DNA of 64,000 nucleotides, from assembly GCA_017459895.1 (NCBI GenBank), contig JAFUCA010000006.1:310001-374000 (forward strand), written 5' to 3'. Below, piece after piece: positions 1 to 64,000 of this stretch. A program made the translations under genes and the position numbers. The notes below the pieces were generated by a model, which did no database searches, was not told the DNA's origin, and saw only the letters and a program-made list of their open reading frames with translations. Position 1 is the first letter of the stretch, and each line of letters starts with the position of its first letter. This DNA comes from Bacillota bacterium. GTDB lineage: Bacteria; Bacillota; Clostridia; Peptostreptococcales; Anaerovoracaceae.

Positions 1-36
1 GCAAGGAAAAGAGCCCACAGGGCGGGAGGTTAAAAA

Positions 37-999
37 ATGAGTTTGAAGAAAAAACTGATCGGTGCTGCAATGATTCTGACGTTGGTGTTCGCATTCACAG
101 CCTGCGGATCCGGTTCCTCCGACGAGGGATCCGGGGACAGCGCCAATTCCGATGTTAAGATCGGCGTTATCATGAAGTCATCGGATGAATTCCAGAATGC
201 GGTGGTCCAGGGCGCGAAGGACGCTGCGGCAGAAGCAGGCATCACCAACTTCAGCAACGTTGCATCCACCAGTGAGAGCGATACGATGCAGCAGGTCACC
301 GCGGTAGAGGATATGGTCTCCAACGGCACCGATATCATTCTGATTTCCTGTCAGGAAGAGAATGCGCTGTCCGGACCGCTGCAGGCAGCGGCGGATGCGG
401 GCGTCAAGGTCGTCATGGTCGACACCGACTGCGGCAAGTTTGAGGACAAGGTTACCTTCATCGGTACCGATAACGAAGCAGCAGCTTATGAAGGCGCGCA
501 GGAATTCGCGAAGCGTCTGGACAAGGGTTCCAACGTCGTCATCCTCAGAGGCAAACTGGGTGATGTGAACCACGAAGCCAGAACCAACGGCCTGACCAAG
601 GCTCTGGAAGAAGCCGGAATGAATGTTCTGGACGTACAGGACGCCAACTGTGAGACCGATAAGGCAGCCAGCGTCATGGAGCAGTTCATGACCAAGTACC
701 AGGGCAAGATCGACGCAGTCATGGTCACCTCTGACTCCATGGCGGTCGGTGCAGCACAGGCCATCAAGAATGCCGGCGTGGAAGGCATCAAGGTCTGCGG
801 ATTTGACGGATTCCAGGCAGCCATCAGCCTGTTCGATACAGACGAGATCGAGATGATCATCGCGCAGAAGCCGTATGACATCGGTGTACAGGGTGTCGAA
901 TGCGGACTGGGTGCTCTGAACGGAGAAACCTATGACTCCTATATCAATCCGGGAATCGCCATCATCGACAAGGACAATTACACGGAATACAAGAAATAA
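37..999 (+). CDS. Sugar ABC transporter substrate-binding lipoprotein
   Basis: Binds a sugar outside the membrane and delivers it to the ATPase/permease pair encoded just downstream. The 320-residue protein starts with a lysine-rich n-region, a hydrophobic stretch and a lipobox ending FTAC at about residue 23, followed by a Gly/Ser/Asp linker typical of a lipid-anchored Gram-positive binding protein. The body (KIGVIMK, NGTDIILIS, IIAQKPYDIGVQGV) matches the ribose/galactose type periplasmic-binding family (Peripla_BP_4). A GGGAGG ribosome site lies at about 24-29. The operon promoter lies upstream of the window. The ligand cannot be read from sequence; gene context suggests a sugar, sugar acid or inositol-like polyol. 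Confidence 0.93.
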   Translation: MSLKKKLIGAAMILTLVFAFTACGSGSSDEGSGDSANSDVKIGVIMKSSDEFQNAVVQGAKDAAAEAGITNFSNVASTSESDTMQQVTAVEDMVSNGTDIILISCQEENALSGPLQAAADAGVKVVMVDTDCGKFEDKVTFIGTDNEAAAYEGAQEFAKRLDKGSNVVILRGKLGDVNHEARTNGLTKALEEAGMNVLDVQDANCETDKAASVMEQFMTKYQGKIDAVMVTSDSMAVGAAQAIKNAGVEGIKVCGFDGFQAAISLFDTDEIEMIIAQKPYDIGVQGVECGLGALNGETYDSYINPGIAIIDKDNYTEYKK

Positions 1000-1011
1000 G
1001 CACCATGTTGC

Positions 1012-1045
1012 AGAGCGGATCTACAGCAGCAGCTGAATCCGCTCT
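1012..1045 (+). promoter_or_regulatory. Intercistronic hairpin after binding-protein gene
   Basis: AGAGCGGAT (1012-1020) pairs perfectly with ATCCGCTCT (1037-1045). No T-run follows; a second small TGCTG/CAGCA hairpin follows at 1046-1058, next to the AAGGAGGTGA ribosome site. Such hairpins after binding-protein genes usually protect the upstream message or attenuate the downstream one, giving excess binding protein. The function is inferred. Confidence 0.6.
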
Positions 1046-1071
1046 TGCTGTATCAGCAAGGAGGTGAGTAC

Positions 1072-2580
1072 ATGGGTGAAGTTCTTGTTGAATTAAGAAA
1101 TATACGAAAAGAGTTCCCGGGAGTTGTGGCTCTGGACAATATGACGATGCAGCTGAGGGCCGGTGAAGTCCACGGATTGATCGGTGAAAACGGAGCCGGC
1201 AAATCCACGCTGATCAAGGTCCTGACCGGCGTCTATAAACCGGATGGCGGAGAGATCTATCTGCGGGGTGAGAAGACACAGATCACAGGCCCGGCCGATT
1301 CCAAAGCCAAAGGCATCTCCTGTGTCTATCAGGAACTGAATATCGTGCAGCAGCTGCCGATCTCGGACAATCTGTTCATGGGAAGCTACGTCAAGAGAAC
1401 CGGAAGTCCGCTGCTGAATTACAGCCATATGAACAAAAAAGCGGAAGAGATCATGGCTTCTATGGGCCAGCCGGTATCCGCCAGGGAGATCGCAGGCAAC
1501 CTGGGTATGGGCCAGCAGCAGATGATTGAGATCGGACGGGCCGTACTGCTGGAATCCAACGTGATCATCCTGGATGAGCCGACCTCTTCTCTCGGAGAAA
1601 AGGAAGCGAAGGAACTCTTCAATACCATCCGGATCCTGAAGGACAGAGGCGTTGCCATCCTGTTCGTATCCCATAAACTGGAGGAGCTGTTCGAGATATG
1701 CGATGTCGTTACAGTCATGCGTGACGGGCAGCATATCTCCACGAATCCGACCTCGGCCATCACCAAGGATACGCTGATCGCGGATATGGTGGGCAGGACG
1801 CTGGATAATCTGTTCCCAAAGGTGGAGTCGAATCCTGGTGAAGTGGCTCTGGAAGTTTCCAATCTGACCCATCTCGGTGAATACTACGATATCAGCTTTA
1901 CCGCCAGGAAGGGTGAGATCCTGGGATTCTCAGGCCTGGTGGGAGCCGGAAGAACGGAACTGATGCACGGCATTTTCGCCAGCGTGAAACCGGATTCCGG
2001 GAAGATCATCATCGAAGGGGAAGAAGTCAACATGAAATCCCCGAAGGATGCGATCACGAAGAAGATCGCGTTCCTGACAGAGGACAGAAAACAGCAGGGT
2101 CTGGTATTACAGCAGACCATTGAGCAGAACATTGCTCTGGTCAACCTGAACAAGCTGACCAATGGGCTGTTCATCAATAACAGGAAGGTTAAGAAACAGG
2201 CAGACGATGCGGTCGAGCGTCTGAGTATCCGTACTCCGTCCATCAAGAAGATCGCGGGAGAACTGTCTGGAGGAAACCAGCAGAAGGTTGTTATCGGCAA
2301 ATGGATGAATACGGAGGCGGACATCTTCATCTTTGATGAACCGACCAGAGGTATCGACGTCGGCGCGAAGGTAGAAGTCTACAATGTCATGAACGACCTT
2401 GTGAAACAGGGAAAATGCGTCATTATGATTTCGTCCGAGCTGCCGGAGATCCTCGGTATGTGTGACAGAGTCATCGTAATGCGTGAAGGCAGGAAGATGG
2501 CGGAGATCACGAGTGACAGCAAGCATTTTAATCAGGAATCCATCATGAAAGCTGCCTGGGGAGGTGAACTTGATGAGTAA
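1072..2580 (+). CDS. Sugar ABC transporter ATP-binding protein (RbsA/MglA type)
   Basis: Energises sugar import. The 502-residue protein has two ABC domains in tandem, as in RbsA/MglA/XylG. The first has Walker A GENGAGKST near residue 38, an LGMGQQQ signature and Walker B VIILDEPTSSL. The second has the degenerate Walker A GLVGAGRTE, signature LSGGNQQK and Walker B IFIFDEPTRGID, the usual asymmetry of this family. The start at 1072 is chosen over the in-frame 1045 codon because AAGGAGGTGA (1058-1067) sits just before it. Its 3' end overlaps the permease start by 8 bp, so translation is probably coupled. Confidence 0.93.
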   Translation: MGEVLVELRNIRKEFPGVVALDNMTMQLRAGEVHGLIGENGAGKSTLIKVLTGVYKPDGGEIYLRGEKTQITGPADSKAKGISCVYQELNIVQQLPISDNLFMGSYVKRTGSPLLNYSHMNKKAEEIMASMGQPVSAREIAGNLGMGQQQMIEIGRAVLLESNVIILDEPTSSLGEKEAKELFNTIRILKDRGVAILFVSHKLEELFEICDVVTVMRDGQHISTNPTSAITKDTLIADMVGRTLDNLFPKVESNPGEVALEVSNLTHLGEYYDISFTARKGEILGFSGLVGAGRTELMHGIFASVKPDSGKIIIEGEEVNMKSPKDAITKKIAFLTEDRKQQGLVLQQTIEQNIALVNLNKLTNGLFINNRKVKKQADDAVERLSIRTPSIKKIAGELSGGNQQKVVIGKWMNTEADIFIFDEPTRGIDVGAKVEVYNVMNDLVKQGKCVIMISSELPEILGMCDRVIVMREGRKMAEITSDSKHFNQESIMKAAWGGELDE

Positions 2581-3574
2581 AAGTAAAAAAAGAATGCCAA
2601 CTTGGTTTGGCCCGCTGATGGCGCTGGTGCTCCTGTCCATCGCACTGTCATTCGTATCCAGCTCGTTCCTGACACTGGACAACTGGATGAATATTCTGCG
2701 GCAGGCATCCATTAACTCATGTGTAGCACTGGGTATGCTGATGGTACTGCTGACCGGAGGCATCGACCTGTCCGTCGGTCCGATGGTAGCGCTGACGTCC
2801 TGTACTATGGGCGTGATGATGATGAACGGCATCACCAATCCCTTAATTCTGATCCTGGCCGCGCTGGCGGTAGGTATCTGCTGCGGAGGGATCAACGGTC
2901 TGCTGTTCACGAAACTGAAACTGCCCCATCCCTTCGTATCCACCATGGGTTCCCGGATGGTGTACAGAGGTCTGGCGCTGCTGATCACAGGATCCGCACC
3001 CATCGCTGGTTTCTCGAAGGCGATCACCTTCGCGGGATCTGCCAACATCGGATTCTTCCCGGTCTGCTTCCTGCTGGTCATCATCATCTTCGTGATCGCA
3101 GGCATCTTCCTGGGGCAGACGCCTCTGGGCCGCAAGATCTACTCGGTGGGAGGCAATAAAGAAGCAGCGAGACTGTCCGGAATCAACGTATTCGGAACGC
3201 TGAACTTCGTCTACATCATGTCCGGCGTCATGTGCGCCATCGCTGGCATCATCATGGTAGGACGTGTAGGAACGGCGACGCCGCTGGCAGGTGAGACCTT
3301 CGATATGGACGACATCGCAGCCTGCGTCATCGGCGGAGCATCGTTCCTGGGCGGCAAGGGTACCGTTCAGGGAACGCTGATCGGCGCCGTACTGATCGCT
3401 ATCATCCGTAACGGACTGAACCTGCTGGGCGCGCAGACCGATATGCAGTACATCGTCATCGGCTGTGTCATCATCCTGGCGGTACTGGTAGATGTCATCC
3501 GGGGCAATGCGGAGATCACCTCCAGAAGAAAGTCCCGGGCGAAGACCCAGTTGGAGAAAAAAGACGAGGAATAA
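2573..3574 (+). CDS. Sugar ABC transporter permease (RbsC type)
   Basis: Membrane subunit of the importer. The 333-residue protein is strongly hydrophobic with about 8-10 membrane segments and carries the RbsC-family hallmarks: a GGIDLSVG stretch near residue 65, GRKIYSVGGN and a C-terminal ASFLGGKGTVQGTLIGA region. The ATG at 2573 is preferred to the upstream GTG at 2564 because GGAGGTGA lies at the proper distance from it. It overlaps the ATPase stop. A CCAGCCTTTG word follows the stop at 3589-3598, next to an imperfect CAAAGG/CCTTTG inverted repeat. Confidence 0.93.
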   Translation: MSKSKKRMPTWFGPLMALVLLSIALSFVSSSFLTLDNWMNILRQASINSCVALGMLMVLLTGGIDLSVGPMVALTSCTMGVMMMNGITNPLILILAALAVGICCGGINGLLFTKLKLPHPFVSTMGSRMVYRGLALLITGSAPIAGFSKAITFAGSANIGFFPVCFLLVIIIFVIAGIFLGQTPLGRKIYSVGGNKEAARLSGINVFGTLNFVYIMSGVMCAIAGIIMVGRVGTATPLAGETFDMDDIAACVIGGASFLGGKGTVQGTLIGAVLIAIIRNGLNLLGAQTDMQYIVIGCVIILAVLVDVIRGNAEITSRRKSRAKTQLEKKDEE

Positions 3575-3651
3575 AGACAAAGGATCAGCCAGCCTTTGGA
3601 AACCAAAATGAAACAGGACGGTCACTGCAAGTTCGGATCAGGAGGGAAAAC

Positions 3652-4473
3652 ATGGATGTGAAATTAGGCATATGCAATTTCTGCGTACCGGGTACCGGGA
3701 TCTTCGCCCCGCAGTTCGTGAAGGAGGCGGGACTGGACGGAATGTCCATCGAGTTCGGGACCTATGAGAACCACTATCCTTCCTATACGAGACGGGTGCA
3801 GGATGAGTATCTGGCCGCCGCGAAGGAACTGGGAATCGAATACTGCAACGTCGGAATGAGCTGTTTTGACTTCATACCATTCATCGCTCACAAAGGGGAC
3901 CCCATGCACGAGATCGTGCGTGGGACCCTGCGTGCGGCGATCGATACGGCGGAGTACATGCAGATCCCGATGGTGTTCATTCCGTCTTTCGGCGTCAGCT
4001 CCATCGTCACGGAAAATGATTTTGACAACGCGGTGGAGATGTTCCGGTTTGCCTGCGCCTACGCGAAGGAACGGGGCGTGCTCATCTCCAGTGAGAATAA
4101 GCTGAAAGTACCGAAGCAGATCGAACTCGTGGAGCGTGTCGATTATGAGAACTTCAGCCTGTTCTATGACAGCTACAACTATTTTTATCAGGACGGCTAC
4201 GATCAGCTGGAGATGCTGAAGGGGATGTATCCCTACATGGGACCGCAGCTGCACGTCAAGGACGGCAAGCCCGGCGTGCTGGCAGGTTCGCTGCTGGGGG
4301 AAGGAGATTCCGGGTTCGATAAAGTCATGGAATTCCTTCGGGAAAAGGATTACAAGGGCTGGATCATCAGCGAGAATCTGTACGAGAAGCAGCCCACGAA
4401 CACCTTCGAGACGGATGTCTGGGAGCTGTTCCTGAAAGATGTCGCAACGATGAAGCAGCAGACCGGCCGGTAA
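3652..4473 (+). CDS. Sugar phosphate isomerase/epimerase family protein (TIM barrel)
   Basis: A 273-residue xylose-isomerase-like TIM-barrel protein (AP_endonuc_2 fold). Visible family marks are the acid/histidine metal positions in SSENKLK, FYDSYN, LHVKDG and WIISENLY, spaced as in IolE, IolI, tagatose 3-epimerase and hydroxypyruvate isomerase relatives. The exact reaction cannot be assigned; in this operon an epimerase, ketose isomerase or inosose dehydratase-like role would fit, acting on the imported substrate before or after the SDR step. The ribosome site GGAGGG lies just upstream of the ATG. Confidence 0.75.
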   Translation: MDVKLGICNFCVPGTGIFAPQFVKEAGLDGMSIEFGTYENHYPSYTRRVQDEYLAAAKELGIEYCNVGMSCFDFIPFIAHKGDPMHEIVRGTLRAAIDTAEYMQIPMVFIPSFGVSSIVTENDFDNAVEMFRFACAYAKERGVLISSENKLKVPKQIELVERVDYENFSLFYDSYNYFYQDGYDQLEMLKGMYPYMGPQLHVKDGKPGVLAGSLLGEGDSGFDKVMEFLREKDYKGWIISENLYEKQPTNTFETDVWELFLKDVATMKQQTGR

Positions 4474-4545
4474 GAAGGACAGACAAAGGCTGGCCGGAAC
4501 TGCGAAAGCGCTGGATGCGCGGGATATTTACAGGAGGTAAGACAA

Positions 4546-5322
4546 ATGAGACTTCAGGACAAGGTCATTTTTATCACCGGCGGAGCGAAAGGAATTGGCG
4601 GTGAAACAGCGAAGGTCTGCGCAGGATACGGCGCCAAGATCATTGCGGTTGATCTGAACGAAGATGTTGTTAAAAAGAATGTAGAGGAGATCAAAGCTGC
4701 CGGCGGAGATGCCATCTGGGCGGTCGCCGACGTCAGGAAACGCGACCAGATCAAGGCGGCGATCCAGAAGGGTCTGGATGCCTACGGCCGGATCGACTGC
4801 CTGTTCAATGCGGCGGGCGTGGACCGAATCTGCGGGTTCCTGGACATGAGTGATGACGAATACGATTTCAATATGGACATCAACGTCAAGGGAACATTCA
4901 TTACCTGCGCAGAGGTGGCGAAGATAATGATCCCCAATAAGAAGGGAAGGATCATCAATACTTCTTCCATCGCGGCGGTGCGTGAAGAAGCCTTCAACGG
5001 AACCTACTGCATGTCCAAGGCGGCGGTATCCATGATGACCAGAGTGCTGGCGCTGGAGCTGGCTCCCTACGGCATCACCACCGTGGCCATCCAGCCCGGA
5101 AATATCGAAACGGACATTCTCAGAGAGTCCTTCACTAACCGCGGCAAGGCGGAGGGCAAGGACGTCAGTGAATTCTACGCGGAGATGGAAGCGACCATCC
5201 CCATGGGCTACATCGGACAGCCTTCCGAGATCGCAGAAGTCGTAGCCTTCCTGTGCGACGATCGGTCGGCTTACATCGATGGCAATTCCATCCTGATCGC
5301 CGGCGGGAAGATCATGGCATAG
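4546..5322 (+). CDS. SDR family NAD(P)-dependent oxidoreductase
   Basis: A 258-residue classical short-chain dehydrogenase/reductase. The N-terminal cofactor motif TGGAKGIGGE, the catalytic serine in INTSSIAA and the YCMSK pair are all intact. The acidic VDLNED at the end of beta-2 suggests NAD rather than NADP preference. Within the operon it probably oxidises a hydroxyl of the imported sugar or polyol. A good AGGAGG site lies at about 4532. An exact CAAAGGCTGG word lies in the spacer before it (4484-4493). Confidence 0.88.
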   Translation: MRLQDKVIFITGGAKGIGGETAKVCAGYGAKIIAVDLNEDVVKKNVEEIKAAGGDAIWAVADVRKRDQIKAAIQKGLDAYGRIDCLFNAAGVDRICGFLDMSDDEYDFNMDINVKGTFITCAEVAKIMIPNKKGRIINTSSIAAVREEAFNGTYCMSKAAVSMMTRVLALELAPYGITTVAIQPGNIETDILRESFTNRGKAEGKDVSEFYAEMEATIPMGYIGQPSEIAEVVAFLCDDRSAYIDGNSILIAGGKIMA

Positions 5323-5360
5323 GACGAGGACGTCATAACATTTTGGATGATACCTGTTGC

Positions 5361-5405
5361 ACGGGAGGTATGCGGGAGGCGTGTATGCCCCTTCATACCT
5401 CCCGT
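5361..5405 (+). promoter_or_regulatory. Intercistronic hairpin before the IolC-like gene
   Basis: ACGGGAGGTATG (5361-5372) and CATACCTCCCGT (5394-5405) form a perfect 12-bp inverted repeat. There is no T-run, so it is not a standard terminator. It ends about 8 nt before the real AGGAGG site of the next gene and itself contains a GGGAGG core, so it could mask or mimic ribosome binding, or mark an mRNA processing site. Confidence 0.6.
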
Positions 5406-5425
5406 CAGCATAGGAGGCAGATAGA

Positions 5426-6463
5426 ATGAAAATCATAGAATTTGACGACAGCAGAGCGCTGGATATTATCTTCATGGGAAGAATCGCCATCGACTTCAAC
5501 CCGGCTTACAGCGATGGCGTGAAGGAAGAGTTCGGATACCTCAAGGATGTCCATTTCTTTGAGAAATTCGTTGGCGGCTCTCCTGCCAACACGGCAGCCG
5601 GCGTGACCAGACACGGATTGAAGGCCGGGTTCATCGGCAAGGTATCCGATGATCAGTTCGGCGATTTCGTGGTGGAGAGCTTCGAGAAAAAGGGCATCGA
5701 CACCTCGCATATCAGCAGATGCGCCAATGGCGAAAACCTGGGTCTGGCCTTTACGGAGATGCTGTCCTCCAGCGAAAGCTCGATCCTGATGTATCGGAAC
5801 GGCGTGGCTGATCTGATGCTGTCAGTAGAGGATGTGGACGAGGAATACATCGCGTCCGCGAAGGCCCTGCTGGTATCCGGAACAGCTCTGTCCCTTTCTC
5901 CGTCCAGAGAGGCGGTGATCAAGGCGGTCCTGCTGGCGAAGAAAGTCGGTACGAAGATCATCTTTGATATCGATTACCGGGAGCAGAACTGGAAGAACGA
6001 TGATGAAATATCCATTTACTATTCCATGGTCGCCAAGGAATCCGACATCATCATGGGATCCCGGGAGGAGTTCGACCTGACGGAGAAGCTCATCCGCCCC
6101 GGAATGACGGATAAGGAGAGCGCAGCCTACTGGCAGGCGCATAACGCCCGGATCGTCGTGATCAAGCACGGCATGAAGGGATCCACAGCATATACCTGCG
6201 ATGGGCAGAACTTCAGCATCAAGCCTTTCCCGGTGACGGCCAGAAAGGGCTTTGGCGGCGGTGACGGTTACAGCTCCGCCTTCCTTTACGGTCTGTTCAG
6301 CGGATGGGAAGTCATCGACTGCCTGGAGCTGGGATCGGCGGAGGCGTCCATGATGGTCCGGGCCAATAACTGTTTCGATGCTTTGCCGGATACAGAGGAA
6401 GTTCTGGAATTCATCCGGGAAGAGAAGGAGCAGTTCGGAGAAATGATCGCCCGTGTGGATTGA
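5426..6463 (+). CDS. iolC: 5-dehydro-2-deoxygluconokinase-like PfkB kinase
   Basis: A PfkB-family carbohydrate kinase most like IolC, which phosphorylates 5-dehydro-2-deoxy-D-gluconate in myo-inositol breakdown. The 345-residue length and the start (RALDIIFMGRIAIDF), the N-terminal GGSPANTA motif and the C-terminal FGGGDGYSSAFLYG catalytic region are IolC-like; note that the usual GAGD signature reads GGGD. Placed before a class II aldolase it reproduces the iolC-iolJ pair that yields DHAP and malonate semialdehyde. Other inositol genes (iolG, iolD, iolB) are not in the window, so the true substrate may differ. Confidence 0.78.
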   Translation: MKIIEFDDSRALDIIFMGRIAIDFNPAYSDGVKEEFGYLKDVHFFEKFVGGSPANTAAGVTRHGLKAGFIGKVSDDQFGDFVVESFEKKGIDTSHISRCANGENLGLAFTEMLSSSESSILMYRNGVADLMLSVEDVDEEYIASAKALLVSGTALSLSPSREAVIKAVLLAKKVGTKIIFDIDYREQNWKNDDEISIYYSMVAKESDIIMGSREEFDLTEKLIRPGMTDKESAAYWQAHNARIVVIKHGMKGSTAYTCDGQNFSIKPFPVTARKGFGGGDGYSSAFLYGLFSGWEVIDCLELGSAEASMMVRANNCFDALPDTEEVLEFIREEKEQFGEMIARVD

Positions 6464-6503
6464 TCGTACCACATAGTGAGAAGTGATGAAAGGGGCGTAA
6501 GAT

Positions 6504-7340
6504 ATGGCCTTAGTAAATATGAAGGAACTGATTCGCCAGGCAGATGAGGCAGGCGTTGCCTGCGGAGCATTCAATGTGGCGAACATGGAAATGGTCATGG
6601 GAGTGATCAAAGCGGCGGAGGAGACGAATACTCCGGTGATCATGCAGATTGCCGAAAAGCGTCTGCCCTATTCGCCGCTGCCGGTGATTGGACCGATGAT
6701 GGTCGCGGCGGCAAAGGATGCGAACATTGATGTTGCCGTACATTTCGATCATGGACTCAGCATGTCCCTGATTCGCCAGGCGCTGGACATGGGCTTTACC
6801 TCTGTCATGTTTGACGGATCGACCATGCCGTACAAGGGAAACGTTGAGAAGACCCGCGAAGTGGTCGATCTGGCGAAGACCTACGGAGCTGCGGTGGAGT
6901 GTGAGATCGGAGTCGTTGGCGGCAGCGAGGGCGGCAATATCGAGCACAAGATAAAGTATACGGATCCACTGGATGCGAAGATGTTCAGCGAGCAGACCGG
7001 AGCGGATGCCATGGCGGTTGCCATCGGAAACGCTCATGGTGTCTATAAGGAAGCGCCGAACCTGCGCTTTGATATCCTTCGGAAGGTGAAGGAGAAGTCG
7101 GCCCTGCCCTTGGTCCTTCACGGCGGAAGCGGCATCTCCGACGACGACTTCCAGGAAGCCATCCGCTGCGGCATCCGCAAGGTGAATATCGGGACAGCCA
7201 GCTTCCTGGCAGCAATGAACTACGCGAAGACATTCCTGCAGGGAGATGCTCCGGACTATTTCGGTATGAGCGATGCGATGGTAAGCGGCGTATTTGAGAA
7301 CGTGAAGCATCACATCGATGTGTTCAATTTTCGGATCTGA
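6504..7340 (+). CDS. Class II (zinc) aldolase, IolJ/fructose-bisphosphate aldolase type
   Basis: A 278-residue class II aldolase that cleaves a ketose phosphate to DHAP and an aldehyde. The zinc/substrate motifs are present: HFDHG near residue 82, the IGNAHG region near 175 and LHGGSG near 205, with a C-terminal NIGTA phosphate-binding loop. Next to the IolC-like kinase it most likely splits that kinase's product; fructose-bisphosphate or tagatose-bisphosphate aldolase activity is the alternative. The ribosome site is a GAAAGGGGCG stretch. Confidence 0.85.
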   Translation: MALVNMKELIRQADEAGVACGAFNVANMEMVMGVIKAAEETNTPVIMQIAEKRLPYSPLPVIGPMMVAAAKDANIDVAVHFDHGLSMSLIRQALDMGFTSVMFDGSTMPYKGNVEKTREVVDLAKTYGAAVECEIGVVGGSEGGNIEHKIKYTDPLDAKMFSEQTGADAMAVAIGNAHGVYKEAPNLRFDILRKVKEKSALPLVLHGGSGISDDDFQEAIRCGIRKVNIGTASFLAAMNYAKTFLQGDAPDYFGMSDAMVSGVFENVKHHIDVFNFRI

Positions 7341-7367
7341 TATATTGGGAAATATGAGGGTAACGCC

Positions 7368-8027
7368 ATGGACGATGTATCCAGAAGAATCTACGAGACC
7401 GGTGTGATTCCGGTCATCAAACTCAATCATCCGCAGGAGACGGCCCAGAAGCTGGCCGAGGTCCTGTGCTGCGGGGGCCTTCCGGCGGCGGAGGTCACCT
7501 TCCGCGCAGAGGGGGCATCGGAGGCGATCCGGCTGATGCGGCAGGCCCGCCCGGATCTCCTTGTCGGCGCAGGAACCGTGCTGTCCTGCGGGCAGGCCCG
7601 TGAGGCGATGGACGCCGGTGCGCAGTTCATCGTCATGCCGGGGATGGACGAGGAAATCGTCCGCTTTTGCCGGGAAAAAGGCATGCCGGTCTTTCCCGGA
7701 TGCTCCAGCGCCACGGATTACCACACTGCCTACCGGCTGGGTCTGGAGGTGCTGAAATTCTTCCCTGCAGAGACTCTGGGAGGTCTTTCCCGGATCCGGG
7801 CGCTGGCAGGCCCCTTCCCGATGTTTCGGATCATGCCCACCGGCGGAATCAATCTGGACAATCTGGAAGCGTATCTTTCGGATCCCAGGATCTTCGCCTG
7901 CGGAGGCAGTTATATGGTGAAGGAGAGTCTGATCGACGGGGGCTGCTGGGACGAAATCAGAAGCCTTTGTGAGCACTCAGCGGATATCGTCAGAAAGGTC
8001 AGAGGAGAGAAAACATGTCAAGAGTAG
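7368..8027 (+). CDS. eda: 2-dehydro-3-deoxyphosphogluconate (KDPG) aldolase
   Basis: Splits KDPG into pyruvate and glyceraldehyde 3-phosphate. The 219-residue protein shows the KDPG/KHG aldolase layout: PVIKLN at the N-terminus, the EVTFRAEG catalytic glutamate region, GAGTVLS, and the Schiff-base lysine in LKFFPAE near residue 130, then MPTGGI. It overlaps the next gene (KDG kinase) by 13 bp, so the two enzymes are probably made together as an Entner-Doudoroff-type lower pathway. Confidence 0.9.
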   Translation: MDDVSRRIYETGVIPVIKLNHPQETAQKLAEVLCCGGLPAAEVTFRAEGASEAIRLMRQARPDLLVGAGTVLSCGQAREAMDAGAQFIVMPGMDEEIVRFCREKGMPVFPGCSSATDYHTAYRLGLEVLKFFPAETLGGLSRIRALAGPFPMFRIMPTGGINLDNLEAYLSDPRIFACGGSYMVKESLIDGGCWDEIRSLCEHSADIVRKVRGEKTCQE

Positions 8028-9037
8028 TAACCTTCGGAGAAATCATGGTCCGTCTGCAGCCTTTCCAGTATGAACGCTTCGTTCAGGCAGACCGCCTGGA
8101 GTATTCCTTCGGCGGCGGGGAAGCCAATGTGGCGGTCTCGCTGGCAAATTACGGGCTGGAATCGGTCTATGTGACGAAGCTGCCGAGGCACGCCATTGGT
8201 CAGAGCGCGGTGAATTCCCTGCGACGCTACGGGGTCGATACGTCCCGCATCGTCCGGGGAGGAGATCGGATCGGGATCTATTATAACGAGAAGGGAGCAT
8301 CCCAACGTCCCAGCGTCTGCATCTATGACCGGGCGCACTCGGCCATCGCCGAAGCGGTATGTGAGGATTTCAACTGGGATGAGATCTTCGACGGGGCGGA
8401 CTGGTTCCACTTCACCGGGATCACACCGGCCCTGGGCGGACAGCTGCCACAGATCTGCCGGCAGGCCTGCATCGAGGCCAGCGCCAGGAACATCATGATC
8501 TCCTGCGATCTCAACTACCGGGGCAAGCTGTGGAGCAGAGAACTGGCCCGCGAGGTCATGAGTGACCTCTGCCAGTACGTGGATGTCTGCATTTCCAATG
8601 AAGAGGATGCGAAGGATGTCTTCGGCATCACGGCGCTGGATACGGACGTGAAGGCGGGAAGGCTCGACCGGGAAGGGTATAAGTCCGTCGCCCGGCAGCT
8701 GGCGGATCGCTTTGGCTTCCGCAAGGTCGCTATCACGCTCCGGGAGAGCATCAGCGCTTCCGACAACGACTGGAGCGCCTTGCTCTACAACGGGACAGAG
8801 TATTATTTCTCGAACACCCATCACCTCCACATCGTGGATCGCGTTGGCGGCGGAGACAGCTTCGGTGCCGGTCTGATTTATTCTTTGCTGACAGGTAAAA
8901 CAGACCGGGATGCCATCGGATTCGCCTCCGCGGCAAGCGCCCTGAAACATTCCATTGAGGGGGATTACAATCTGGTAACGGCGGAAGAAGTTGAAAAACT
9001 CGCTTCCGGTGACGGCTCCGGACGGATCCAGCGGTAG
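8015..9037 (+). CDS. kdgK: 2-dehydro-3-deoxygluconokinase (PfkB family)
   Basis: Phosphorylates 2-keto-3-deoxygluconate to KDPG, the substrate of the aldolase it overlaps. The 340-residue protein has the N-terminal FGGGEANVAVSLANYG motif of sugar-acid kinases and the C-terminal RVGGGDSFGAGLIY anion-hole/catalytic-base motif. Its start overlaps the aldolase by 13 bp with GGAGAG just upstream. It is the last gene of the sugar operon; the convergent purA stop lies only 4 bp away and no terminator is seen there. Assignment to KDG rather than another sugar acid rests on the aldolase neighbour. Confidence 0.85.
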   Translation: MSRVVTFGEIMVRLQPFQYERFVQADRLEYSFGGGEANVAVSLANYGLESVYVTKLPRHAIGQSAVNSLRRYGVDTSRIVRGGDRIGIYYNEKGASQRPSVCIYDRAHSAIAEAVCEDFNWDEIFDGADWFHFTGITPALGGQLPQICRQACIEASARNIMISCDLNYRGKLWSRELAREVMSDLCQYVDVCISNEEDAKDVFGITALDTDVKAGRLDREGYKSVARQLADRFGFRKVAITLRESISASDNDWSALLYNGTEYYFSNTHHLHIVDRVGGGDSFGAGLIYSLLTGKTDRDAIGFASAASALKHSIEGDYNLVTAEEVEKLASGDGSGRIQR

Positions 9038-9041
9038 GAGG

Positions 9042-10316
9042 CTATAACCGGATGATGTCCTCCCGGCCGGGGCCGTTGGAGATCATGGTGATGGGGCAGC
9101 CGATGAGGGCCTCGATCTCATTGATGTAGTCCCGGGTCTCGGAGGGCAGTTCCTCGAAGGTCCGGATACCGCGGATATCGCATTTCCATCCGGGCAGGGT
9201 CCTGAGGACCGGCTTCGCCCGGTAGCAGTCCTGGGTGTGGGGGAAATAGTCGATGACGCGTCCGTCCAGCTCATAGCCGGTGCAGATGCAGATCTCGTCC
9301 AGATAGCCCAGGGCGTCCACCACGGTCAGCACCACTTCGGTCGCGCCCTGCATCCGGCATCCGTACCGGGTGGCGACAGCGTCAAACCAGCCGACCCGGC
9401 GGGGCCTGCCGGTGGTGGCGCCGTATTCGCCGCCGTCTCCCCCGTGCTGCCTCAGCTGCTCGGCTTCTTCCCCGAAGAGCTCCGAAACAAACGGCCCGGC
9501 GCCCACGGCGCTGGAATAGGCCTTGACCACGGTGATGACGTCGGTGATCTCATAAGGCGGGATGCCCGCGCCCACAGCGCCGTAGCCGGCCAGCGTCGAG
9601 GAACTGGTGACCATGGGATAGATGCCGTGGTCCGTATCTTTCAGCGCGCCCAGCTGTCCTTCCAGGAGGATCCTTTTGCCGTCTGCGATCGCCTGCTGCA
9701 GGAAGTCTGTCGTATGGGCCGCGTAGGGGCGGATCATTTCCCGGTACTGCCGGCAGGTCTGCAGCAGCTCCTCCGGATCCAGCAGAGGCTTGTGGTAGAG
9801 GTGCTCCAGCAGGACGTTTTTCTGCAGACACACGCTGGCCAGCTTTTCCTGCAGGTGAGCATCGTCGAACAGCTCTCCCACCTGAAAACCGATCTTCGCG
9901 TATTTGTCCGCGTAGGTGGGAGCGATGCCGGATTTCGTCGACCCGAAGGAGGCTTTGCCAAGCCGCTCCTCCTCGTATTCATCAAACCGGATGTGATAGG
10001 GCATGACCACCTGGGCCCGGTCGGAGACCAGCAGCTTCGGCGCGGGCACACCGCGCTGCTCCAGCGTTTGCAGCTCATTGATCAGGTAAGGAATGTTCAG
10101 CGCCACACCGTTTCCGATGACATTGGTCACATGCTGATAGAATACGCCCGAGGGCAGCATATGCAGCGCGAACTTGCCATAGTCATTGACGATGGTGTGC
10201 CCCGCGTTGCTTCCGCCCTGGTAGCGGACGACGATATCGGACTCGCCCGCCAGCGCGTCCGTGATCTTGCCTTTTCCCTCATCTCCCCAGTTCGCTCCGA
10301 CAATCGCTCTGCTCAT
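9042..10316 (-). CDS. purA: Adenylosuccinate synthetase
   Basis: Condenses IMP with aspartate using GTP, the first committed step to AMP. The 424-residue protein begins with GANWGDEGKGKITD, the GTP P-loop signature of the family, followed by GGSNAGHTIV, LPSGVF and the GRPRRVGWFDAVA stretch. The length is normal. A GGAGGGAGC ribosome site precedes the ATG at 10316. It diverges from guaA, so both purine nucleotide branch genes share the 226-bp spacer. Confidence 0.97.
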   Translation of the reverse strand: MSRAIVGANWGDEGKGKITDALAGESDIVVRYQGGSNAGHTIVNDYGKFALHMLPSGVFYQHVTNVIGNGVALNIPYLINELQTLEQRGVPAPKLLVSDRAQVVMPYHIRFDEYEEERLGKASFGSTKSGIAPTYADKYAKIGFQVGELFDDAHLQEKLASVCLQKNVLLEHLYHKPLLDPEELLQTCRQYREMIRPYAAHTTDFLQQAIADGKRILLEGQLGALKDTDHGIYPMVTSSSTLAGYGAVGAGIPPYEITDVITVVKAYSSAVGAGPFVSELFGEEAEQLRQHGGDGGEYGATTGRPRRVGWFDAVATRYGCRMQGATEVVLTVVDALGYLDEICICTGYELDGRVIDYFPHTQDCYRAKPVLRTLPGWKCDIRGIRTFEELPSETRDYINEIEALIGCPITMISNGPGREDIIRL

Positions 10317-10360
10317 AATGCTCCCTCCGGTATTTGCATGATTATAAAAATACAGAAGTT

Positions 10361-10369
10361 ATTATACCA
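10361..10369 (-). promoter_or_regulatory. Extended -10 promoter element for purA
   Basis: On the minus strand the sequence reads TGGTATAAT, an extended -10 (TGnTATAAT), about 45 nt before the purA start. No convincing -35 is seen at 17-18 bp. It lies back to back with the guaA promoter. Confidence 0.5.
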
Positions 10370-10376
10370 TTTATTC

Positions 10377-10405
10377 TTGCCCGAAGAGGCAAAAAGATGT
10401 ATAAT
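10377..10405 (+). promoter_or_regulatory. Sigma-A type promoter for guaA
   Basis: TTGCCC (10377-10382), a 17-bp spacer and a perfect TATAAT (10400-10405). Transcription would start near 10412, leaving a 5' leader of about 130 nt before guaA. Confidence 0.7.
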
Positions 10406-10438
10406 ATTTCAGTAAAATTTGTGCACAAAGGAAGACGT

Positions 10439-10513
10439 AATAAGGAAGACGGCATGCAGAATGGGGTCGGGGTTTGGTGCTCGCTCGATTCGCCGGGGAC
10501 CTTATTCTTTTTT
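10439..10513 (+). terminator. Putative leader terminator/attenuator upstream of guaA
   Basis: In the guaA leader AATAAGG (10439-10445) can pair with CCTTATT (10500-10506), with an inner CGGC/GCCG helix (10450-10453 with 10492-10495), and a TTTTTT run follows at 10508-10513. This is the arrangement of an intrinsic terminator 30 nt before the coding region, so guaA may be controlled by attenuation or a riboswitch. I could not match the leader to a known aptamer. Confidence 0.45.
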
Positions 10514-10542
10514 ATTATTGGAGAGAAATGTGGTGAACAAGG

Positions 10543-12087
10543 ATGAAAACGAACAGAGTATTGATCATTGACTTCGGGGGCCAGTACAATCAGCTGATTG
10601 CCCGCCGGGTCCGGGAGTGCGGAGTGTATTCGCAGCTGAAGTCTTTTGACGGTCTGCAGCTCTCGGAGGTAGAGGAATTCGGCCCGTCCGGGATCATCTT
10701 TACCGGCGGACCCCGGAGCGTCTACGGGGAAGGCGCGCCGACGGTTCCGGACGGGATCTTCCGGCTGGGAGTGCCGATCCTCGGGATCTGCTACGGAGCC
10801 CAGCTGATGGCGCATAAGCTGGGCGGCGTGATCGAGTCGGCGCCCACCAGCGAATACGGCAGGACAGAAGTCGTGATCGATGACCGGAAAGGACTGCTGC
10901 AGGCGGCAGAGCCGGTGAATGTCTGCTGGATGAGCCATACCGATTATATCAGCAGGCCCCCGGAGGGCTTCACCGTAACAGCTCATACCGACGACTGCCC
11001 GGTCGCGGGCATGGAGGATCCGCGGCGAAAACTCTATGCGGTGCAGTTCCACCCGGAAGTGGATCATACAGAGCACGGATCGGAATTCCTGCGGCGCTTC
11101 GTTTTGGATATCTGCGGCTGCCGTCAGGACTGGAAGATGGATTCCTTCGCGGAGGATCAGATCGCGCTGATCCGTGAGAAGGTGGGTGGCGGCAAGGTGC
11201 TGCTGGCACTCTCCGGCGGGGTGGATTCCTCTGTTGCGGCAGCGCTGCTCTCCCGGGCCATCGGAACGCAGCTCACCTGTGTGTTCGTAGATCACGGGCT
11301 GCTTCGAAAGAATGAGGCGCAGCAGGTGGCGGATATCTTCGGGCCTGCCGGGCAGTTCGATCTGAATTTCATACTGGTGGACGCGGCGCAGCGGTACTAT
11401 CAGAAGCTTGCCGGTGTGACGGAGCCGGAAGCGAAGCGAAAGGTCATCGGTGAGGAGTTTATTCGGGTGTTCGAGGAAGAAGCGAAGAAGATCGGACGGG
11501 TGGAATATCTCGCCCAGGGGACCATTTATCCCGATGTGATCGAAAGCGGCCTCGGCAGCTCCGCGGTCATCAAATCTCATCACAATGTGGGCGGGCTTCC
11601 GGATCACGTGGATTTCCGGGAGATCATCGAACCGCTTCGGATGCTGTTCAAGGATGAAGTCCGCCAGCTCGGACGGGAGCTGGGGCTTCCGGAGGAACTG
11701 GTCAGCCGCCAGCCTTTCCCCGGACCCGGCCTGGGAGTGCGGATCATCGGTGAAGTCACAGAAGAGAAGGTGCGGGTCGTGCAGGACGCCGATGCCATTT
11801 ACAGAGAAGAGATCGCAGCGGCGGGACTGGCCGGATCCATCAGCCAGTACTTTGCTGCGCTGACCAACATGCAGACCGTGGGTGTCATGGGGGACTTCCG
11901 GACGTATGACTACGCCATCGCGCTGCGGGCAGTGAAGACCTCCGACTTCATGACGGCGACGGCAGCCGAGATCCCGTGGGATGTGCTGCAGAAGGTCTGC
12001 ACGAGGATCGTCAACGAGGTCGATCACGTCAACCGGGTCTTTTATGACCTGACCTCCAAGCCGCCGGGGACAGTGGAGCTGGAGTAA
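10543..12087 (+). CDS. guaA: GMP synthase (glutamine-hydrolysing)
   Basis: Converts XMP to GMP using glutamine and ATP. The 514-residue protein has the class I glutamine amidotransferase domain first ([16 protein letters not shown]; nucleophile in GICYGAQ near residue 84; [10 protein letters not shown]), then the PP-loop ATP pyrophosphatase domain ([16 protein letters not shown] near residue 222) and the GMP synthase dimerisation domain ([13 protein letters not shown]). All expected motifs are intact and the length is normal. The leader described at 10439-10513 may regulate it. Confidence 0.97.
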
Positions 12088-12167
12088 GCGCAGACCGCAT
12101 TCTGTTATCAGGCGCGGCTCCTTATGTGGTAGAATAAGTATCATATACGCAGGAAGGAATCAATGGG

Positions 12168-15100
12168 ATGGATGGGAACCAGAAGAAATTATACAGGCAG
12201 CTGCAAAGCGCGCTGACGCAGCGGGAGTTCCTCAGGACGATCGGTGTTACGAAGAAGACCATGCAAAAGGTGCTGGACGAGGCGCTGCTGCGGCAGGCCG
12301 CCCGGCAGCTGGCGGAAGTGATCGCAGCAGCAAGCCCCGCGGAAGCGGACGCTCCTGCAAAGGCTGGCGGAAGCGCTCACCCCCAGGTCCCGGTGGATCC
12401 CGCGGCGGTTCTGGAAGCGGTACGTCCGCTGATGGGGGCGCTTCAGAGAGCGATGGGGACAGCAGAAGGCGCGCCCGGGGATGCAGCAGAAGAAATCCCT
12501 GCCCCGGAGCCGGCGGGCGGCTGGCTCTCCGCGGCCTACCGGATGATCCTGTACGACCTCTATCCCCAGCGGCTGGAGGATGCGGGACCGGCGGGCGGAA
12601 AGGATCCGGCCGGTGAACAGGAGCCGGCGCAGGCCCTTCGCCCGGCGGTGTATCTTTACTGCGAAGTGCTGCACACGGTGCTGGAGCAGGAGCGCAGCGG
12701 CCGTGAGGCGCTGCCGTATTTCGACATCGATTTCCTGACCCGGGAGCAGGCGGCGGGCTATTCCGCCTGCGAGGAATACCTGCGCCTCACCAGCCTTTGC
12801 AGGAAGCACTACATCCGGGAGTTTCTGGTGATCTCCGGCGCGGTGAACCCCTTCCAGCTGCTGTCCCATGTGGCCGGCGTACATTACGTGGCGATGCACA
12901 TGGCCCGTCAGCTGGAGGCAAAAGGCGTTCCCGTGGATCTGGCGCTGGTGTCCGGCGCGGCAGCAGCCCACGACATCGGCAAGTTCGGCTGCCGGGACTT
13001 CGAGACGAACCGGATTCCCCACCTGCACTACTACTACACGGACGAGCTGCTGCAGCGGGCCGGCCTTCCGGCCATCGCCCACACCGCCAGCAACCACTCC
13101 ACCTGGGACCTGGAGCTGGAGAACCTGTCCTGCGAAAACCTGCTGCTGATCTACGCGGACTTCCGGGTGAAGAGCCGCCGGGACGGGGAGGGACACGAGC
13201 TGGCCTGCTTTTACAGCCTGGAGGAGGCCTTCGATGTCATCCTGCAAAAGCTGGAGAACGTGGATGAGGCGAAGCGGGAGCGGTATGAGCGGGTCTACAG
13301 CAAGCTGCGGGATTTCGAGGAATATATGAAGAGCCTCGGGGCATCTCCGGAGCTGGACGGAGAGCTGGATCCGTCGGCGGCCTGGGAAGATCCGGCCCTT
13401 CTGGACGGGGCAGGGTCCGTGCAGCGGCTGAAGTTCCTGGCGATCTCCCACAACATCGAAGTGATGCACCGGTTCAGCGATGAGAAGAGCTTCGCGGATC
13501 TGCTGGAGGACGCGAGGAGCGAGCGGGACTGGAAAAACATCCGGGCTTACCTCAACACCCTGGAGGAATACTTCACCTATATGACCGCGGTGCAGAAGCA
13601 GATGACGATCCGCTTCCTGCGGGAGATGCTCATTTTCCGGGCGGGGGATATCCGGCGGCAGTCGGCGTCCCTGATCGGCAGGATCATTGCCTGCTACGAT
13701 GAGAAGTACCGCAAGGAGCTTCCCCGGGACGCGGCGCTGCGGGAAAACCGCATCAGCAGCGGACAGCTGTGGCTGGAGCATCTGCAGGCGGCGACGATGC
13801 CGAGCCGCCAGAGAACGGAGCGGCAGCAGCGGTGGATCGGTTACTCCCTGAAGCAGACCCTGCGGGCTTTGCTCACCAATGCGGATCCCCAGGAGAAAGC
13901 CTGGTACCTGGACCAGTTCCTCCAGCTTTTGCATACAGAGAAACGAAGCGATGCCGTTGTGTTCATCCTTCTGGACACGATCCTGGAGGTGCCCGTGGAG
14001 ATGATCGGGGAGCACCAGATCAGGCAGATCCTGACCTTCTGCGAGCAGGCGATGCAGCGGTCCGTCATTGAGATCCGGGTCGCTGTGCTGCGGAATGTCT
14101 GCAGGATCGCGGAGGAGGGAGACGCCGGTCTTCTCAGTGAGGAGGTCTGCGGACGCCTGGCGGATCTGACCCGGGTGCACGTATCCCGGCCCCGGCTGGT
14201 CAGCGTCGTTTTCCTGAAATACCGGACACTCCAGGCCATCGGGCTTCGGGGCCGGGCGGCGGCGAAGTACCATGAGGAACTGGAAGAGATGGAGGAGGCG
14301 AACGCCGCAATCTTCCGGGAGAATCTGAAGATCGATATCCCGTGGGTCATCAAGGCGGTCAACATCGACGTGATGCTGGATGAGCTCAGCAGCGGCAGAA
14401 GACAGGAAGCCTATTATGTTGCGACCCATCTGTCCAACCTGCTGAAGGTCAGCGAGCGGGTCACCGTGCGGCACAAGGCCGGGCGAAGCCTGCTGCGGAT
14501 CATCGACCTTCTGAACCGGGAGCAGCGGCAGGAGATCGTGATCGAACTGACCAAGGGACTGGAGATCGGAGATTTTCAGTTTTCAAAGTACATTCCGGAG
14601 TATCTGGGCGTCATGATCATGCACCTTCATCCCGAAGAGCTGGACGAAGTCCTGTACGAACTGCATCATCTTCTGCAGACGGGAAACGAGAAGGTGGTCA
14701 GCGTGACGCTGGATACTCTGGGGGTCATGCTGCGGGGCGCTTCGGACTACCGGGTGCGGTTCGAAGAGGCGCCGGAGGCCTTCCGGCAGCGCCGGGACAA
14801 GATCATCGGCATGATGCTGTACGGCATGGCCAACTACCATGAAATGGTCGGACAGGAGGCGTTCCTGGTCCTGGGACAGGGCATCTTCGGAAGCGGGGAG
14901 GTCTCCGCGGAGGAGAAGGCGCAGCTGTTCCGCGTCATGGGAAGGAAAATGCTGACGCTGATCGAGGACAGCAAGGACGAACCGCTGCGGTTCTTTAATA
15001 ACGCTGCTTCGCTGAACCATATCTACCGGTTCATCTCGGACTACGAGCTCAGTGCCGGGCCGCTGCTTCTGGAGGAGAGCCGCAAGGCCGCGTTCTTCCC

Positions 15101-17123
15101 CGGGACCTTCGACCCCTTCTCCCTGGGACACAAGGGGATCGTGCAGGCCATCCGGGCGGAGGGCTTCGATGTCTATCTGGCGCTGGATGAATTCTCCTGG
15201 TCCAAAAACACCCAGGCCAGGCTTTACCGCAAACGGATCATGACCATGTCCTGCGCGGATGAGATCGGCGTCTATATCTTCCCGGACAATCAGCCCATCA
15301 ACATCGCAAACCCCGGGGACATCCGCAAGCTCAAGGACCTGCTCCCGGGCAAGGAGGTGTACATCGTCGTGGGCAGCGATGTGATCGCGGGGGCCAGCTC
15401 CTACCGGATGGATCCGGAGCCGGATTCCATCCACAGCCTGAATCACATCGTCTTCCGCAGAGACAGCGCGGAGCAGACGGAGGAGAGCATCGCGAGCTAC
15501 CGCAAAGGCAGGGCCAAGATCACCGGAGAGGTGCTGGAGCTGAAGCTGCCGGTGCATCTGGAGGACATCAGCTCCACCAGGATCCGGGACAACATCGACA
15601 ACAACCGGGAGATCGCCAGCCTCATCGACCCCGTCGTGCAGAGCTACATCTATGACAACGCCCTGTATATGCGCCAGCCCATGTACAAGTCCATCCTGTC
15701 GGCCCAGGATCTGAAGATCGAGATGCTGCGGGAGAAGGGGCATCTGGCGGGAATTACCATCAGCGACGGAAGCCGGGACGGCCTTGAGATCGCGCAGATC
15801 CGGGTGCACCCCGTGGAGATGGGGCATCTGTATGAGGAGTTCGGCGACCAGCAGCTGGCGGCGTGGATCCGGGAGAAGGCGCCGGGCAAGACTCTGATCA
15901 TTCACCGGGCCGAGGCGCTGCGCAATGCCATCGACGCGGACGGCTACCAGCTGGTGCTGACGGAGGTGCTTTCGGCGGCGCTGGAGGAGGACTATACCTA
16001 CGCGATCTATCACGACCCGAAACCGGGGAAGGATCAGGCGCACTTCGTCGAGGTGCTCACCCGGCAGGGCTTCCGGGAGATCGTGGTCAAAGGCCGGCCC
16101 ACCGGCTGCTACAGCGTCGATATGCACAGCCCCGTGACGATCCTGCAGAACATGAACACCGTGCTGAAGAGCCCCTTCAATAAGAATCCCCGGGTGGAGG
16201 AGACGCTGGCCATGGCCCATATCCGGCTGCAGCACGCCCTCACGCGCCTGTTCCCGGACACCCTGATCCTGTCCTACAACTCGGCGATCATGTACCACAA
16301 GCTGATCCACCGCATCACGAAGGAGAACGGGGTGCCCGCCCGGCAGCAGAAGAAACGGAAGCTGGGCCCCTATATGTGCGTTCCCTTCGGCAAGATCCTC
16401 AACGGCATGGCGGTGCCGAACACGGTCACGAAGACCTTGCACCTTCAGAAGAGCTTTGCGCCGGATCTGGAGAGCTTCCGCATCCGGGAGTATCCGAACT
16501 ACGCCGGCATCGATGATCAGGTGCGGACGATCCGGTCCTTCCGCCGGGAGGTCATTCTGGTGGATGATCTGCTGCACAAGGGGTACCGGATGCAGCGCCT
16601 GGATCCGGTGATCCGGGACAACGGCCTGAAGGTGCACAAGATCATCGTCGGGATCCTGTCCGGCCGGGGCAGGGATCTGATGACCGTGCAGGGAAGGGAT
16701 GTGGACAGCATCTACTTCATTCCGAACCTCAGGGCCTGGTTCGTCGAATCCTCCCTGTATCCCTTCATCGGCGGAGACGGCGTTGAGCGGCATACCGGCA
16801 CCATCGATGACGATCTGACGGCGATCAATCTGATCCTGCCCTACGTCATGCCCCGGTTCCTGCTGCGCCGGTGCAGCAGGGAGGCGATCTATGAGTTTTC
16901 GGAGATCTGCCTCGAGAACACCCGGACGATCCTGAAGGTCCTGGAGGAGGAGTACCAGAGGGAGTTCCAGCGCAAGCTGACGCTGCAGAGGATCTCGGAG
17001 GCGGTGTTCGCTCCCCGGCTGATCGACGTGGGACAGTGCCTTGACTTTGACCGGACCATTGCGGCCAGCGCTTACGTTGAGGACGATATCGAGCGGCTGC
17101 AAAGGCTGAAGAATCTGATCTGA
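12168..17123 (+). CDS. Giant HD / helical / NMNAT-like / phosphoribosyltransferase-like protein
   Basis: A 1651-residue cytoplasmic multidomain protein. Residues about 220-400 hold an HD-type region with AAAHDIGKFG near 265. Residues about 430-960 look like a long all-helical repeat region. Near 975 comes FFPGTFDPFSLGHKG, the nucleotidyltransferase GxFxPxxxGH motif, and near 1128 comes DISSTRIR, the ISSTxIR signature of NadD/NMNAT enzymes. Residues 1200-1310 resemble an acyltransferase-like fold only weakly. Near 1460 VILVDDLLHKGYR matches the PRPP loop of type I phosphoribosyltransferases. Firmicute nadD often neighbours the HD protein yqeK, so an HD plus NMNAT fusion makes sense, but the whole reaction is unknown. 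It leads a three-gene operon. Confidence 0.8.
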   Translation: MDGNQKKLYRQLQSALTQREFLRTIGVTKKTMQKVLDEALLRQAARQLAEVIAAASPAEADAPAKAGGSAHPQVPVDPAAVLEAVRPLMGALQRAMGTAEGAPGDAAEEIPAPEPAGGWLSAAYRMILYDLYPQRLEDAGPAGGKDPAGEQEPAQALRPAVYLYCEVLHTVLEQERSGREALPYFDIDFLTREQAAGYSACEEYLRLTSLCRKHYIREFLVISGAVNPFQLLSHVAGVHYVAMHMARQLEAKGVPVDLALVSGAAAAHDIGKFGCRDFETNRIPHLHYYYTDELLQRAGLPAIAHTASNHSTWDLELENLSCENLLLIYADFRVKSRRDGEGHELACFYSLEEAFDVILQKLENVDEAKRERYERVYSKLRDFEEYMKSLGASPELDGELDPSAAWEDPALLDGAGSVQRLKFLAISHNIEVMHRFSDEKSFADLLEDARSERDWKNIRAYLNTLEEYFTYMTAVQKQMTIRFLREMLIFRAGDIRRQSASLIGRIIACYDEKYRKELPRDAALRENRISSGQLWLEHLQAATMPSRQRTERQQRWIGYSLKQTLRALLTNADPQEKAWYLDQFLQLLHTEKRSDAVVFILLDTILEVPVEMIGEHQIRQILTFCEQAMQRSVIEIRVAVLRNVCRIAEEGDAGLLSEEVCGRLADLTRVHVSRPRLVSVVFLKYRTLQAIGLRGRAAAKYHEELEEMEEANAAIFRENLKIDIPWVIKAVNIDVMLDELSSGRRQEAYYVATHLSNLLKVSERVTVRHKAGRSLLRIIDLLNREQRQEIVIELTKGLEIGDFQFSKYIPEYLGVMIMHLHPEELDEVLYELHHLLQTGNEKVVSVTLDTLGVMLRGASDYRVRFEEAPEAFRQRRDKIIGMMLYGMANYHEMVGQEAFLVLGQGIFGSGEVSAEEKAQLFRVMGRKMLTLIEDSKDEPLRFFNNAASLNHIYRFISDYELSAGPLLLEESRKAAFFPGTFDPFSLGHKGIVQAIRAEGFDVYLALDEFSWSKNTQARLYRKRIMTMSCADEIGVYIFPDNQPINIANPGDIRKLKDLLPGKEVYIVVGSDVIAGASSYRMDPEPDSIHSLNHIVFRRDSAEQTEESIASYRKGRAKITGEVLELKLPVHLEDISSTRIRDNIDNNREIASLIDPVVQSYIYDNALYMRQPMYKSILSAQDLKIEMLREKGHLAGITISDGSRDGLEIAQIRVHPVEMGHLYEEFGDQQLAAWIREKAPGKTLIIHRAEALRNAIDADGYQLVLTEVLSAALEEDYTYAIYHDPKPGKDQAHFVEVLTRQGFREIVVKGRPTGCYSVDMHSPVTILQNMNTVLKSPFNKNPRVEETLAMAHIRLQHALTRLFPDTLILSYNSAIMYHKLIHRITKENGVPARQQKKRKLGPYMCVPFGKILNGMAVPNTVTKTLHLQKSFAPDLESFRIREYPNYAGIDDQVRTIRSFRREVILVDDLLHKGYRMQRLDPVIRDNGLKVHKIIVGILSGRGRDLMTVQGRDVDSIYFIPNLRAWFVESSLYPFIGGDGVERHTGTIDDDLTAINLILPYVMPRFLLRRCSREAIYEFSEICLENTRTILKVLEEEYQREFQRKLTLQRISEAVFAPRLIDVGQCLDFDRTIAASAYVEDDIERLQRLKNLI

Positions 17124-17132
17124 GGGAATGTT

Positions 17133-18101
17133 ATGAGAAGACTGCATGAATTATGTGAAAGGGAATACATCCGCACCGGGGAAGACCGGTTTCTGATCCC
17201 GGGAGGGCCGGCCTTTGCGGGGCAGAAGGTCCGGGTCCATATCCTGGCCATGGGGGATGTGGGAGGCACTCTGGCGCTGGCCATGAAGCTGACCGGAGCG
17301 GATGTGCTCTCCGGGATCGGCATCTGTGATATCAACGAGCGCATGCTTGCCCGGTGGGAGCAGGAGCTGAACCAGATCGTTGCGCCGGCGGATCCGGAGG
17401 CGTTCCCTCCGGTGTGCAAAGTCTCCCCGGAGCAGCTGTTCGACTGCGATGCCTTTGTCTTCTGCGCCTCCCGGGGCGTTCCGGATCTTTCGGAAAAGAA
17501 CGTGGATGTGCGGATGGTCCAGCTGGAGAAGAACGCGGAGATGATCGCGGGCTACGGCCGGCAGGCGGCGGAGGCGGGCTTTCGCGGGGCGTTCTTCGTG
17601 GTGTCGGATCCGGTGGATCCGCTGTGCGCGGCTGCTGCAAAGGCTGGCGTCTGCCCGGATCAGATCCAGGGATTCGGCCTGGGGGTAATGAACGGCAGGG
17701 CGGCATATTACGCGGCCGGAGATGAGAGGATGGCGTCCTACCGGACGGAAGGCCGGGTCTTCGGGCCCCACGGAGAGGATCTGGTGGTGGCCAACAGCAT
17801 CAGATCGTATAATGACGATCTGTCCCGGGAACTGACCCGGATGACGGTGAACGCGAACCGGCAGATCCGGGAGCTGGGATTCAAGCCCTATATCGCGCCG
17901 GCGGTCTCCTCGGGAGCGCTGTCGATCCTGGAGAACCTGCGGGGAGGCTGGCACTACAGCTCCGTCTGCTTCGGCGGCGCTTTCCTGGGCCTGAGGAACC
18001 GCAGAACGGATGCCGGCATCGAAGTGGAAGACCAGCCTTTGGATGAGAAGCTGTTCGCCCGGATCGAGACGGCGTACCGGAATCTGGAGGGGCTGCTATG
18101 A
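17133..18101 (+). CDS. Lactate/malate dehydrogenase superfamily protein
   Basis: A 322-residue NAD-dependent 2-hydroxyacid dehydrogenase homologue. The dinucleotide motif AMGDVGGTLA near residue 37 is a variant of GxGxxG; SDPVDPL corresponds to the NPVD loop and VFGPHGED to the catalytic-histidine loop of LDH/MDH. The usual arginine loop is altered (CASRGVP). It starts 9 bp after the giant gene and overlaps the next gene by 4 bp, so it likely works in the same pathway. Substrate not predictable; ordinary lactate dehydrogenase seems unlikely given the divergence and context. Confidence 0.75.
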   Translation: MRRLHELCEREYIRTGEDRFLIPGGPAFAGQKVRVHILAMGDVGGTLALAMKLTGADVLSGIGICDINERMLARWEQELNQIVAPADPEAFPPVCKVSPEQLFDCDAFVFCASRGVPDLSEKNVDVRMVQLEKNAEMIAGYGRQAAEAGFRGAFFVVSDPVDPLCAAAAKAGVCPDQIQGFGLGVMNGRAAYYAAGDERMASYRTEGRVFGPHGEDLVVANSIRSYNDDLSRELTRMTVNANRQIRELGFKPYIAPAVSSGALSILENLRGGWHYSSVCFGGAFLGLRNRRTDAGIEVEDQPLDEKLFARIETAYRNLEGLL

Positions 18102-19168
18102 GGGACCAAAAGATCACGCTGATCCGGCCTTACTGCACGGAGCCGGAAAAGACCAGACGCCTCAGCGATGTGCTGCGGGTGGGGCTGCGGGGCTACGATG
18201 TGGAGCTTCTGGAGTCGGCGGCGGAGATCGCCACCGCGGACCTGAGAAACCGGCGGATCCTGTTCGCGATCGAGCTGGGAGAGTCCGGGATCAATCTGAG
18301 CTACTGCAAAATGCTGAAGATGATCCGGCTGGACCGGCAGTGCCTCGAAGGGAGCGTCGCCGGGATCGTGGTGGATGGCAACAGTGAGCTGTTCACCAAA
18401 TCCGTCTGCCGCCATCTGGCGTTTTCGGCGAACCGGGCGGGGTGCACGTTTCCGGGGAGACCTCTGGTGGAGGGGACGGCATCCCTTCGGAACTTCAATA
18501 TCGTTGCCCAGAATCTGCATACGGACAATTACGATGCCTACCGGCAGTCGGTGCGGGCCCTGGTGGATCAGATCGCGGACTTCCGGCGGGAACGGATCGA
18601 GCGTCCGAAGCTTCTGGCGCTGCACGCGGGCAGCGCGAAGACCTCCAACACGATGGGTCTTTGGAACATGGTCAAGGAAGGGCTGGAGGCGCAGATCACG
18701 GAGATATCCCTGTCCGACGGAGAGATCTATGACTGCCGCGGCTGCAACTACGAAGCCTGCCTGCACCTGGGGGAACAGTCAAAATGCTTCTACGGCGGTG
18801 TAATCACCCGGGAGGTCTATCCGGCGATCCTGGACTGCGACGGTCTCGTCATGATCTGTCCCAACTACAACGACGCGGTCAGCGCCAACCTGACGGCTTT
18901 CATCAACCGGATGACCGCTCTGTTCCGGGCCCACCGGTTCTATGAGAAGCGGCTGTACGCCATCATCGTCTCCGGTTACAGCGGCAGCGACATCGTGGCG
19001 GAGCAGCTGATCAGCGCGCTGAACATGAACAAGACCTTTCTCCTCCCTCCGCGGTTTGCCCTGATGCGGATCGCCAACGACCCGGGGGCCATCGCGCAGG
19101 TTCCGAACATCCGGGAGGACGCGGCCGCCTTCGCCGCCCAGATCATGAAAGAGTTTTGTGAAGGTTGA
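18098..19168 (+). CDS. Flavodoxin-fold NAD(P)H-dependent oxidoreductase-like protein
   Basis: A 356-residue protein whose C-terminal half (residues about 165-350) resembles NADPH-dependent FMN reductases/iron-sulfur flavoproteins: LLALHAGSAKTSNT as the phosphate loop, then a cysteine-rich stretch YDCRGCNYEACLHLG and SKCFYGG, and MICPNYNDAVSANLTAFINR. The N-terminal 150 residues match nothing I recognise. The ATG overlaps the previous stop (ATGA). The cysteines could bind a metal cluster. Probably the redox partner of the upstream dehydrogenase and giant protein. Confidence 0.7.
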   Translation: MRDQKITLIRPYCTEPEKTRRLSDVLRVGLRGYDVELLESAAEIATADLRNRRILFAIELGESGINLSYCKMLKMIRLDRQCLEGSVAGIVVDGNSELFTKSVCRHLAFSANRAGCTFPGRPLVEGTASLRNFNIVAQNLHTDNYDAYRQSVRALVDQIADFRRERIERPKLLALHAGSAKTSNTMGLWNMVKEGLEAQITEISLSDGEIYDCRGCNYEACLHLGEQSKCFYGGVITREVYPAILDCDGLVMICPNYNDAVSANLTAFINRMTALFRAHRFYEKRLYAIIVSGYSGSDIVAEQLISALNMNKTFLLPPRFALMRIANDPGAIAQVPNIREDAAAFAAQIMKEFCEG

Positions 19169-19188
19169 GTGAAAACCAAGGAAAAAAC

Positions 19189-19217
19189 TTGACAGAATGT
19201 ATGGATTTTCATACAAT
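19189..19217 (+). promoter_or_regulatory. Strong sigma-A promoter upstream of the pilus/c-di-GMP operon
   Basis: Perfect TTGACA (19189-19194), 17-bp spacer, TACAAT (19212-19217). It lies only 21 bp after the previous stop codon and about 390 bp before the next start, so it makes a long leader or a separate small RNA. Confidence 0.8.
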
Positions 19218-19331
19218 AAAACGGTAAAGAACAAGCCAACCAAATCCTTACCATACGTTGTCGCCGCACGGAACTGCCTCCACAGGTCTGCTGCGGCGAT
19301 TACATTTTCGGGGAAGGGTGCGCACTTGGTG

Positions 19332-19539
19332 TTACTGTAATAATGATGCGTTCGGGAGCTGATGATCAGTACAATTGAAAAACACGTCGGGTTATGAGGC
19401 GCGTTACTGTAATATTAAACTTGTGGAAAGGATCTGATCAGTGGATTTGTTGAAATTTACTGATCAGGATGAAGTGCGTAGGATCAGATTACAGTAATAG
19501 GCTAAGCAGAGAGTTGAAACCAGGCAAAATACTGATCAG
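19332..19539. repeat. Array of TTACTGTAAT and TGATCAG palindromes
   Basis: TTACTGTAAT occurs at 19332-19341 and 19404-19413, and as TTACAGTAAT at 19489-19498; the core is ATTAC-N-GTAAT. TGATCAG occurs at 19363-19369, 19435-19441, 19461-19467 and 19533-19539. Several spacings are exactly 72 bp (19332 to 19404, 19363 to 19435, 19461 to 19533), suggesting a decayed tandem duplication or ordered binding sites about seven helical turns apart. Confidence 0.7.
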
Positions 19540-19612
19540 AGAGTCCAATAAAAGATAAAATTGCAGTAAAGAGGAAACTTGATACTGCCGACGCATCACA
19601 GGAGGAATGAAA

Positions 19613-19990
19613 ATGAACTACCGGCAGGTGGGAGACATACTGGATATGCTGGCAGAGGAACTGCCGCAGGAGTTTTATCGGGAACTTTCGGGAGGGATCA
19701 TTCTGGTGCCGGAGGCGAAACAAAGTCCTCACGGCCCGGACCTTCTCATCATGGGGGAATACGTTCGGTCTCAGATGGGGCGAATGATCAAGATTTATTA
19801 CGGTTCCTTTGAGCGGATGTACCGTCATCTGGATGAGCAGGCACTGACGGAGCAGCTGCGGGAGGTGCTGCGCCACGAGTTTACCCATCACATCGAATCA
19901 CTGGCCGGGGAGCGGGGCCTCGAGATCAAAGACGAGCAGCAGATCCGGGACTATTTGAACAGTTGTCAGATATCCTCAAAAAGTTTATAA
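19613..19990 (+). CDS. Small zincin-type metallopeptidase family protein
   Basis: A 125-residue protein with RHEFTHHIE near residue 90, the HExxHH zinc motif of the minigluzincin-like family (PF06262-like). Proteins of this family are short, cytoplasmic and mostly uncharacterised; proteolysis has not been shown for most. The ATG at 19613 is chosen because GGAGG (19601-19605) is 7 nt away; ATG 19607 is too close. Its TAA overlaps the next ATG by one base, so it is translationally coupled to the c-di-GMP phosphodiesterase gene. Confidence 0.75.
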   Translation: MNYRQVGDILDMLAEELPQEFYRELSGGIILVPEAKQSPHGPDLLIMGEYVRSQMGRMIKIYYGSFERMYRHLDEQALTEQLREVLRHEFTHHIESLAGERGLEIKDEQQIRDYLNSCQISSKSL

Positions 19991-21714
19991 TGAGACCCAT
20001 GAAAAGGCATTTATTCAATCGCTCAAAGGACATCAGACGAACCATCCTGGTGGCGGACGATGAGGAGATCAACCGGCAGATCCTGAAACGCAATCTGGGA
20101 CGGTTTTACGATATCATCGAGGCGTCGGACGGACAGGAAACACTGGAGCGGATCCGGCGCAGCAAGGGAGAGCTGTCCCTGATCATGCTGGATCTGAATA
20201 TGCCCCGCATGACCGGATACGAGGTGCTGGAGGCGATGCAGCAGGAGGAGGACCTTCAGAGGCTTCCGGTCATCGTGCTGACATCGGAGAAGGAAGCGGA
20301 GATCGAGAGCCTGCAGCTGGGGGCGGTGGATTTTCTCGAGAAGGGGAGAGATATGCCGGAGGTGGTCGTTGCCCGTGTGCAGCGGAGCATCGAACTGGCG
20401 GAGGACACGCAGATCATTCGGGACACAGAGGATGACGAGCTGACCGGATTATACAACCGGAAGTTTTTCTTTGAGTATGCGGCTTTGATGAGAGGCCGGG
20501 GGCTGGAACAGCCCATGGACGCGGTCGCGCTGAACGTGGACCGGTTCCACATCCTCAATGAGATCTACGGCAGAAGCTTCGGGGACGAGCTGCTCCGGGC
20601 ACTGGCCCAGGCCGCGCGGCAGGCGCTGAAGGTCTGGGGCGGACTGGCATCCAGGACCGAAGCGGATACATTCCTCATTTACTGCCGGCACATCGAGGAT
20701 CCGGGACAGCTGCTGCGGATCCTGGAGGAGGAGATCCGCCGGCTGGAGCACGCTTCCGCGATCCGCGTGCGGATCGGGATCTGCTCGGATCCGCTGCAGG
20801 AGATGCCCCCGGAGCACCTGTTTGACCGGGCGGTCAGCGCATGCCATTCGATCCCGGGGAATGTCACCGAGCAGGTGGCGTATTACAACGAAAGCATCCA
20901 CGAAAGACAGAGGTTTGAGCAGCGCCTGGTGGCGGACTTCCAGCGGGCGCTCGCCGGCGATGAGATCAAGGTCTACTTCCAGCCCCAGTTCCACATCCAC
21001 GGGGAAGACCGGCCGGTGCTGGCCAGCGCCGAGGCGCTGGTGCGCTGGGAGCATCCGGAGCTTGGGCTGCTGAGCCCGGATCAGTTCATCCCGATCTTTG
21101 AGAAGAACGGTCTGATCCGCCGGCTGGATCAGTATGTCTGGCGCCGGACGGCCCGGCATATGAGCGAATGGAAGAAGAACGATCAACCGATCCTTCCGGT
21201 ATCGATCAATCTGTCCCGGGTGGACCTGTTCGACGATGAGCTGGAAGAGCGGCTGATCGGACTGGTGGAGGAGTTCGGTCTGAAACCGGAAGAATACATG
21301 CTGGAGATCACCGAGTCGGCCTGCGCCGTGGATATGGACCAGATGGTCGCCAAACTGAACCGGCTGAGAGACCGGGGATTCGTCATCGAGATGGACGACT
21401 TCGGCACGGGATACTCTTCGCTGAACGCCCTGACCGAGATCCCGCTGGACGTGCTGAAGGTGGACATGAAGTTCGCCCGCCAGCTGACAGCGGACGAACA
21501 GAGTCACAAGATGATCTCGATCATCATGGAGATCGCCGAATGGCTGTCCGTGGAAACCATCGCCGAAGGCATAGAGACCGAAGAGCAGCTGCGGATATTC
21601 AAATCCCTCGGATGCGATACGGCCCAGGGATATTACTTTTCGAAGGCGCTGCCCGCGGAGAAGTTTGAACAGATGCTCCGCACATATTTCCCAAAGGAGG
21701 AGAGCGTATGTTAA
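19990..21714 (+). CDS. Response regulator with degenerate GGDEF and intact EAL domain
   Basis: A 574-residue signalling protein. A receiver domain comes first (TILVADDEEINRQIL, phospho-acceptor in LIMLDLNMPRM, lysine in LTSEKE), then a GGDEF-like domain whose active site reads RTEAD and so should not make c-di-GMP, then an EAL domain with EALVRW near residue 347, NLSRVDL, ITESAC and DDFGTGYSS, all needed for c-di-GMP hydrolysis. Predicted to be a phosphorylation-controlled phosphodiesterase. The ATG at 19990 overlaps the upstream stop; an in-frame TTG at 19963 is an alternative. Confidence 0.88.
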   Translation: MRPMKRHLFNRSKDIRRTILVADDEEINRQILKRNLGRFYDIIEASDGQETLERIRRSKGELSLIMLDLNMPRMTGYEVLEAMQQEEDLQRLPVIVLTSEKEAEIESLQLGAVDFLEKGRDMPEVVVARVQRSIELAEDTQIIRDTEDDELTGLYNRKFFFEYAALMRGRGLEQPMDAVALNVDRFHILNEIYGRSFGDELLRALAQAARQALKVWGGLASRTEADTFLIYCRHIEDPGQLLRILEEEIRRLEHASAIRVRIGICSDPLQEMPPEHLFDRAVSACHSIPGNVTEQVAYYNESIHERQRFEQRLVADFQRALAGDEIKVYFQPQFHIHGEDRPVLASAEALVRWEHPELGLLSPDQFIPIFEKNGLIRRLDQYVWRRTARHMSEWKKNDQPILPVSINLSRVDLFDDELEERLIGLVEEFGLKPEEYMLEITESACAVDMDQMVAKLNRLRDRGFVIEMDDFGTGYSSLNALTEIPLDVLKVDMKFARQLTADEQSHKMISIIMEIAEWLSVETIAEGIETEEQLRIFKSLGCDTAQGYYFSKALPAEKFEQMLRTYFPKEESVC

Positions 21715-22049
21715 CAATCGATGCCCTCAGAGAGATCGGCGTTGAGCCGGAGGACGGTCTGAAGCGCTGTCTGAACGATGAGAGTTTTTATCTCACCCTG
21801 GTAAAGATGATCCCCGGCGATCAGGGATTCCCGAAGCTGCAGGAAGCCCTCGCGGCGAAGGATCTGGACGCAGCCTTTGAAGCGGCCCATGCCCTCAAGG
21901 GAGTGCTCGCGAACCTTTCGCTGACACCGCTCCAGAAGCCGGTGGAGGAGATCACAGAGTTTCTGCGGGCCCGCACGGAGATGGATTACACGCCGCTGCT
22001 GGAGACGATCATGGAGCAGAAGGCGAAGCTGGATGCCCTCATGGAATAA
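21708..22049 (+). CDS. Hpt (histidine phosphotransfer) domain protein
   Basis: A 113-residue single-domain protein with AAHALKGVLANL near residue 61, the phosphoryl-accepting histidine motif of Hpt domains, in an all-helical context. It overlaps the response regulator-EAL gene by 7 bp and most likely exchanges phosphate with that receiver. No histidine kinase is encoded in the window, so the phosphate donor must be elsewhere. Confidence 0.85.
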   Translation: MLTIDALREIGVEPEDGLKRCLNDESFYLTLVKMIPGDQGFPKLQEALAAKDLDAAFEAAHALKGVLANLSLTPLQKPVEEITEFLRARTEMDYTPLLETIMEQKAKLDALME

Positions 22050-22061
22050 AAGGAGACGGAA

Positions 22062-23057
22062 GTGAGCGGCCATCGCAGCAGATATAGCGAAGAGACGATT
22101 CGAAAGCGCTTTCGGGACAAGGCCCGGCAGGCGCTGTTTGTGCTGTGCATGGTCACGCTGATGCTGGGGATCTGTGCCTGCGGGGATGCCTCCTCGTCGG
22201 AAGCCGCCTCCGGCGGCGCGTCGGATCAGAGCGCGAAAGCCTCCGGCGAAAGCTACGATGCCCCCGACTTCAAGGGGTCTTCCTTTCACGAGGGAGATGC
22301 TTCTTCGGGAGCCGGCGCGTCCATCGACACATCGAAGGTGTCCGACGGATACGTGGCGGTCTCGGCCAGCTCTTCCTCCCGCCTGAAGTTTCAGGTGATC
22401 AAGGGGGAGGATACCTACAACTACGACATCGACTCCGGCGGCGATCCCTCGGTCTTCCCGCTGCAATGCGGAAACGGCACCTATCAGTTCCGGGTCATGG
22501 AGAACATCACCGGCAGCAAGTACGCGGAGCTCTATTCCACCTCCGCGGACGTCAGCCTTTCCGATGAGTTCCAGCCTTTCCTTCGCCCCAGCGACTACGT
22601 GGATTACGCGAAAGACTCGGCCTGCGTGAAGAAGGCGGCGGAGATTTCTGCAAAGGCCGGCTCGGCGATGGATGTGGTCTCCGGGGTATACGATTACATC
22701 ACCAAGGGCGTCACCTACGATACAGATAAAGCTAAGACCGTAGAGAGCGGCTATCTGCCCGCGCCGGACGAGACCATGAAGAGCGGCAAGGGGATCTGCT
22801 TCGACTACGCCTCCCTGGCCGCGGCGATGCTGCGCAGCCAGGGCATCCCGACCAAGGTCATCTTCGGCTACGTGGCGCCGGACGACCTGTATCACGCGTG
22901 GAATATGTTCTATACCAAAGAGACCGGATGGGTCACGGTGGATTATAAAGTCAGCGGGGACAGCTGGAACCGGCTGGATCTGACCTTCGCCGCAGGCGGG
23001 GCGGACAGCGATTTCATCGGGGACGGCAGTCACTACTCGGATGTATATTTTTATTAA
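22062..23057 (+). CDS. Transglutaminase-like lipoprotein
   Basis: A 331-residue exported protein. After a basic start it has a hydrophobic segment ending LGICACGD, a plausible lipobox near residue 40, and a Ser/Ala-rich linker. The C-terminal half has a transglutaminase-like core with the Cys in KGICFDYASLAAAM, the His in LYHAWNMF and the Asp in WVTVDYK, so the catalytic triad looks intact. In bacteria such domains are usually cysteine peptidases or cross-linkers at the cell surface. The start is GTG at 22062 with AAGGAGAC upstream. It lies between the signalling genes and the pilus-like genes. Confidence 0.82.
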   Translation: MSGHRSRYSEETIRKRFRDKARQALFVLCMVTLMLGICACGDASSSEAASGGASDQSAKASGESYDAPDFKGSSFHEGDASSGAGASIDTSKVSDGYVAVSASSSSRLKFQVIKGEDTYNYDIDSGGDPSVFPLQCGNGTYQFRVMENITGSKYAELYSTSADVSLSDEFQPFLRPSDYVDYAKDSACVKKAAEISAKAGSAMDVVSGVYDYITKGVTYDTDKAKTVESGYLPAPDETMKSGKGICFDYASLAAAMLRSQGIPTKVIFGYVAPDDLYHAWNMFYTKETGWVTVDYKVSGDSWNRLDLTFAAGGADSDFIGDGSHYSDVYFY

Positions 23058-23069
23058 CGGAGAACGGAA

Positions 23070-24116
23070 ATGAGTAAAGTCAAGAAACTGGACAATCTGG
23101 GCGTCAGCGCGTTCTGCGAGAGCTTAGGGCTGATGGCCCGGGCCGGAATCCAGACCGATGAAGCCATCGCCCTGCTCGGCCAGAGCAGGCAGACCGAAGG
23201 CGTTCTGGGAACGGCGCTGGAGCAGATGAAGCAGTCGGTCGAACAGGGTAAGGGACTGTCCCAGGCCATGGAGGAGGCAGGGATCTTCCCCGCCTACGCC
23301 CTGAAGATGATCCGGGCCGGCGAGAGCGCCGGCCGCCTCGAGGACGTGCTGATGCGCCTGGCGGACTATTACAGGGATCAGAAGACCATCGGCGAGAAGC
23401 TGAAGGCCGCGGTCACCTATCCGGCAGCCATGCTGGTGATGATCATCATCGTGCTGGCGGTCATGCTGGCCAAGGTGCTCCCCACGTTCACCGATGTCTA
23501 CGACAAGATGACCGGAAGCCTGGCGGCTTCCAGCTACAGCTACATTCGCTGGGCCTACGGGTTCAGCTGGGTGGCGCTGATCATCATGATCCTCCTGGCC
23601 CTGGCCCTGCTGATCGGTCGGGCGGCCTGGAACAGCGAGAAGCGGTCCGGCCTGGAGAAGCTGCTGCGGAAGATCCCCATCTGCGAGAACATCCTGCAGA
23701 GCATGGCGATGTTCCGGTTCACCTCAGCGCTGGAGACGTTCCTGGCCAGCGGGGAGATGCAGGACATTGCCGTTCATGAGAGTATTCAGATGACCGATTA
23801 CCAGCCTTTGGAAGAGAAGCTGAAGACCTGTCTGCACCGGATGCAGGAAGGCCACAGTTTCGCCCAGGCGGCTTACGACGAACAGATCCTGGAACCGGTC
23901 TACGGACGGATGCTGCTGGCGGGAGAGCGCAGCGGCAGCATGGAATCCGTGCTGCGGCGCCTGACGAAGCTGCTGGAGGAGAACGCCGGAAATCAGGTGG
24001 ACCGGCTGGTGGGCACCATCGATCCGCTGCTGTCCGGCGTGCTGATGGTGACGGTGGGGCTGTCGCTTCTCAGCGTCATGCTGCCCCTCATCGGCATCAT
24101 GAATACCATCGGTTAA
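23070..24116 (+). CDS. GspF/PilC-type inner membrane platform protein
   Basis: A 348-residue type II secretion F family protein, the membrane platform on which pilus ATPases act. It has two T2SSF repeats (residues about 14-130 and 210-335), each with the FCESLGLMARAG or FTSALETFLASGEM start and the SGRLEDVLMRLADYY / SGSMESVLRRLTKLLEE motif, and three membrane segments. Length and layout are normal. It begins the pilus-like block and is 13 bp from the lipoprotein gene. Confidence 0.9.
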   Translation: MSKVKKLDNLGVSAFCESLGLMARAGIQTDEAIALLGQSRQTEGVLGTALEQMKQSVEQGKGLSQAMEEAGIFPAYALKMIRAGESAGRLEDVLMRLADYYRDQKTIGEKLKAAVTYPAAMLVMIIIVLAVMLAKVLPTFTDVYDKMTGSLAASSYSYIRWAYGFSWVALIIMILLALALLIGRAAWNSEKRSGLEKLLRKIPICENILQSMAMFRFTSALETFLASGEMQDIAVHESIQMTDYQPLEEKLKTCLHRMQEGHSFAQAAYDEQILEPVYGRMLLAGERSGSMESVLRRLTKLLEENAGNQVDRLVGTIDPLLSGVLMVTVGLSLLSVMLPLIGIMNTIG

Positions 24117-24137
24117 ACGGAGATCAGAGGAGCTGCC

Positions 24138-24452
24138 ATGTATTCGGATAAAGTCAAAAAAACAACGCTCCTGATCGTAAGCCTTCTGATCCTGTGTCTG
24201 ATCGCCGCGGCCCTGGTCTGGTGGGCCGTCAGCGCCGGGACCAGGAACATGAAGGAGGAGGGCGTGACGGCGCTGAAGCAGACCATTACCAGCGCTGCCC
24301 GCCAGTGCTACGTCGTCGAGGGGGTCTATCCTTCGGATCTGGCCTACCTGGAGGACAACTACGGTCTGCGGATCAACAAAGATGACTATTACGTGACCTA
24401 CGAAGCCTTCGCGCAGAATCTGCCGCCGACGGTCCGGGTCACGCTGAGATAA
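24138..24452 (+). CDS. Small pilin-like membrane protein
   Basis: A 104-residue protein with a short basic start, one membrane helix (about residues 10-32) and a small extracellular domain with RQCYVVEGVYPSDLAYLEDNYG. That stretch resembles the conserved YP region after the N-terminal helix of pseudopilins. The usual prepilin peptidase site (G before a Phe/Met with Glu at +5) is absent. Probably a structural or assembly subunit of the pilus-like machine; the assignment rests on context and topology. Confidence 0.6.
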   Translation: MYSDKVKKTTLLIVSLLILCLIAAALVWWAVSAGTRNMKEEGVTALKQTITSAARQCYVVEGVYPSDLAYLEDNYGLRINKDDYYVTYEAFAQNLPPTVRVTLR

Positions 24453-24462
24453 CGAGGATGCT

Positions 24463-24939
24463 ATGAACCGCGAAAAGAGTTCCCCTCTGGGACTATACAC
24501 AATCGGAATAGCGGCGCTGTTTCTGCTGGGCTTCCTGCTGCTGATCGTCTTCGGCGCGCAGGTGTACAGCGATGCGGTGAGCGGGCAGGACGAGAACAGC
24601 CAGAGCCGGGCCCTCCGGTCCTATCTGATCAACTGCACCCAGACAGCCGCGGCGGAGGACGTGACCGTGGAGGACGGGGCCGAGAGCCGGGTCCTGGTGA
24701 TCCGGGACAGCGGCACGGCCTACGGCCTTCGGATCTTTTTGCATGAAGGTCAGCTGGTGGAATACTACGGACGGCTGGACGCGCAGCCGGATCCGGAGCA
24801 GGCGCAGCCGGTGGCGGAGACATCGGTGTTTACCGTGGAGCAGATCGATGAGGATGTGTACGCGGTGACGACGGATGCCGGACGGAGCCTGCTGCACGCG
24901 GGAGGAACCGGCACAGGCGAAGGAGGTGACACCCGGTGA
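24463..24939 (+). CDS. Single-TM protein, DUF4860-like, pilus-like locus
   Basis: A 158-residue protein: basic N-terminus, one membrane helix at about residues 11-33, then a mostly beta extracellular domain (SRALRSYLINCTQ ... YGLRIFLHEGQLVEYYG). It looks like DUF4860 proteins that occur in clostridial GspF/PilT loci, by recollection. No prepilin cleavage motif is visible. It overlaps the next gene by 4 bp. Confidence 0.55.
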   Translation: MNREKSSPLGLYTIGIAALFLLGFLLLIVFGAQVYSDAVSGQDENSQSRALRSYLINCTQTAAAEDVTVEDGAESRVLVIRDSGTAYGLRIFLHEGQLVEYYGRLDAQPDPEQAQPVAETSVFTVEQIDEDVYAVTTDAGRSLLHAGGTGTGEGGDTR

Positions 24940-25415
24940 ACAGGCACAGGACAATGACAGCGTTCTACCTGGAGACGGTGCTGATGGTGATCATCTTCGT
25001 GCTGGTCATCGCCATCCTGTCCCAGGTGTTCGGCCTCGCCAGATCCGAGAGCCGGCAGGCGCAGCAGCTGACCAACGCGGTCTGTCTGGCGCAGAATGCG
25101 GCCCAGGCAGCGGCGGGAGCGGACAGTGAAGAAGGGATGCTCCGGCTTTTGGACGAGAACGGAAACGCCCGGATCGAAGACAGAGACGGAAGCAGCGTGG
25201 TGACCGCCTGGTACGACGGCGATATGCACCCGGTGAGCGCTGAGGCGGCAGCGGCGGATGAATCGGCGCTGCGGCTGGAGGCCACCTGGGCGCCGAAGCA
25301 GTCTCAGACCGGCAGCTTCGTAAACAGCGACATCGCGGTCTATGCGGGGGCTTCGAAGGACCCGGTGTACACGCTGAACACCGGCGTGTATCTGAGAGAG
25401 GAGGGGGCGCGATGA
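24936..25415 (+). CDS. Minor-pilin-like single-TM protein
   Basis: A 159-residue protein with GTG start behind a GGAGGTGA ribosome site. Its N-terminus TAFYLETVLMVIIFVLVIAI most resembles a prepilin N-terminus, with a glutamate at the head of the hydrophobic helix, but a true G-F-x-x-x-E site is missing (alanine replaces glycine and the spacing differs). The rest is a small alpha/beta domain. It overlaps both neighbours by 4 bp, so the pilin-like genes are strictly co-translated. Confidence 0.55.
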   Translation: MNRHRTMTAFYLETVLMVIIFVLVIAILSQVFGLARSESRQAQQLTNAVCLAQNAAQAAAGADSEEGMLRLLDENGNARIEDRDGSSVVTAWYDGDMHPVSAEAAAADESALRLEATWAPKQSQTGSFVNSDIAVYAGASKDPVYTLNTGVYLREEGAR

Positions 25416-25816
25416 AACAGGTGCCGATCAAGCTGGGGCCGGTGGCGCTGCTGCTGACGGTGATCAGCATCTGCCTGACGGTCATGGCGATCCTGACCTT
25501 CTCGACGGCGGGCGCGGACAAGACCATGGCGGTCATGTTCGCCGATTCGACCCAGATCCGGTACACACTGGAGCAGGGCGGACAGGAGTTTCTGCAGCAG
25601 ACCGATGAGGTGCTGGCCGCCGGAGGGCAGCTGGCCGACGTGCCGGATGCAAAGGCTGAGGCAGGCGGGATCGAGAAGGTCCTGGAAGAAGAGGGCTACC
25701 GCCTGACGATCCGGCTGGAGCCGGCTGGAGCGAATGATTACACCATCCGGCAGTGGACGCTGGAGAAGGAATGGGAAGAGAGCGAAACGATCGACGGGTT
25801 ATGGCAGGGATTCTGA
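25412..25816 (+). CDS. Small single-TM protein of the pilus-like locus
   Basis: A 134-residue protein with one membrane helix (residues about 9-30, GPVALLLTVISICLTVMAIL) and a helical then beta-rich outer part (QGGQEFLQQTDEVLAAGG). No homologue recognised. It overlaps the preceding minor-pilin-like gene and is 19 bp from pilT, so it is probably another subunit or assembly factor of the same machine. Confidence 0.55.
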   Translation: MKQVPIKLGPVALLLTVISICLTVMAILTFSTAGADKTMAVMFADSTQIRYTLEQGGQEFLQQTDEVLAAGGQLADVPDAKAEAGGIEKVLEEEGYRLTIRLEPAGANDYTIRQWTLEKEWEESETIDGLWQGF

Positions 25817-25835
25817 TTCCGGAAAGGATAGAGCG

Positions 25836-26891
25836 ATGAACATTTTGGACATTCTGAAAACAGCAATGGAGCGGGACTCATCGGATATTTTCCTGGTGGC
25901 CGGCCTTCCGGTGACCTATAAGGTCCGGGGGCACCAGTTCCGGGAAGGAGAGCGGCTGCTGCCCGACGCCATCAACGAGATCGTCGGACAGATCTATCAG
26001 GTCAGCGGCCGGGAACGGAAGCTGGTGGATCAGGGAATGGACGATGACTTCTCCTTCGCGGTCCGGGATATGGGACGGTTCCGGGTGAACGTATTCCGCC
26101 AGCGCGGCTCGCTGGCTGCGGTGATCCGGGTCATCCGATTCGGACTGCCGGATCCGAAGGAGATGGGGATTCCGGAGACGGTCCTGTCCCTGGCCGAAGA
26201 GAAAAAGGGACTGGTGCTGATCACCGGCGCGGCGGGCACGGGCAAGTCCACGACGCTGGCCTGTATGATCGACCGGATCAACCGCTCCAGAGACGGGCAT
26301 ATCATCACCATGGAGGATCCCATCGAGTACATCCACCGGCACGACCGGTCCATCGTATCCCAGAGGGAGATCTCCATCGACACCCCGGGATATCTGGATT
26401 CCCTGCGCTCAGCCCTGCGGGAAAGCCCGGACGTGATCCTGCTGGGGGAGATGCGGGACTACGATACCATCTCGGCGGCCATCACGGCGGCGGAGACGGG
26501 GGTGCTGCTGCTTTCGACGCTGCACACCAGCAGCGCCGCCAACACCATCAACCGGATCATCGATGTGTTCCCCGCCAACCAGCAGCAGCAGGTCAAGATT
26601 CAGCTGGCCCAGATACTCAAGGGAGTTGTCTGCCAGCAGCTGGTGCCCTCCACCGACGGCGGGCAGGTGCCGGTGTTCGAGATCATGAAGTCCACGCCCG
26701 CGATTCAGAATATGATCCGGGAGGGCAAGCTGCACCAGCTGGATTCGACGATGCAGGCGGGGGCTGCCGAGGGCATGTGCACGATGGACGGCTCTCTGAT
26801 GCAGCTGTACCGCGCCGGTAAGATCACGAAGGAAACCGCGCTGATTTCCTGCGTGTATTACGAAAACATGAAGAAACGGCTCGAAATGTAG
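25836..26891 (+). CDS. pilT: PilT-like type IV pilus ATPase
   Basis: A 351-residue secretion ATPase of the PilT class, which powers pilus retraction. Residues 1-100 form the PAS-like N-terminal domain (SSDIFLVAGLPVTYKVRG), followed by Walker A GAAGTGKST near 130, the Asp box TMEDPIEY, Walker B LLGEMRD near 206 and the His box STLHTSSAANTINRI. All catalytic parts are intact. The start at 25836 has GGAAAGG upstream. No PilB-type extension ATPase is in the window, so either this ATPase does both jobs or PilB is elsewhere. Confidence 0.92.
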   Translation: MNILDILKTAMERDSSDIFLVAGLPVTYKVRGHQFREGERLLPDAINEIVGQIYQVSGRERKLVDQGMDDDFSFAVRDMGRFRVNVFRQRGSLAAVIRVIRFGLPDPKEMGIPETVLSLAEEKKGLVLITGAAGTGKSTTLACMIDRINRSRDGHIITMEDPIEYIHRHDRSIVSQREISIDTPGYLDSLRSALRESPDVILLGEMRDYDTISAAITAAETGVLLLSTLHTSSAANTINRIIDVFPANQQQQVKIQLAQILKGVVCQQLVPSTDGGQVPVFEIMKSTPAIQNMIREGKLHQLDSTMQAGAAEGMCTMDGSLMQLYRAGKITKETALISCVYYENMKKRLEM

Positions 26892-26915
26892 GGGACTGGC
26901 CGGCCCCGGGGAACA

Positions 26916-28298
26916 ATGAAGGAACGAAGGAAACACAATCCGTCAATGACACGGGACCGGGTCGGAGGAATCCGCCTGCAGGTCCTGAACTTCATCATGA
27001 TCGCGGTGGTCGTGCTGGTCGCCGTGCTGCTTCTGGTCGGAATCAACCGGCTGTCGGATAACTATCATGATCTGAAGGACAACACGGATATCTATATCCT
27101 CTGCGAAACCAATGCGGACAGCATGATGGATGCCTCGGATTATCTGACGGAGCAGGCAAGGGAGTTTGCCGTGACCGGAGATATCGCCGCCATGGACAAC
27201 TATTTCGCCGAAAGCGAGCAGACGAAGCGCAGAGACAACGCCCTGGCGAGCCTGGAGGAAAACATGCCGGGATCCGAAGCGCTGACGTATCTGCAGAGTG
27301 CCCTGGATGAATCCATCGCGCTGATGGAACGGGAGTATTATTCCATGCGCCTGGTCATCGACGCGAAGGGGTACGATCTGCGGACCATACCGGACAGCCT
27401 GCAGGAGGTGAAGCTGACCGCGGCGGACCAGAAGCTGCCTGCGGAAGAGAAGATGGAGAAGGCGCGCACGCTCATGTTCGATGAGGAGTACGAATCACAG
27501 AAAGAAGCGATCTCCGGCAATGTAGAGGGCTGTCTGAACCAGCTGCTCGAAGGGATCCAGACCAGACAGGAGGCTAACTTCCGGGATATGGCGGCCACGC
27601 TGCGCATGACCAACATCATGATCGCTGTGATGATCCTGCTCTTCCTGCTGATGATCCTGCTGATCATCTTCCTGGTGCTCCAGCCTTTGCGCAATAATAT
27701 CGGCTACATCAACGAAAAGATGCGCCTGCCGATGAAGGGCGCCTTCGAACTGCAGTATCTGGCTTCGGTCTACAACCGGATGTACGATGAGAATCAGGAG
27801 CACAGCGACCTGCTGGCGTATGAAGCGATCCACGACCGGCTGACCGGCGCCTACAACCGGGCGGGCTTCGAGGAGCGGTTCCATGCGGCGGACCACAATA
27901 CCATCGCGCTGGTGCTGATCGACGTGGATGAGTTCAAGGGGATCAATGATAATTACGGTCACAGCGTCGGGGATCTGATCCTGAAGCGGGTCGTCTACCT
28001 GATCCAGACCCAGTTCCGGGCGGAGGACTACGTCTGCCGGATCGGCGGAGACGAGTTCGCCATCATCATGCTGTTTGTGGATTCCACCATGCAGCCGCAG
28101 GTCATGGGTAAGATCAACGCCATCAACCGGCAGCTGCAGAATCCGACGGGCAATCTCCCGAAGACCTCCCTGAGCGTGGGAGTAGCCTTCGGTGACCGCA
28201 AGAACCCGACCGAGGACATGTTCAAAGACGCGGACGCCGCGCTCTATGAGGTCAAGAGAAGCGGCCGCAACGGCTGCCGGTTCTACGGGGAAGAGTAA
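26916..28298 (+). CDS. Membrane diguanylate cyclase (GGDEF)
   Basis: A 460-residue protein with a membrane helix near residues 25-45, an extracellular four-helix-type sensor (45-235), a second membrane helix (235-260), a linker and a C-terminal GGDEF domain. The active site is RIGGDEFAII near residue 373 and an RAED inhibitory-site motif lies five residues before it, so it is predicted to make c-di-GMP with product inhibition. Last gene of the operon, opposite in activity to the EAL protein at its head. A terminator follows directly. Confidence 0.9.
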   Translation: MKERRKHNPSMTRDRVGGIRLQVLNFIMIAVVVLVAVLLLVGINRLSDNYHDLKDNTDIYILCETNADSMMDASDYLTEQAREFAVTGDIAAMDNYFAESEQTKRRDNALASLEENMPGSEALTYLQSALDESIALMEREYYSMRLVIDAKGYDLRTIPDSLQEVKLTAADQKLPAEEKMEKARTLMFDEEYESQKEAISGNVEGCLNQLLEGIQTRQEANFRDMAATLRMTNIMIAVMILLFLLMILLIIFLVLQPLRNNIGYINEKMRLPMKGAFELQYLASVYNRMYDENQEHSDLLAYEAIHDRLTGAYNRAGFEERFHAADHNTIALVLIDVDEFKGINDNYGHSVGDLILKRVVYLIQTQFRAEDYVCRIGGDEFAIIMLFVDSTMQPQVMGKINAINRQLQNPTGNLPKTSLSVGVAFGDRKNPTEDMFKDADAALYEVKRSGRNGCRFYGEE

Positions 28299-28311
28299 GC
28301 AGAGCGATTAT

Positions 28312-28338
28312 AACGGGCAGATCCTGCCCGTTTTTTGT
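28312..28338 (+). terminator. Rho-independent terminator of the pilus/c-di-GMP operon
   Basis: AACGGGCAG (28312-28320), loop ATC, CTGCCCGTT (28324-28332), followed by a T-run. Perfect 9-bp stem, 13 bp after the GGDEF stop codon. Confidence 0.92.
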
Positions 28339-28889
28339 TACTTCATTCCGCCCTTCTGAAACTCCGATTCCGGATCCAGCAGCTCTTTCATGCCGTACCG
28401 GTAGATGGAGAGGATCACGGAGCCGATGACGACGATCTCGTTGAGGATCGAGGAGTAGGCTCCCACGAGGATGTCGTAGACGATCCAGGCGGGGGAGCAG
28501 ACGCACATGTTGGCGATCCGGATGATCCCGGCGTTGTTGGTCCACAGGGCGATGGTTCCCGCGGACATGGGGATCAGGGGCAGCAGGTTGACCGGCCCGT
28601 CCCAGGTCTGCCAGGTGAGGAACACGGCGATCGCCAGAAAAACGGGAACCCAGCCTTTCCACCGGACCCAGGCCCAGCGGTTGTACATGGACAGCATCAT
28701 GTTCCGGGCGATGATGAACAGCTGACTGACGCAGCCGCCGATGGCGCCCAGGATCACGAACTGCGCTGCGAATGCCAGGCATCCGGCGGCCTGCAGCAGA
28801 TAAAGGCGGCGGTTGGTTTTGACCTGAAAGGAGAAGAGGAAGCAAAGGGTCGCGACGATCCCCAGCCCCTGTGCGATTAGGAATCTCAT
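28338..28889 (-). CDS. YgjV family inner membrane protein
   Basis: A 183-residue hydrophobic protein with about 5-6 membrane segments. IAQGLGIVATLCFLFSFQVK near the start and LFIIARNMMLSMYNRWAW fit the YgjV/MtnB-like bacterial inner membrane family of unknown function. It starts 4 bp inside the end of the upstream gene, so the two membrane proteins are translated together. The function is unknown. Confidence 0.75.
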   Translation of the reverse strand: MRFLIAQGLGIVATLCFLFSFQVKTNRRLYLLQAAGCLAFAAQFVILGAIGGCVSQLFIIARNMMLSMYNRWAWVRWKGWVPVFLAIAVFLTWQTWDGPVNLLPLIPMSAGTIALWTNNAGIIRIANMCVCSPAWIVYDILVGAYSSILNEIVVIGSVILSIYRYGMKELLDPESEFQKGGMK

Positions 28890-29455
28890 GTTTCGTCTGT
28901 ATCCTCCGGAAGGAAATGAGTGCTGCGCTTGCCGGTGATCCCGTCCTGCAGCAGCTGATCATTCGCGATCTCCGCTTCGTATGCCGCTGCCCGCTCCTTC
29001 GCCCGGCGGGTGATCTCACCCTCAGGAGAATGGTTGAACCGGTCCGGATCGTAGGCCCGTCGCCCCTGCCCCCGCATGCGCAAAAGCTGGTTCAGCCGGT
29101 CCTGCATCAGGGCGGTGTTGACGATGGTCGTGACCCCGATCAGGTAGTTAAAAAGCTGCAGGACCAGGTAGAGCATCGGGCAGTCGTCGGCCTCGTTGCT
29201 GCCCCGGGCCTGGGCCTCGGTGCGGAATTTCACGCCCTGACGGTACGCCCAGTAGACCTGGTATACGCCCAGCGTCAGGATGGACATGACGACGACAAAG
29301 GCGGGACTTGGTTCACTGCGAAGTCCCATCAGCCGGTTGGTATCCTTCTGCAGCTGATAGACCCAGTAGTAGGAATAGACCATGAAGGTGAGGAACGAGA
29401 AGACGATGCCCCTGAGGACATTGCGTTCACGGACCGTATAGGAAGCGTCGTACAT
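28886..29455 (-). CDS. DUF4234-type membrane protein
   Basis: A 189-residue protein with four membrane helices in two pairs, each including aromatic motifs (MVYSYYWVYQLQKDTNRL and LGVYQVYWAYRQG) of DUF4234, then a charged cytoplasmic tail. Family function is unknown. It lies 8 bp downstream of aroA on the same strand and may be expressed from the aromatic operon. Confidence 0.75.
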   Translation of the reverse strand: MYDASYTVRERNVLRGIVFSFLTFMVYSYYWVYQLQKDTNRLMGLRSEPSPAFVVVMSILTLGVYQVYWAYRQGVKFRTEAQARGSNEADDCPMLYLVLQLFNYLIGVTTIVNTALMQDRLNQLLRMRGQGRRAYDPDRFNHSPEGEITRRAKERAAAYEAEIANDQLLQDGITGKRSTHFLPEDTDET

Positions 29456-29463
29456 GAGCGGAC

Positions 29464-30750
29464 CTACCTTTCGATTTTACCGCCGAGGGCGGCGTAATCC
29501 TCAAAAAATCCCGGGAAGGTCTTATTGATGACACCGGCGTTGCGGATGGTGACCGGCATCCGGCTGATGCAGGAAGCGGCCGTCGCCGTCAGAACGATCA
29601 GGGGATCGGAGGATGCGTCGATCTCCCCTCCGGTCAGGATCGCCCGGCCGGTAAAGGAGAAGCCGGATCCGCCGTCGGAGATGTCGGCGCCGAAGGCATC
29701 CAGCACCCGAAAAACCGAGGCGTAGGCGTCGCTGTCGATGCCCGTCAGCATGGAGGTGCCGCTGGCATGGGCCATGATCACGGAGAGGATCGGCACCAGA
29801 TCCGGGATCCGGGAGGCGTTGATGTTGCAGCCCCGGAGGCTGCCGGAAACGACATTGGCGCTGTCGGTGGCCTGACCGGTCGCAGCTCCCAGAGAATGAA
29901 GCTTGTCCAGGATCTGCCGGCAGACCTGCCGGGAGTCGGCGGAAAGTCCCCGGATGGTGACGTTGCCTCCGAGGGCGCCGCATCCGAGCCAGAATGCGGC
30001 CCGGGTCCAGTCTCCCTCCAGGCTGACGGTATCCGGGATACGCAGCTTCTGGTTTCCGGGGATTTCGTAGAACGGATAGCCGTAATCGTCCACCGAGCGC
30101 AGAATGGTGACTCCGTACTGGCGCAGCACGGCGATGGCCATGTCCGGAAGCTCGGTGGAATCCGGCATCGTCGTCATGCGGACCGAGCTGTTTCCCTCCA
30201 GCAGCGGCAGCGCCAGCAAAAGTCCTGCGATAAAACAGGGATCCTCCCGTCCGGTCAGAGAGAAGGAACCGTAACCGATCCGTTTCGTGAGGGTGCAGAT
30301 CTCGTGGATCCGATCCCGGTCCCGGCGTTTGATCTTCAGATCACCCCGGCTGAAGCTCACGCCCCGGGGCTTCAGCGCGTCCGCCAGCGGCAGGACGGTG
30401 CTGTTGGGAAAGGCACCGGATCCGGTGAAGGAGACCTTCTGCTTGGTTGCGGCCGCGATGGGCAGCATCAGCGCGAAGGCATTCTCATCATCGGAGCAGA
30501 ACAGGGTGGGGGCATCTCCGGAGAGGGCCTCAAAACAGTTCAGCACGACTTCGAGATCCCGTGACCAGCATCCCGGAAGCCGGGTATAGTCTTTGGCCCG
30601 GGCGGCATTCGAGGCCTCCGCCTGTGCGGCTCCGGTACGGACCTGATGCAGGGAGAGGGCCTGACAGGTGGCGTGCAGGAGACTGTAGGTCACGGATGGC
30701 CGGGCGTTGATTTTGCCGTTCAGTTTGGTCGGGATCAGAGTAATGTCCAT
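29464..30750 (-). CDS. aroA: 3-phosphoshikimate 1-carboxyvinyltransferase (EPSP synthase)
   Basis: Sixth step of the shikimate pathway: joins shikimate 3-phosphate with PEP. The 428-residue length is normal. Supporting stretches are LNGKINARPSVTYSLLHA near the N-terminus (substrate loop K and S), SLTGREDPCFIAGLLLALPLL, EGDWTRAAFWLGCGAL, and the C-terminal SSDPLIVLTATAA and IRNAGVINKTFPGFFEDY. The sequence is divergent from the enterobacterial type, as in many Clostridia. It lies 42 bp after aroB. Confidence 0.88.
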   Translation of the reverse strand: MDITLIPTKLNGKINARPSVTYSLLHATCQALSLHQVRTGAAQAEASNAARAKDYTRLPGCWSRDLEVVLNCFEALSGDAPTLFCSDDENAFALMLPIAAATKQKVSFTGSGAFPNSTVLPLADALKPRGVSFSRGDLKIKRRDRDRIHEICTLTKRIGYGSFSLTGREDPCFIAGLLLALPLLEGNSSVRMTTMPDSTELPDMAIAVLRQYGVTILRSVDDYGYPFYEIPGNQKLRIPDTVSLEGDWTRAAFWLGCGALGGNVTIRGLSADSRQVCRQILDKLHSLGAATGQATDSANVVSGSLRGCNINASRIPDLVPILSVIMAHASGTSMLTGIDSDAYASVFRVLDAFGADISDGGSGFSFTGRAILTGGEIDASSDPLIVLTATAASCISRMPVTIRNAGVINKTFPGFFEDYAALGGKIER

Positions 30751-30792
30751 GGTTGGTTTCCTTTCTGAGGAGGCGGCTGCTCTGTGCGGCAG

Positions 30793-31992
30793 CTACAGCC
30801 CCTGGGCGATGATATGCTCCAGATCTAATGCGGGGACGTCCTTTAACACGCTGTGCCCCGGATATTCGGGGATGACGAGGGTGATCCGGTTCCCCTGGAT
30901 CTTCTTGTCGTTGTAGGCGACGTCCGCCAGTGCAAAGGCTGGATACGGGCAGTGCAGATCGTAGCCGAAGTACTGCAGGATGGCGCAGATGTCGTCCCCG
31001 TAGCCTTCCCGGACCCATCCGAGATTCTGTCCGGCCCTGGCGATGATCGACGTGCCCATGGCAACGGCAGCGCCGTGGGAGATCCCGTAGTCGCTGCACT
31101 TCTCGATGGCATGTCCGACGGTGTGCCCCAGGTTCAGGAGCTTGCGGCGGCCCGTCTCCCGTTCGTCCTCCTCCACGATCGCCCGTTTGATGTCGATCGC
31201 CTTCGCGATCAGCCGCATCATCTCCTCGGGATGATCAAAGATCGGGGGCCGCGGGCCGGCGGGGCCCATGCGAAGGAAGCTGTACAGAGGAGCGGAGCTG
31301 CTCTCCTGCGCGCCTTCGGCGGCGTCCTCTTCGGAGTCCCCGGGGACCATCAGCGCGGCATAGATCGCGGTGCTGTCCGCGATAAAGCCTGCTTTCAGGA
31401 TCTCCGCCATTCCGTCCAGCAGCAGATCCTGGGTCAGCGTAGTCAGCACGGCCGGGTCGAAGAGGACCAGGTTGGGCTGCCAGAAGGCACCGGCCAGATT
31501 TTTGCCGGCAGGCAGATTGACGCCGGTCTTGCCCCCTACCGAGGAATCCACCGCGGCCAGCAGCGTCGTGGGGATTTGAACGAAATCGATGCCCCGCAGA
31601 TAGATCGCGGCGGCAAATCCGGTGACATCACCGGTGATGCCTCCTCCCAAAGCGACCAGCAGGTCGGAGCGGGAGAACCGGTTCTCGGTCAGATGATCCA
31701 GAAGGCGCCCGATCGTCGCCATGTTCTTGTGATCCTCTCCCCCCGGGAAAACAAACCGGCTGACCTCAAATCCCGCGCTGCGAAGGGAGGAGATCAGCGT
31801 CTGCTGCGGTCCTCCGTAGAGATCGGCCACGGTCTCATCGGTCACGACGCAGATCCTGCGGCTGCGCAGGATCCCCGCGGTTCCCCGGCGCCGGGAAAGG
31901 TCTTCGCGGATCAGGGTGCCGGCCTCCGACAGAACCCCGGCCTTCAGGATGACGTCGTATTCTTTGGATGCGTTAACATGTATTGAAATCAT
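30793..31992 (-). CDS. aroB: 3-dehydroquinate synthase
   Basis: Second shikimate-pathway step: DAHP to 3-dehydroquinate, NAD and zinc dependent. The 399-residue protein has GGEDHKN, ALGGGITGDVTGFAAAIYLRG (NAD), QIPTTLLAAVDSSVGGKTGVN and the zinc region LNLGHTVGHAIEK. About 35 extra residues (roughly 205-240, rich in Glu, Ser, Pro and Gly) are inserted between the two domains compared with the usual ~360. The start at 31992 is chosen because AGAAAGG lies 7 nt upstream; an in-frame ATG at 32019 has no such site. It contains one CAAAGGCTGG word (30933-30942). Confidence 0.92.
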   Translation of the reverse strand: MISIHVNASKEYDVILKAGVLSEAGTLIREDLSRRRGTAGILRSRRICVVTDETVADLYGGPQQTLISSLRSAGFEVSRFVFPGGEDHKNMATIGRLLDHLTENRFSRSDLLVALGGGITGDVTGFAAAIYLRGIDFVQIPTTLLAAVDSSVGGKTGVNLPAGKNLAGAFWQPNLVLFDPAVLTTLTQDLLLDGMAEILKAGFIADSTAIYAALMVPGDSEEDAAEGAQESSSAPLYSFLRMGPAGPRPPIFDHPEEMMRLIAKAIDIKRAIVEEDERETGRRKLLNLGHTVGHAIEKCSDYGISHGAAVAMGTSIIARAGQNLGWVREGYGDDICAILQYFGYDLHCPYPAFALADVAYNDKKIQGNRITLVIPEYPGHSVLKDVPALDLEHIIAQGL

Positions 31993-32031
31993 ATATGGAA
32001 TCCTTTCTGTCCTGTCCATATATTATCATAG

Positions 32032-32071
32032 AAAAAAACCCGGCGAAATACATTGTGTCGTATTTCGCCGG
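32032..32071 (-). terminator. Rho-independent terminator of htrA
   Basis: Read on the minus strand, a perfect 12-bp stem (32060-32071 with 32040-32051) around an 8-nt loop is followed by TTTTTTT (32038-32032). It separates htrA from aroB. Confidence 0.93.
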
Positions 32072-32098
32072 AAAAGGTTTCCGCAATTGTCTGCCGGA

Positions 32099-33739
32099 TC
32101 AGAAGAACATGTTGAACCAGTCCTGCCAGGAGCCGCCCTGACCGGGGTCGCTGGGATTCTGCCCGAAGGGGTTCTCCTGCTGCGCCGGTGCGTCGGATGC
32201 GTCCTCGCTGCCGTCAGCATCGGAATTGTTCTGTGTCGCCGGCGTCTTCTCCTCAAGCTCCAGCTGAATTTCCTTCTGCTGGCCGTTTCGGATGATCGTG
32301 AACTTCAGTTTATCTCCGACCTTGTGAGAGGAAACGATGGCCGAAAGGGATTCGAAGCTGGTGATTTCCTTGCCGTCAACGGCGTAAACCTGATCCCCCG
32401 GCTCAAAGCCGGCCTTCTTCGCGTTCTCTCCGTTGACGCTATAGATATATACCCCTTGTGTGCTGCCTCCGAAGAGGGAGTCAAAGCCGCCGAAATTGCT
32501 GCTGCCGGAGGTTCCGGAGCCAACCTGGTAGGTCATGCCGGTGGACGGCTGTCCGCTGACGTAACCCTTATCCATCAGCTGCTGCGCGCAGTCCGCCGCC
32601 GTGTTGATCGGAATCGCGAATCCCAGACCCTCGACGTCGGAGCCGGAGGATTTGGCGACCACCAGGCCGATCAGCTGACCGTTTCCGTTAAAGAGTCCGC
32701 CGCCGGAATTGCCCGGATTGATGGAGCTGTCGGTCTGCAGCAGGTGCATCGTCTTGCCGTCGATGGCAAGTTCCCGGTCGGTGGCGCTGATGATGCCCGC
32801 GGTAACGGTACCTCCCAGCTCACCCAGAGGATTGCCGATGGCAACGGCCATATCGCCGACTTCCAGCTCGCTGCTGTTGCCGTAGGTCGCCGGAGTCAGG
32901 CCGGAGGCGTCGATCTTGACCACGGCCACATCGTTGGTCTCGTCCGTTCCGATCAGCGTGGCTTCGTATTCCTTCTTATCGGAGGTGGTCACCTTGATCT
33001 TGCTCGCGCCTTCAATGACGTGGTTGTTGGTCATGATGTAGCCGTCTTCGCTGATGATGACACCGCTGCCGGCGCCCTCGGTGACGTACTGCTGCATCCA
33101 TGTGTCGGAGGAGACGCTCTCGGTTCGGATCTCCACGACACTGCTCTTGGCTGCGGCGGTGATCTCCTTAATGGTCATGCTGCTGCCGGTGGCGCTCTCC
33201 AGCGTATAGCCCGCGGCATGTGCGCTCGCTTCCGCGGCGGAATCGGCGGCCGTCGTGGCTGTCTGCGCTGTGGTCGCCGGGGCCTTCTGCGCCAGGGTGA
33301 TCCCCATCGCGGCTCCGCCAAGGCCGAACAGGCAGGACAGGCACAGACATCCGGCGATCAGAAGAGCCAGGGCTCTGCGTGTCAGCAGGATCGGCTTCGG
33401 CGCGGCCTTCTGCTTCTGCTGCTTCTGGATGCTGTCCTTCATCTGCCGGCGGCTGCGGTGAACTTCGCCGTTGCTCCAGGAAGCGGACTCCCCGCTTCGG
33501 AACTGATCTCTCGGATCCTGGTAGCTTCCGGTGACGCCGGGGTCGAAGCTCGGATTCTCAAAGGCTGGTCTGCCTGGGGCGGATCCTCCGGAGAAATCGG
33601 AATCGACCGGATTGGCCGTTTCCCGGATCTCGGAGGTCTCTCTGCGATAGGGCTCATCCGCGGGATCCGGCTTCAGAATGAAATTCGGTTCGTATTCCGC
33701 AGGTCTGCTGCCGGCGGTGTTGATATTGTTTTCGTCCAT
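32099..33739 (-). CDS. HtrA/DegP-like membrane-anchored serine protease
   Basis: Surface quality-control protease. The 546-residue protein has a disordered acidic/proline N-terminus of about 100 residues, one membrane helix (LALLIAGCLCLSCLFGLGG), a trypsin-like domain with the His in TNNHVIEGA, Asp in TNDVAVVKID and Ser in NPGNSGGGLFN, and a PDZ domain near residues 410-500 (GVYIYSVNGENAKKAGFEPGDQVYAVDG). The C-terminal tail is acidic and Gln/Asn-rich. Start at 33739 with AGAGG 7 nt upstream; the upstream in-frame start at 33778 is not supported. Confidence 0.93.
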   Translation of the reverse strand: MDENNINTAGSRPAEYEPNFILKPDPADEPYRRETSEIRETANPVDSDFSGGSAPGRPAFENPSFDPGVTGSYQDPRDQFRSGESASWSNGEVHRSRRQMKDSIQKQQKQKAAPKPILLTRRALALLIAGCLCLSCLFGLGGAAMGITLAQKAPATTAQTATTAADSAAEASAHAAGYTLESATGSSMTIKEITAAAKSSVVEIRTESVSSDTWMQQYVTEGAGSGVIISEDGYIMTNNHVIEGASKIKVTTSDKKEYEATLIGTDETNDVAVVKIDASGLTPATYGNSSELEVGDMAVAIGNPLGELGGTVTAGIISATDRELAIDGKTMHLLQTDSSINPGNSGGGLFNGNGQLIGLVVAKSSGSDVEGLGFAIPINTAADCAQQLMDKGYVSGQPSTGMTYQVGSGTSGSSNFGGFDSLFGGSTQGVYIYSVNGENAKKAGFEPGDQVYAVDGKEITSFESLSAIVSSHKVGDKLKFTIIRNGQQKEIQLELEEKTPATQNNSDADGSEDASDAPAQQENPFGQNPSDPGQGGSWQDWFNMFF

Positions 33740-33904
33740 GATAATACCTCTCATGCCGCTTGTTTTTCTTACACCCATACTATAATAGGGAATTATGACG
33801 TTTTGGTGAATGTATTATGTGAATATCAGGGAAGATTTCACAACACCTTACAGGAAGAATATGATACAATATACGGGTATGATTTTTGAAAGATGGGAGA
33901 CAGC

Positions 33905-34822
33905 ATGAGCAAAGCACTGATCGCGATGGACAGCAGCGGATCCTTCCGGGTCTGCGCAGCGATAACAACCGATCTGGTTCAGGAGGCGGCCCGAATCCAT
34001 GAGACGACACCGACGGCATCGGCAGGACTGGGAAGAGTTCTGACCGCCGCCGGGATGATGGGTATTCTGATGAAGGAGCCGGACCAGAAGCTGACCGTCA
34101 ATTTCAAGGGCGACGGTCCGGCGAAGCAATATCTGGCGACCGCCTACAGCGACGGACGGGTCAAAGGATACGTCGCGAATCCCTATGTGGATCTGCCGCT
34201 GACCCCGGAGGGCAAGCTGGATGTGGGCGGATCGCTGGGGATCGGTGAACTGTCGGTGATCCGTGACCTTGGACTGAAGGAGCCCTACATGGGGACTATT
34301 GCGCTGGTGAATGGAGAGATCGCGGAGGATCTGACCGCCTACTTCTTCATTTCGGAGCAGCAGAACACTTCGGTGGCGCTGGGGGTGCGGGTCGAACGGG
34401 ATCTGTCCATCGGTGCGGCCGGAGGCATGATCATTCAGATGCTGCCGGATGCCAGGGAAGGAGCGGTGGATGCCCTTGAGAAGATGATCAGCAGCATGGA
34501 GCCGATCACGACGACGATCCGCCGGGTTGTTTCCGAGGGCAAGGGCCTGAGCGCGGCGGCGCTGGTCCGCCGGATGGTCGAGGAGATCTTCGCGGATATG
34601 CCGCAGGAGTACCGGGTCGAGGTACTGGAGGAACGGGACATCACATGGCACTGCGATTGCAGCAGGGAGCGGATCGAGCAGGCGCTGATGACCATCGGAA
34701 CGAAGGATCTGCGGGAGATCATCGAAGAAGACGGGCAGGCGGAGCTGCAGTGCCAGTTCTGTCTGAAGAAATATCAGTTCAGCAGGGAACAGCTGCAGTC
34801 GATCCTGGAGGATATTCAATGA
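33905..34822 (+). CDS. hslO: Hsp33 redox-regulated chaperone
   Basis: Holdase chaperone switched on by oxidation. The 305-residue protein has the Hsp33 core (TASAGLGRVLTAAGMMGILMK, FKGDGPAKQYLATAYSDGRVKGYV) and the C-terminal zinc switch with cysteines in WHCDCSRER and LQCQFCLKKY, that is CxC plus CxxC, all intact. Start at 33905 behind GGGAG; an in-frame ATG 12 bases earlier is possible. Diverges from htrA, another protein-quality gene. Overlaps the next gene by 4 bp. Confidence 0.95.
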   Translation: MSKALIAMDSSGSFRVCAAITTDLVQEAARIHETTPTASAGLGRVLTAAGMMGILMKEPDQKLTVNFKGDGPAKQYLATAYSDGRVKGYVANPYVDLPLTPEGKLDVGGSLGIGELSVIRDLGLKEPYMGTIALVNGEIAEDLTAYFFISEQQNTSVALGVRVERDLSIGAAGGMIIQMLPDAREGAVDALEKMISSMEPITTTIRRVVSEGKGLSAAALVRRMVEEIFADMPQEYRVEVLEERDITWHCDCSRERIEQALMTIGTKDLREIIEEDGQAELQCQFCLKKYQFSREQLQSILEDIQ

Positions 34823-35244
34823 AAGACGTAATGATCAGAATCAAAGGCAAGCAGGTGTCGAAGGATACCGGCGAGGACGAGATGGAATTCGTCACCGAAG
34901 GGAAACTGTACCTGCGGAAGGGAACAGTCTATCTGATATACGATGAGACGGAGCTTTCGGGGGTGCCCGGATGCCGGATCCGGCTGCGTCTGCGGGACGG
35001 AGAGATTCAGATGAAGCGGTACGGGGAAGGCGCCGGTGTGGGGACCGAGATCCTGTTTGAACAGGGCAAGCGGTACACCGGATATTACGACACGCCCTTC
35101 GGACCGATTCCGCTGGAGGTGCTGACGAATCACGTTCGCAGCAGCATCACCGCGGAGGGCGACGGAGACATCGATATCGATTATGAGATCAGCCTGAAAG
35201 GCCTGATGGAAGGCCGGAACACGCTGAACATAACATTAATGTAG
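34819..35244 (+). CDS. DUF1934 family protein
   Basis: A 141-residue beta-rich protein matching DUF1934 (a lipocalin/calycin-like family common in Firmicutes): MIRIKGKQVSKDTGEDEMEFVTEGKLY near the start, YLIYDETELSG and the YTGYYDTPFGPIPLEVLT stretch. Function unknown. The ATG overlaps the hslO stop (ATGA), so the two are co-translated. Confidence 0.85.
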   Translation: MKDVMIRIKGKQVSKDTGEDEMEFVTEGKLYLRKGTVYLIYDETELSGVPGCRIRLRLRDGEIQMKRYGEGAGVGTEILFEQGKRYTGYYDTPFGPIPLEVLTNHVRSSITAEGDGDIDIDYEISLKGLMEGRNTLNITLM

Positions 35245-35289
35245 AATTTGTTAGGTATGCGGATAATCATAAAAAAGGAGGGATGATTC

Positions 35290-36813
35290 ATGGCAACACC
35301 AAACATCGGATTCAGCGCAGAGAAGTACATCGAGGAGCAGTCAAAGTATATTCTGGAACGGATCAGAAGCGGCGGCAGTCAGAGGCTGTATCTGGAGTTC
35401 GGCGGCAAGCTCGTACAGGACAAGCACGCCATGAGAGTTCTCCCCGGGTTCGACGAGAACGCGAAGATCAAACTTCTGCAGAGAATGAAAGACGAAGCGG
35501 AGATCATCATCTGCGTTTATTCCGGCGACATCGAAACCCACAAGACGCGGCAGGATTTCGGGATCACCTATGATCTGGAGGTGCTGCGGCTGATCGATGT
35601 GTTCCGTAAGTTCGATCTGGAGATCAACAGCGTGGTCGTGACCCGCTATGAGGACGATATGCCTTCCGTGGACAAGTTTATCAACCGTCTGGAGCACCGG
35701 GGGATCCGGACCTATCGTCACCGGTTCACCAAAGGCTATCCGACGGACGTGGATACCATCGTCAGCGACGCGGGCTACGGAGCCAATCCCTACATTGAAG
35801 TGACCAAGCCTCTGATCGTGGTTACGGGACCGGGGGGCGGCAGCGGCAAGCTGGCCACCAGCCTTTCCCAGCTCTACCATGAATACCGGCAGGGCCGAAA
35901 GGCGAGATACGCGAAATTCGAGACCTTCCCGATCTGGAACATCCCCCTCAAGCATCCGGTGAACGTAGCTTATGAGGCGGCGACGGCGGATCTGAGAGAT
36001 GTCAACATGATCGACTCCTTCCACCTGGAAGCCTACGGGGAGATGGCGGTGAACTACAACCGGGATCTGGAGGTATTCCCGGTAGTCAAGAGGATCATCG
36101 AGAAGATCACCGGTGAGGAATCGGAGTACAAGTCGCCGACGGACATGGGCGTCAACCGGGCAGGGTTCGGCATCACTGACGATGAAGTATGCCGGGAAGC
36201 CGCCTGCCAGGAGGTCATCCGCAGATACCTGATCGCCGAATGCGATTACAAAAAAGGCAAGATCGAAGCGGGCATGCTGGAGCGCTGCAAGCTGCTGATG
36301 GATGAGCTGAATCTGACGGAGACCGACCGGCCGGTGGTGCTTCCCGCGCGGGACTACGCGGAGGTGAAGCGGGCCCAGAATGAGCGCTACAGCAATGTGG
36401 TCGTTCTGGCGCTGCAGCTTCCGGACGGAACGATCATCACGGGCAGAAGCTCCCGGAGGATGGTCGCGGCGGCAGCGGCGGTGCTCAACGCAGCGAAGAA
36501 GCTGTGCGGCATGGCGGATCCGCTCCTGCTGATCTCGCCGAATATCCTGCAGCGGATTCAGGAACTGAAGACGGATATACTGCGGGCGGATAAGACGAGC
36601 CTGAACCTGGAGGAGGTCCTGACGGCGCTGACGATCTCCGCGGAGACGAACCCGTCGGCGGAGATGGCCCTGGGCAAGCTGAAGGATCTGAGGGGCTGCA
36701 AGGCCCACTGCACCGCGATCCTCAGCGATAAGGACGAGAGCACGCTGAAGGCCATGGGTATCGATGTCACCTGTGATCCGGAGTATGTGACGAATAACTT
36801 ATACGATAATTAG
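35290..36813 (+). CDS. DUF1846 family protein
   Basis: A 507-residue protein belonging to the widespread Firmicute DUF1846 family of unknown function. Characteristic stretches are [19 protein letters not shown] at the start, [41 protein letters not shown] (a P-loop-like region near residue 180), and [17 protein letters not shown]. The [12 protein letters not shown] loop suggests nucleotide binding but no activity is known. A strong AAAGGAGGG ribosome site precedes the ATG. Confidence 0.9.
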
Positions 36814-36815
36814 AA

Positions 36816-37772
36816 ATGTACGCGAGATATTTTGTGCTGTTTGCCATGCTCTTCACGGGCTGGCTCCTGCGTAGAATAAACTTCATAGATGACAGGATGA
36901 ACCACAGCATCAATAAGCTGGTCGTTTATTTTGCCTATCCCTGCATGATCGTGCATAATATCGGCAGTCTGGAGATGAACCGGACGGTGATCACGCAGTT
37001 TCTGATCACCTTCGGAGCGAGCCTGGTGCTGTTCTATATCTATGGACTGGTCAGCTGGCTTTACGCGAAGGCACGAAAGTATCCGAAGGATATTTCCAAC
37101 GTGGCGGAGTTCGCGATGTCCATGCCCAACGATGGTTTCATGGGATTCCCCGTGGCGCTGATCTTTTTCGGGGAGACCGGGCTGCTGCTGATGCTGGCCC
37201 ACAACGCGGCCATGAACTTCTTTACGTTTACCTACGGGATCCGGCTGATGCGGCGGGGACAGACCGGCCGCCGGGGCGGCGAACTGAATCCCCTCGCCCG
37301 TTTTCTGCGGGCAGCGCTGAAGTTCCTGCTGAATCCCAACATTCTGGCAACGATGCTGGGATTTGCCATCGGGCTCCTGGGAACGGGTCTGCCCCAGGCG
37401 GTGGACGATTACCTGCTGTACCTGGGGGGCGTCTCCACGCCCATGGCCATGATCTTCATCGGATCCAGTCTGACCAACTACAATCTGCTGGAGACGGTGA
37501 AGGATCTGCGGGTGCTGGACTGCGCGCTGATGAAGCTTCTGTGGATGCCGGCCCTGACCTTCGCGCTGGTGTATTTCCTGCCGGTGGCCGGGATCATCAA
37601 ATGCTGCGTGGTTCTGGGGATCGCGTTCCCGACGGCGGCGACGGTGTCCATGCTGGCGGAGCAGGAGGGCCAGTCGGTGGGGATGGCCAGCCGGGTGCTG
37701 TTCATCAGCACGATCGCTTCGATCGTGAGCGTACCCCTGACGATTAAATTTCTGACGTTTATGTTTCTTTAA
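36816..37772 (+). CDS. AEC (auxin efflux carrier) family transporter
   Basis: A 318-residue protein with about 10 membrane segments. The N-terminal IDDRMNHSINKLVVYFAYPCMIVHNI and the C-terminal IAFPTAATVSMLAEQEG are typical of bacterial AEC carriers, which move organic acids such as malate. The substrate is not predictable. It starts 2 bp after the DUF1846 stop, so the two are linked. Confidence 0.85.
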   Translation: MYARYFVLFAMLFTGWLLRRINFIDDRMNHSINKLVVYFAYPCMIVHNIGSLEMNRTVITQFLITFGASLVLFYIYGLVSWLYAKARKYPKDISNVAEFAMSMPNDGFMGFPVALIFFGETGLLLMLAHNAAMNFFTFTYGIRLMRRGQTGRRGGELNPLARFLRAALKFLLNPNILATMLGFAIGLLGTGLPQAVDDYLLYLGGVSTPMAMIFIGSSLTNYNLLETVKDLRVLDCALMKLLWMPALTFALVYFLPVAGIIKCCVVLGIAFPTAATVSMLAEQEGQSVGMASRVLFISTIASIVSVPLTIKFLTFMFL

Positions 37773-37790
37773 CAAAAGGAGAAAGAAGCT

Positions 37791-39026
37791 ATGGATATCA
37801 ATGTGAACATCGAAGGTCTGGACCTGGCGCCGGGCGAGGTGGAGGCGCTCCGTCCGGAAGCGGCCAGCGCACTGGACCGGCTGTGGTCCGGGCAGATGGA
37901 CATGACCGGCTGGGTGAAGGCACCCATCGAACAGGATGAGGAGGCGCTGAAGTATCTGCTGGATGTGGCGGATATCATCCGGGAGGAGGCACAGCTGCTG
38001 CTGGTGCTGGGCATCGGCGGTTCCTACATGGGTGCAAAGGCTGCGATCGAGGCTCTGCCGAAATTCGAGCACGGGATCGAAGTAAAGTTTCTGGGAATCA
38101 ACTTCTGTACTGATTACTACAGGGAGATCATCGAGGAGGTCAAACGCAAGAGCACCATCGTCTGCATCGTCTCCAAGTCCGGCAATACCATGGAGATCCA
38201 GGCGGCGCTGGAGGTGATCCGCCCGATCATGGAGGAGAAGTACGGCAGCAAGGAAGAAGCAGCCAAGCGCATTCTGGCGGTGACCGATGAATCAAAGGGC
38301 CGGATCCGTCAGGAAGTCAATGAGATGGGATATACGTCCTTCGTTCTGCCGGGAAACATCGGCGGCCGGTATTCCATGATGACAGCGGCGGGACTTCTGC
38401 CGATCGCAGCCGCCGGCATCGATGTGCGTGAGCTTCTGCGGGGAGCGGAGGCCATGGCGACCTCTCCGCTGTGGGATACCTGCGGAGCGGACTATGCCAT
38501 CGGCCGGTATCTGATGCATGAGAAGTACGGGAAGACGGTGGACGTGACCTGTTTCAATCACTCCCGGATGGGATACTTTGGGGAATGGATGAAGCAGCTG
38601 TTCGGAGAGAGCGAAGGCAAGGAGGGTAAAGGCCTGTGGCCTGCGACGCTGCAGTTCTCCACGGACCTGCATTCCATGGGACAGTTCCTGCAGGAAGGGA
38701 GCCGTGTCTTCTTCGAGACCATGCTGGTGATCGACGGATACGACGATGAGATCGTGATCCCGGCAGGAACCTTCAAGGGCATGACGGTGGAGGAGATGAA
38801 CAACATCATGGTCGAAGGCGTGATCAAAGCACACCGGAGCGCAGGCAATCCGATCATCGAGATCCACGTACCGCAGCTGACCCCGTTCTACTTCGGACAG
38901 CTGGTGTACTTCATGGAGACCAGCTGCGCGATCACGGCCATGCTGATGGGGGTCGATCCCTTCAATCAGCCGGGGGTGGAGAGCTACAAGACCGAGATGC
39001 GCAAGCTCTGCGGACTGGAAGGATGA
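37791..39026 (+). CDS. pgi: Glucose-6-phosphate isomerase
   Basis: Interconverts glucose 6-phosphate and fructose 6-phosphate. The 411-residue protein is the short Gram-positive form: LLVLGIGGSYMGAKAAIEAL, IVSKSGNTMEIQAALEVIRP (phosphate loop), GNIGGRYSMMTAAGLLPIA, and LWPATLQFSTDLHSMGQFLQEG. Catalytic Glu and His regions are present. The ribosome site is AAAAGGAGAAAG. Confidence 0.96.
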   Translation: MDINVNIEGLDLAPGEVEALRPEAASALDRLWSGQMDMTGWVKAPIEQDEEALKYLLDVADIIREEAQLLLVLGIGGSYMGAKAAIEALPKFEHGIEVKFLGINFCTDYYREIIEEVKRKSTIVCIVSKSGNTMEIQAALEVIRPIMEEKYGSKEEAAKRILAVTDESKGRIRQEVNEMGYTSFVLPGNIGGRYSMMTAAGLLPIAAAGIDVRELLRGAEAMATSPLWDTCGADYAIGRYLMHEKYGKTVDVTCFNHSRMGYFGEWMKQLFGESEGKEGKGLWPATLQFSTDLHSMGQFLQEGSRVFFETMLVIDGYDDEIVIPAGTFKGMTVEEMNNIMVEGVIKAHRSAGNPIIEIHVPQLTPFYFGQLVYFMETSCAITAMLMGVDPFNQPGVESYKTEMRKLCGLEG

Positions 39027-39058
39027 CAAAATATCTTGAAAAAGTTATCGAAAAACGG

Positions 39059-39087
39059 TTCACAAGCTTGAAGTTTAAAGATATAAT
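39059..39087 (+). promoter_or_regulatory. Promoter of hbd
   Basis: TTCACA (39059-39064), 17-bp spacer, perfect TATAAT (39082-39087). It drives hbd from about 39094 and overlaps a Rex-like operator. Confidence 0.75.
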
Positions 39088-39099
39088 AAAATTGCGGAT

Positions 39100-39117
39100 T
39101 TGTTAAATATGTAACAA
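39100..39117 (+). promoter_or_regulatory. Rex (redox repressor) operator upstream of hbd
   Basis: The 18-mer TTGTTAAATATGTAACAA matches the Rex consensus TTGTTAANNNNTTAACAA at all but one fixed position. It lies 12 bp after the -10, at the transcription start, where a bound repressor would block RNA polymerase. Rex senses the NADH/NAD ratio and controls fermentation genes such as hbd in clostridia (established); binding here is inferred. Confidence 0.82.
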
Positions 39118-39151
39118 ACTATAACGTTCTACCTAAGGAGGAGATTTAGTT

Positions 39152-40000
39152 ATGAAGAAAATTGGCGTAATGGGAACAGGTACCATGGGATCCGGCATCA
39201 TTCAGGTCTGCGCGGCAGCCGGTTATGATGTTGTCATCAGAAGCAGCAAGCAGGAGTACATCGACGGCGCCCTGGCGAAGATCGACAAGAACCTGACCAA
39301 GATGGTCTCCAGAGAGAAGATCACCGAGGACGACAAGGCTGCGACACTGGGCAGAATTTCCGGTGGTACGACCTTTGATGTTCTGGCGGACTGCGATCTG
39401 ATCATCGAATCATCCACAGAGAACATGGATAAGAAAAAAGAACTGTTCGCTGAGCTGGACAAGGTCTGCAAGGACGACGCGATCCTGGCAACCAACACCT
39501 CCGCGCTCTCCATCACCGAGATCGCTGCGGTTACCTCCAGACCGGCACAGGTCATCGGCATGCACTTCTTCAACCCGGTTCCGGCAATGAAGCTGGTCGA
39601 GGTCGTTAAGGGCATCGCTACCTCCGACGAGGTCAAGGATGCGGTCATCGCTACCACAGAGAGCCTGAAGAAGACTCCGGTCGAGGTTGCGGAGGCTCCG
39701 GGATTCGTTGTCAACAGAGTCCTGATCCCGATGATCAACGAAGCAGTCGGCATCCTGGCGGACGGCGTTGCTACCGCTGAGGGCATCGACACAGCGATGA
39801 AGCTCGGTGCGAACCACCCGATGGGCCCCCTCGCTCTGGGCGATCTGATCGGACTGGATGTCTGCCTGGCCATCATGGAGACTCTGTTCAATGAGTATGG
39901 TGATCCGAAGTACAGACCGAATCCGCTGCTCAGAAAGATGGTAAGAGCGAACAAGCTGGGAATGAAGACCGGCGAAGGATTCTTCGATTACAGCAAATAA
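39152..40000 (+). CDS. hbd: 3-hydroxybutyryl-CoA dehydrogenase
   Basis: Reduces acetoacetyl-CoA to 3-hydroxybutyryl-CoA in butyrate-type fermentation. The 282-residue length is typical. It has the NAD motif [17 protein letters not shown], the catalytic region with [12 protein letters not shown], the histidine in [17 protein letters not shown], and the C-terminal [21 protein letters not shown]. Codon use looks biased toward highly expressed choices (AGA for arginine, GTT, AAG). A strong AAGGAGGAG ribosome site. Expressed alone between its own promoter and terminator; other butyrate genes (thl, crt, bcd) are not in the window. Confidence 0.97.
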
Positions 40001-40039
40001 GATCGAACCGTCACCGGACGGAACGGATTCTGAAACGAT

Positions 40040-40075
40040 GGAGCTGCCGCGACACTGCGGCGGCTCCTTTTTTTT
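40040..40075 (+). terminator. Rho-independent terminator of hbd
   Basis: GGAGCTGCCGC (40040-40050) pairs with GCGGCGGCTCC (40057-40067) with one G-U pair, followed by eight T (40068-40075). Confidence 0.93.
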
Positions 40076-40103
40076 AACTTTCGATATGGTAAATATTGAC
40101 AAC

Positions 40104-40336
40104 CTGCAACATCGGTGTACATCCCTACCTGATGCAGGGAAGAAGATGCCGGCCTGTTGCAGATCTGATTTTCGAATGCCGGAAATCTGCAACGAATTTT
40201 GAAAAATGCTGCAGATCTGTGGTTCTCAATTTGAAAACTGCAATAGCAGACACGAAAAGACTAATTTCGTATCGATATCCAATGGAAAAACCAGCCTTTG
40301 TTGCAGATTTCGAAGCTAGAAGCGGGAAACTGCAAT
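40104..40336. repeat. Degenerate GTTGCAGAT/ATCTGCAAC array in a 424-bp spacer
   Basis: Between hbd and the decarboxylase (40001-40424) no gene is credible. After the terminator the DNA is AT-rich and holds seven related words in both orientations: CTGCAAC (40104), GTTGCAGATCTG (40156), ATCTGCAAC (40185), TGCAGATCTG (40210), AAACTGCAAT (40235), GTTGCAGATTT (40300) and AAACTGCAAT (40327). Several are 25-29 bp apart. One CCAGCCTTTG word (40291-40300) abuts the sixth. A TTGACA box (40096-40101) lies at its head. Candidate operator array or remnant repeat element. Confidence 0.6.
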
Positions 40337-40424
40337 TCTGCGGACGGATGGTTAGAAGCATCTCGGATGAATCTATGGTAAAATGGGTGTCAAGAGAAGG
40401 ATGCAAAGGACGGAGGAGGAGAAG

Positions 40425-41981
40425 ATGAGCGGAATCGCAGACTTTTTGCTGAAGCATGCAGAAGGGAAGCCGGTATCATTTCATATGCCGGGACACAAAG
40501 GAGCGCGGCTCTACCGGCGGTTCGGATACGAAGCGTTTCTGGAGCGGTTCTTTGACTGCGATATCACGGAGATCCCGGGAGCGGACAACCTGTTTCAGCC
40601 GGAGAGCATTATCGCGGAAACGATGGAGAAATATCGCCGGCTGTACGGTACAGAGGCCTCCTATCTGCTGGTGAACGGAACCAGCGGCGGAATCATCGCG
40701 TCGATCCTGGCCTGCGTAGCGCCGGGGAAGAAGCTGATCCTGGCGAGAAACTGCCACAAATCGGTGTTCAATGCGCTGACGCTGGGGATCATTCAGCCGG
40801 TCTACGCGCACCCTTCAGAGGTGGCGGAGTACGGCATCGCGGGTCCCGTGGAGCCGGAGGAGATCCGCCGGCTGCTGGCAGAGGAACCGCAGGCCGAAGC
40901 AGTCATCCTGCCCAGCCCCAATTACTACGGCATCTGCAGCGACATCCGCGCCATTGCGGACGCTGTGCATGAAGCGGGAAAGGTGCTGATCGTCGACCAG
41001 GCCCACGGGGCCCATCTGAAGTTTTTTGAAGGGGAAGAGGATCAGCTGCCGATGCCCCAGGCCGCGGAAAGCTGCGGCGCGGACATCGTCATCAACAGCA
41101 TTCACAAGACGCTGGGATCCCTGACCCAGAGCGCCGTACTGAACGTCTGCGCCGGAGGAGTCTTCGCCGGCACAGACGGGGATCGAAGCCGCCGGAACCT
41201 TCGCCGGCTGGAGGATAAGCTGCAGGCCATCGAAAGCACCAGCCCATCCTATATCCTGATGGGATCGCTGGACATCAGCGCGGAGCTTCTGCTGCAGCAC
41301 CGGGCGAAGCTGATCGGAGAATGGAGAGAGAACCTGCGCTGGTTTTATAACGCGGCCCGGGAGATCCCGGGGCTGAAGCTTATGGGAGTTTCGACGAAAC
41401 CTGCGGGCGCCCCTGCAGATCCTGCGGGCGTCCAGGCGGATCCTGCGGGAGAGGCCGCGTTGATGGACGTCACCAAGATCAACCTGGACATGAGCGGCTG
41501 CGGACTGGACGGAGGCCAGCTGGAAGAAGCGCTGATGGAGCAGGGCATTTTCGCGGAGCTGGTAACGGGAAACATCCTGATGTGCATGACCGGGATCGGG
41601 AATACACGGGAGGACTACGAGCGGCTGCTCCAGGCTTTGCGGAAGATCCGCGGGCAGGCCCGGCGGGAAGCGCCAGCCTTTGCAGAAGCCCCGGCTTTTG
41701 CAGAAACCCCGGCCTTTGCCCAGTCCCGCAGCGGAGCGTTTCTGTGGACGAAACGGCGCAGTTTCAGAGACATTCCCGCGGAGAAGGAACTGCTGCCCAT
41801 CGAACAGTGCGAGGGCAGAATCTGCGCGGCATCCATCATCCCCTATCCCCCCGGAATTCCTTTGATTTGCCCGGGAGAAGAGATCGGGGCGGAGGAGATC
41901 GCCTACGTGAAAGAACTGCGCGAACGGGGGGAGAAAGTCATGGGCATCGACAGCGACGGCAAAATCGTGGTCGGAGTATGA
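40425..41981 (+). CDS. Orn/Lys/Arg decarboxylase family protein (PLP-dependent)
   Basis: A 518-residue fold-type I PLP enzyme of the short Gram-positive Orn/Lys/Arg decarboxylase family (YaaO/SpeA-like). Seen: FHMPGHKGARL at the start, DITEIPGADNLFQPE, NGTSGGIIASIL, DQAHGAHL, and the PLP lysine in INSIHKTLGSLTQSA near residue 225. The start at 40425 follows a GGAGGAGGAGAAG site. Oddities are two low-complexity inserts: PAGAPADPAGVQADPAGE near 325 and three PAFAE-like units near 415-432, the first built on CCAGCCTTTGCAGAAG. Substrate not decidable. Confidence 0.88.
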   Translation: MSGIADFLLKHAEGKPVSFHMPGHKGARLYRRFGYEAFLERFFDCDITEIPGADNLFQPESIIAETMEKYRRLYGTEASYLLVNGTSGGIIASILACVAPGKKLILARNCHKSVFNALTLGIIQPVYAHPSEVAEYGIAGPVEPEEIRRLLAEEPQAEAVILPSPNYYGICSDIRAIADAVHEAGKVLIVDQAHGAHLKFFEGEEDQLPMPQAAESCGADIVINSIHKTLGSLTQSAVLNVCAGGVFAGTDGDRSRRNLRRLEDKLQAIESTSPSYILMGSLDISAELLLQHRAKLIGEWRENLRWFYNAAREIPGLKLMGVSTKPAGAPADPAGVQADPAGEAALMDVTKINLDMSGCGLDGGQLEEALMEQGIFAELVTGNILMCMTGIGNTREDYERLLQALRKIRGQARREAPAFAEAPAFAETPAFAQSRSGAFLWTKRRSFRDIPAEKELLPIEQCEGRICAASIIPYPPGIPLICPGEEIGAEEIAYVKELRERGEKVMGIDSDGKIVVGV

Positions 41982-41990
41982 GAAATATTC

Positions 41991-42019
41991 TTGTATGGAA
42001 ATCAATTAAGGTGTATATT
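41991..42019 (+). promoter_or_regulatory. Promoter of rho
   Basis: TTGTAT (41991-41996), 17-bp spacer, TATATT (42014-42019), about 65 bp before the rho start codon. Confidence 0.6.
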
Positions 42020-42086
42020 TAGTATGTTGTTATTCTGATAAACCCCATCTGGTATTTTATTCAACGAAGGAAGGATCAATTCAATT

Positions 42087-43724
42087 ATGTGGAAAACCAT
42101 GGACGAAGCGACCTTGAAAGCGAAGAAGGTCGCTGAACTCAGAGAGATCGCCAAAACATTTGGCCTGGAGGGCTACGCGAAAATGAAGAAGGCGGATCTG
42201 GTTGCGGCCCTTATGAAGGATGACGAGCCGAAGCCGGAGCCGAAAGCAGAGCCGAAGCCGGAGCCCAGAAAAGAAGCAAAGAAAGACAAACGCAAGCCGA
42301 CGTCCAGAAACGGCAGAAAAACCAAAGCAGATAAGGCTGCGGCGATCGCGGACCAGTTCAGTCCCAAGGCAGAGACCGGAGAAGCCGAGGAGAAGGAGAC
42401 GGATCCGGAGAAGGAGATCCGCTGGGATACTCCGGCGACTCCCAGAACGAAGCGGGGGAAAAAGCCCCTGAGAAAAAAGGCGCCGAAGGCAGCGGCCCAG
42501 GCCCCTGCGGAACCGGCGGAGAGCGCGCCGCAGACAGCGCCGGAGAAACCCGAAAAACCGGAAAAGCAGGAGAAACAGGAGAAACCGGACAACCGGTTCG
42601 AGACCGAAGGCATCCTGGATCTGGCGGATGACGGATTCGGCTTCCTGCGCTTCAACAATTTCCTGACCAGCGATCAGGACATCTACGTTTCGCCGGCGCA
42701 GATCCGCCGGTTCAACCTGAAGACCGGTGACAAGATCAAGGGCATCTGCCGGCCGCCAAGTGCGGGCAACCGGTTCGGCGCGCTGCTGTACGTCGTGTCC
42801 GTCAACGGAGATGAACCGGGTGTGGCGATGCGCCGTCCGGACTTCAGCTCGCTGACGCCGATCTTCCCCAATGAAAAACTGGTCATGGAGGAGGGCAGAG
42901 ACCCGTCCCTGCGGCTGATCGATCTGGTGGCGCCCATCGGAAAGGGCCAGAGAGGCCTGATCGTCGCCCAGCCCAAGGCCGGCAAGACTGTGCTGCTCAA
43001 GAAAATTGCCAACAGCGTGGAGAAGCACTATCCGGATATCGAGCTGATCGTGTTCCTGGTGGATGAGCGGCCGGAGGAAGTCACCGACATGAAGCGGAGC
43101 CTCCACAACGAGACCAGCGAAGTCATTTATTCCACGTTCGATGAGATGCCCTCCCACCACGTCAAGGTGGCGGAGATGGTGCTGGAACGGGCGCGGCGGC
43201 TGGCGGAGCACGGAAAAGACGTCGTCATTCTGCTGGACAGCATCACCCGTCTGGCCAGAGCCTATAACCTGGTGGTTCCGGCATCCGGCAAGACCCTTTC
43301 CGGCGGATTCGATCCGGGGGCGCTGCACAAGCCGAAGCAGTTCTTCGGCGCGGCGAGAAACATCGAAGAGGGCGGCAGCGTCACGATCCTGGCGACCGCT
43401 CTGGTGGAGACCGGCAGCCGGATGGACGACCTGATCTATGAAGAGTTCAAAGGTACCGGCAACATGGAACTGCATCTGGACCGCAAGCTTTCCGAGAAGA
43501 GGATCTTCCCGGCGATCGACCTGAACAAATCCGGGACCCGAAGAGAAGACCTGCTGATGGATCAGGAGGAGCTGGAGACCGTCTGGTCGATGCGCAGAGC
43601 GCTGGGCAACCGGGACACCCAGGAAGTTACCGAGATGATCATCGACACGCTGATGCATACCAGGGACAACCGGGCATTCATCGAAGTGATCGAGAAATAC
43701 CTGAACGCAAGATACATCGGATAA
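42087..43724 (+). CDS. rho: Transcription termination factor Rho
   Basis: RNA-dependent helicase that ends transcription. The 545-residue protein has the Rho N-terminal helix bundle ([29 protein letters not shown]), then a charged Lys/Glu/Pro-rich insert of about 120 residues, the RNA-binding cold-shock-like domain ([19 protein letters not shown]), Walker [14 protein letters not shown] near residue 295, and the ATPase/secondary RNA site regions ([33 protein letters not shown]). Long charged inserts are common in high-GC Gram-positives and some Clostridia. Confidence 0.96.
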
Positions 43725-43754
43725 GGGATCCGGGAAAACGGGATAAAAGAGACT

Positions 43755-44792
43755 ATGGACCTGAAGAAGATATTCCTGAAGGATGCCTGCCCCACGAAGA
43801 TGGGCGGGCAGGCCGTCATGGAAGGCATCATGATGAAAGGGGAAAAAAAGACCGCGCTGGCAGTCCGGCTCCCCGACGGCACGATCCGCGTGGACACACA
43901 GGAGACCAAGACCTACGGCAAGTGGATGAAAATTCCGCTGATTCGTGGTGTCATCGCTTTCGCGGACTCCCTCGTCTACGGGACGAAAACGCTGATGCGG
44001 TCCGCGGAAATACTGGAAGAGGGAGATGACGAGGAGTACGAACCGGGCCGTTTTGAAGTCTGGGCGGAGAAGAAATTCGGCAGCAAGGGACTGTGGAACA
44101 TCATGCTGTACAGCTCCGTCGTCCTGGCGCTGGCCTTTACCATCGGCATTTTTATCATTCTGCCGACGGGGGTGGTGAACCTGATGAAGGCTTTCACGGA
44201 CAGCGTATTCTGGCTGAACTTCGTGGAGGGAGCGCTGCGGATCGCCCTGTTCGTCGTATACGTCTGGGCGGTATCCTATATGCCGGACATCCGGCGGGTG
44301 TTCCAGTACCACGGCGCCGAGCACAAGACCATCCACTGCTTTGAAAACGGGCTGGAGCTGTCCCCGGAAAACGCGCGGCAGTTTCCGACGCTGCATCCGC
44401 GCTGCGGGACCAGCTTCCTGATGTTCGTATTCATCATCGCCTTTGCGTGCCATTTCCTGCTGGGATGGCCGAGCCTGGTGATGCGGATCATCACGCGGCT
44501 GCTGCTTCTGCCGGTGATCGCGGGGCTCTCCTATGAGCTGCTCAAATGGGCCGGCCGCAGCGACAACATCGTCGTCAAGATACTGAGCCTTCCGGGACTC
44601 TACCTGCAGAAGATCACCACCAAGGAGCCGGACGACTCCATGCTGGAGGTCGCCATCGCCGGGGTCAATGCCTGCATGGATGAACGGTCCGTCGGGTCCT
44701 GGCAGATCGCGCCGGGTGAGGATCAGCTGACCGAGTGGGACCCGCAGACCGAAACGGAAGAGGAAACAGATGAAGACCAGAATACTGATTAA
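43755..44792 (+). CDS. DUF1385 (YqhQ) membrane protein
   Basis: A 345-residue membrane protein with the family hallmark MGGQAVMEGIMMKG near residue 17, four to five membrane segments and the HGAEHKTIHCFENG and HPRCGTSFLMFVFII stretches. Often found beside prfA/prmC in Firmicutes, as here. The exact function is unclear. Its end overlaps prmC by 23 bp. Confidence 0.9.
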   Translation: MDLKKIFLKDACPTKMGGQAVMEGIMMKGEKKTALAVRLPDGTIRVDTQETKTYGKWMKIPLIRGVIAFADSLVYGTKTLMRSAEILEEGDDEEYEPGRFEVWAEKKFGSKGLWNIMLYSSVVLALAFTIGIFIILPTGVVNLMKAFTDSVFWLNFVEGALRIALFVVYVWAVSYMPDIRRVFQYHGAEHKTIHCFENGLELSPENARQFPTLHPRCGTSFLMFVFIIAFACHFLLGWPSLVMRIITRLLLLPVIAGLSYELLKWAGRSDNIVVKILSLPGLYLQKITTKEPDDSMLEVAIAGVNACMDERSVGSWQIAPGEDQLTEWDPQTETEEETDEDQNTD

Positions 44793-45654
44793 AGAAGGCG
44801 AATACCGGCTCGCGAAGGCGGGCTGCATGGACGCGAAAATAGATTCAGAGGAATTGTATTGCTTCCTGACCGGCATCGACCGGCTGCAGGTGTTCATGAA
44901 GGCGGAGGAGGAGGCCGACGAGGATGTCGAGCGCAAATATCTGGCGCTGATCGCCCGCCGGGCGGAGCGCATTCCGCTGCAGTACATCACCGGGGTGCAG
45001 GAGTTCATGGGACACCGGTTCAAGGTGGACCAGAGTGTGCTGATCCCGCGGCAGGACACGGAGACCCTGGTGGTGGAAGCCGCCAGGACCATCCAGAGCA
45101 CATCCAGAGAGAAGGTCTCTTTTTTTGAGCGGCTTCGGGGCGGCAAGGAATGGGAAGTGCTGGACCTTTGCTGCGGCAGCGGCGCCATCGGCATTTCCCT
45201 GGCGAAGATCTGCGACAACATCCATGTGACCGGCGCCGACATCAGCGGCGCGGCTCTGGCCGTCGCCCAGACCAACGCCAGATCGCTGCACGTGAAGGCG
45301 GAGTACGTGGAAGGGGACCTGTTCGCCCCGCTGGAGTCGAAGAAGTTCGATATGATCGTCAGCAACCCGCCTTACATCCGGACGAATATGATCGCGGTGC
45401 TGCAGGAAGAAATCAAGAATTACGAGCCGCGCCAGGCTTTGGACGGCGGCCGCGACGGACTGGATTATTACCGGAGGATCATTGAGGAAGCGCCGAACTA
45501 TCTGAAGTCAAAGGGCTATCTGATGTTTGAGATCGGAAGCGATCAGGGAGAGGATCTGAGAAAGATGCTCAAGGACGACGGCCGGTACACGCCGGCGGAG
45601 GTCATCCGGGATCTGCCGGGACGCGACCGGGTCGTCAAGACCCAGCTGAAGTAG
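44770..45654 (+). CDS. prmC: Release factor N5-glutamine methyltransferase
   Basis: Methylates the GGQ glutamine of peptide-chain release factors. The 294-residue protein has the helical N-terminal domain with PLQYITGVQEFMGHRFKVD, VLIPRQDTETLV, the SAM-binding VLDLCCGSGAIGISLA and the catalytic NPPYI motif near residue 200. Start ATG at 44770 lies inside the upstream gene. Transcribed with yqhQ and perhaps rho. Confidence 0.95.
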   Translation: MKTRILIKEGEYRLAKAGCMDAKIDSEELYCFLTGIDRLQVFMKAEEEADEDVERKYLALIARRAERIPLQYITGVQEFMGHRFKVDQSVLIPRQDTETLVVEAARTIQSTSREKVSFFERLRGGKEWEVLDLCCGSGAIGISLAKICDNIHVTGADISGAALAVAQTNARSLHVKAEYVEGDLFAPLESKKFDMIVSNPPYIRTNMIAVLQEEIKNYEPRQALDGGRDGLDYYRRIIEEAPNYLKSKGYLMFEIGSDQGEDLRKMLKDDGRYTPAEVIRDLPGRDRVVKTQLK

Positions 45655-45691
45655 GACGGGCGCGGCGCGATCAGAGGCTCTTCGGCGGCGG

Positions 45692-46204
45692 TCAGATGAT
45701 TTCCAGAGGAGCCCCGTCCAGCACGGCTTCCAGGAGATCGTCGCCGCGGTAGCGCAGCTTCAGGGAGAAGAATTCCTCCCGCTCCTGCAGAAGGCGCAGG
45801 AAGATCCGGTCCCCGGGCCAAAGGTTCAGGCCTTCGATCCGGTCCTTCGGGATCCAGGCGAGCACTCCCTCATCGCACTCCGGCACCGGCCAGTCCGAAG
45901 GCTCCTCCGATGCAAAGGCCGGATCATCCGCAGCCGGCAGGTCCGCGGTATAAAGGCACATGTACTCGGTTTCGTAGTTTTCCTGAAGGAACGTGATGAA
46001 ACCCCGGAAACGCCAGCTTTTGAGCGAATATCCGGTCTCTTCGAAGACCTCCCGGAGGAGACATTCCTCGGGACTCTCGCGGTCCGTGAACTTGCCGCCC
46101 ACCCCGATCCACTTGCCCTCGTTGATGTCGTGGGCTTTCTTCGTGCGGTGGAGCATCAGATAATGATTCCTGTATTCAATGTAACAAAGTGTCGTGATCA
46201 GCAT
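45692..46204 (-). CDS. Nudix hydrolase (8-oxo-dGTP diphosphatase-like)
   Basis: A 170-residue Nudix protein. The Nudix box is intact (GKFTDRESPEECLLREVFEETGY, positions about 38-60, giving G-x5-E-x7-REVFEETG). The early YRNHYLMLHRTKKAHDINEGKWIGVGGK region resembles MutT-type 8-oxo-dGTP diphosphatases of Gram-positives. It converges with prmC and diverges from the next gene with only 37 bp between start codons. Confidence 0.9.
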   Translation of the reverse strand: MLITTLCYIEYRNHYLMLHRTKKAHDINEGKWIGVGGKFTDRESPEECLLREVFEETGYSLKSWRFRGFITFLQENYETEYMCLYTADLPAADDPAFASEEPSDWPVPECDEGVLAWIPKDRIEGLNLWPGDRIFLRLLQEREEFFSLKLRYRGDDLLEAVLDGAPLEII

Positions 46205-46241
46205 GACGTTATTGTATCATAAACTGTGAAAGGAAAAAACA

Positions 46242-47366
46242 ATGGGATACTTAGGAGAAGAGATCGGCAAGCTCGGCTTCGGCCTGATGCGGCTGCCGAA
46301 AGGCGAGGACGGTAAGATCGATATCGAGCAGACGAAGCAGATGGTGGATCGGTTCATAGACGCCGGATTCACCTACTTCGATACGGCCTGGGCGTACGGA
46401 GAGAGCGAAGACGCGATCCGCCGGGCTCTGGTGGAGCGCTATCCGAGAGAGAGCTTTCAGCTGGCGACGAAGAACGCCGCGTGGATCAAATGCGAGACCC
46501 GGGAGGATGCCATCGCTCAGTTCGAGAAATCCCTGCAGACAACCGGCGCGGGATACTTTGACTACTACCTGCTCCACAATCTGGGGGAGAACCGGACGAA
46601 GTATTTCGATGACTTCGATCTTTGGAACTATCTGCGGGATAAGAAGGAAGAAGGGCTGATCCGGCATCTGGGATTCTCCTTCCACTCGACGGCGGAGGAG
46701 CTGGAGGAGATCCTGACGGAGCACCCGGACATGGAGTTCGTGCAGCTGCAGATCAACTACGCCGACTGGGAGAGCCCGTTGATCCAGGCCAGAGCCTGCT
46801 ATGAAGTGGCGCGAAAGCACGGCAAACCGGTGATCATCATGGAGCCGGTCAAGGGCGGCAACCTGGCGAATCCTCCCGATCCGGTCAAGGCGATCTTCGA
46901 CAAAGCGGAGCCGGGGGCGTCCTACGCCTCCTGGGCACTGCGGTTCGCCGCGGATCTGGAAGGCGTGATCACCGTGCTTTCCGGCATGAGCAACATGGAG
47001 CAGATGGAGGACAATCTGGCGGTCATGAAGGGATTCTCCGGACTCACGGAGGAGCAAAGGCTGGTGCTGACGGAGGCAAGAAAGACGCTGGAGCAGATAC
47101 CGATCATCCCCTGCACCAGCTGCGAATACTGTCTCAAAGTCTGCCCGCAGAACATCGCGATCAACGGATCCTTCGCCTGCATGAACATCGTGATCCTGTA
47201 CGATAATCTGGAGTTTGCGAAGAACCATATGAACTGGCAGGCGGAGGAGCACGGCAGGAAGCGGGCGAATGAATGCATCAAGTGCGGCGCCTGCGAGCAG
47301 GCCTGCCCCCAGCACATCAGGATCATCGAGGAGCTGGAGAGAGTCACAGAAACACTGCTGGGATGA
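46242..47366 (+). CDS. Aldo/keto reductase with C-terminal 4Fe-4S ferredoxin domain
   Basis: A 374-residue protein. Residues 1-290 form the AKR barrel (LGFGLMRLP, DTAWAYGESE with the catalytic Asp and Tyr, YLLHNLGENR with the His), and the C-terminus carries two iron-sulfur motifs, CTSCEYCLKVCPQNI and CIKCGACEQACPQHI. This architecture is common in anaerobes and couples the AKR fold with electron transfer. The substrate is unknown. Followed 14 bp later by a flavodoxin-like gene, a plausible electron partner. Contains a CAAAGGCTGG word at 47055-47064. Confidence 0.92.
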   Translation: MGYLGEEIGKLGFGLMRLPKGEDGKIDIEQTKQMVDRFIDAGFTYFDTAWAYGESEDAIRRALVERYPRESFQLATKNAAWIKCETREDAIAQFEKSLQTTGAGYFDYYLLHNLGENRTKYFDDFDLWNYLRDKKEEGLIRHLGFSFHSTAEELEEILTEHPDMEFVQLQINYADWESPLIQARACYEVARKHGKPVIIMEPVKGGNLANPPDPVKAIFDKAEPGASYASWALRFAADLEGVITVLSGMSNMEQMEDNLAVMKGFSGLTEEQRLVLTEARKTLEQIPIIPCTSCEYCLKVCPQNIAINGSFACMNIVILYDNLEFAKNHMNWQAEEHGRKRANECIKCGACEQACPQHIRIIEELERVTETLLG

Positions 47367-47380
47367 GAAAGGGCCGGTCT

Positions 47381-47923
47381 ATGAAAGTATTGTTGTTCAA
47401 CGGAAGCCCGCGAAAGGGCAATACGAAGGCCGCGCTGGAGGCGCTGAAGAAGGGACTGGCACAGCAGATCCCCGAAGCGGAGGTGGAGGAGATCCTCTGC
47501 GAAGGCAAAAGCATCATTCCCTGCCGGGCCTGCGATGCCTGCGGCAGCATGAGCCGCTGCATCTTTGCCGACGATTCCCCGCAGATCAACGCGGCGGTGG
47601 AGGCAGCGGATGCCATCGTTTTCGCCACTCCCGTCTACTGGTGGGGAATGAGCGCCCAGATGAAGCTGATCATCGACAAGTTCTATGCCCGGGACCGCAA
47701 GTTCCACGGCCTTAAGAAAAAGATCGGCAGCATCGTCATCGGCGAGGCGGATCAGGAGGATCCGGAATACGGGATCATCGCAAAGCAATTCCGGTGCATC
47801 GCCGACTATCTGGGATGGGAGACCGTCTTCCAGAAGTCCTATACAGCAAACAAGCCCTCGGATCTGGCAGCGGACGAAGCCGCTCTGGCCGAGATCGAAG
47901 GCCTGGCGAAACTGCTGAAGTAA
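47381..47923 (+). CDS. Flavodoxin-family NAD(P)H-dependent oxidoreductase
   Basis: A 180-residue FMN-binding protein of the NADPH-dependent FMN reductase/iron-sulfur flavoprotein family: VLLFNGSPRKGNTKAAL (phosphate loop), then PCRACDACGSMSRC cysteines near residue 48, and FATPVYWWGMSAQMKLIIDKFY. Start ATG at 47381. Probably forms an operon and a redox pair with the upstream iron-sulfur aldo/keto reductase. Confidence 0.9.
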   Translation: MKVLLFNGSPRKGNTKAALEALKKGLAQQIPEAEVEEILCEGKSIIPCRACDACGSMSRCIFADDSPQINAAVEAADAIVFATPVYWWGMSAQMKLIIDKFYARDRKFHGLKKKIGSIVIGEADQEDPEYGIIAKQFRCIADYLGWETVFQKSYTANKPSDLAADEAALAEIEGLAKLLK

Positions 47924-47943
47924 GGCAAGCCTGCCGGAACGGA

Positions 47944-48186
47944 TCAGCGCAGATTGAATGCGAAGATCGGCGTCCACTCCGGAGCTTTCTCCGCGATGGT
48001 ATCCGCAGCCTTTGCAGCGGGATAATGCATCGCGATATAGGGGCAGCCCTCGATGGCCGAAGCAAGTCCCGATTCGGCGACGGCCGCTCTGGCCTGATCC
48101 TCGGTGATCTGATAGCGATCGACCAGAAGGCCGGCGACGCGGGCGAGATAGTTTTCGGTGGTGTGCATTCTTTCGTAAAATGTCAT
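47944..48186 (-). CDS. Small hypothetical protein
   Basis: An 80-residue, helix-rich soluble protein (YERMHTTENYLARVAGLLVDRY ... APEWTPIFAFN) that I do not recognise. A perfect AAGGAGG site lies 7 nt upstream of its ATG, and coding bias looks genuine. It sits directly behind an intrinsic terminator on the same strand (48235-48201), so its expression may depend on read-through. Confidence 0.65.
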   Translation of the reverse strand: MTFYERMHTTENYLARVAGLLVDRYQITEDQARAAVAESGLASAIEGCPYIAMHYPAAKAADTIAEKAPEWTPIFAFNLR

Positions 48187-48200
48187 GGCTTTTCCTCCTT

Positions 48201-48235
48201 AAAAAAAAGCGCAAGTCCAATGTCTGGACTTACGC
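48201..48235 (-). terminator. Terminator/attenuator immediately before the small gene
   Basis: Minus strand: GCGTAAGTCCA (48235-48225) pairs with TGGACTTGCGC (48219-48209) with one mismatch, followed by TTTTTTTT (48208-48201). The ribosome site of the small gene follows at once. It either ends transcription of the DUF2798-like gene or attenuates the small gene. Confidence 0.8.
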
Positions 48236-48285
48236 AATCGTGTGCTACGCAACATGTTTTCTGATAACATTATAATAGCATTCTG

Positions 48286-48328
48286 CCGGCGCGTCTGTAG
48301 CCTGTGTTACAGCGGCGCCGGTTTTTTT
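48286..48328 (+). terminator. Strong hairpin with T-run on the plus strand
   Basis: CCGGCGC (48286-48292) pairs with GCGCCGG (48315-48321), with an inner CTGTA/TACAG helix (48295-48299 with 48308-48312), followed by TTTTTTT. It has the shape of a plus-strand terminator, yet no plus-strand gene ends nearby: the flavodoxin gene stops 360 bp upstream and an opposite-strand gene lies between. An unseen plus-strand RNA is possible. Confidence 0.65.
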
Positions 48329-48815
48329 AATGGTCCTGAGGCGGCATCCCCGGAGGCGGGCCTACGAGCTTCATCGTCAGCGGAAGCCCGGTCCATATAC
48401 CGATGAGGGCGGACACATAGACCGACAGCAGTGCCCACGGCCAGGCGTGCAGCCAGGCGCCGAAGTAGGCCGGCGTGAAGATGCCGATGTACTTTCCGGC
48501 CATCACCGCGATCATGAACAGGCTCATGAAGGTGCCCAGGATCAGGGCGAGGACCGCCGTAGAAACCAGCGTGAAGGGAATCGTCTGAGGCTTCAGCCCG
48601 CATTTGACCGCGACGAAATCACCGAATCTTGTGATCGGGATGAACAGAACGATCAGGGTGCTGAGGGGGAAGGCGATGACAAATCCGAACAGGAATCCTC
48701 CGAAGGTGATTCCGCCGGTTGCCACCAGCGTCAGAACGATACACAAAACGACGTTGATGATCAGGGAGATCCAGATGTTCAGCGTCAGGTTGAATTTGTT
48801 AAAAATTTTACTCAC
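48327..48815 (-). CDS. DUF2798-like membrane protein
   Basis: A 162-residue protein with four membrane helices in two similar pairs (LTLNIWISLIINVVLCIVLT ... GGFLFGFVIAFPLSTLIVLF and VSTAVLALILGTFMSLFMIAV ... GAWLHAWPWALLSVYVSALI), the layout of DUF2798 proteins. The function is unknown. The start is GTG at 48815 with AAGGAG upstream; the longer in-frame extension to 48971 is not supported. Confidence 0.75.
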   Translation of the reverse strand: MSKIFNKFNLTLNIWISLIINVVLCIVLTLVATGGITFGGFLFGFVIAFPLSTLIVLFIPITRFGDFVAVKCGLKPQTIPFTLVSTAVLALILGTFMSLFMIAVMAGKYIGIFTPAYFGAWLHAWPWALLSVYVSALIGIWTGLPLTMKLVGPPPGMPPQDH

Positions 48816-48903
48816 AGAAATACACTCCTTCCAATCAATGAGATTGTACGGATGCGGGGATTTCTGCAGGGACAGTATAACAGAGAGGCGGGGGGCGGAT
48901 ATA

Positions 48904-48917
48904 GTAGTCCGGACTAC
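48904..48917. promoter_or_regulatory. Palindromic operator candidate 1
   Basis: Perfect 14-bp palindrome GTAGTCCGGACTAC, preceded by ATA. Its half-site recurs 83 bp downstream. Confidence 0.6.
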
Positions 48918-48986
48918 AAGTCTTGTTCTTCTGCCAACAAAATACACAAAAAATACTGAATAAAACAACAAAAAGACAGGGATGTA

Positions 48987-49000
48987 GTAGTCCAGGCTAC
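48987..49000. promoter_or_regulatory. Palindromic operator candidate 2
   Basis: GTAGTCCAGGCTAC, an imperfect copy of the palindrome at 48904-48917, again preceded by a TAGTA-type context and placed immediately upstream of the putative -35 zone of the molybdenum hydroxylase promoter. The spacing of 83 bp is about eight helical turns, suitable for DNA looping. Confidence 0.6.
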
Positions 49001-49121
49001 TTCTTCAGAGGCAGACGTTCCATGTACAATGTTAAAAATTGAACAAGGGGATTTCTGCGCGCGCGGAACCGTGCGCACCGTTACTGCACAAACACATTGC
49101 AATTCACAAAAGGAGGAAACA

Positions 49122-49991
49122 ATGGCTTTACCTGCATTTGATTACGTCAAAGCGAGCAGCCTGGAAGAAGCATCGAAGCTGGCAGCGGAGAAGGGCGACA
49201 AGGCCGTCCTGATGGCCGGCGGCACCGATGTGATCCTGCTCATCCACGGCAAAGCGATCCCGGCGGATACCGTGATCGACATCAAGGGAATCCCGGGGCT
49301 GGAAGAGATCCAGTACGTTGAAGGCGAAGGCATGCGCATCGGCGCACTCGTCAAACTGTACGACATCCAGAACTCCGAGGTCGTCAAAGAAAAGATGCCA
49401 GCGCTGGCGGACGCGGCCCGTTACGTCGCATCCCCCCAGATCCGAAGAAAAGGCACGATGGTTGGAAACATCTGCAACGCCTCACCTTCCGCTGACACCG
49501 CTTCTATTTTAGTCGCTATGAACGCTGTCGTAAAGGTCTATAACGCAGAAGGCGAAAAAGACATCCCCATCGACGATTTCTTCAAGGGCGTCAAGAAGAC
49601 CGCTCTGCAGCCGGGGGATGTGGTCACAGGCATCTTCGTTCCCGAACTGAAGGCGGGCGAGGGATCCGCTTACTTCAAGCACTCCGTCCGGAAGGCTATG
49701 GACCTGGCCATCATCGGCGTGGGCGCGAAGATCACCATGGACGGCGCGAAGATCGCGGACGCCCGCGTCTGTATGGGCGGCGTCGGCATCACACCGCTGA
49801 GAGCGAAGAACGCGGAGCAGATCCTCATCGGAAACGAGATCACCGATGAGCTGCTGGAGAAGGCCGGAGTCGCGGCATCCCAGGAATGCTCCCCGATCAG
49901 CGATGTCCGTGCATCCGCGGAGTACAGAACGGATATGATCCGGGTTTACACCAAGAGAGCCGTGAAGAAAGCGGTGGAGACTTTAAGATAG
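49122..49991 (+). CDS. Molybdenum hydroxylase FAD-binding subunit
   Basis: Medium (FAD) subunit of a xanthine dehydrogenase-family enzyme, 289 residues. The FAD-binding motifs are visible: VLMAGGTDVILLIHGK near residue 28 and RRKGTMVGNICNASPSADTA near 105, followed by the CO dehydrogenase flavoprotein C-terminal domain. It lacks the extra cysteine insert of 4-hydroxybenzoyl-CoA reductase beta subunits. Start ATG at 49122 after AAAGGAGGA. First gene of the FAD, Fe-S, Mo subunit order also seen in coxMSL-type operons. Confidence 0.92.
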   Translation: MALPAFDYVKASSLEEASKLAAEKGDKAVLMAGGTDVILLIHGKAIPADTVIDIKGIPGLEEIQYVEGEGMRIGALVKLYDIQNSEVVKEKMPALADAARYVASPQIRRKGTMVGNICNASPSADTASILVAMNAVVKVYNAEGEKDIPIDDFFKGVKKTALQPGDVVTGIFVPELKAGEGSAYFKHSVRKAMDLAIIGVGAKITMDGAKIADARVCMGGVGITPLRAKNAEQILIGNEITDELLEKAGVAASQECSPISDVRASAEYRTDMIRVYTKRAVKKAVETLR

Positions 49992-50008
49992 GAAAGGAGG
50001 AAGAATCA

Positions 50009-50494
50009 ATGGGTAAAAGAATCATCAATTTCAAGCTGAACGGCGTAGACAGAGATGAATACGTTATGGATAACCAGACGATGGTCGACTTCCTCCGTAA
50101 GCAGATGCATCTGACCGGAACGAAGCGCGGCTGCGAAGAAGGTGAGTGCGGCGCATGCACCATCCTGCTGGATGGCAGAGCTGTCACATCCTGCATGATG
50201 CTGGCCGTGGAAGCGGACGGACATGAGATCGTCACCATCGAGGGAGTGAAGCAGGACGGAGTTCTGCACCCGATCCAGAAAGAGTTTATCGATAAGTGGG
50301 CACTGCAGTGCGGTTTCTGCACACCGGGCATGATCATGTCAGCCCTGTCCCTGCTGTCTGAGAATCCGCATCCGACCGAGGAGCAGATTCGTGAAGGCAT
50401 CTCCGGCAACCTCTGCAGATGTACCGGATATGCGAAGATCGTAGAGGCGATCGATTCCGCCGCGAAGATCATGGCGAAGGAGGTGGCGAAATAA
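50009..50494 (+). CDS. Molybdenum hydroxylase 2Fe-2S subunit
   Basis: Small electron-transfer subunit, 161 residues. The N-terminal plant-type cluster site CEEGECGACTILLDG ... SC and the C-terminal cluster site CGFCTPGM ... GNLCRCTGY are both complete, as in XdhC/CoxS/HcrC. It passes electrons from the Mo centre to FAD. AAAGGAGGA ribosome site; its TAA overlaps the next ATG by one base. Confidence 0.96.
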   Translation: MGKRIINFKLNGVDRDEYVMDNQTMVDFLRKQMHLTGTKRGCEEGECGACTILLDGRAVTSCMMLAVEADGHEIVTIEGVKQDGVLHPIQKEFIDKWALQCGFCTPGMIMSALSLLSENPHPTEEQIREGISGNLCRCTGYAKIVEAIDSAAKIMAKEVAK

Positions 50495-52953
50495 TGGCAA
50501 TGACAAGATCCGAATACTGGAAAGAAGTAAGAAGCGTCTATAAAGACCCGAAGGACTACGTTCTGGCCGGACAGGGCAACGCTTATGTCCGGATCGACGC
50601 GGAGGCGAAGGTCACAGGCTCCGCCGTCTACACCGACGACGTATATCTGCCGGAGACATGGTACTGCAAGCTGGTTCATTCTCCCTATGCGCACGCTCTG
50701 ATCAAGAGCATCGACTTCACCGAGGCAGCCAAGGTTCCCGGTGTCAAGGGATTCCTGACCGGCGCCGACTTCCCGGAAGGCCACAACCTGGGCAACCCGG
50801 AAGCCTTCAAGGAGCTGGCGGACAAGGAACCGCTGTGCCGCAAGAAGGTCCGTATGGTGGGCGATGAGGTCGCTGCCGTCTGCGCTACCACCGAGGAAGC
50901 CGCTGAAGAAGCCGCTGCTCTGGTCAAGGTCGAATACGAGCCGCTGCCGGTCATCCTGGATCCCTTCGATGCCATGGCACTGGACGCGGAGCCGATCCAC
51001 TATCCGGCGGATCAGGAAGGAACCGCCAACAACCTGTCCATCTTCACCGTCATGAAGGCGGGAGATCCGGACAAGTGCTTCGAAGAAGCGGATTACACTG
51101 ATATTTCCTATTACAAGACGCAGCAAATGGTCCACGCGGCCATCGAGCCTCATGGCGCCATCGCGAAATACGAGAACGGCGAGTACACCATCTGGTCCAC
51201 CACCCAGGGCGCGTACGTATCCAGATACTGGGTTGCCTGGGGTCTGGGCGTTCCGGAATCCCAGGTCCGTCTGATCAAGCCCATGATGGGCGGAGGATTC
51301 GGCGGCAAGCTGGACGTTTTCGCTCATGAACTGTGTCCGTGCAAGTTCGCGGAAAGGCTGGGCCATCCGGTCAAGTGCATCCTGAAGCGTGATGAGGTCT
51401 TCAAGTGCACCAGAACCAGACACCCGATCTCCTTCCAGATCGAATCAGCCTTTACGAAGGAAGGAAAGCTCCTGGCGAAGAGATGCCGTCACATCCTGGA
51501 CGGCGGCGCTTACGGCGGGTCCGGTATTGCGGCGAACACCCTGTCTCTGATCTGCGCGACATTCCCGTACAAGGTCGAGAACATCGATATGATCGCCCGC
51601 CGGCCGTACACCAACCACCCGGCTTCCGGAGCGATGAGAGGATACTCCGCGTGCCAGGTCCACTTCGCTCACGAGATCCACATGGACGAAGTAGCCAACA
51701 ACCTGGGCATCGACCCGGTAGAGCTGCGTCATAAGAACGAGATCACACCGTACTACACCGGCCCGACCGGTCTGGAATTCACCTCCTGCCGGTTCAAGGA
51801 ATGTATGGACGCCTGCGCGGACTACATTGACTGGGATAACCGGTGGAGATATGAGAAGGGCAGCGGCGAGGCCGTCGGATTCTCCGGTTCCGGATTCATG
51901 TCCGGTACAGGATTCCCGGTACTGGTCACCCCGCACTACTGCTCCGCCACCACCATCGTCCGTCTGAACAGAGAAGGCTACGCCGTCGTATTCACCGGCG
52001 CCAATGACATCGGCCAGGGCTGCGATACCGTCATGACCATGATCGTCGCGGAGGAACTGGGACTGAACATGGACGAGGTCAAGTGCGTTCAGTCCGACAC
52101 CACCACCACCCCGTGGGATGCGGGTTCCTTCGGTTCCCGTGTTACCTTCCTGGGCGGCAACGCGGCGCACCACGCCGTCGGTGATGCCAAGCTGAAGCTG
52201 CTGAAGCACTGGGCTGAGGAGTGGGGCTGCCAGCCGACGGACATTCAGATGGCAGACCACCGCGTCTTCGTTCCGGGAGATGCTGAGAAGAACATCTCCT
52301 ACAACGAAGCCTGCTATGGATATGAAGAGAAGAACTTCGGACGCTGCGTCGCCGGTGTCGGTGCCTACAACCACGAGGGCGACAAGGACATCTACGTCAA
52401 GAACGTGGGTAACTATGCTACCGCATACTCCTTCTCCGCATCCGCGGCGAAGGTCACCGTCGACATGGAGACCGGTCAGGTCACACTGGACGACTTCGTC
52501 TTCGGTCACGACTGCGGACGTCCGCTGAACATCCGCGCGGTGGAAGGCCAGATCGAAGGATCCGTCCTGCTGGGATTCGGCTTCACCTGCTACGAGGAAT
52601 GCGTCTACGACAAGGATGGCAGACATCTGAACCCGTCCTTCCGTGACTATCGTTTCCCGACGGCCATGGATATGCCGAACATCAAGACCATCGTCTGCAG
52701 CGAAGAGGATGCTGAGGGCCCGATGGGCGCCAAGGAAGCCGGCGAAGGCTCCACCGCTCCGGTCGGATCCGCCATCGGCAACGCCATCAACTACGCTACC
52801 GGCCTGGTCATCAAGGAACTGCCGATCACACCGGAGAAACTCTGGAAGGCTCTGAGAGAGCACGAGAAGACCGGCAAGACCGAGTTCGGCGGAGAGGGAC
52901 TGGCGGAGAAGTTCGCGAACATGCCGCCGCTTCCGCAGAGATATGACGTTTAA
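50494..52953 (+). CDS. Molybdenum hydroxylase large (Mo-cofactor) subunit
   Basis: Catalytic subunit, 819 residues, of the xanthine oxidase/aldehyde oxidoreductase family. Seen: VTGSAVYTDDVYLPET at the N-terminus, MMGGGFGGKLD, the substrate loop SGAMRGYSACQVHFAHE, DIGQGCDTVMTMIVAEEL, SYSSR-like TPWDAGSFGSRVTFLGGNAA, and the C-terminal EAGEGSTAPVGSAIGNA with the conserved catalytic Glu. Some of this resembles 4-hydroxybenzoyl-CoA reductase alpha subunits, but the substrate (purine, aromatic acid, nicotinate or aldehyde) is not decidable. No CO dehydrogenase CSFR loop. Molybdenum cofactor genes are not in the window. Confidence 0.92.
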   Translation: MAMTRSEYWKEVRSVYKDPKDYVLAGQGNAYVRIDAEAKVTGSAVYTDDVYLPETWYCKLVHSPYAHALIKSIDFTEAAKVPGVKGFLTGADFPEGHNLGNPEAFKELADKEPLCRKKVRMVGDEVAAVCATTEEAAEEAAALVKVEYEPLPVILDPFDAMALDAEPIHYPADQEGTANNLSIFTVMKAGDPDKCFEEADYTDISYYKTQQMVHAAIEPHGAIAKYENGEYTIWSTTQGAYVSRYWVAWGLGVPESQVRLIKPMMGGGFGGKLDVFAHELCPCKFAERLGHPVKCILKRDEVFKCTRTRHPISFQIESAFTKEGKLLAKRCRHILDGGAYGGSGIAANTLSLICATFPYKVENIDMIARRPYTNHPASGAMRGYSACQVHFAHEIHMDEVANNLGIDPVELRHKNEITPYYTGPTGLEFTSCRFKECMDACADYIDWDNRWRYEKGSGEAVGFSGSGFMSGTGFPVLVTPHYCSATTIVRLNREGYAVVFTGANDIGQGCDTVMTMIVAEELGLNMDEVKCVQSDTTTTPWDAGSFGSRVTFLGGNAAHHAVGDAKLKLLKHWAEEWGCQPTDIQMADHRVFVPGDAEKNISYNEACYGYEEKNFGRCVAGVGAYNHEGDKDIYVKNVGNYATAYSFSASAAKVTVDMETGQVTLDDFVFGHDCGRPLNIRAVEGQIEGSVLLGFGFTCYEECVYDKDGRHLNPSFRDYRFPTAMDMPNIKTIVCSEEDAEGPMGAKEAGEGSTAPVGSAIGNAINYATGLVIKELPITPEKLWKALREHEKTGKTEFGGEGLAEKFANMPPLPQRYDV

Positions 52954-53013
52954 GTCGTATAACGTTATATAACAACGGTTAATGCCTCTAATTACATATA
53001 GCTTCTGAACACG

Positions 53014-53079
53014 AACGAGAGGTTCCGCTAAGCCTCCGGCTGTTTTTAGCGGGACAGTCGGAGTGCGGGGCCTCTCGTT
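53014..53079 (+). terminator. Large two-part hairpin after the molybdenum hydroxylase genes
   Basis: AACGAGAGGTTCCGC (53014-53028) pairs over 15 bp with 53065-53079 (two G-U pairs), and an inner CTCCGGCTGT (53034-53043) pairs with ACAGTCGGAG (53054-53063). Only a short TTT follows, so it is either a terminator with a weak tail or a structured RNA between this operon and the VWA/MoxR operon. Confidence 0.65.
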
Positions 53080-53131
53080 TCGTAATACATAATACAAAGG
53101 CTGGCGAAGGCCGCACAATGGAGACGCCCCA

Positions 53132-54760
53132 GTGAGCAATACCGATTTCGAAAACAGCAAAGAATGGGAAGTCAGCTCAGCGAAGCTGGCGAAGGCCCAC
53201 GGGTATGCGGATGGGTCCCAGAACCACGCGAAGACCTTTGACAGCGCGCGGCGCGCGGCGGAACTGGCGCTGCAGATCCTGCGGCTTTCGAGGAACACGC
53301 TGATGGTGGATCTCCGATACCTGGAGGCAGCATTCGTGAAGATCGTGCCGGCCCATGACAGGGACACCCTGGAGATCGCCACCGACGGACAGTTCCTCTA
53401 TTACAACAGCCTTCATGTGTGCCGGCAGTACCGGCAGGCGAAGGAGATCCCGGTCAGGGACTATCTGCACGTCACGCTGCACTGCCTGTTTCGGCATCTG
53501 TTCATCAGCCGGTCGGTCCGGGCGGATGTCTGGGATCTGGCCTGTGACATCGCCGTGGAGAACATCATTAACGGGCTGGACCTGCGAGCGGTCCGCTGCG
53601 AGCGGCAGACGGCGCAGATGTGGCTGATCCGGCAGCTGGCGGAAGAACTGCCGAAGCTGTCGGCGGAATGGATCTACAAGTATTTTATGGAGCAGGATCC
53701 CTCCCCGGAGGAAGTCCAGGCTTTGCAGAAGAATTTCCATGCCGACGATCATTCGGTCTGGCATACCGCAGTCCCCGCGGAAAGCACCAATGGGGATCCC
53801 GAGGAGAATGAACCGGGAAACCCCGAGGGAGAGGACAGCGCGGACAGCGAAGAATCCGCCGCGCCCCAGGGGGAGCCCGAGGAGGGCGAGGACGGAGAGA
53901 CCACAGAAGAAAGCGAAGAATATATGGAAGCCGTTCCCGGCGAGGACGAACACGGACCTTCCGGAGGCGGGGATGATGACCGCCAGGCGGACACCGGTGA
54001 GCCGGCTCTGAAGCCGGAGGACATCGAGCAGGCCTGGAAGGAGATCGCCGAGCGCATCGAGGTGGATATGGACACCTCCTCCGACAGCTGGGGTGAAGGC
54101 GCCGGCGATATGCAGCAGCAGCTGCGTGAGATCAACAGAGAAAAATACGATTACACCGAGCTTTTGCGCAGGTTCAGCGTGCTCGGTGAAAACGTCGAAG
54201 TCAACGACGACGAATTCGATTATATATTTTATACCTACGGACTGAAGCTCTACGAGAACATGCCGCTGGTGGAGCCGCTGGAATACAAGGACGTGAAAAA
54301 GGTGCGGGAGTTCGTGATCGCCCTGGACACCTCCGAGTCGGTGGCCGGCGACACCGTGCAGAAGTTCGTGACCAAAACCTGGAACATACTCAAGCAAAGC
54401 GAGAATTTCTTTACCCGGGTCAATGTGCACATCATCCAGTGCGGCGCCCGCGTCGAGGAGGATGTGCGGATCACCACGGAGGAGGAGTTCGACGATTATA
54501 TGGAGCACATGGTGCTCAAGGGATTCGGAGGGACGGATTTTCGCCCGGTATTCGAGCATGTGGACTCGCTGCTGCGGCAGCACGAGTTCACCAATTTCAA
54601 GGGACTGATCTACTTCACCGACGGATTCGGGACCTTCCCCCATGAGCCCCCGGCCTACGATGCGGCCTTCGTCTTCCTGGATCAGGGATATGAGCTGCCG
54701 GAGGTTCCGGTGTGGGCAATCCGCATGGTGCTCCGGGAAGATGAGATTCAGCAGTTTTGA
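53132..54760 (+). CDS. VWA-like / DUF2201 putative metallopeptidase-domain protein
   Basis: A 542-residue cytoplasmic protein. The N-terminal part (residues about 35-190) fits the DUF2201 metallopeptidase-like domain, with VTLHCLFRHLFI near 112-123. Residues 215-290 are a very acidic Glu/Asp/Gly/Pro linker. The C-terminal von Willebrand A domain has a full MIDAS set: DTSES near 399, GGTDFR near 469 and YFTDGFG near 492. Such proteins pair with MoxR ATPases as chaperones that insert cofactors or remodel complexes. Start GTG at 53132; ribosome site weak. A CAAAGGCTGG word lies just upstream (53095-53104). Confidence 0.85.
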   Translation: MSNTDFENSKEWEVSSAKLAKAHGYADGSQNHAKTFDSARRAAELALQILRLSRNTLMVDLRYLEAAFVKIVPAHDRDTLEIATDGQFLYYNSLHVCRQYRQAKEIPVRDYLHVTLHCLFRHLFISRSVRADVWDLACDIAVENIINGLDLRAVRCERQTAQMWLIRQLAEELPKLSAEWIYKYFMEQDPSPEEVQALQKNFHADDHSVWHTAVPAESTNGDPEENEPGNPEGEDSADSEESAAPQGEPEEGEDGETTEESEEYMEAVPGEDEHGPSGGGDDDRQADTGEPALKPEDIEQAWKEIAERIEVDMDTSSDSWGEGAGDMQQQLREINREKYDYTELLRRFSVLGENVEVNDDEFDYIFYTYGLKLYENMPLVEPLEYKDVKKVREFVIALDTSESVAGDTVQKFVTKTWNILKQSENFFTRVNVHIIQCGARVEEDVRITTEEEFDDYMEHMVLKGFGGTDFRPVFEHVDSLLRQHEFTNFKGLIYFTDGFGTFPHEPPAYDAAFVFLDQGYELPEVPVWAIRMVLREDEIQQF

Positions 54761-54787
54761 GGGGGCGCGGCAGGAACGTGATTGAAA

Positions 54788-56734
54788 ATGGAAGCGGAAC
54801 GATTTGAGATCGACAATGGAATATTGATCCGGTATACCGGAGAGGACTCCGCGTTGGTGCTCCCGGAGGGAGTGACGGAGATCGCGTTCCGGGCGTTTCA
54901 CAACTGCCGGATGCTCCGGGAGGTGCGCCTGCCGGAGAGCCTGGTCTGCATACGCCAGGAGGCCTTTCATCTGTGCTCCGCCCTGGAGGAGGTCTTCGGC
55001 GGGGAGCACGTGACCCGGATCGAACGGGATGCCTTCACGGGAACGCCCTGGCAGCGGCGGTACGCGGGAAATGAGACCGGCTGGAAGGAAGACGAAGGCG
55101 AGTTTAAGATGATCGGCAACGTGCTGGTCCGGGCGAAACGGAATCTGCGTCAGGCGGTGATTCCCGAAGGAACGGGGATGATCGCGGCGGATGCTTTCGC
55201 GGACTGCACCCTGATGGAACGGGTGGAGATCCCCTCGTCGGTGACGTACATCGGATGGCGGGCGTTTACCGAATGCATGTGCCTGACCCACATCCGCATC
55301 CCGGGAACCTGCCGCCGGATCGGCTGGCACGCCTTCGAGAAATGCAACCGGCTGAAATCCATCGATCTGGAGGAAGGCATCGAGATCATGGAGAACGGGG
55401 TGTTCTCCAGCTGCCGGAGCCTGCAGCAGGTGCGCATTCCCGCCAGCGTGAAGCGTTTCGGCGGATGGATGTTCTTCAGCTGTGTCAACCTGGAGGAGGT
55501 CTGGTTCGACGGACCGGTGAAGGAACTGCCCGAGCGGTGCTTCTCCAGCTGCTTCAAACTGCAGTACGTTCATCTGGCGAAGGGGCTGGAGCGGATCGGC
55601 GTCGAGGCCTTCTACGAATGCACCGTGCTCCAGGAGGTGATCCTGCCGGAGGGCGTGAAGCACATCGAGCGGCTGGCCTTCGGCCGGGACCGGTATTTCG
55701 AAACGCTGGTGCTCCCGGAAAGCCTGGAGAGCCTGGATGAATCGGTCTTCCACGGATGCGCCGGGTTTACGGAGCTTACCCTGCCGGGTCATCTGCAGGA
55801 ACTTCCCGCCAGCACCTTTCACGGGTGCGCCGGCATCGAGAAGCTGACCATCCGGGAGGGAGTGCGGAAGCTGGGAGCACACGGCTTCGCCGGCTGCCGC
55901 AGGATCCGGGAACTGGATATGCCGTGCTCCATGGAGGAGGTCGGTGACGGAGCATTTGAAGGATGCTCCGGATTGACAAGGGTCAGCCTGAAGGAAGGGA
56001 TCCGGCGGCTGGGTCATGCAGCCTTTGCGGGATGCACGCGGATGGAGCGCATCGACCTGCCGGACAGCCTGGAGCAGATCGGAGACCTTTGCTTCGACCA
56101 CTGCTTCGCCCTGGCGGATCAGGACGGGATGATCCTGCAGGACGGCGCGTTCTATGCCTGCGTGGAGAAAAAGAGCGAGCTGACCCTGCCGGAGGGCTGC
56201 CGCAGGATCGCCAGCGGAGCCTTCGCGGGAAACGCGAATTACCGCAGGATCGTCGTTCCGCAGGCAGTAGAAGCAGCCGGGGACGGGCCCTTCCGCCGGT
56301 GTGAGCATCTGGAGGAAGCGCTGGTGCTTTCGCCGCAGATCCGGGATCTGGGAGAGGATCCCTTTGACGGATGCCGGCGGCTTCAGACCATCACCGTCTG
56401 CGGGATGGAGCCGGAGAAGTTTCAGGACGCATCCGTGCGCATCTGCGCGGCCCTGGGATTCGGGGAGCACTACGAGCGGTATCCGGAGAAGGTGGCAGCT
56501 TCTTACCGGAGGTTTGCGGGGAAGCATCTGGAGGAGATCCTGCGGGCGGCCATTGACCGGCAGCTGACCCGCGCTCTGCGGTACTTCACCGAGCAGCGTG
56601 TGATCGGAGCGAGGCAGCTTCCCGGGCTTCTGGAATACGCGCAGAAAAAGCGGGCGATGGAGATCGTGGCGCAGCTGCTGGACTACCGCAGCGAATGGGA
56701 AGAGATCGACGTGTTCGATCAGTATATACTGTGA
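54788..56734 (+). CDS. BspA-type leucine-rich repeat protein, cytoplasmic
   Basis: A 648-residue protein built of about 18-20 LRR_5 (BspA-like) repeats of roughly 23 residues with the pattern AFxxCxxLxxVxLPxSL, for example RAFHNCRMLREVRLPESL and AAFAGCTRMERIDLPDSL. No signal peptide or membrane segment, unlike surface BspA proteins, so it is likely an intracellular scaffold. The last ~90 residues are helical without repeats. It sits between the VWA and MoxR genes; the ATG at 54788 is preferred, with TTG 54782 possible. Confidence 0.88.
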   Translation: MEAERFEIDNGILIRYTGEDSALVLPEGVTEIAFRAFHNCRMLREVRLPESLVCIRQEAFHLCSALEEVFGGEHVTRIERDAFTGTPWQRRYAGNETGWKEDEGEFKMIGNVLVRAKRNLRQAVIPEGTGMIAADAFADCTLMERVEIPSSVTYIGWRAFTECMCLTHIRIPGTCRRIGWHAFEKCNRLKSIDLEEGIEIMENGVFSSCRSLQQVRIPASVKRFGGWMFFSCVNLEEVWFDGPVKELPERCFSSCFKLQYVHLAKGLERIGVEAFYECTVLQEVILPEGVKHIERLAFGRDRYFETLVLPESLESLDESVFHGCAGFTELTLPGHLQELPASTFHGCAGIEKLTIREGVRKLGAHGFAGCRRIRELDMPCSMEEVGDGAFEGCSGLTRVSLKEGIRRLGHAAFAGCTRMERIDLPDSLEQIGDLCFDHCFALADQDGMILQDGAFYACVEKKSELTLPEGCRRIASGAFAGNANYRRIVVPQAVEAAGDGPFRRCEHLEEALVLSPQIRDLGEDPFDGCRRLQTITVCGMEPEKFQDASVRICAALGFGEHYERYPEKVAASYRRFAGKHLEEILRAAIDRQLTRALRYFTEQRVIGARQLPGLLEYAQKKRAMEIVAQLLDYRSEWEEIDVFDQYIL

Positions 56735-56742
56735 GGGTAACC

Positions 56743-58371
56743 ATGAATATCAAGCAGGCGAAGGAACAAATCAAGAACGCGATGACAGCGTATTTCTCGA
56801 AGGATGATCTGGGCAACTACGCGATCCCCATCGAAAAACAGCGGCCGGTACTGCTGATCGGTCCGCCGGGCATCGGCAAAACGGCGATCATGGAGCAGAT
56901 CGCGGCGGAGCTGGGGGTAGGGCTGGTGTCCTATTCCATGACGCATCACACCCGTCAGTCGGCCCTGGGCCTGCCCTTCATCACCCGGCAGGAATTCGAG
57001 GGATACGAGTATCAGATGTCCGAATACACCATGAGCGAGATCATCGGGTCGATCTACGCGCTGATGCGGGAGACCTCCGTAAGGGAGGGAATCCTGTTTC
57101 TGGATGAGATCAACTGCGTATCGGAGACTCTGGCGCCCTGTATGCTGCAGTTCCTGCAGTACAAGGTGTTCGGTCAGCATCAGATCCCCAAAGGCTGGAT
57201 CGTGGTGACTGCCGGCAATCCCCCGGAGTACAACAAATCCGTCCGGGATTTTGACATCGTCACCTGGGACCGGCTCAAGCGCATCGACGTGGAAGCGGAC
57301 TATGAGACCTGGAAGGAATACGCCTCCGCCAAAGGGGTGCATCCGGCGGTCCTGACCTATCTGGCCGCGCGGAAAAAGGATTTCTACAAGGTGGAGAGCA
57401 CGGTGGACGGCAAGCATTTCGTAACGGCCCGGGGCTGGGATGACCTGTCGGAGATGATCCGCCTCTACGAGGCGAATGGCATCCCGGTGGATGAGCTTCT
57501 GATCGGACAGTACATTCAGACGCCGAAGATCGCCAAGGATTTCGCCATCTACTATGATCTGTTCCGCAAGTACCGCAGCGATTATCAGATCGACCGGATC
57601 CTGGCGGGAACGGCCGGGGAGGACGTCCTGTTCCGGGCGCAGCGGGCGCCGATGGATGAACGGATGAGCTTCCTGGGACTGCTCTTCGACGCCGTGACCG
57701 CGAAGCTGCGGAGCACCTGTGAGAAGGAGGATACGCTGAATCTGCTGACCCCGGTGCTCCGGGAGGTGAAGACCGAGATGACGGGGCAGGGAGGATCGAC
57801 GGATACGGCGCAGCCGGCGGCAAATCCGGCCGAGATCCTGGAGGAACACGTGCGCAGGCAGACCGAGACGCTGGAGAAGGGCCGCCGGGCATCGTCGCTG
57901 TCCATGAATCAGGTCCGGGCCATGCAGCGGCAGATCAGCGTCCTTGAGGGGATGCGGGCGGACCTGCTGCGGCAGGGGATCCATGACGGAGCGGAAGGAT
58001 TCGCCCTCGTGCAGCAGAGCTACCGGGAGCTGGTGGAGGAGCTGAAGGCTTCGGCCGCCGAGGGCTCCGAGGTTCTGAAGGCTGCCTTTGACTTTTGCGA
58101 GCGGGCCTTCGAGGAGGAAGAAAAAACCACGAGTCAACTTAGCAGCTCGGCGCAGGGCCGAGTCACGAGTCAACTTAGCAGCTCGGCGCAGGGCCGAGCC
58201 ACGGACGAAATCCTGGTCTTCGTCACGGAGCTGACGGTCACTTACTATACGGCACGATTCATAGGTCACTATGGATGCGATAAATATTACCTGCACAATA
58301 AGGAACTTCAGTTTGCACAGCGCCAGATGGAAATCGAACAACAGGTTAATGCGCTGGATCTCGATTTATAA
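56743..58371 (+). CDS. MoxR-type AAA+ ATPase
   Basis: A 542-residue AAA+ protein. Walker A GPPGIGKTAIMEQ near residue 45, Walker B ILFLDEINCV near 120, sensor 1 VVTAGNPPEYN and the arginine-finger region VTWDRLKRIDV are intact. The C-terminal 230 residues are helical and include a 12-residue tandem repeat (TSQLSSSAQGRV/A) encoded by a 36-bp DNA duplication. It probably remodels a client together with the VWA protein. Start ATG at 56743, 8 bp after the LRR stop. Contains a CAAAGGCTGG word (57189-57198). Confidence 0.9.
   Translation: MNIKQAKEQIKNAMTAYFSKDDLGNYAIPIEKQRPVLLIGPPGIGKTAIMEQIAAELGVGLVSYSMTHHTRQSALGLPFITRQEFEGYEYQMSEYTMSEIIGSIYALMRETSVREGILFLDEINCVSETLAPCMLQFLQYKVFGQHQIPKGWIVVTAGNPPEYNKSVRDFDIVTWDRLKRIDVEADYETWKEYASAKGVHPAVLTYLAARKKDFYKVESTVDGKHFVTARGWDDLSEMIRLYEANGIPVDELLIGQYIQTPKIAKDFAIYYDLFRKYRSDYQIDRILAGTAGEDVLFRAQRAPMDERMSFLGLLFDAVTAKLRSTCEKEDTLNLLTPVLREVKTEMTGQGGSTDTAQPAANPAEILEEHVRRQTETLEKGRRASSLSMNQVRAMQRQISVLEGMRADLLRQGIHDGAEGFALVQQSYRELVEELKASAAEGSEVLKAAFDFCERAFEEEEKTTSQLSSSAQGRVTSQLSSSAQGRATDEILVFVTELTVTYYTARFIGHYGCDKYYLHNKELQFAQRQMEIEQQVNALDLDL
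58128..58199 (+). repeat. Tandem 36-bp repeat with internal hairpin, in frame
   Basis: Two adjacent 36-bp copies (58128-58163 and 58164-58199) differ at one base. Each contains CTCGGC-GCAGG-GCCGAG, an inverted repeat able to form a 6-bp hairpin. Because 36 is a multiple of three, the coding frame of moxR is kept. The nature of the unit (hairpin plus short flank) resembles a dispersed palindromic mini-element rather than random slippage. Confidence 0.85.
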
Positions 58372-58383
58372 GGAGGAGGAGCT

Positions 58384-58926
58384 ATGAACAAGTACGAAGC
58401 GGAGCACAGAGAACTGACGGTACAGGTCACCCATTGCCTGCCGCTCATCGAAACCGAACGGGCTGCCTACATCAAGGCGGAGCACGGAAGGCTCGCGGCG
58501 ATCATCGGCACCGGATACTGGAACAAGGAGATCGAAGACTTCGAGATCTTTCACGGGCGCAAGGGGGACGAGCTGGCGCTGATCGATGACCGGCCCCACG
58601 ATCCCTACGCCATCACCGTCGAGGAAATGTACTGGATCACGCAGCAGTACAAGAGGATCGAACGGTGCGGAACGGAGACCTATACTCTGTTCTTCAACAT
58701 GATGCCGGAGGAAAAAGCCCGGTTCAAGCTGCTGTCCACCATGTGGCGCAAGCTGACCCACGGGCAGCTGGTCAGCGAGGAAGAACTGCGCCAGCTGGAT
58801 GAGGGGCACGACAAATTCATCGACGATAAGCTGACGGATCCGGTCAAGGTGGTGGGAAACATCGAATTCGACAAAGAGCCGGACGGCGGTCTCAACGGTG
58901 GTTTTAACTTCAATAACAGCTATTAA
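58384..58926 (+). CDS. Conserved-context hypothetical protein
   Basis: A 180-residue soluble protein I do not recognise. It starts ELTVQVTHCLPLIETERAAY, has a central ITVEEMYWITQQYKRIERCGTETYTLFF stretch, a helical middle and an Asn/Gly-rich tail (GGLNGGFNFNNSY). It begins 12 bp after moxR behind a perfect AAGGAGGAG site and is followed 12 bp later by the trigger-factor-like gene, so it is part of the same operon. Perhaps an adaptor or client of the MoxR/VWA pair. Confidence 0.75.
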   Translation: MNKYEAEHRELTVQVTHCLPLIETERAAYIKAEHGRLAAIIGTGYWNKEIEDFEIFHGRKGDELALIDDRPHDPYAITVEEMYWITQQYKRIERCGTETYTLFFNMMPEEKARFKLLSTMWRKLTHGQLVSEEELRQLDEGHDKFIDDKLTDPVKVVGNIEFDKEPDGGLNGGFNFNNSY

Positions 58927-58938
58927 GGAGAACCCGTG

Positions 58939-60120
58939 ATGAAGATCAACAAAAAAGAAATCAAAGACTATATCCTGAACGTGGAGATCCTGGTGGACAA
59001 GGACGAGTTCGACCGGGCCCGCCACGCGGCGTATATGGAGCGGACGGACCGGTATCCCGTCATGGGAAAGGCTCCGGGACTGGCAACTCTGCAGGATCTG
59101 GAGATGACCTACGGACCGGCGGTGCTCTTTGACGAGGCGCTGGAGACGGTCATTCCGGGCAGCTTCAATCAGGTGCTGGAGGAGGGCGGACTTCGGATCA
59201 TGGGCCGGCCCCAGGCCACCGATATGCAGTTCGTTCCCGGCGGCGGCGTGAAATTCACGGTGAAGGCGGACCTTTACCCGGAGGTCAAACTGGGGCAGTA
59301 TCTGGGGATTGCGGTTCCCTTCCGGCGCAGCGAGCAGCAGCTGGAGTTTGAGCGGGCGGTGGTGCAGAAGGCCTGCGAGAATATGCAGGGGGAGATCCCT
59401 CCGCACATGGTCGAGCAAAAGCTGGATGCGATCACGGCCCAGGAAAAGATCAATGTCAACAACGACGCGGTCTATCACCTGCTGGCGGATATGCTGGTGG
59501 TGCTGGACGAAGCCTACAAGGCGGCGGGGGCCGTTCGCCCGATGGTGCAGGTGCGCCGGGAAGCCATGGACCTGATGCTCCAGACCGCATCGGCGGAGCA
59601 CGAGCTGGACTGGAAGGAGTTCTTCCGCTCCCAGATCCGGGACATGGTGGAGCGGTATCACGATCTGCCCGGTGACTTCGACGAGCAGGTCACGAAGATC
59701 CTCGCGGACAGGGACAAGGCAAAGGCCGGTCAGTCCCCGGAGGAGAGAACGGAGGAGCTGTTCAAGGCGTACCTTGGATCTCTGGAACTGACCGAGCAGC
59801 AGTGGCGTAACCAGCGCCAGCTGCAGGCGGCAAGGGATGTGTGTCTGGATCTGCTGCTGGATGCCGTCGCCGCGGAGGAACAGATCCAGGTCAGCGCAGA
59901 TGAGATCCACCAGTTCATCGAGGACATTGCGGCCCAGGCCAACATGGAGCCGGAGGAAGCCGAGGCGAACATCAACAAGGATCCCCTCATCTGGAAAATG
60001 CAGCGGGACAAGGCTCTGGCCCTGATCCTGAACAGCGCCGTCACCGATGAAGAGGGCAAGAAGGCGCTGGATGAAAAGCGGGCGAAGGCCCGGGAAAAGG
60101 CACAGGCCGAGGCGAACTGA
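58939..60120 (+). CDS. Trigger-factor-like chaperone lacking the PPIase domain
   Basis: A 393-residue protein related to trigger factor. Residues 1-120 follow the TF N-terminal domain (VEILVDKDEFDRARHAAY, MGKAPGLATLQDLEMTYGP, GGVKFTVKADLYPEVKLGQYLGI). The ribosome-docking GFRKGK loop is replaced by YPVMGK. The FKBP-type PPIase domain is absent; the rest matches the helical TF C-terminal arms (IPPHMVEQKLDAITAQ, SADEIHQFIEDIAAQANMEPEE). Likely a dedicated assembly chaperone for the MoxR/VWA operon rather than a ribosomal one. ATG 58939 preferred (AAGGAG 8 nt upstream); GTG 58936 possible. Confidence 0.72.
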   Translation: MKINKKEIKDYILNVEILVDKDEFDRARHAAYMERTDRYPVMGKAPGLATLQDLEMTYGPAVLFDEALETVIPGSFNQVLEEGGLRIMGRPQATDMQFVPGGGVKFTVKADLYPEVKLGQYLGIAVPFRRSEQQLEFERAVVQKACENMQGEIPPHMVEQKLDAITAQEKINVNNDAVYHLLADMLVVLDEAYKAAGAVRPMVQVRREAMDLMLQTASAEHELDWKEFFRSQIRDMVERYHDLPGDFDEQVTKILADRDKAKAGQSPEERTEELFKAYLGSLELTEQQWRNQRQLQAARDVCLDLLLDAVAAEEQIQVSADEIHQFIEDIAAQANMEPEEAEANINKDPLIWKMQRDKALALILNSAVTDEEGKKALDEKRAKAREKAQAEAN

Positions 60121-61499
60121 TGGGAAATCCTCTCGAGACCGAACGTATATCAAAGCTGCTGGTCAGCTTTTGCATCCCGTCCCTTGCCAGCAGTCTGGTC
60201 ACCTGCCTGTACAACATCGTGGACCAGCTGTTCATCGGAAACCTCCTGGGGGTTGCCGGAAACGCGGCGACGAATGTGGTGTTCCCGGTGGTGACTCTGA
60301 TCACGGCGCTGTCGCTGATGTGCGGCGTGGGACCCTCCAACGCGATGAACATCTACCGGGGCAAAGGTCAGATTGGGGAAGCCCGCCGGTGCGTGGGCGG
60401 CGGATTCGGAATCATGGTGCTGGCCGGACTGGTCTGCATGATCCCGATGCTGATCGCCACTGAGCCGCTGCTGCATCTCTTCGGCTGCACGGATACGGTC
60501 ATGCCGGTGGCAGCCCCCTACGCGCGGATCATTTCCCTGTCCTTCGTGTTCTCCATCATCGGAGCATCGGGACCGTTTCTGATCCGAGCGGACGGAGCAC
60601 CGAACTATTCGCTGGCCGTGGTGGCGGCAGGGGCGATCCTGAACATCCTCCTGGACGCGCTGTTCATCTACGGATTTCACTGGGGGATCCGGGGCGCCGC
60701 CTGGGCAACGCTGATCGCGCAGGCGGTGAGCACGGCGATGGTCCTCTGGTATATGAAACGGAGGTTTGCAGCCTTTGCGCTGAAACCCTCCGACTTTCGG
60801 CCGGACGCGAAGCTCTACGGACAGATGATCGCCATTGGTATCGGCCCGGCGTTCAACTTCGGGACGCAGGCCATCGTACAGGTGTTCCTCAATAACGCGC
60901 TGCGCAGTTACGGCGCGGCGTCGGTCTACGGCAGCGATGTGTGCCTGGCGGTGGCGGGGGTGGCCAACAAGGTGAATACGCTGGCCAATGCCATCATCGT
61001 CGGACTGACCAACGGACTGCAGCCCATCGCCTCCTTTAATTTCGGACGCAAAAACTACGGCCGGGTGGCGGAGGCCGCGAAGAAGGTGGTCCTGATGGTG
61101 GTGATCATGGGGTTTGCCGTGTTCCTCTGCTACCAGCTGCTGCCGGTGCAGATCACATCGTTATTTGGCGATGGGAATGAGGAATACTTCGAATTCGCGA
61201 AAAAGTTCTTCCGAATCTTCTTCCTGCTGATCCCGCTGTACGGACTGCAGAGCTCCATCGCCGGATTCTTCTCCGCTCAGGGGAAGGTGTCCCGGGCGAT
61301 TACGATCTCTCTGGTGCGGCAGGTGATCTTCTTTCCGCCGCTGCTGATCCTGCTGCCGAAGATTCTCGGACTCACCGGAGTGCTGTGGGCGGGACCGCTG
61401 GCGGATCTTGCCATGGCGGTCACGGCAGGTACGCTGTTCGCGCGGGAGCTGCAAAAGCTGGAGCGGGCAGAGGCGGCGAAACGGCCGGCTACTCGCTGA
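60120..61499 (+). CDS. MATE family efflux transporter
   Basis: A 459-residue protein with 12 predicted membrane segments in two halves. It begins with the family pattern (ISKLLVSFCIPSLASSLVTCLYNIVDQLFIG) and has the second-half counterpart (FNFGTQAIVQVFLNNAL ... NGLQPIASFNFGRKNYGR). Exports drugs or metabolites using a sodium or proton gradient. The ATG shares one base with the upstream stop, so it is translationally coupled to the trigger-factor-like gene. Its 3' end overlaps the convergent regulator gene by 11 bp. Confidence 0.93.
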   Translation: MGNPLETERISKLLVSFCIPSLASSLVTCLYNIVDQLFIGNLLGVAGNAATNVVFPVVTLITALSLMCGVGPSNAMNIYRGKGQIGEARRCVGGGFGIMVLAGLVCMIPMLIATEPLLHLFGCTDTVMPVAAPYARIISLSFVFSIIGASGPFLIRADGAPNYSLAVVAAGAILNILLDALFIYGFHWGIRGAAWATLIAQAVSTAMVLWYMKRRFAAFALKPSDFRPDAKLYGQMIAIGIGPAFNFGTQAIVQVFLNNALRSYGAASVYGSDVCLAVAGVANKVNTLANAIIVGLTNGLQPIASFNFGRKNYGRVAEAAKKVVLMVVIMGFAVFLCYQLLPVQITSLFGDGNEEYFEFAKKFFRIFFLLIPLYGLQSSIAGFFSAQGKVSRAITISLVRQVIFFPPLLILLPKILGLTGVLWAGPLADLAMAVTAGTLFARELQKLERAEAAKRPATR

Positions 61500-62202
61500 T
61501 CTCCAGACCCTGCATGTGCTCCTCCAGAGCATGGATGTCCGGGAAGCGCAGCACTCCGTCCGCTGAATCCACCAGTCCGAGCTCCTTGAGTTCTTTGAGT
61601 TTGCGGGTGACAGTGACCCGGTTCAGGCCCAGGATATCAGCGATCATCTGATGACTGAACCGACGGGACAAAAGCCAGCTGCCGTCCTCCTGCTGCTTCC
61701 CGTAGTGAGCAATGTAAATCAGCAGCATCTTGCAGATCTTCCAGGATGCGCTCTGGCGGGGGCCCAGGCGAAGATGCTCCATTGCGGACAGGAATTTGGT
61801 GGAAAGGGATTCGCAGACGTCCATGACGATGTCGATGTCCCGCTTGAGGGCGCGCTTCAGATCGCATTTCTCGATGCGGATCAGCTCGCACTGATCCAGT
61901 GTCCGAAACTGAATCGGACAGGGTTTGTCGAAGAGCATGCACTCTTCCAGGAACAGGGAACCGGGCTCCATGATGTTGTAGACCCGCTGATCTCCGGCAT
62001 AGGAGATCTCATAGCAAAGAACCTGACCGGACCGCACGACATAGCAGAAGTCAGGAATTTCATCGATCTCGTTCAGAATCGTATCCTTCGGTACGATCTC
62101 CCGCCTGCCAAGTTTCTCTAGCCGTTCGATCCCGCGGGGGATATACAGAAGGTGATACAGATAATCTTTATCTGCCTGAATGGTGTAGTTACTCTCACTC
62201 AT
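61489..62202 (-). CDS. Crp/Fnr family transcriptional regulator
   Basis: A 237-residue regulator with a cyclic-nucleotide-binding-like beta-barrel (residues about 20-135, GQVLCYEISYAGDQRVYNIMEPGSLF) and a winged-helix DNA-binding domain (SHQMIADILGLNRVTVTRKLKELKELGLV). No N-terminal cysteine cluster like Fnr, so the signal is unknown. GGAGGTGGTGTC ribosome site. It converges on and overlaps the MATE gene. Confidence 0.92.
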   Translation of the reverse strand: MSESNYTIQADKDYLYHLLYIPRGIERLEKLGRREIVPKDTILNEIDEIPDFCYVVRSGQVLCYEISYAGDQRVYNIMEPGSLFLEECMLFDKPCPIQFRTLDQCELIRIEKCDLKRALKRDIDIVMDVCESLSTKFLSAMEHLRLGPRQSASWKICKMLLIYIAHYGKQQEDGSWLLSRRFSHQMIADILGLNRVTVTRKLKELKELGLVDSADGVLRFPDIHALEEHMQGLEISE

Positions 62203-62344
62203 GACACCACCTCCGTTGCTCTCAATATATCACAGCGGGAAATGAAATGCATACGTTTTTTGCCGGCGGAGGATGCTTGCTGCCGGAGGCAAATCATGGT
62301 AGGATGTCGAAAACAGTATTTCGCTAAGCGACAGGAGTTGGAAC

Positions 62345-63262
62345 ATGAAAAACCTGGTGATCATCGGGGCCGGTCAGATGGGCCGGGCGGCGGCGGAGCT
62401 GGTGGATCCGAACCGGTTCCGCATTTTGGCGTTCGGTGACAACGATCCGAAGAAGCAGGCGGCAGGCCAGGGAGCGGCGGTTCCGGTCCTGTCCGTGGAG
62501 GAGGCGCTGCAGTCCGGCCCGGACGCGGCGCTGATCAGCGTGCTGGGAAGGGACCGGACGGATGCGCTGGTCCGCCAGATCAGAGAGGCGGGATTTACCG
62601 GCGCGGTGCACTGCCTTCTGGACAGCTACGAGCTGTTCGATGTTCGCAGCCGCTGCATCGGCCAGCTGGCCCGGCGGATCCGGCAGCTGCAGATCCCGGG
62701 AAGCCTGGCGGAGCTGGGGGTCTACCGGGGGGATACCGCCTGGCAGCTGAATGCTTTGCTTCCGGACCGGAAGCTGTATCTGTTTGATACATTTGAAGGA
62801 TTCGACGCGCGGGATGTGGCCCGGGAGCAGCCTCAGGCTGCGACGGGGGAAGTATCTCCCCACGCGAAGACCGGCCGGTTCGCGGACACTTCGCCGGAGG
62901 CGGTACTGGCCAGGATGCCGCATCCGCAGATGGTGGAGATCTGCCGGGGATATTTCCCGGAGTCTCTTGGGAAGCTGGGCGGAAGCGAGTCAGATGCTCC
63001 CGCCGGGGAAGCGGAGCATTTCTTCGCTCTTGTGAGTCTGGATCCGGATCTGTACGCGCCGACGCTGGCGGGACTGGAATACTTTTATCCCCGCATGAGT
63101 CCCGGCGGGGCCATCGTTGTGCACGACTACAACAACCTGCAGTTCGAAGGGGTGAAGCAGGCGGTGACGGAATTCGAACAGGCCGTTACGAAGCGGACCG
63201 GCCAGCCTTTGCATATGGTGCCGCTGGCGGACCTGCACGGAAGCTGCGTGATCCTGCGGTAG
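62345..63262 (+). CDS. Rossmann-fold plus TylF/MycF-type methyltransferase fusion
   Basis: A 305-residue protein. Residues 1-90 form a nucleotide-binding Rossmann unit (NLVIIGAGQMGRAAAELVD ... FGDNDPKK) like sugar-acetyltransferase N-terminal domains. Residues about 110-300 match TylF/MycF-type SAM methyltransferases: ELGVYRGDTAWQLNALLPDRKLYLFDTFEGFD, LVSLDPDLYAPTLAGLEYFYPRMSPGG and VHDYNN. Such fusions are often in polysaccharide or natural-product modification. Contains a CCAGCCTTTG word (63202-63211). Substrate unknown. Confidence 0.82.
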   Translation: MKNLVIIGAGQMGRAAAELVDPNRFRILAFGDNDPKKQAAGQGAAVPVLSVEEALQSGPDAALISVLGRDRTDALVRQIREAGFTGAVHCLLDSYELFDVRSRCIGQLARRIRQLQIPGSLAELGVYRGDTAWQLNALLPDRKLYLFDTFEGFDARDVAREQPQAATGEVSPHAKTGRFADTSPEAVLARMPHPQMVEICRGYFPESLGKLGGSESDAPAGEAEHFFALVSLDPDLYAPTLAGLEYFYPRMSPGGAIVVHDYNNLQFEGVKQAVTEFEQAVTKRTGQPLHMVPLADLHGSCVILR

Positions 63263-63263
63263 C

Positions 63264-64000
63264 CTATTCGGCCTCTTTTTTCTGAAGATAGCGGACCAGA
63301 TCGCTTCGGCGGGCGCGGATCTCCTCCGGGGCGAGGACGTGGTATTCATCCATATCCGGAATCAGCTCGATGTAGATGCTGTCAAACTCCTTCTGGGCGG
63401 CGGCGGTAAGCTGCGCGTGGACCTGCTGCATGCGGAGGAGATCCAGCGTGTTCCCCGGAGGGAGGAAATACACCTCGGCCCAGATTTTGCGGCCGGTCTT
63501 GATGATGTCCAGGTAGGTGAGCTCGCAGCCGTCGGACCGCAGGACCCCTTCGCAAAGCCTGGAGAGCTTCGTTGTGATCTCGGCGCCGGGAGCGAAGAGG
63601 ACGAGACTGCGCAGGGAATCGAAGATCATTTCCAGGGGCTCCCGGATCAGGATGACGGCCAGGATGACAGCGATACCGGGGTCCACGTAGGGACAGATGA
63701 AGGCCAGCGAGGTCCGCATCAGCACCAGATTCAGCAGGAAGGCGCAGCCAACGCCCAGGGTGCTGAAGGCGTCCAGCTTCCAGATGAACAGCTCGGCTTT
63801 GATGGAGGGGGAGGAGTACTTCTTCTGAAAACGGCGGAGCACGAAGTACATCAGGACGCAGCCGGCGGAGACCGCCAGCTCGAAGATGGCGACCATGGAG
63901 GCGTCCACCTCGTTGCCGCCGGAGAGGATCGTCTTCACGCAGCTCACCACCAGCACCACGTCGACTCCCAGCAGGATGCAGTATTTGATCAGGACGAACA
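63264..64000 (-). CDS. Cation diffusion facilitator-type transporter (5' end outside window)
   Basis: The last ~245 residues of a cation-efflux (CDF) family protein; the reading frame runs off the window end, so the true start is beyond 64000. Membrane helices are seen (FELAVSAGCVLMYFVL, LGVGCAFLLNLVLM, CPYVDPGIAVILAVILIREPLEMIFDSLRSL), followed by a soluble C-terminal domain (TYLDIIKTGRKIWAEVYFLPPGN). The order matches CDF proteins, though key metal residues of TM2 lie outside the window. Converges 1 bp from the methyltransferase gene. Confidence 0.78.
   Translation of the reverse strand, partial: FVLIKYCILLGVDVVLVVSCVKTILSGGNEVDASMVAIFELAVSAGCVLMYFVLRRFQKKYSSPSIKAELFIWKLDAFSTLGVGCAFLLNLVLMRTSLAFICPYVDPGIAVILAVILIREPLEMIFDSLRSLVLFAPGAEITTKLSRLCEGVLRSDGCELTYLDIIKTGRKIWAEVYFLPPGNTLDLLRMQQVHAQLTAAAQKEFDSIYIELIPDMDEYHVLAPEEIRARRSDLVRYLQKKEAE

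Follow-up and report, generated by a model that had tools for sequence, protein, structure and literature searches.

The word CAAAGGCTGG, which recurs on both strands throughout a 2.5 Mb genome belonging to a genus of uncultured Clostridia, probably acts as a DNA-uptake sequence, a type of mark that lets some competent bacteria tell the DNA of their own kind apart; we infer this role from a combination of features known from DUS and USS elements, namely hundreds of copies, presence on both strands, use of genes as well as spacers, a core with dialects, and transformation genes in the genome that bears it.

Abundance, shape and placement of the motif

In the window, the whole 64-kb stretch of DNA analyzed, we counted 16 exact copies of CAAAGGCTGG, eight per strand, spanning positions 3589..63211 (Table 1), compared with a mean of 0.15 and a maximum of 2 in 100 dinucleotide shuffles. 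Genes called by codon usage contain 12 of these copies, which between them occupy every codon phase in both directions, and the remaining four lie in spacers. The count, the even split and the placement all agree with a preliminary description of this DNA. The entire genome contains 791 copies (395 and 396 by strand), whereas the reversed word, used as a control, occurs seven times (4 + 3). Across 464 kb (400 kb of genome plus the window), 178 exact copies were found versus 1.6 expected under a third-order Markov model; the fourth-order expectation is 3.2 in 400 kb. The preliminary description had named a count near the Markov expectation, or a single codon pair or protein motif behind the word, as results that would speak against it. 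Neither was found, since the copies occupy all six reading frames as well as spacers.

The core word CAAAGGCTGG lies within a longer motif, TG-CAAARGC-TGG (about 12 bases), whose weak flanks reach positions -5 and +15 (T at -5, T at -2, G at -1 and C at +15), with no long flank common to the copies in the 464 kb. Mismatches in this sample are tolerated unequally, in a protein-like manner. The fifth-base G>A variant is frequent (52 copies versus 1.9 expected), and substitutions of the last base are also tolerated (22, 33 and 25 copies); variants in the AAA, the seventh base C or the ninth base G have only 0-3 copies.

Spacers hold 40 of the 178 copies, at twice the coding density. The reading frame requiring Trp is the least used (9 of 75 same-strand copies), indicating that coding constraint shapes the placement of the word. 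Close inverted pairs of the kind known from terminators in Neisseria were not in excess: among 320 sites, six inverted and seven direct neighbors lay within 60 bases. Similarly, 17 inter-site gaps were under 100 bases versus 21 expected.

Table 1. Copies and variants of the motif, and pilus genes, in the 64-kb window
Feature	Positions	Strand	Remarks
Exact CAAAGGCTGG	3589..3598	-	spacer
Exact CAAAGGCTGG	4484..4493	+	spacer
Exact CAAAGGCTGG	12358..12367	+	within ORF 12168-17123 (+)
Exact CAAAGGCTGG	12790..12799	-	within ORF 12168-17123 (+)
Exact CAAAGGCTGG	17638..17647	+	within ORF 17133-18101 (+)
Exact CAAAGGCTGG	18032..18041	-	within ORF 17133-18101 (+)
Exact CAAAGGCTGG	23801..23810	-	within comGB/pilC-like gene
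Exact CAAAGGCTGG	27680..27689	-	within GGDEF gene 26916-28298
Exact CAAAGGCTGG	30933..30942	+	within ORF 30793-32019 (-)
Exact CAAAGGCTGG	33559..33568	+	within ORF 32099-33778 (-)
Exact CAAAGGCTGG	40291..40300	-	spacer
Exact CAAAGGCTGG	41673..41682	-	within ORF 40383-41981 (+)
Exact CAAAGGCTGG	47055..47064	+	within ORF 46242-47366 (+)
Exact CAAAGGCTGG	53095..53104	+	spacer
Exact CAAAGGCTGG	57189..57198	+	within ORF 56695-58371 (+)
Exact CAAAGGCTGG	63202..63211	-	within ORF 62345-63262 (+)
Variant CAAARGCTG	13245..13253	+	
Variant CAAARGCTG	13923..13931	-	
Variant CAAARGCTG	17100..17108	+	
Variant CAAARGCTG	21871..21879	-	
Variant CAAARGCTG	25650..25658	+	
Variant CAAARGCTG	29081..29089	+	
Variant CAAARGCTG	38035..38043	+	
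Variant CAAARGCTG	46014..46022	-	
Variant CAAARGCTG	48006..48014	-	
Variant CAAARGCTG	56019..56027	-	
Variant CAAARGCTG	59416..59424	+	
Variant CAAARGCTG	60164..60172	-	
Variant CAAARGCTG	60769..60777	-	
Variant CAAARGCTG	61452..61460	+	
ComGB/PilC-like pilus platform protein (T2SSF)	23070..24116	+	Pfam T2SSF 4.1e-42; NCBIfam GspF/PilC/ComGB matches all under cut-offs
104-aa protein, hydrophobic N-terminus	24138..24452	+	resembles a pilin in position and appearance; no convincing family match; same place in relatives
DUF4860 pilin-like protein	24463..24939	+	Pfam DUF4860 1.1e-8
159-aa pilin-like protein	24936..25415	+	ComGG model E 0.076, under cut-off
134-aa pilin-like protein	25412..25816	+	no convincing family match
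PilT-family pilus ATPase	25836..26891	+	TIGR01420 411 bits, cut-off 319

Dialects and conservation across the genus

Dense occurrence of the inner core GCAAARGC marks a supported clade inside one genus of uncultured Clostridia, of which we know of no cultured member. Because the reversed-word control of GCAAARGC differs in CpG content, we used density per Mb, dividing each count by the genome size (rounded to 0.1 Mb). Genomes with 300 per Mb or more were considered motif-positive and those with 190 or less motif-negative, with none of the 49 genus genomes in between; this yielded 35 positive and 14 negative genomes. Thirty of the 49 exceed the highest of 192 genomes from other genera (G101, 402 per Mb), seven of which are over 300, with the eighth, G190, at the line. 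In a GyrB tree, 29 of the 30 positives included form one clade (support 100/98). G070 passes the cut-off and sits outside this clade. A scan for comparable words in the other GyrB loci, omitting loci under 11 kb, returned mainly DnaA boxes and low-complexity words, and was weak, recovering the known word in only four of seven motif-positive check loci.

While the core is common to related species, the bases that follow it differ. The endings TGG and AAY are clearly distinct between close species, and a third ending, A, is probably present in some. The A ending is less sure because A also follows the core in 0.56-0.75 of sites in three small motif-negative samples (G009, G031 and G065); endings beyond these three rest on small samples.

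We compared the sites of G000 with orthologous positions in four relatives, counting the best non-overlapping alignments and leaving out one of two overlapping G003 loci. In G011, which shares the dialect, 13 of 17 sites were kept versus 17% of control 9-mers (p 1.4e-7), and in G003, which has the other ending, 1 of 33 (control, 14%). Only 2 of 13 were kept in G001, also of the same dialect (control, 14%), and none of five in G010 (control, 8%). The conservation in close relatives that the preliminary description had suggested examining was seen in G011 but not in G001 or G010. Its broader proposal, in which the DNA word itself is the target of selection or spread, gains support from the six frames, the spacers, the strand symmetry and the conservation in G011.

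Competence genes and receptor candidates

G000 carries ComEC, ComEA, Tad and comG-like pilus genes, and the window includes a comG-like operon. The ComGB/PilC-like protein is possibly part of an uptake pilus. The DUF4860 protein and the 159-aa protein, the latter being the least recognizable gene of the cluster in relatives, are weak receptor candidates. Models of their structures, built without an alignment, have low confidence, with mean pLDDT values of 59 and 52, respectively; that of the DUF4860 protein displays a long N-terminal helix followed by strands.

The presence of ComEC, ComEA and Tad fails to separate motif-positive from motif-negative genomes. ComEC was detected in 30 of 35 positives (including, by hand count, 15 of the 15 at least 88% complete) and 10 of 14 negatives. 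ComEA passed the cut-off in 30 of 35 and 13 of 14, missing from the positives G002, G003, G011, G012 and G035. A Tad-linked TadE-like protein (L228:14744-15505) occurs in 47 of the 49 genus genomes, negatives included, and was therefore rejected as a presence/absence marker. It contains two C-terminal YHxxxC...CxxC units, and the family search gave a weak Pfam TadE match under the cut-off, none in NCBIfam, and none better than E 0.4 among PDB sequences. The comG-like ATPase does not track the motif either (21/35 positives, 6/14 negatives; Fisher p 0.35) and is absent from 14 of the 35 positives, including G030 (98% complete) and G021 (96%), which led us to reject the window operon as the sole receptor locus. 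Overall, the presence of pilus receptor candidates does not follow the motif across the genus genomes.

Since A-ending genomes have two comG types, comG type and ending do not match one to one. The ComGB of G003 is 67-72% identical to those of G004, G013, G014 and G018 and 40% identical to that of G000, in contrast to the GyrB tree, which places G003 beside G000. Omp85 was found in none of the 49 genus genomes, while 7 of 14 control genomes gave a match; the lineage is probably monoderm.

Explanations and comparison with known systems

The preliminary description had offered an uptake word, a Chi-like site, a nucleoid or segregation signal and an inserting mini-repeat. The uptake word fits best. 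The occupation of all frames and spacers, the lack of leading/lagging bias and the differences by substitution make Chi sites, KOPS-like signals and inserted mini-repeats a bad fit. Chi sites and KOPS-like segregation signals would likewise be short words over-represented in coding and spacer DNA alike, and we consider either very improbable: judged against GC skew, 157 sites are leading, 157 lagging and six ambiguous, a symmetrical outcome of the strand check named earlier; moreover, the motif has flanks and exceeds known Chi words in length, and close species have different endings. The high copy number would suit a mini-repeat or the terminal sequence of a mobile element, yet this is even less credible, as the copies lack a long shared flank and presence or absence by insertion, as in REP/MITE-like repeats, was not the pattern in the alignments with the four relatives. 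Among G000 sites unshared with them, 41 of 52 differ by substitutions and 11 lie in gapped alignment, and of the relatives' own unshared sites only 1 of 17 is gapped. The earlier question of insertion or substitution is thus answered mostly by substitution in ungapped alignment. A codon-pair, protein-motif or base-composition artefact could be read into the little-used Trp-requiring frame, but the six frames, the spacer density and the low Markov expectations leave it a negligible chance.

Another DNA-binding process, such as a nucleoid protein or a repair or recombination hotspot without polarity, kept by selection or biased gene conversion, is unlikely but deserves more weight. The uneven mismatch tolerance and weak flanks indicate recognition by a protein, which need not take place at uptake, and motif-negative genomes hold competence genes too. 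However, the endings switch between close species around a fixed core, with sites kept in G011 and lost in G003. Such dialects would be an uncommon feature in a DNA-binding protein with a housekeeping role, and they resemble those described for neisserial uptake sequences in PMC3630211.

As an uptake sequence, CAAAGGCTGG could be maintained as follows. In competent cells, word-bearing DNA would be bound by a sequence-specific minor pilin of a surface pilus, either Tad or comG-like, and retraction of this pilus would pass the DNA to ComEA and ComEC. Recombination would then write word-bearing fragments back into the genome. This biased import would constitute a drive, perhaps together with selection for taking up the DNA of kin, causing the word to accumulate at places where it is nearly harmless, and a change of receptor would shift the dialect. 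As no Omp85 was found, the word would be recognized at the pilus or at the single membrane.

PMC5031613 describes uptake sequences for two Gram-negative families, and a 2026 survey of terminators (PMC13020248) names the same two, Neisseriaceae and Pasteurellaceae; we found no earlier report from Bacillota in searches of an open-licence library. Similar to the neisserial DUS, the motif is a word of about 12 bases with hundreds of copies, a fixed inner core and species dialects, using both genes and spacers in genomes with competence genes. It differs in that the word is unrelated, the host belongs to Clostridia without detected Omp85, inverted pairs are not in excess, and no counterpart of the receptor minor pilin ComP was identified here, the pili being Tad or comG-like. 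With the Pasteurellaceae USS it shares a 9-10-base core, weaker flanking positions and strand symmetry, but its flanks are single positions rather than AT-rich stretches, and word and phylum differ; the predicted USS receptor, PpdA/ComN, concerns a Gram-negative minor pilin. Cyanobacterial HIP1, whose role is debated, is also a short word over-represented genome-wide; HIP1 is a palindrome, unlike the asymmetric CAAAGGCTGG with its varying endings. The Chi sites of Bacillota are short over-represented words as well, but Chi words are shorter and strand-biased, unlike the evenly divided sites here.

We lean towards the view that DNA-uptake sequences have arisen independently for a third time, and for the first time in a monoderm Bacillota lineage, where the pilin of a Tad or comG-like pilus reads several dialects in one uncultured gut Clostridia genus; the dialects would act as barriers to recombination between gut species, and horizontal replacement of the pilus operon may go along with a dialect switch. 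If so, a probably monoderm gut lineage evolved the uptake-sequence device on its own, as the third such case and with no gate in an outer membrane. The motif would then flag those uncultured gut Clostridia in which natural transformation is likely, and its dialects would offer fresh material for testing the joint evolution of receptor and word.

Abundance, placement and shape of the word

The 10-mer CAAAGGCTGG had been singled out in the preliminary description as strongly over-represented, and a pattern search bore this out, returning 16 exact copies in the window, eight on each strand, where shuffled sequence averaged 0.15. The window lies at C34:310001-374000 of the genome G000 (a 2.50 Mb assembly of 55 contigs, 93% complete with 5% contamination). 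The excess extended across this genome, which carried 395 forward and 396 reverse copies; the control word, CAAAGGCTGG read backwards, occurred seven times in the whole assembly. In 464 kb of this genome, 178 exact copies were counted where a third-order Markov model expected 1.6, a comparison of the kind proposed in the preliminary description.

Using a simple purpose-made gene caller, we assigned 138 of these 178 copies to genes, 75 on the coding strand and 63 on the opposite strand, with all three phases used in each, as first described for the window. The remaining 40 lay in spacers, at twice the density of coding DNA. Sites of the variant-tolerant form CAAARGCTG were evenly oriented with respect to local GC skew (157 leading, 157 lagging and 6 ambiguous, in stretches that included one skew switch). 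The spacing of exact copies was near random (coefficient of variation of the gaps, 0.91), and close pairs of sites showed no excess.

Aligning 177 of the 178 copies (one was too close to an end) revealed flanking preferences for T at −5 (0.49), T at −2 (0.67) and G at −1 (0.77). Downstream, A or C was favored at +10 and C or G at +11, and C reached 0.58 at +15. Tolerance of single changes in the 464 kb was uneven. The AAA run and the C and G at the seventh and ninth bases were strict, with 0–3 copies per change, the last base was loose (22, 33 and 25 copies for its three changes), and the G-to-A change at the fifth base was found in 52 copies where 1.9 were expected. Such unequal tolerance suggests the preference of a protein that binds the word, and mutational decay alone would hardly produce it.

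Distribution among relatives and dialects

Among 60 relatives examined, exact CAAAGGCTGG was numerous in G011 (477), G010 (388) and G001 (375); the other 33 same-genus genomes held 0–41 copies and 24 same-order genomes 0–13. A k-mer scan of stretches from further relatives recovered the related words GCAAAGGCA and GCAAAAGCA. By density of the inner core GCAAARGC, the 49 genus genomes fell into 35 positives (305–862 per Mb; threshold at least 300) and 14 negatives (70–186 per Mb; threshold at most 190), with none between. A family-wide count covered 197 genomes, five from the same genus and 192 from other genera. Seven of the 192 exceeded 300 per Mb (G101, 402; G114, 356; G245, 334; G217, 325; G152, 316; G090, 311; G231, 305) and G190 lay just under the cut at 299.7, while 30 of the 49 genus genomes were denser than 402 per Mb. 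In G101 and G114, reversed-word counts were much lower than core counts; their dense core may reflect a related word or merely suitable composition.

A GyrB tree took in 41 of the 49 genus genomes, the other eight, including G010 and G011, having no GyrB match at the cut. It placed 29 of 30 positives in one clade (support 100/98), whose sister, G019 with G024, was negative. The positive outside this clade, G070, had 321 cores per Mb and the highest control count among the 49. One outgroup row was placed, weakly supported (85/52), next to the negatives of the genus. The closest named GyrB relatives were gut MAGs of Bacillota/Clostridia, with Family XIII and Mogibacterium records lower down, and six genus genomes shared sequence with the named MAGs RGIG2468, SIG265, Horse_feces275, RGIG1659, S37M_St_28 and S16M_St_34.

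Tallying the letters that follow CAAARGC, in sampled stretches of 2 kb to 504 kb from 47 of the 49 genomes (the samples of G002, G012 and G025 are small and say little), revealed distinct endings. TGG made up 0.49–0.61 of sites in G000, G001, G010 and G011; G068 was mixed (TGG 5/13, AGG 5/13); AAC/AAT reached 0.54 of 114 sites in G003 and 0.38 of 16 in G035; and G013, G030, G032 and G033 showed little preference. About a dozen genomes, including G004, G007, G008, G014, G017, G020 and G066, favored A. Because three negative samples were also A-rich (G065, 0.75 of 12; G009, 0.59 of 17; G031, 0.56 of 18), the A ending leans more on the counts of GCAAAGGCA against Markov expectation (18 versus 1.1 in G007, 10 versus 1.3 in G014 and 15 versus 1.3 in G020).

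We compared individual sites in best, non-overlapping alignments, with other 9-mers as control. G000 sites were intact at 13 of 17 positions in G011 (control 17%, p = 1.4e-7), 2 of 13 in G001 (control 14%) and 0 of 5 in G010 (control 8%). In G003, whose ending differs, 1 of 33 was intact (control 14%, depletion p = 0.043). Of 52 unshared sites, 41 differed by substitution and 11 lay in gapped alignment.

Candidate uptake genes

ComEC was found in 40 of the 49 genus genomes (30/35 positives, 10/14 negatives), a ComEA-type HhH protein in 47, 43 of them over cut-off (30/35 positives, 13/14 negatives), and T2SSE ATPases over cut-off in 44. Omp85 was found in none of the 49; the same search was positive in 7 of 14 control genomes. 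The Tad cluster was read in G000 and G018, and its TadE-like protein occurred in 47 of 49. Relatives of the ATPase from the window's comG-like operon, sharing at least 50% identity, occurred in 27 of the 49 genomes, and the operon was absent from the well-assembled positives G030 and G021. Among candidate uptake genes, Tad with ComEC is the more general set.

The GyrB tree placed G003 beside G000 (93%), yet ComGB of G003 was 67–72% identical to those of G004, G013, G014 and G018 and 40% to that of G000, which shared 81% with G001 and 92% with G011. The TGG group thus has a comG type of its own, suggesting that the operon was exchanged together with the dialect. This is a single event, however, the A-ending genomes had two comG types, and the absence of the operon from G030 and G021 also speaks against a general link.

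Several further observations concern these loci. Two differing comG-like clusters on short contigs of G010 (L161 and L162), with ATPases 69% and 92% identical to the window's, are either a second system or a contaminant. ComEC of G011 (L246) was 47% identical to that of G000 (L238), where median protein identity was 81% (22 proteins).

Coordinates of the features discussed
Feature	Location	Observation
comG-like operon	window 23070-26891	
comG-like operon and flanks	window 19963-28298	Response-regulator/GGDEF/EAL gene (two genes between) and GGDEF gene; c-di-GMP may control the pilus
Pilus ATPase, two copies	window 25836-26888; G000:C14:1334-2386	100% identical; perhaps assembly redundancy of the MAG
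TadE-like protein	L228:14744-15505 (G000 contig C1)	Two YHxxxC...CxxC units in C-terminal half, kept in 11 genus loci; no match to a Pfam zinc domain or in NCBIfam, and none convincing in PDB; may be a pilus protein that binds DNA
ORF, 1651 aa	window 12168-17123	Weak matches below cut-off, one of them to nicotinate-nucleotide adenylyltransferase; unusually long for that enzyme

Overall reading

Background was drawn from PMC5031613, PMC3630211, PMC12616744, PMC1852404, PMC3694846, PMC3597990 and PMC13020248. Searches of an open-licence library, outside which most subscription papers lie, found no report of uptake words in Bacillota, judged by titles and abstract openings. The sequence patterns are demonstrated, and from them we infer uptake, a receptor for the word and a drive. 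Overall, the best account of CAAAGGCTGG is probably a DNA-uptake sequence system with dialects.
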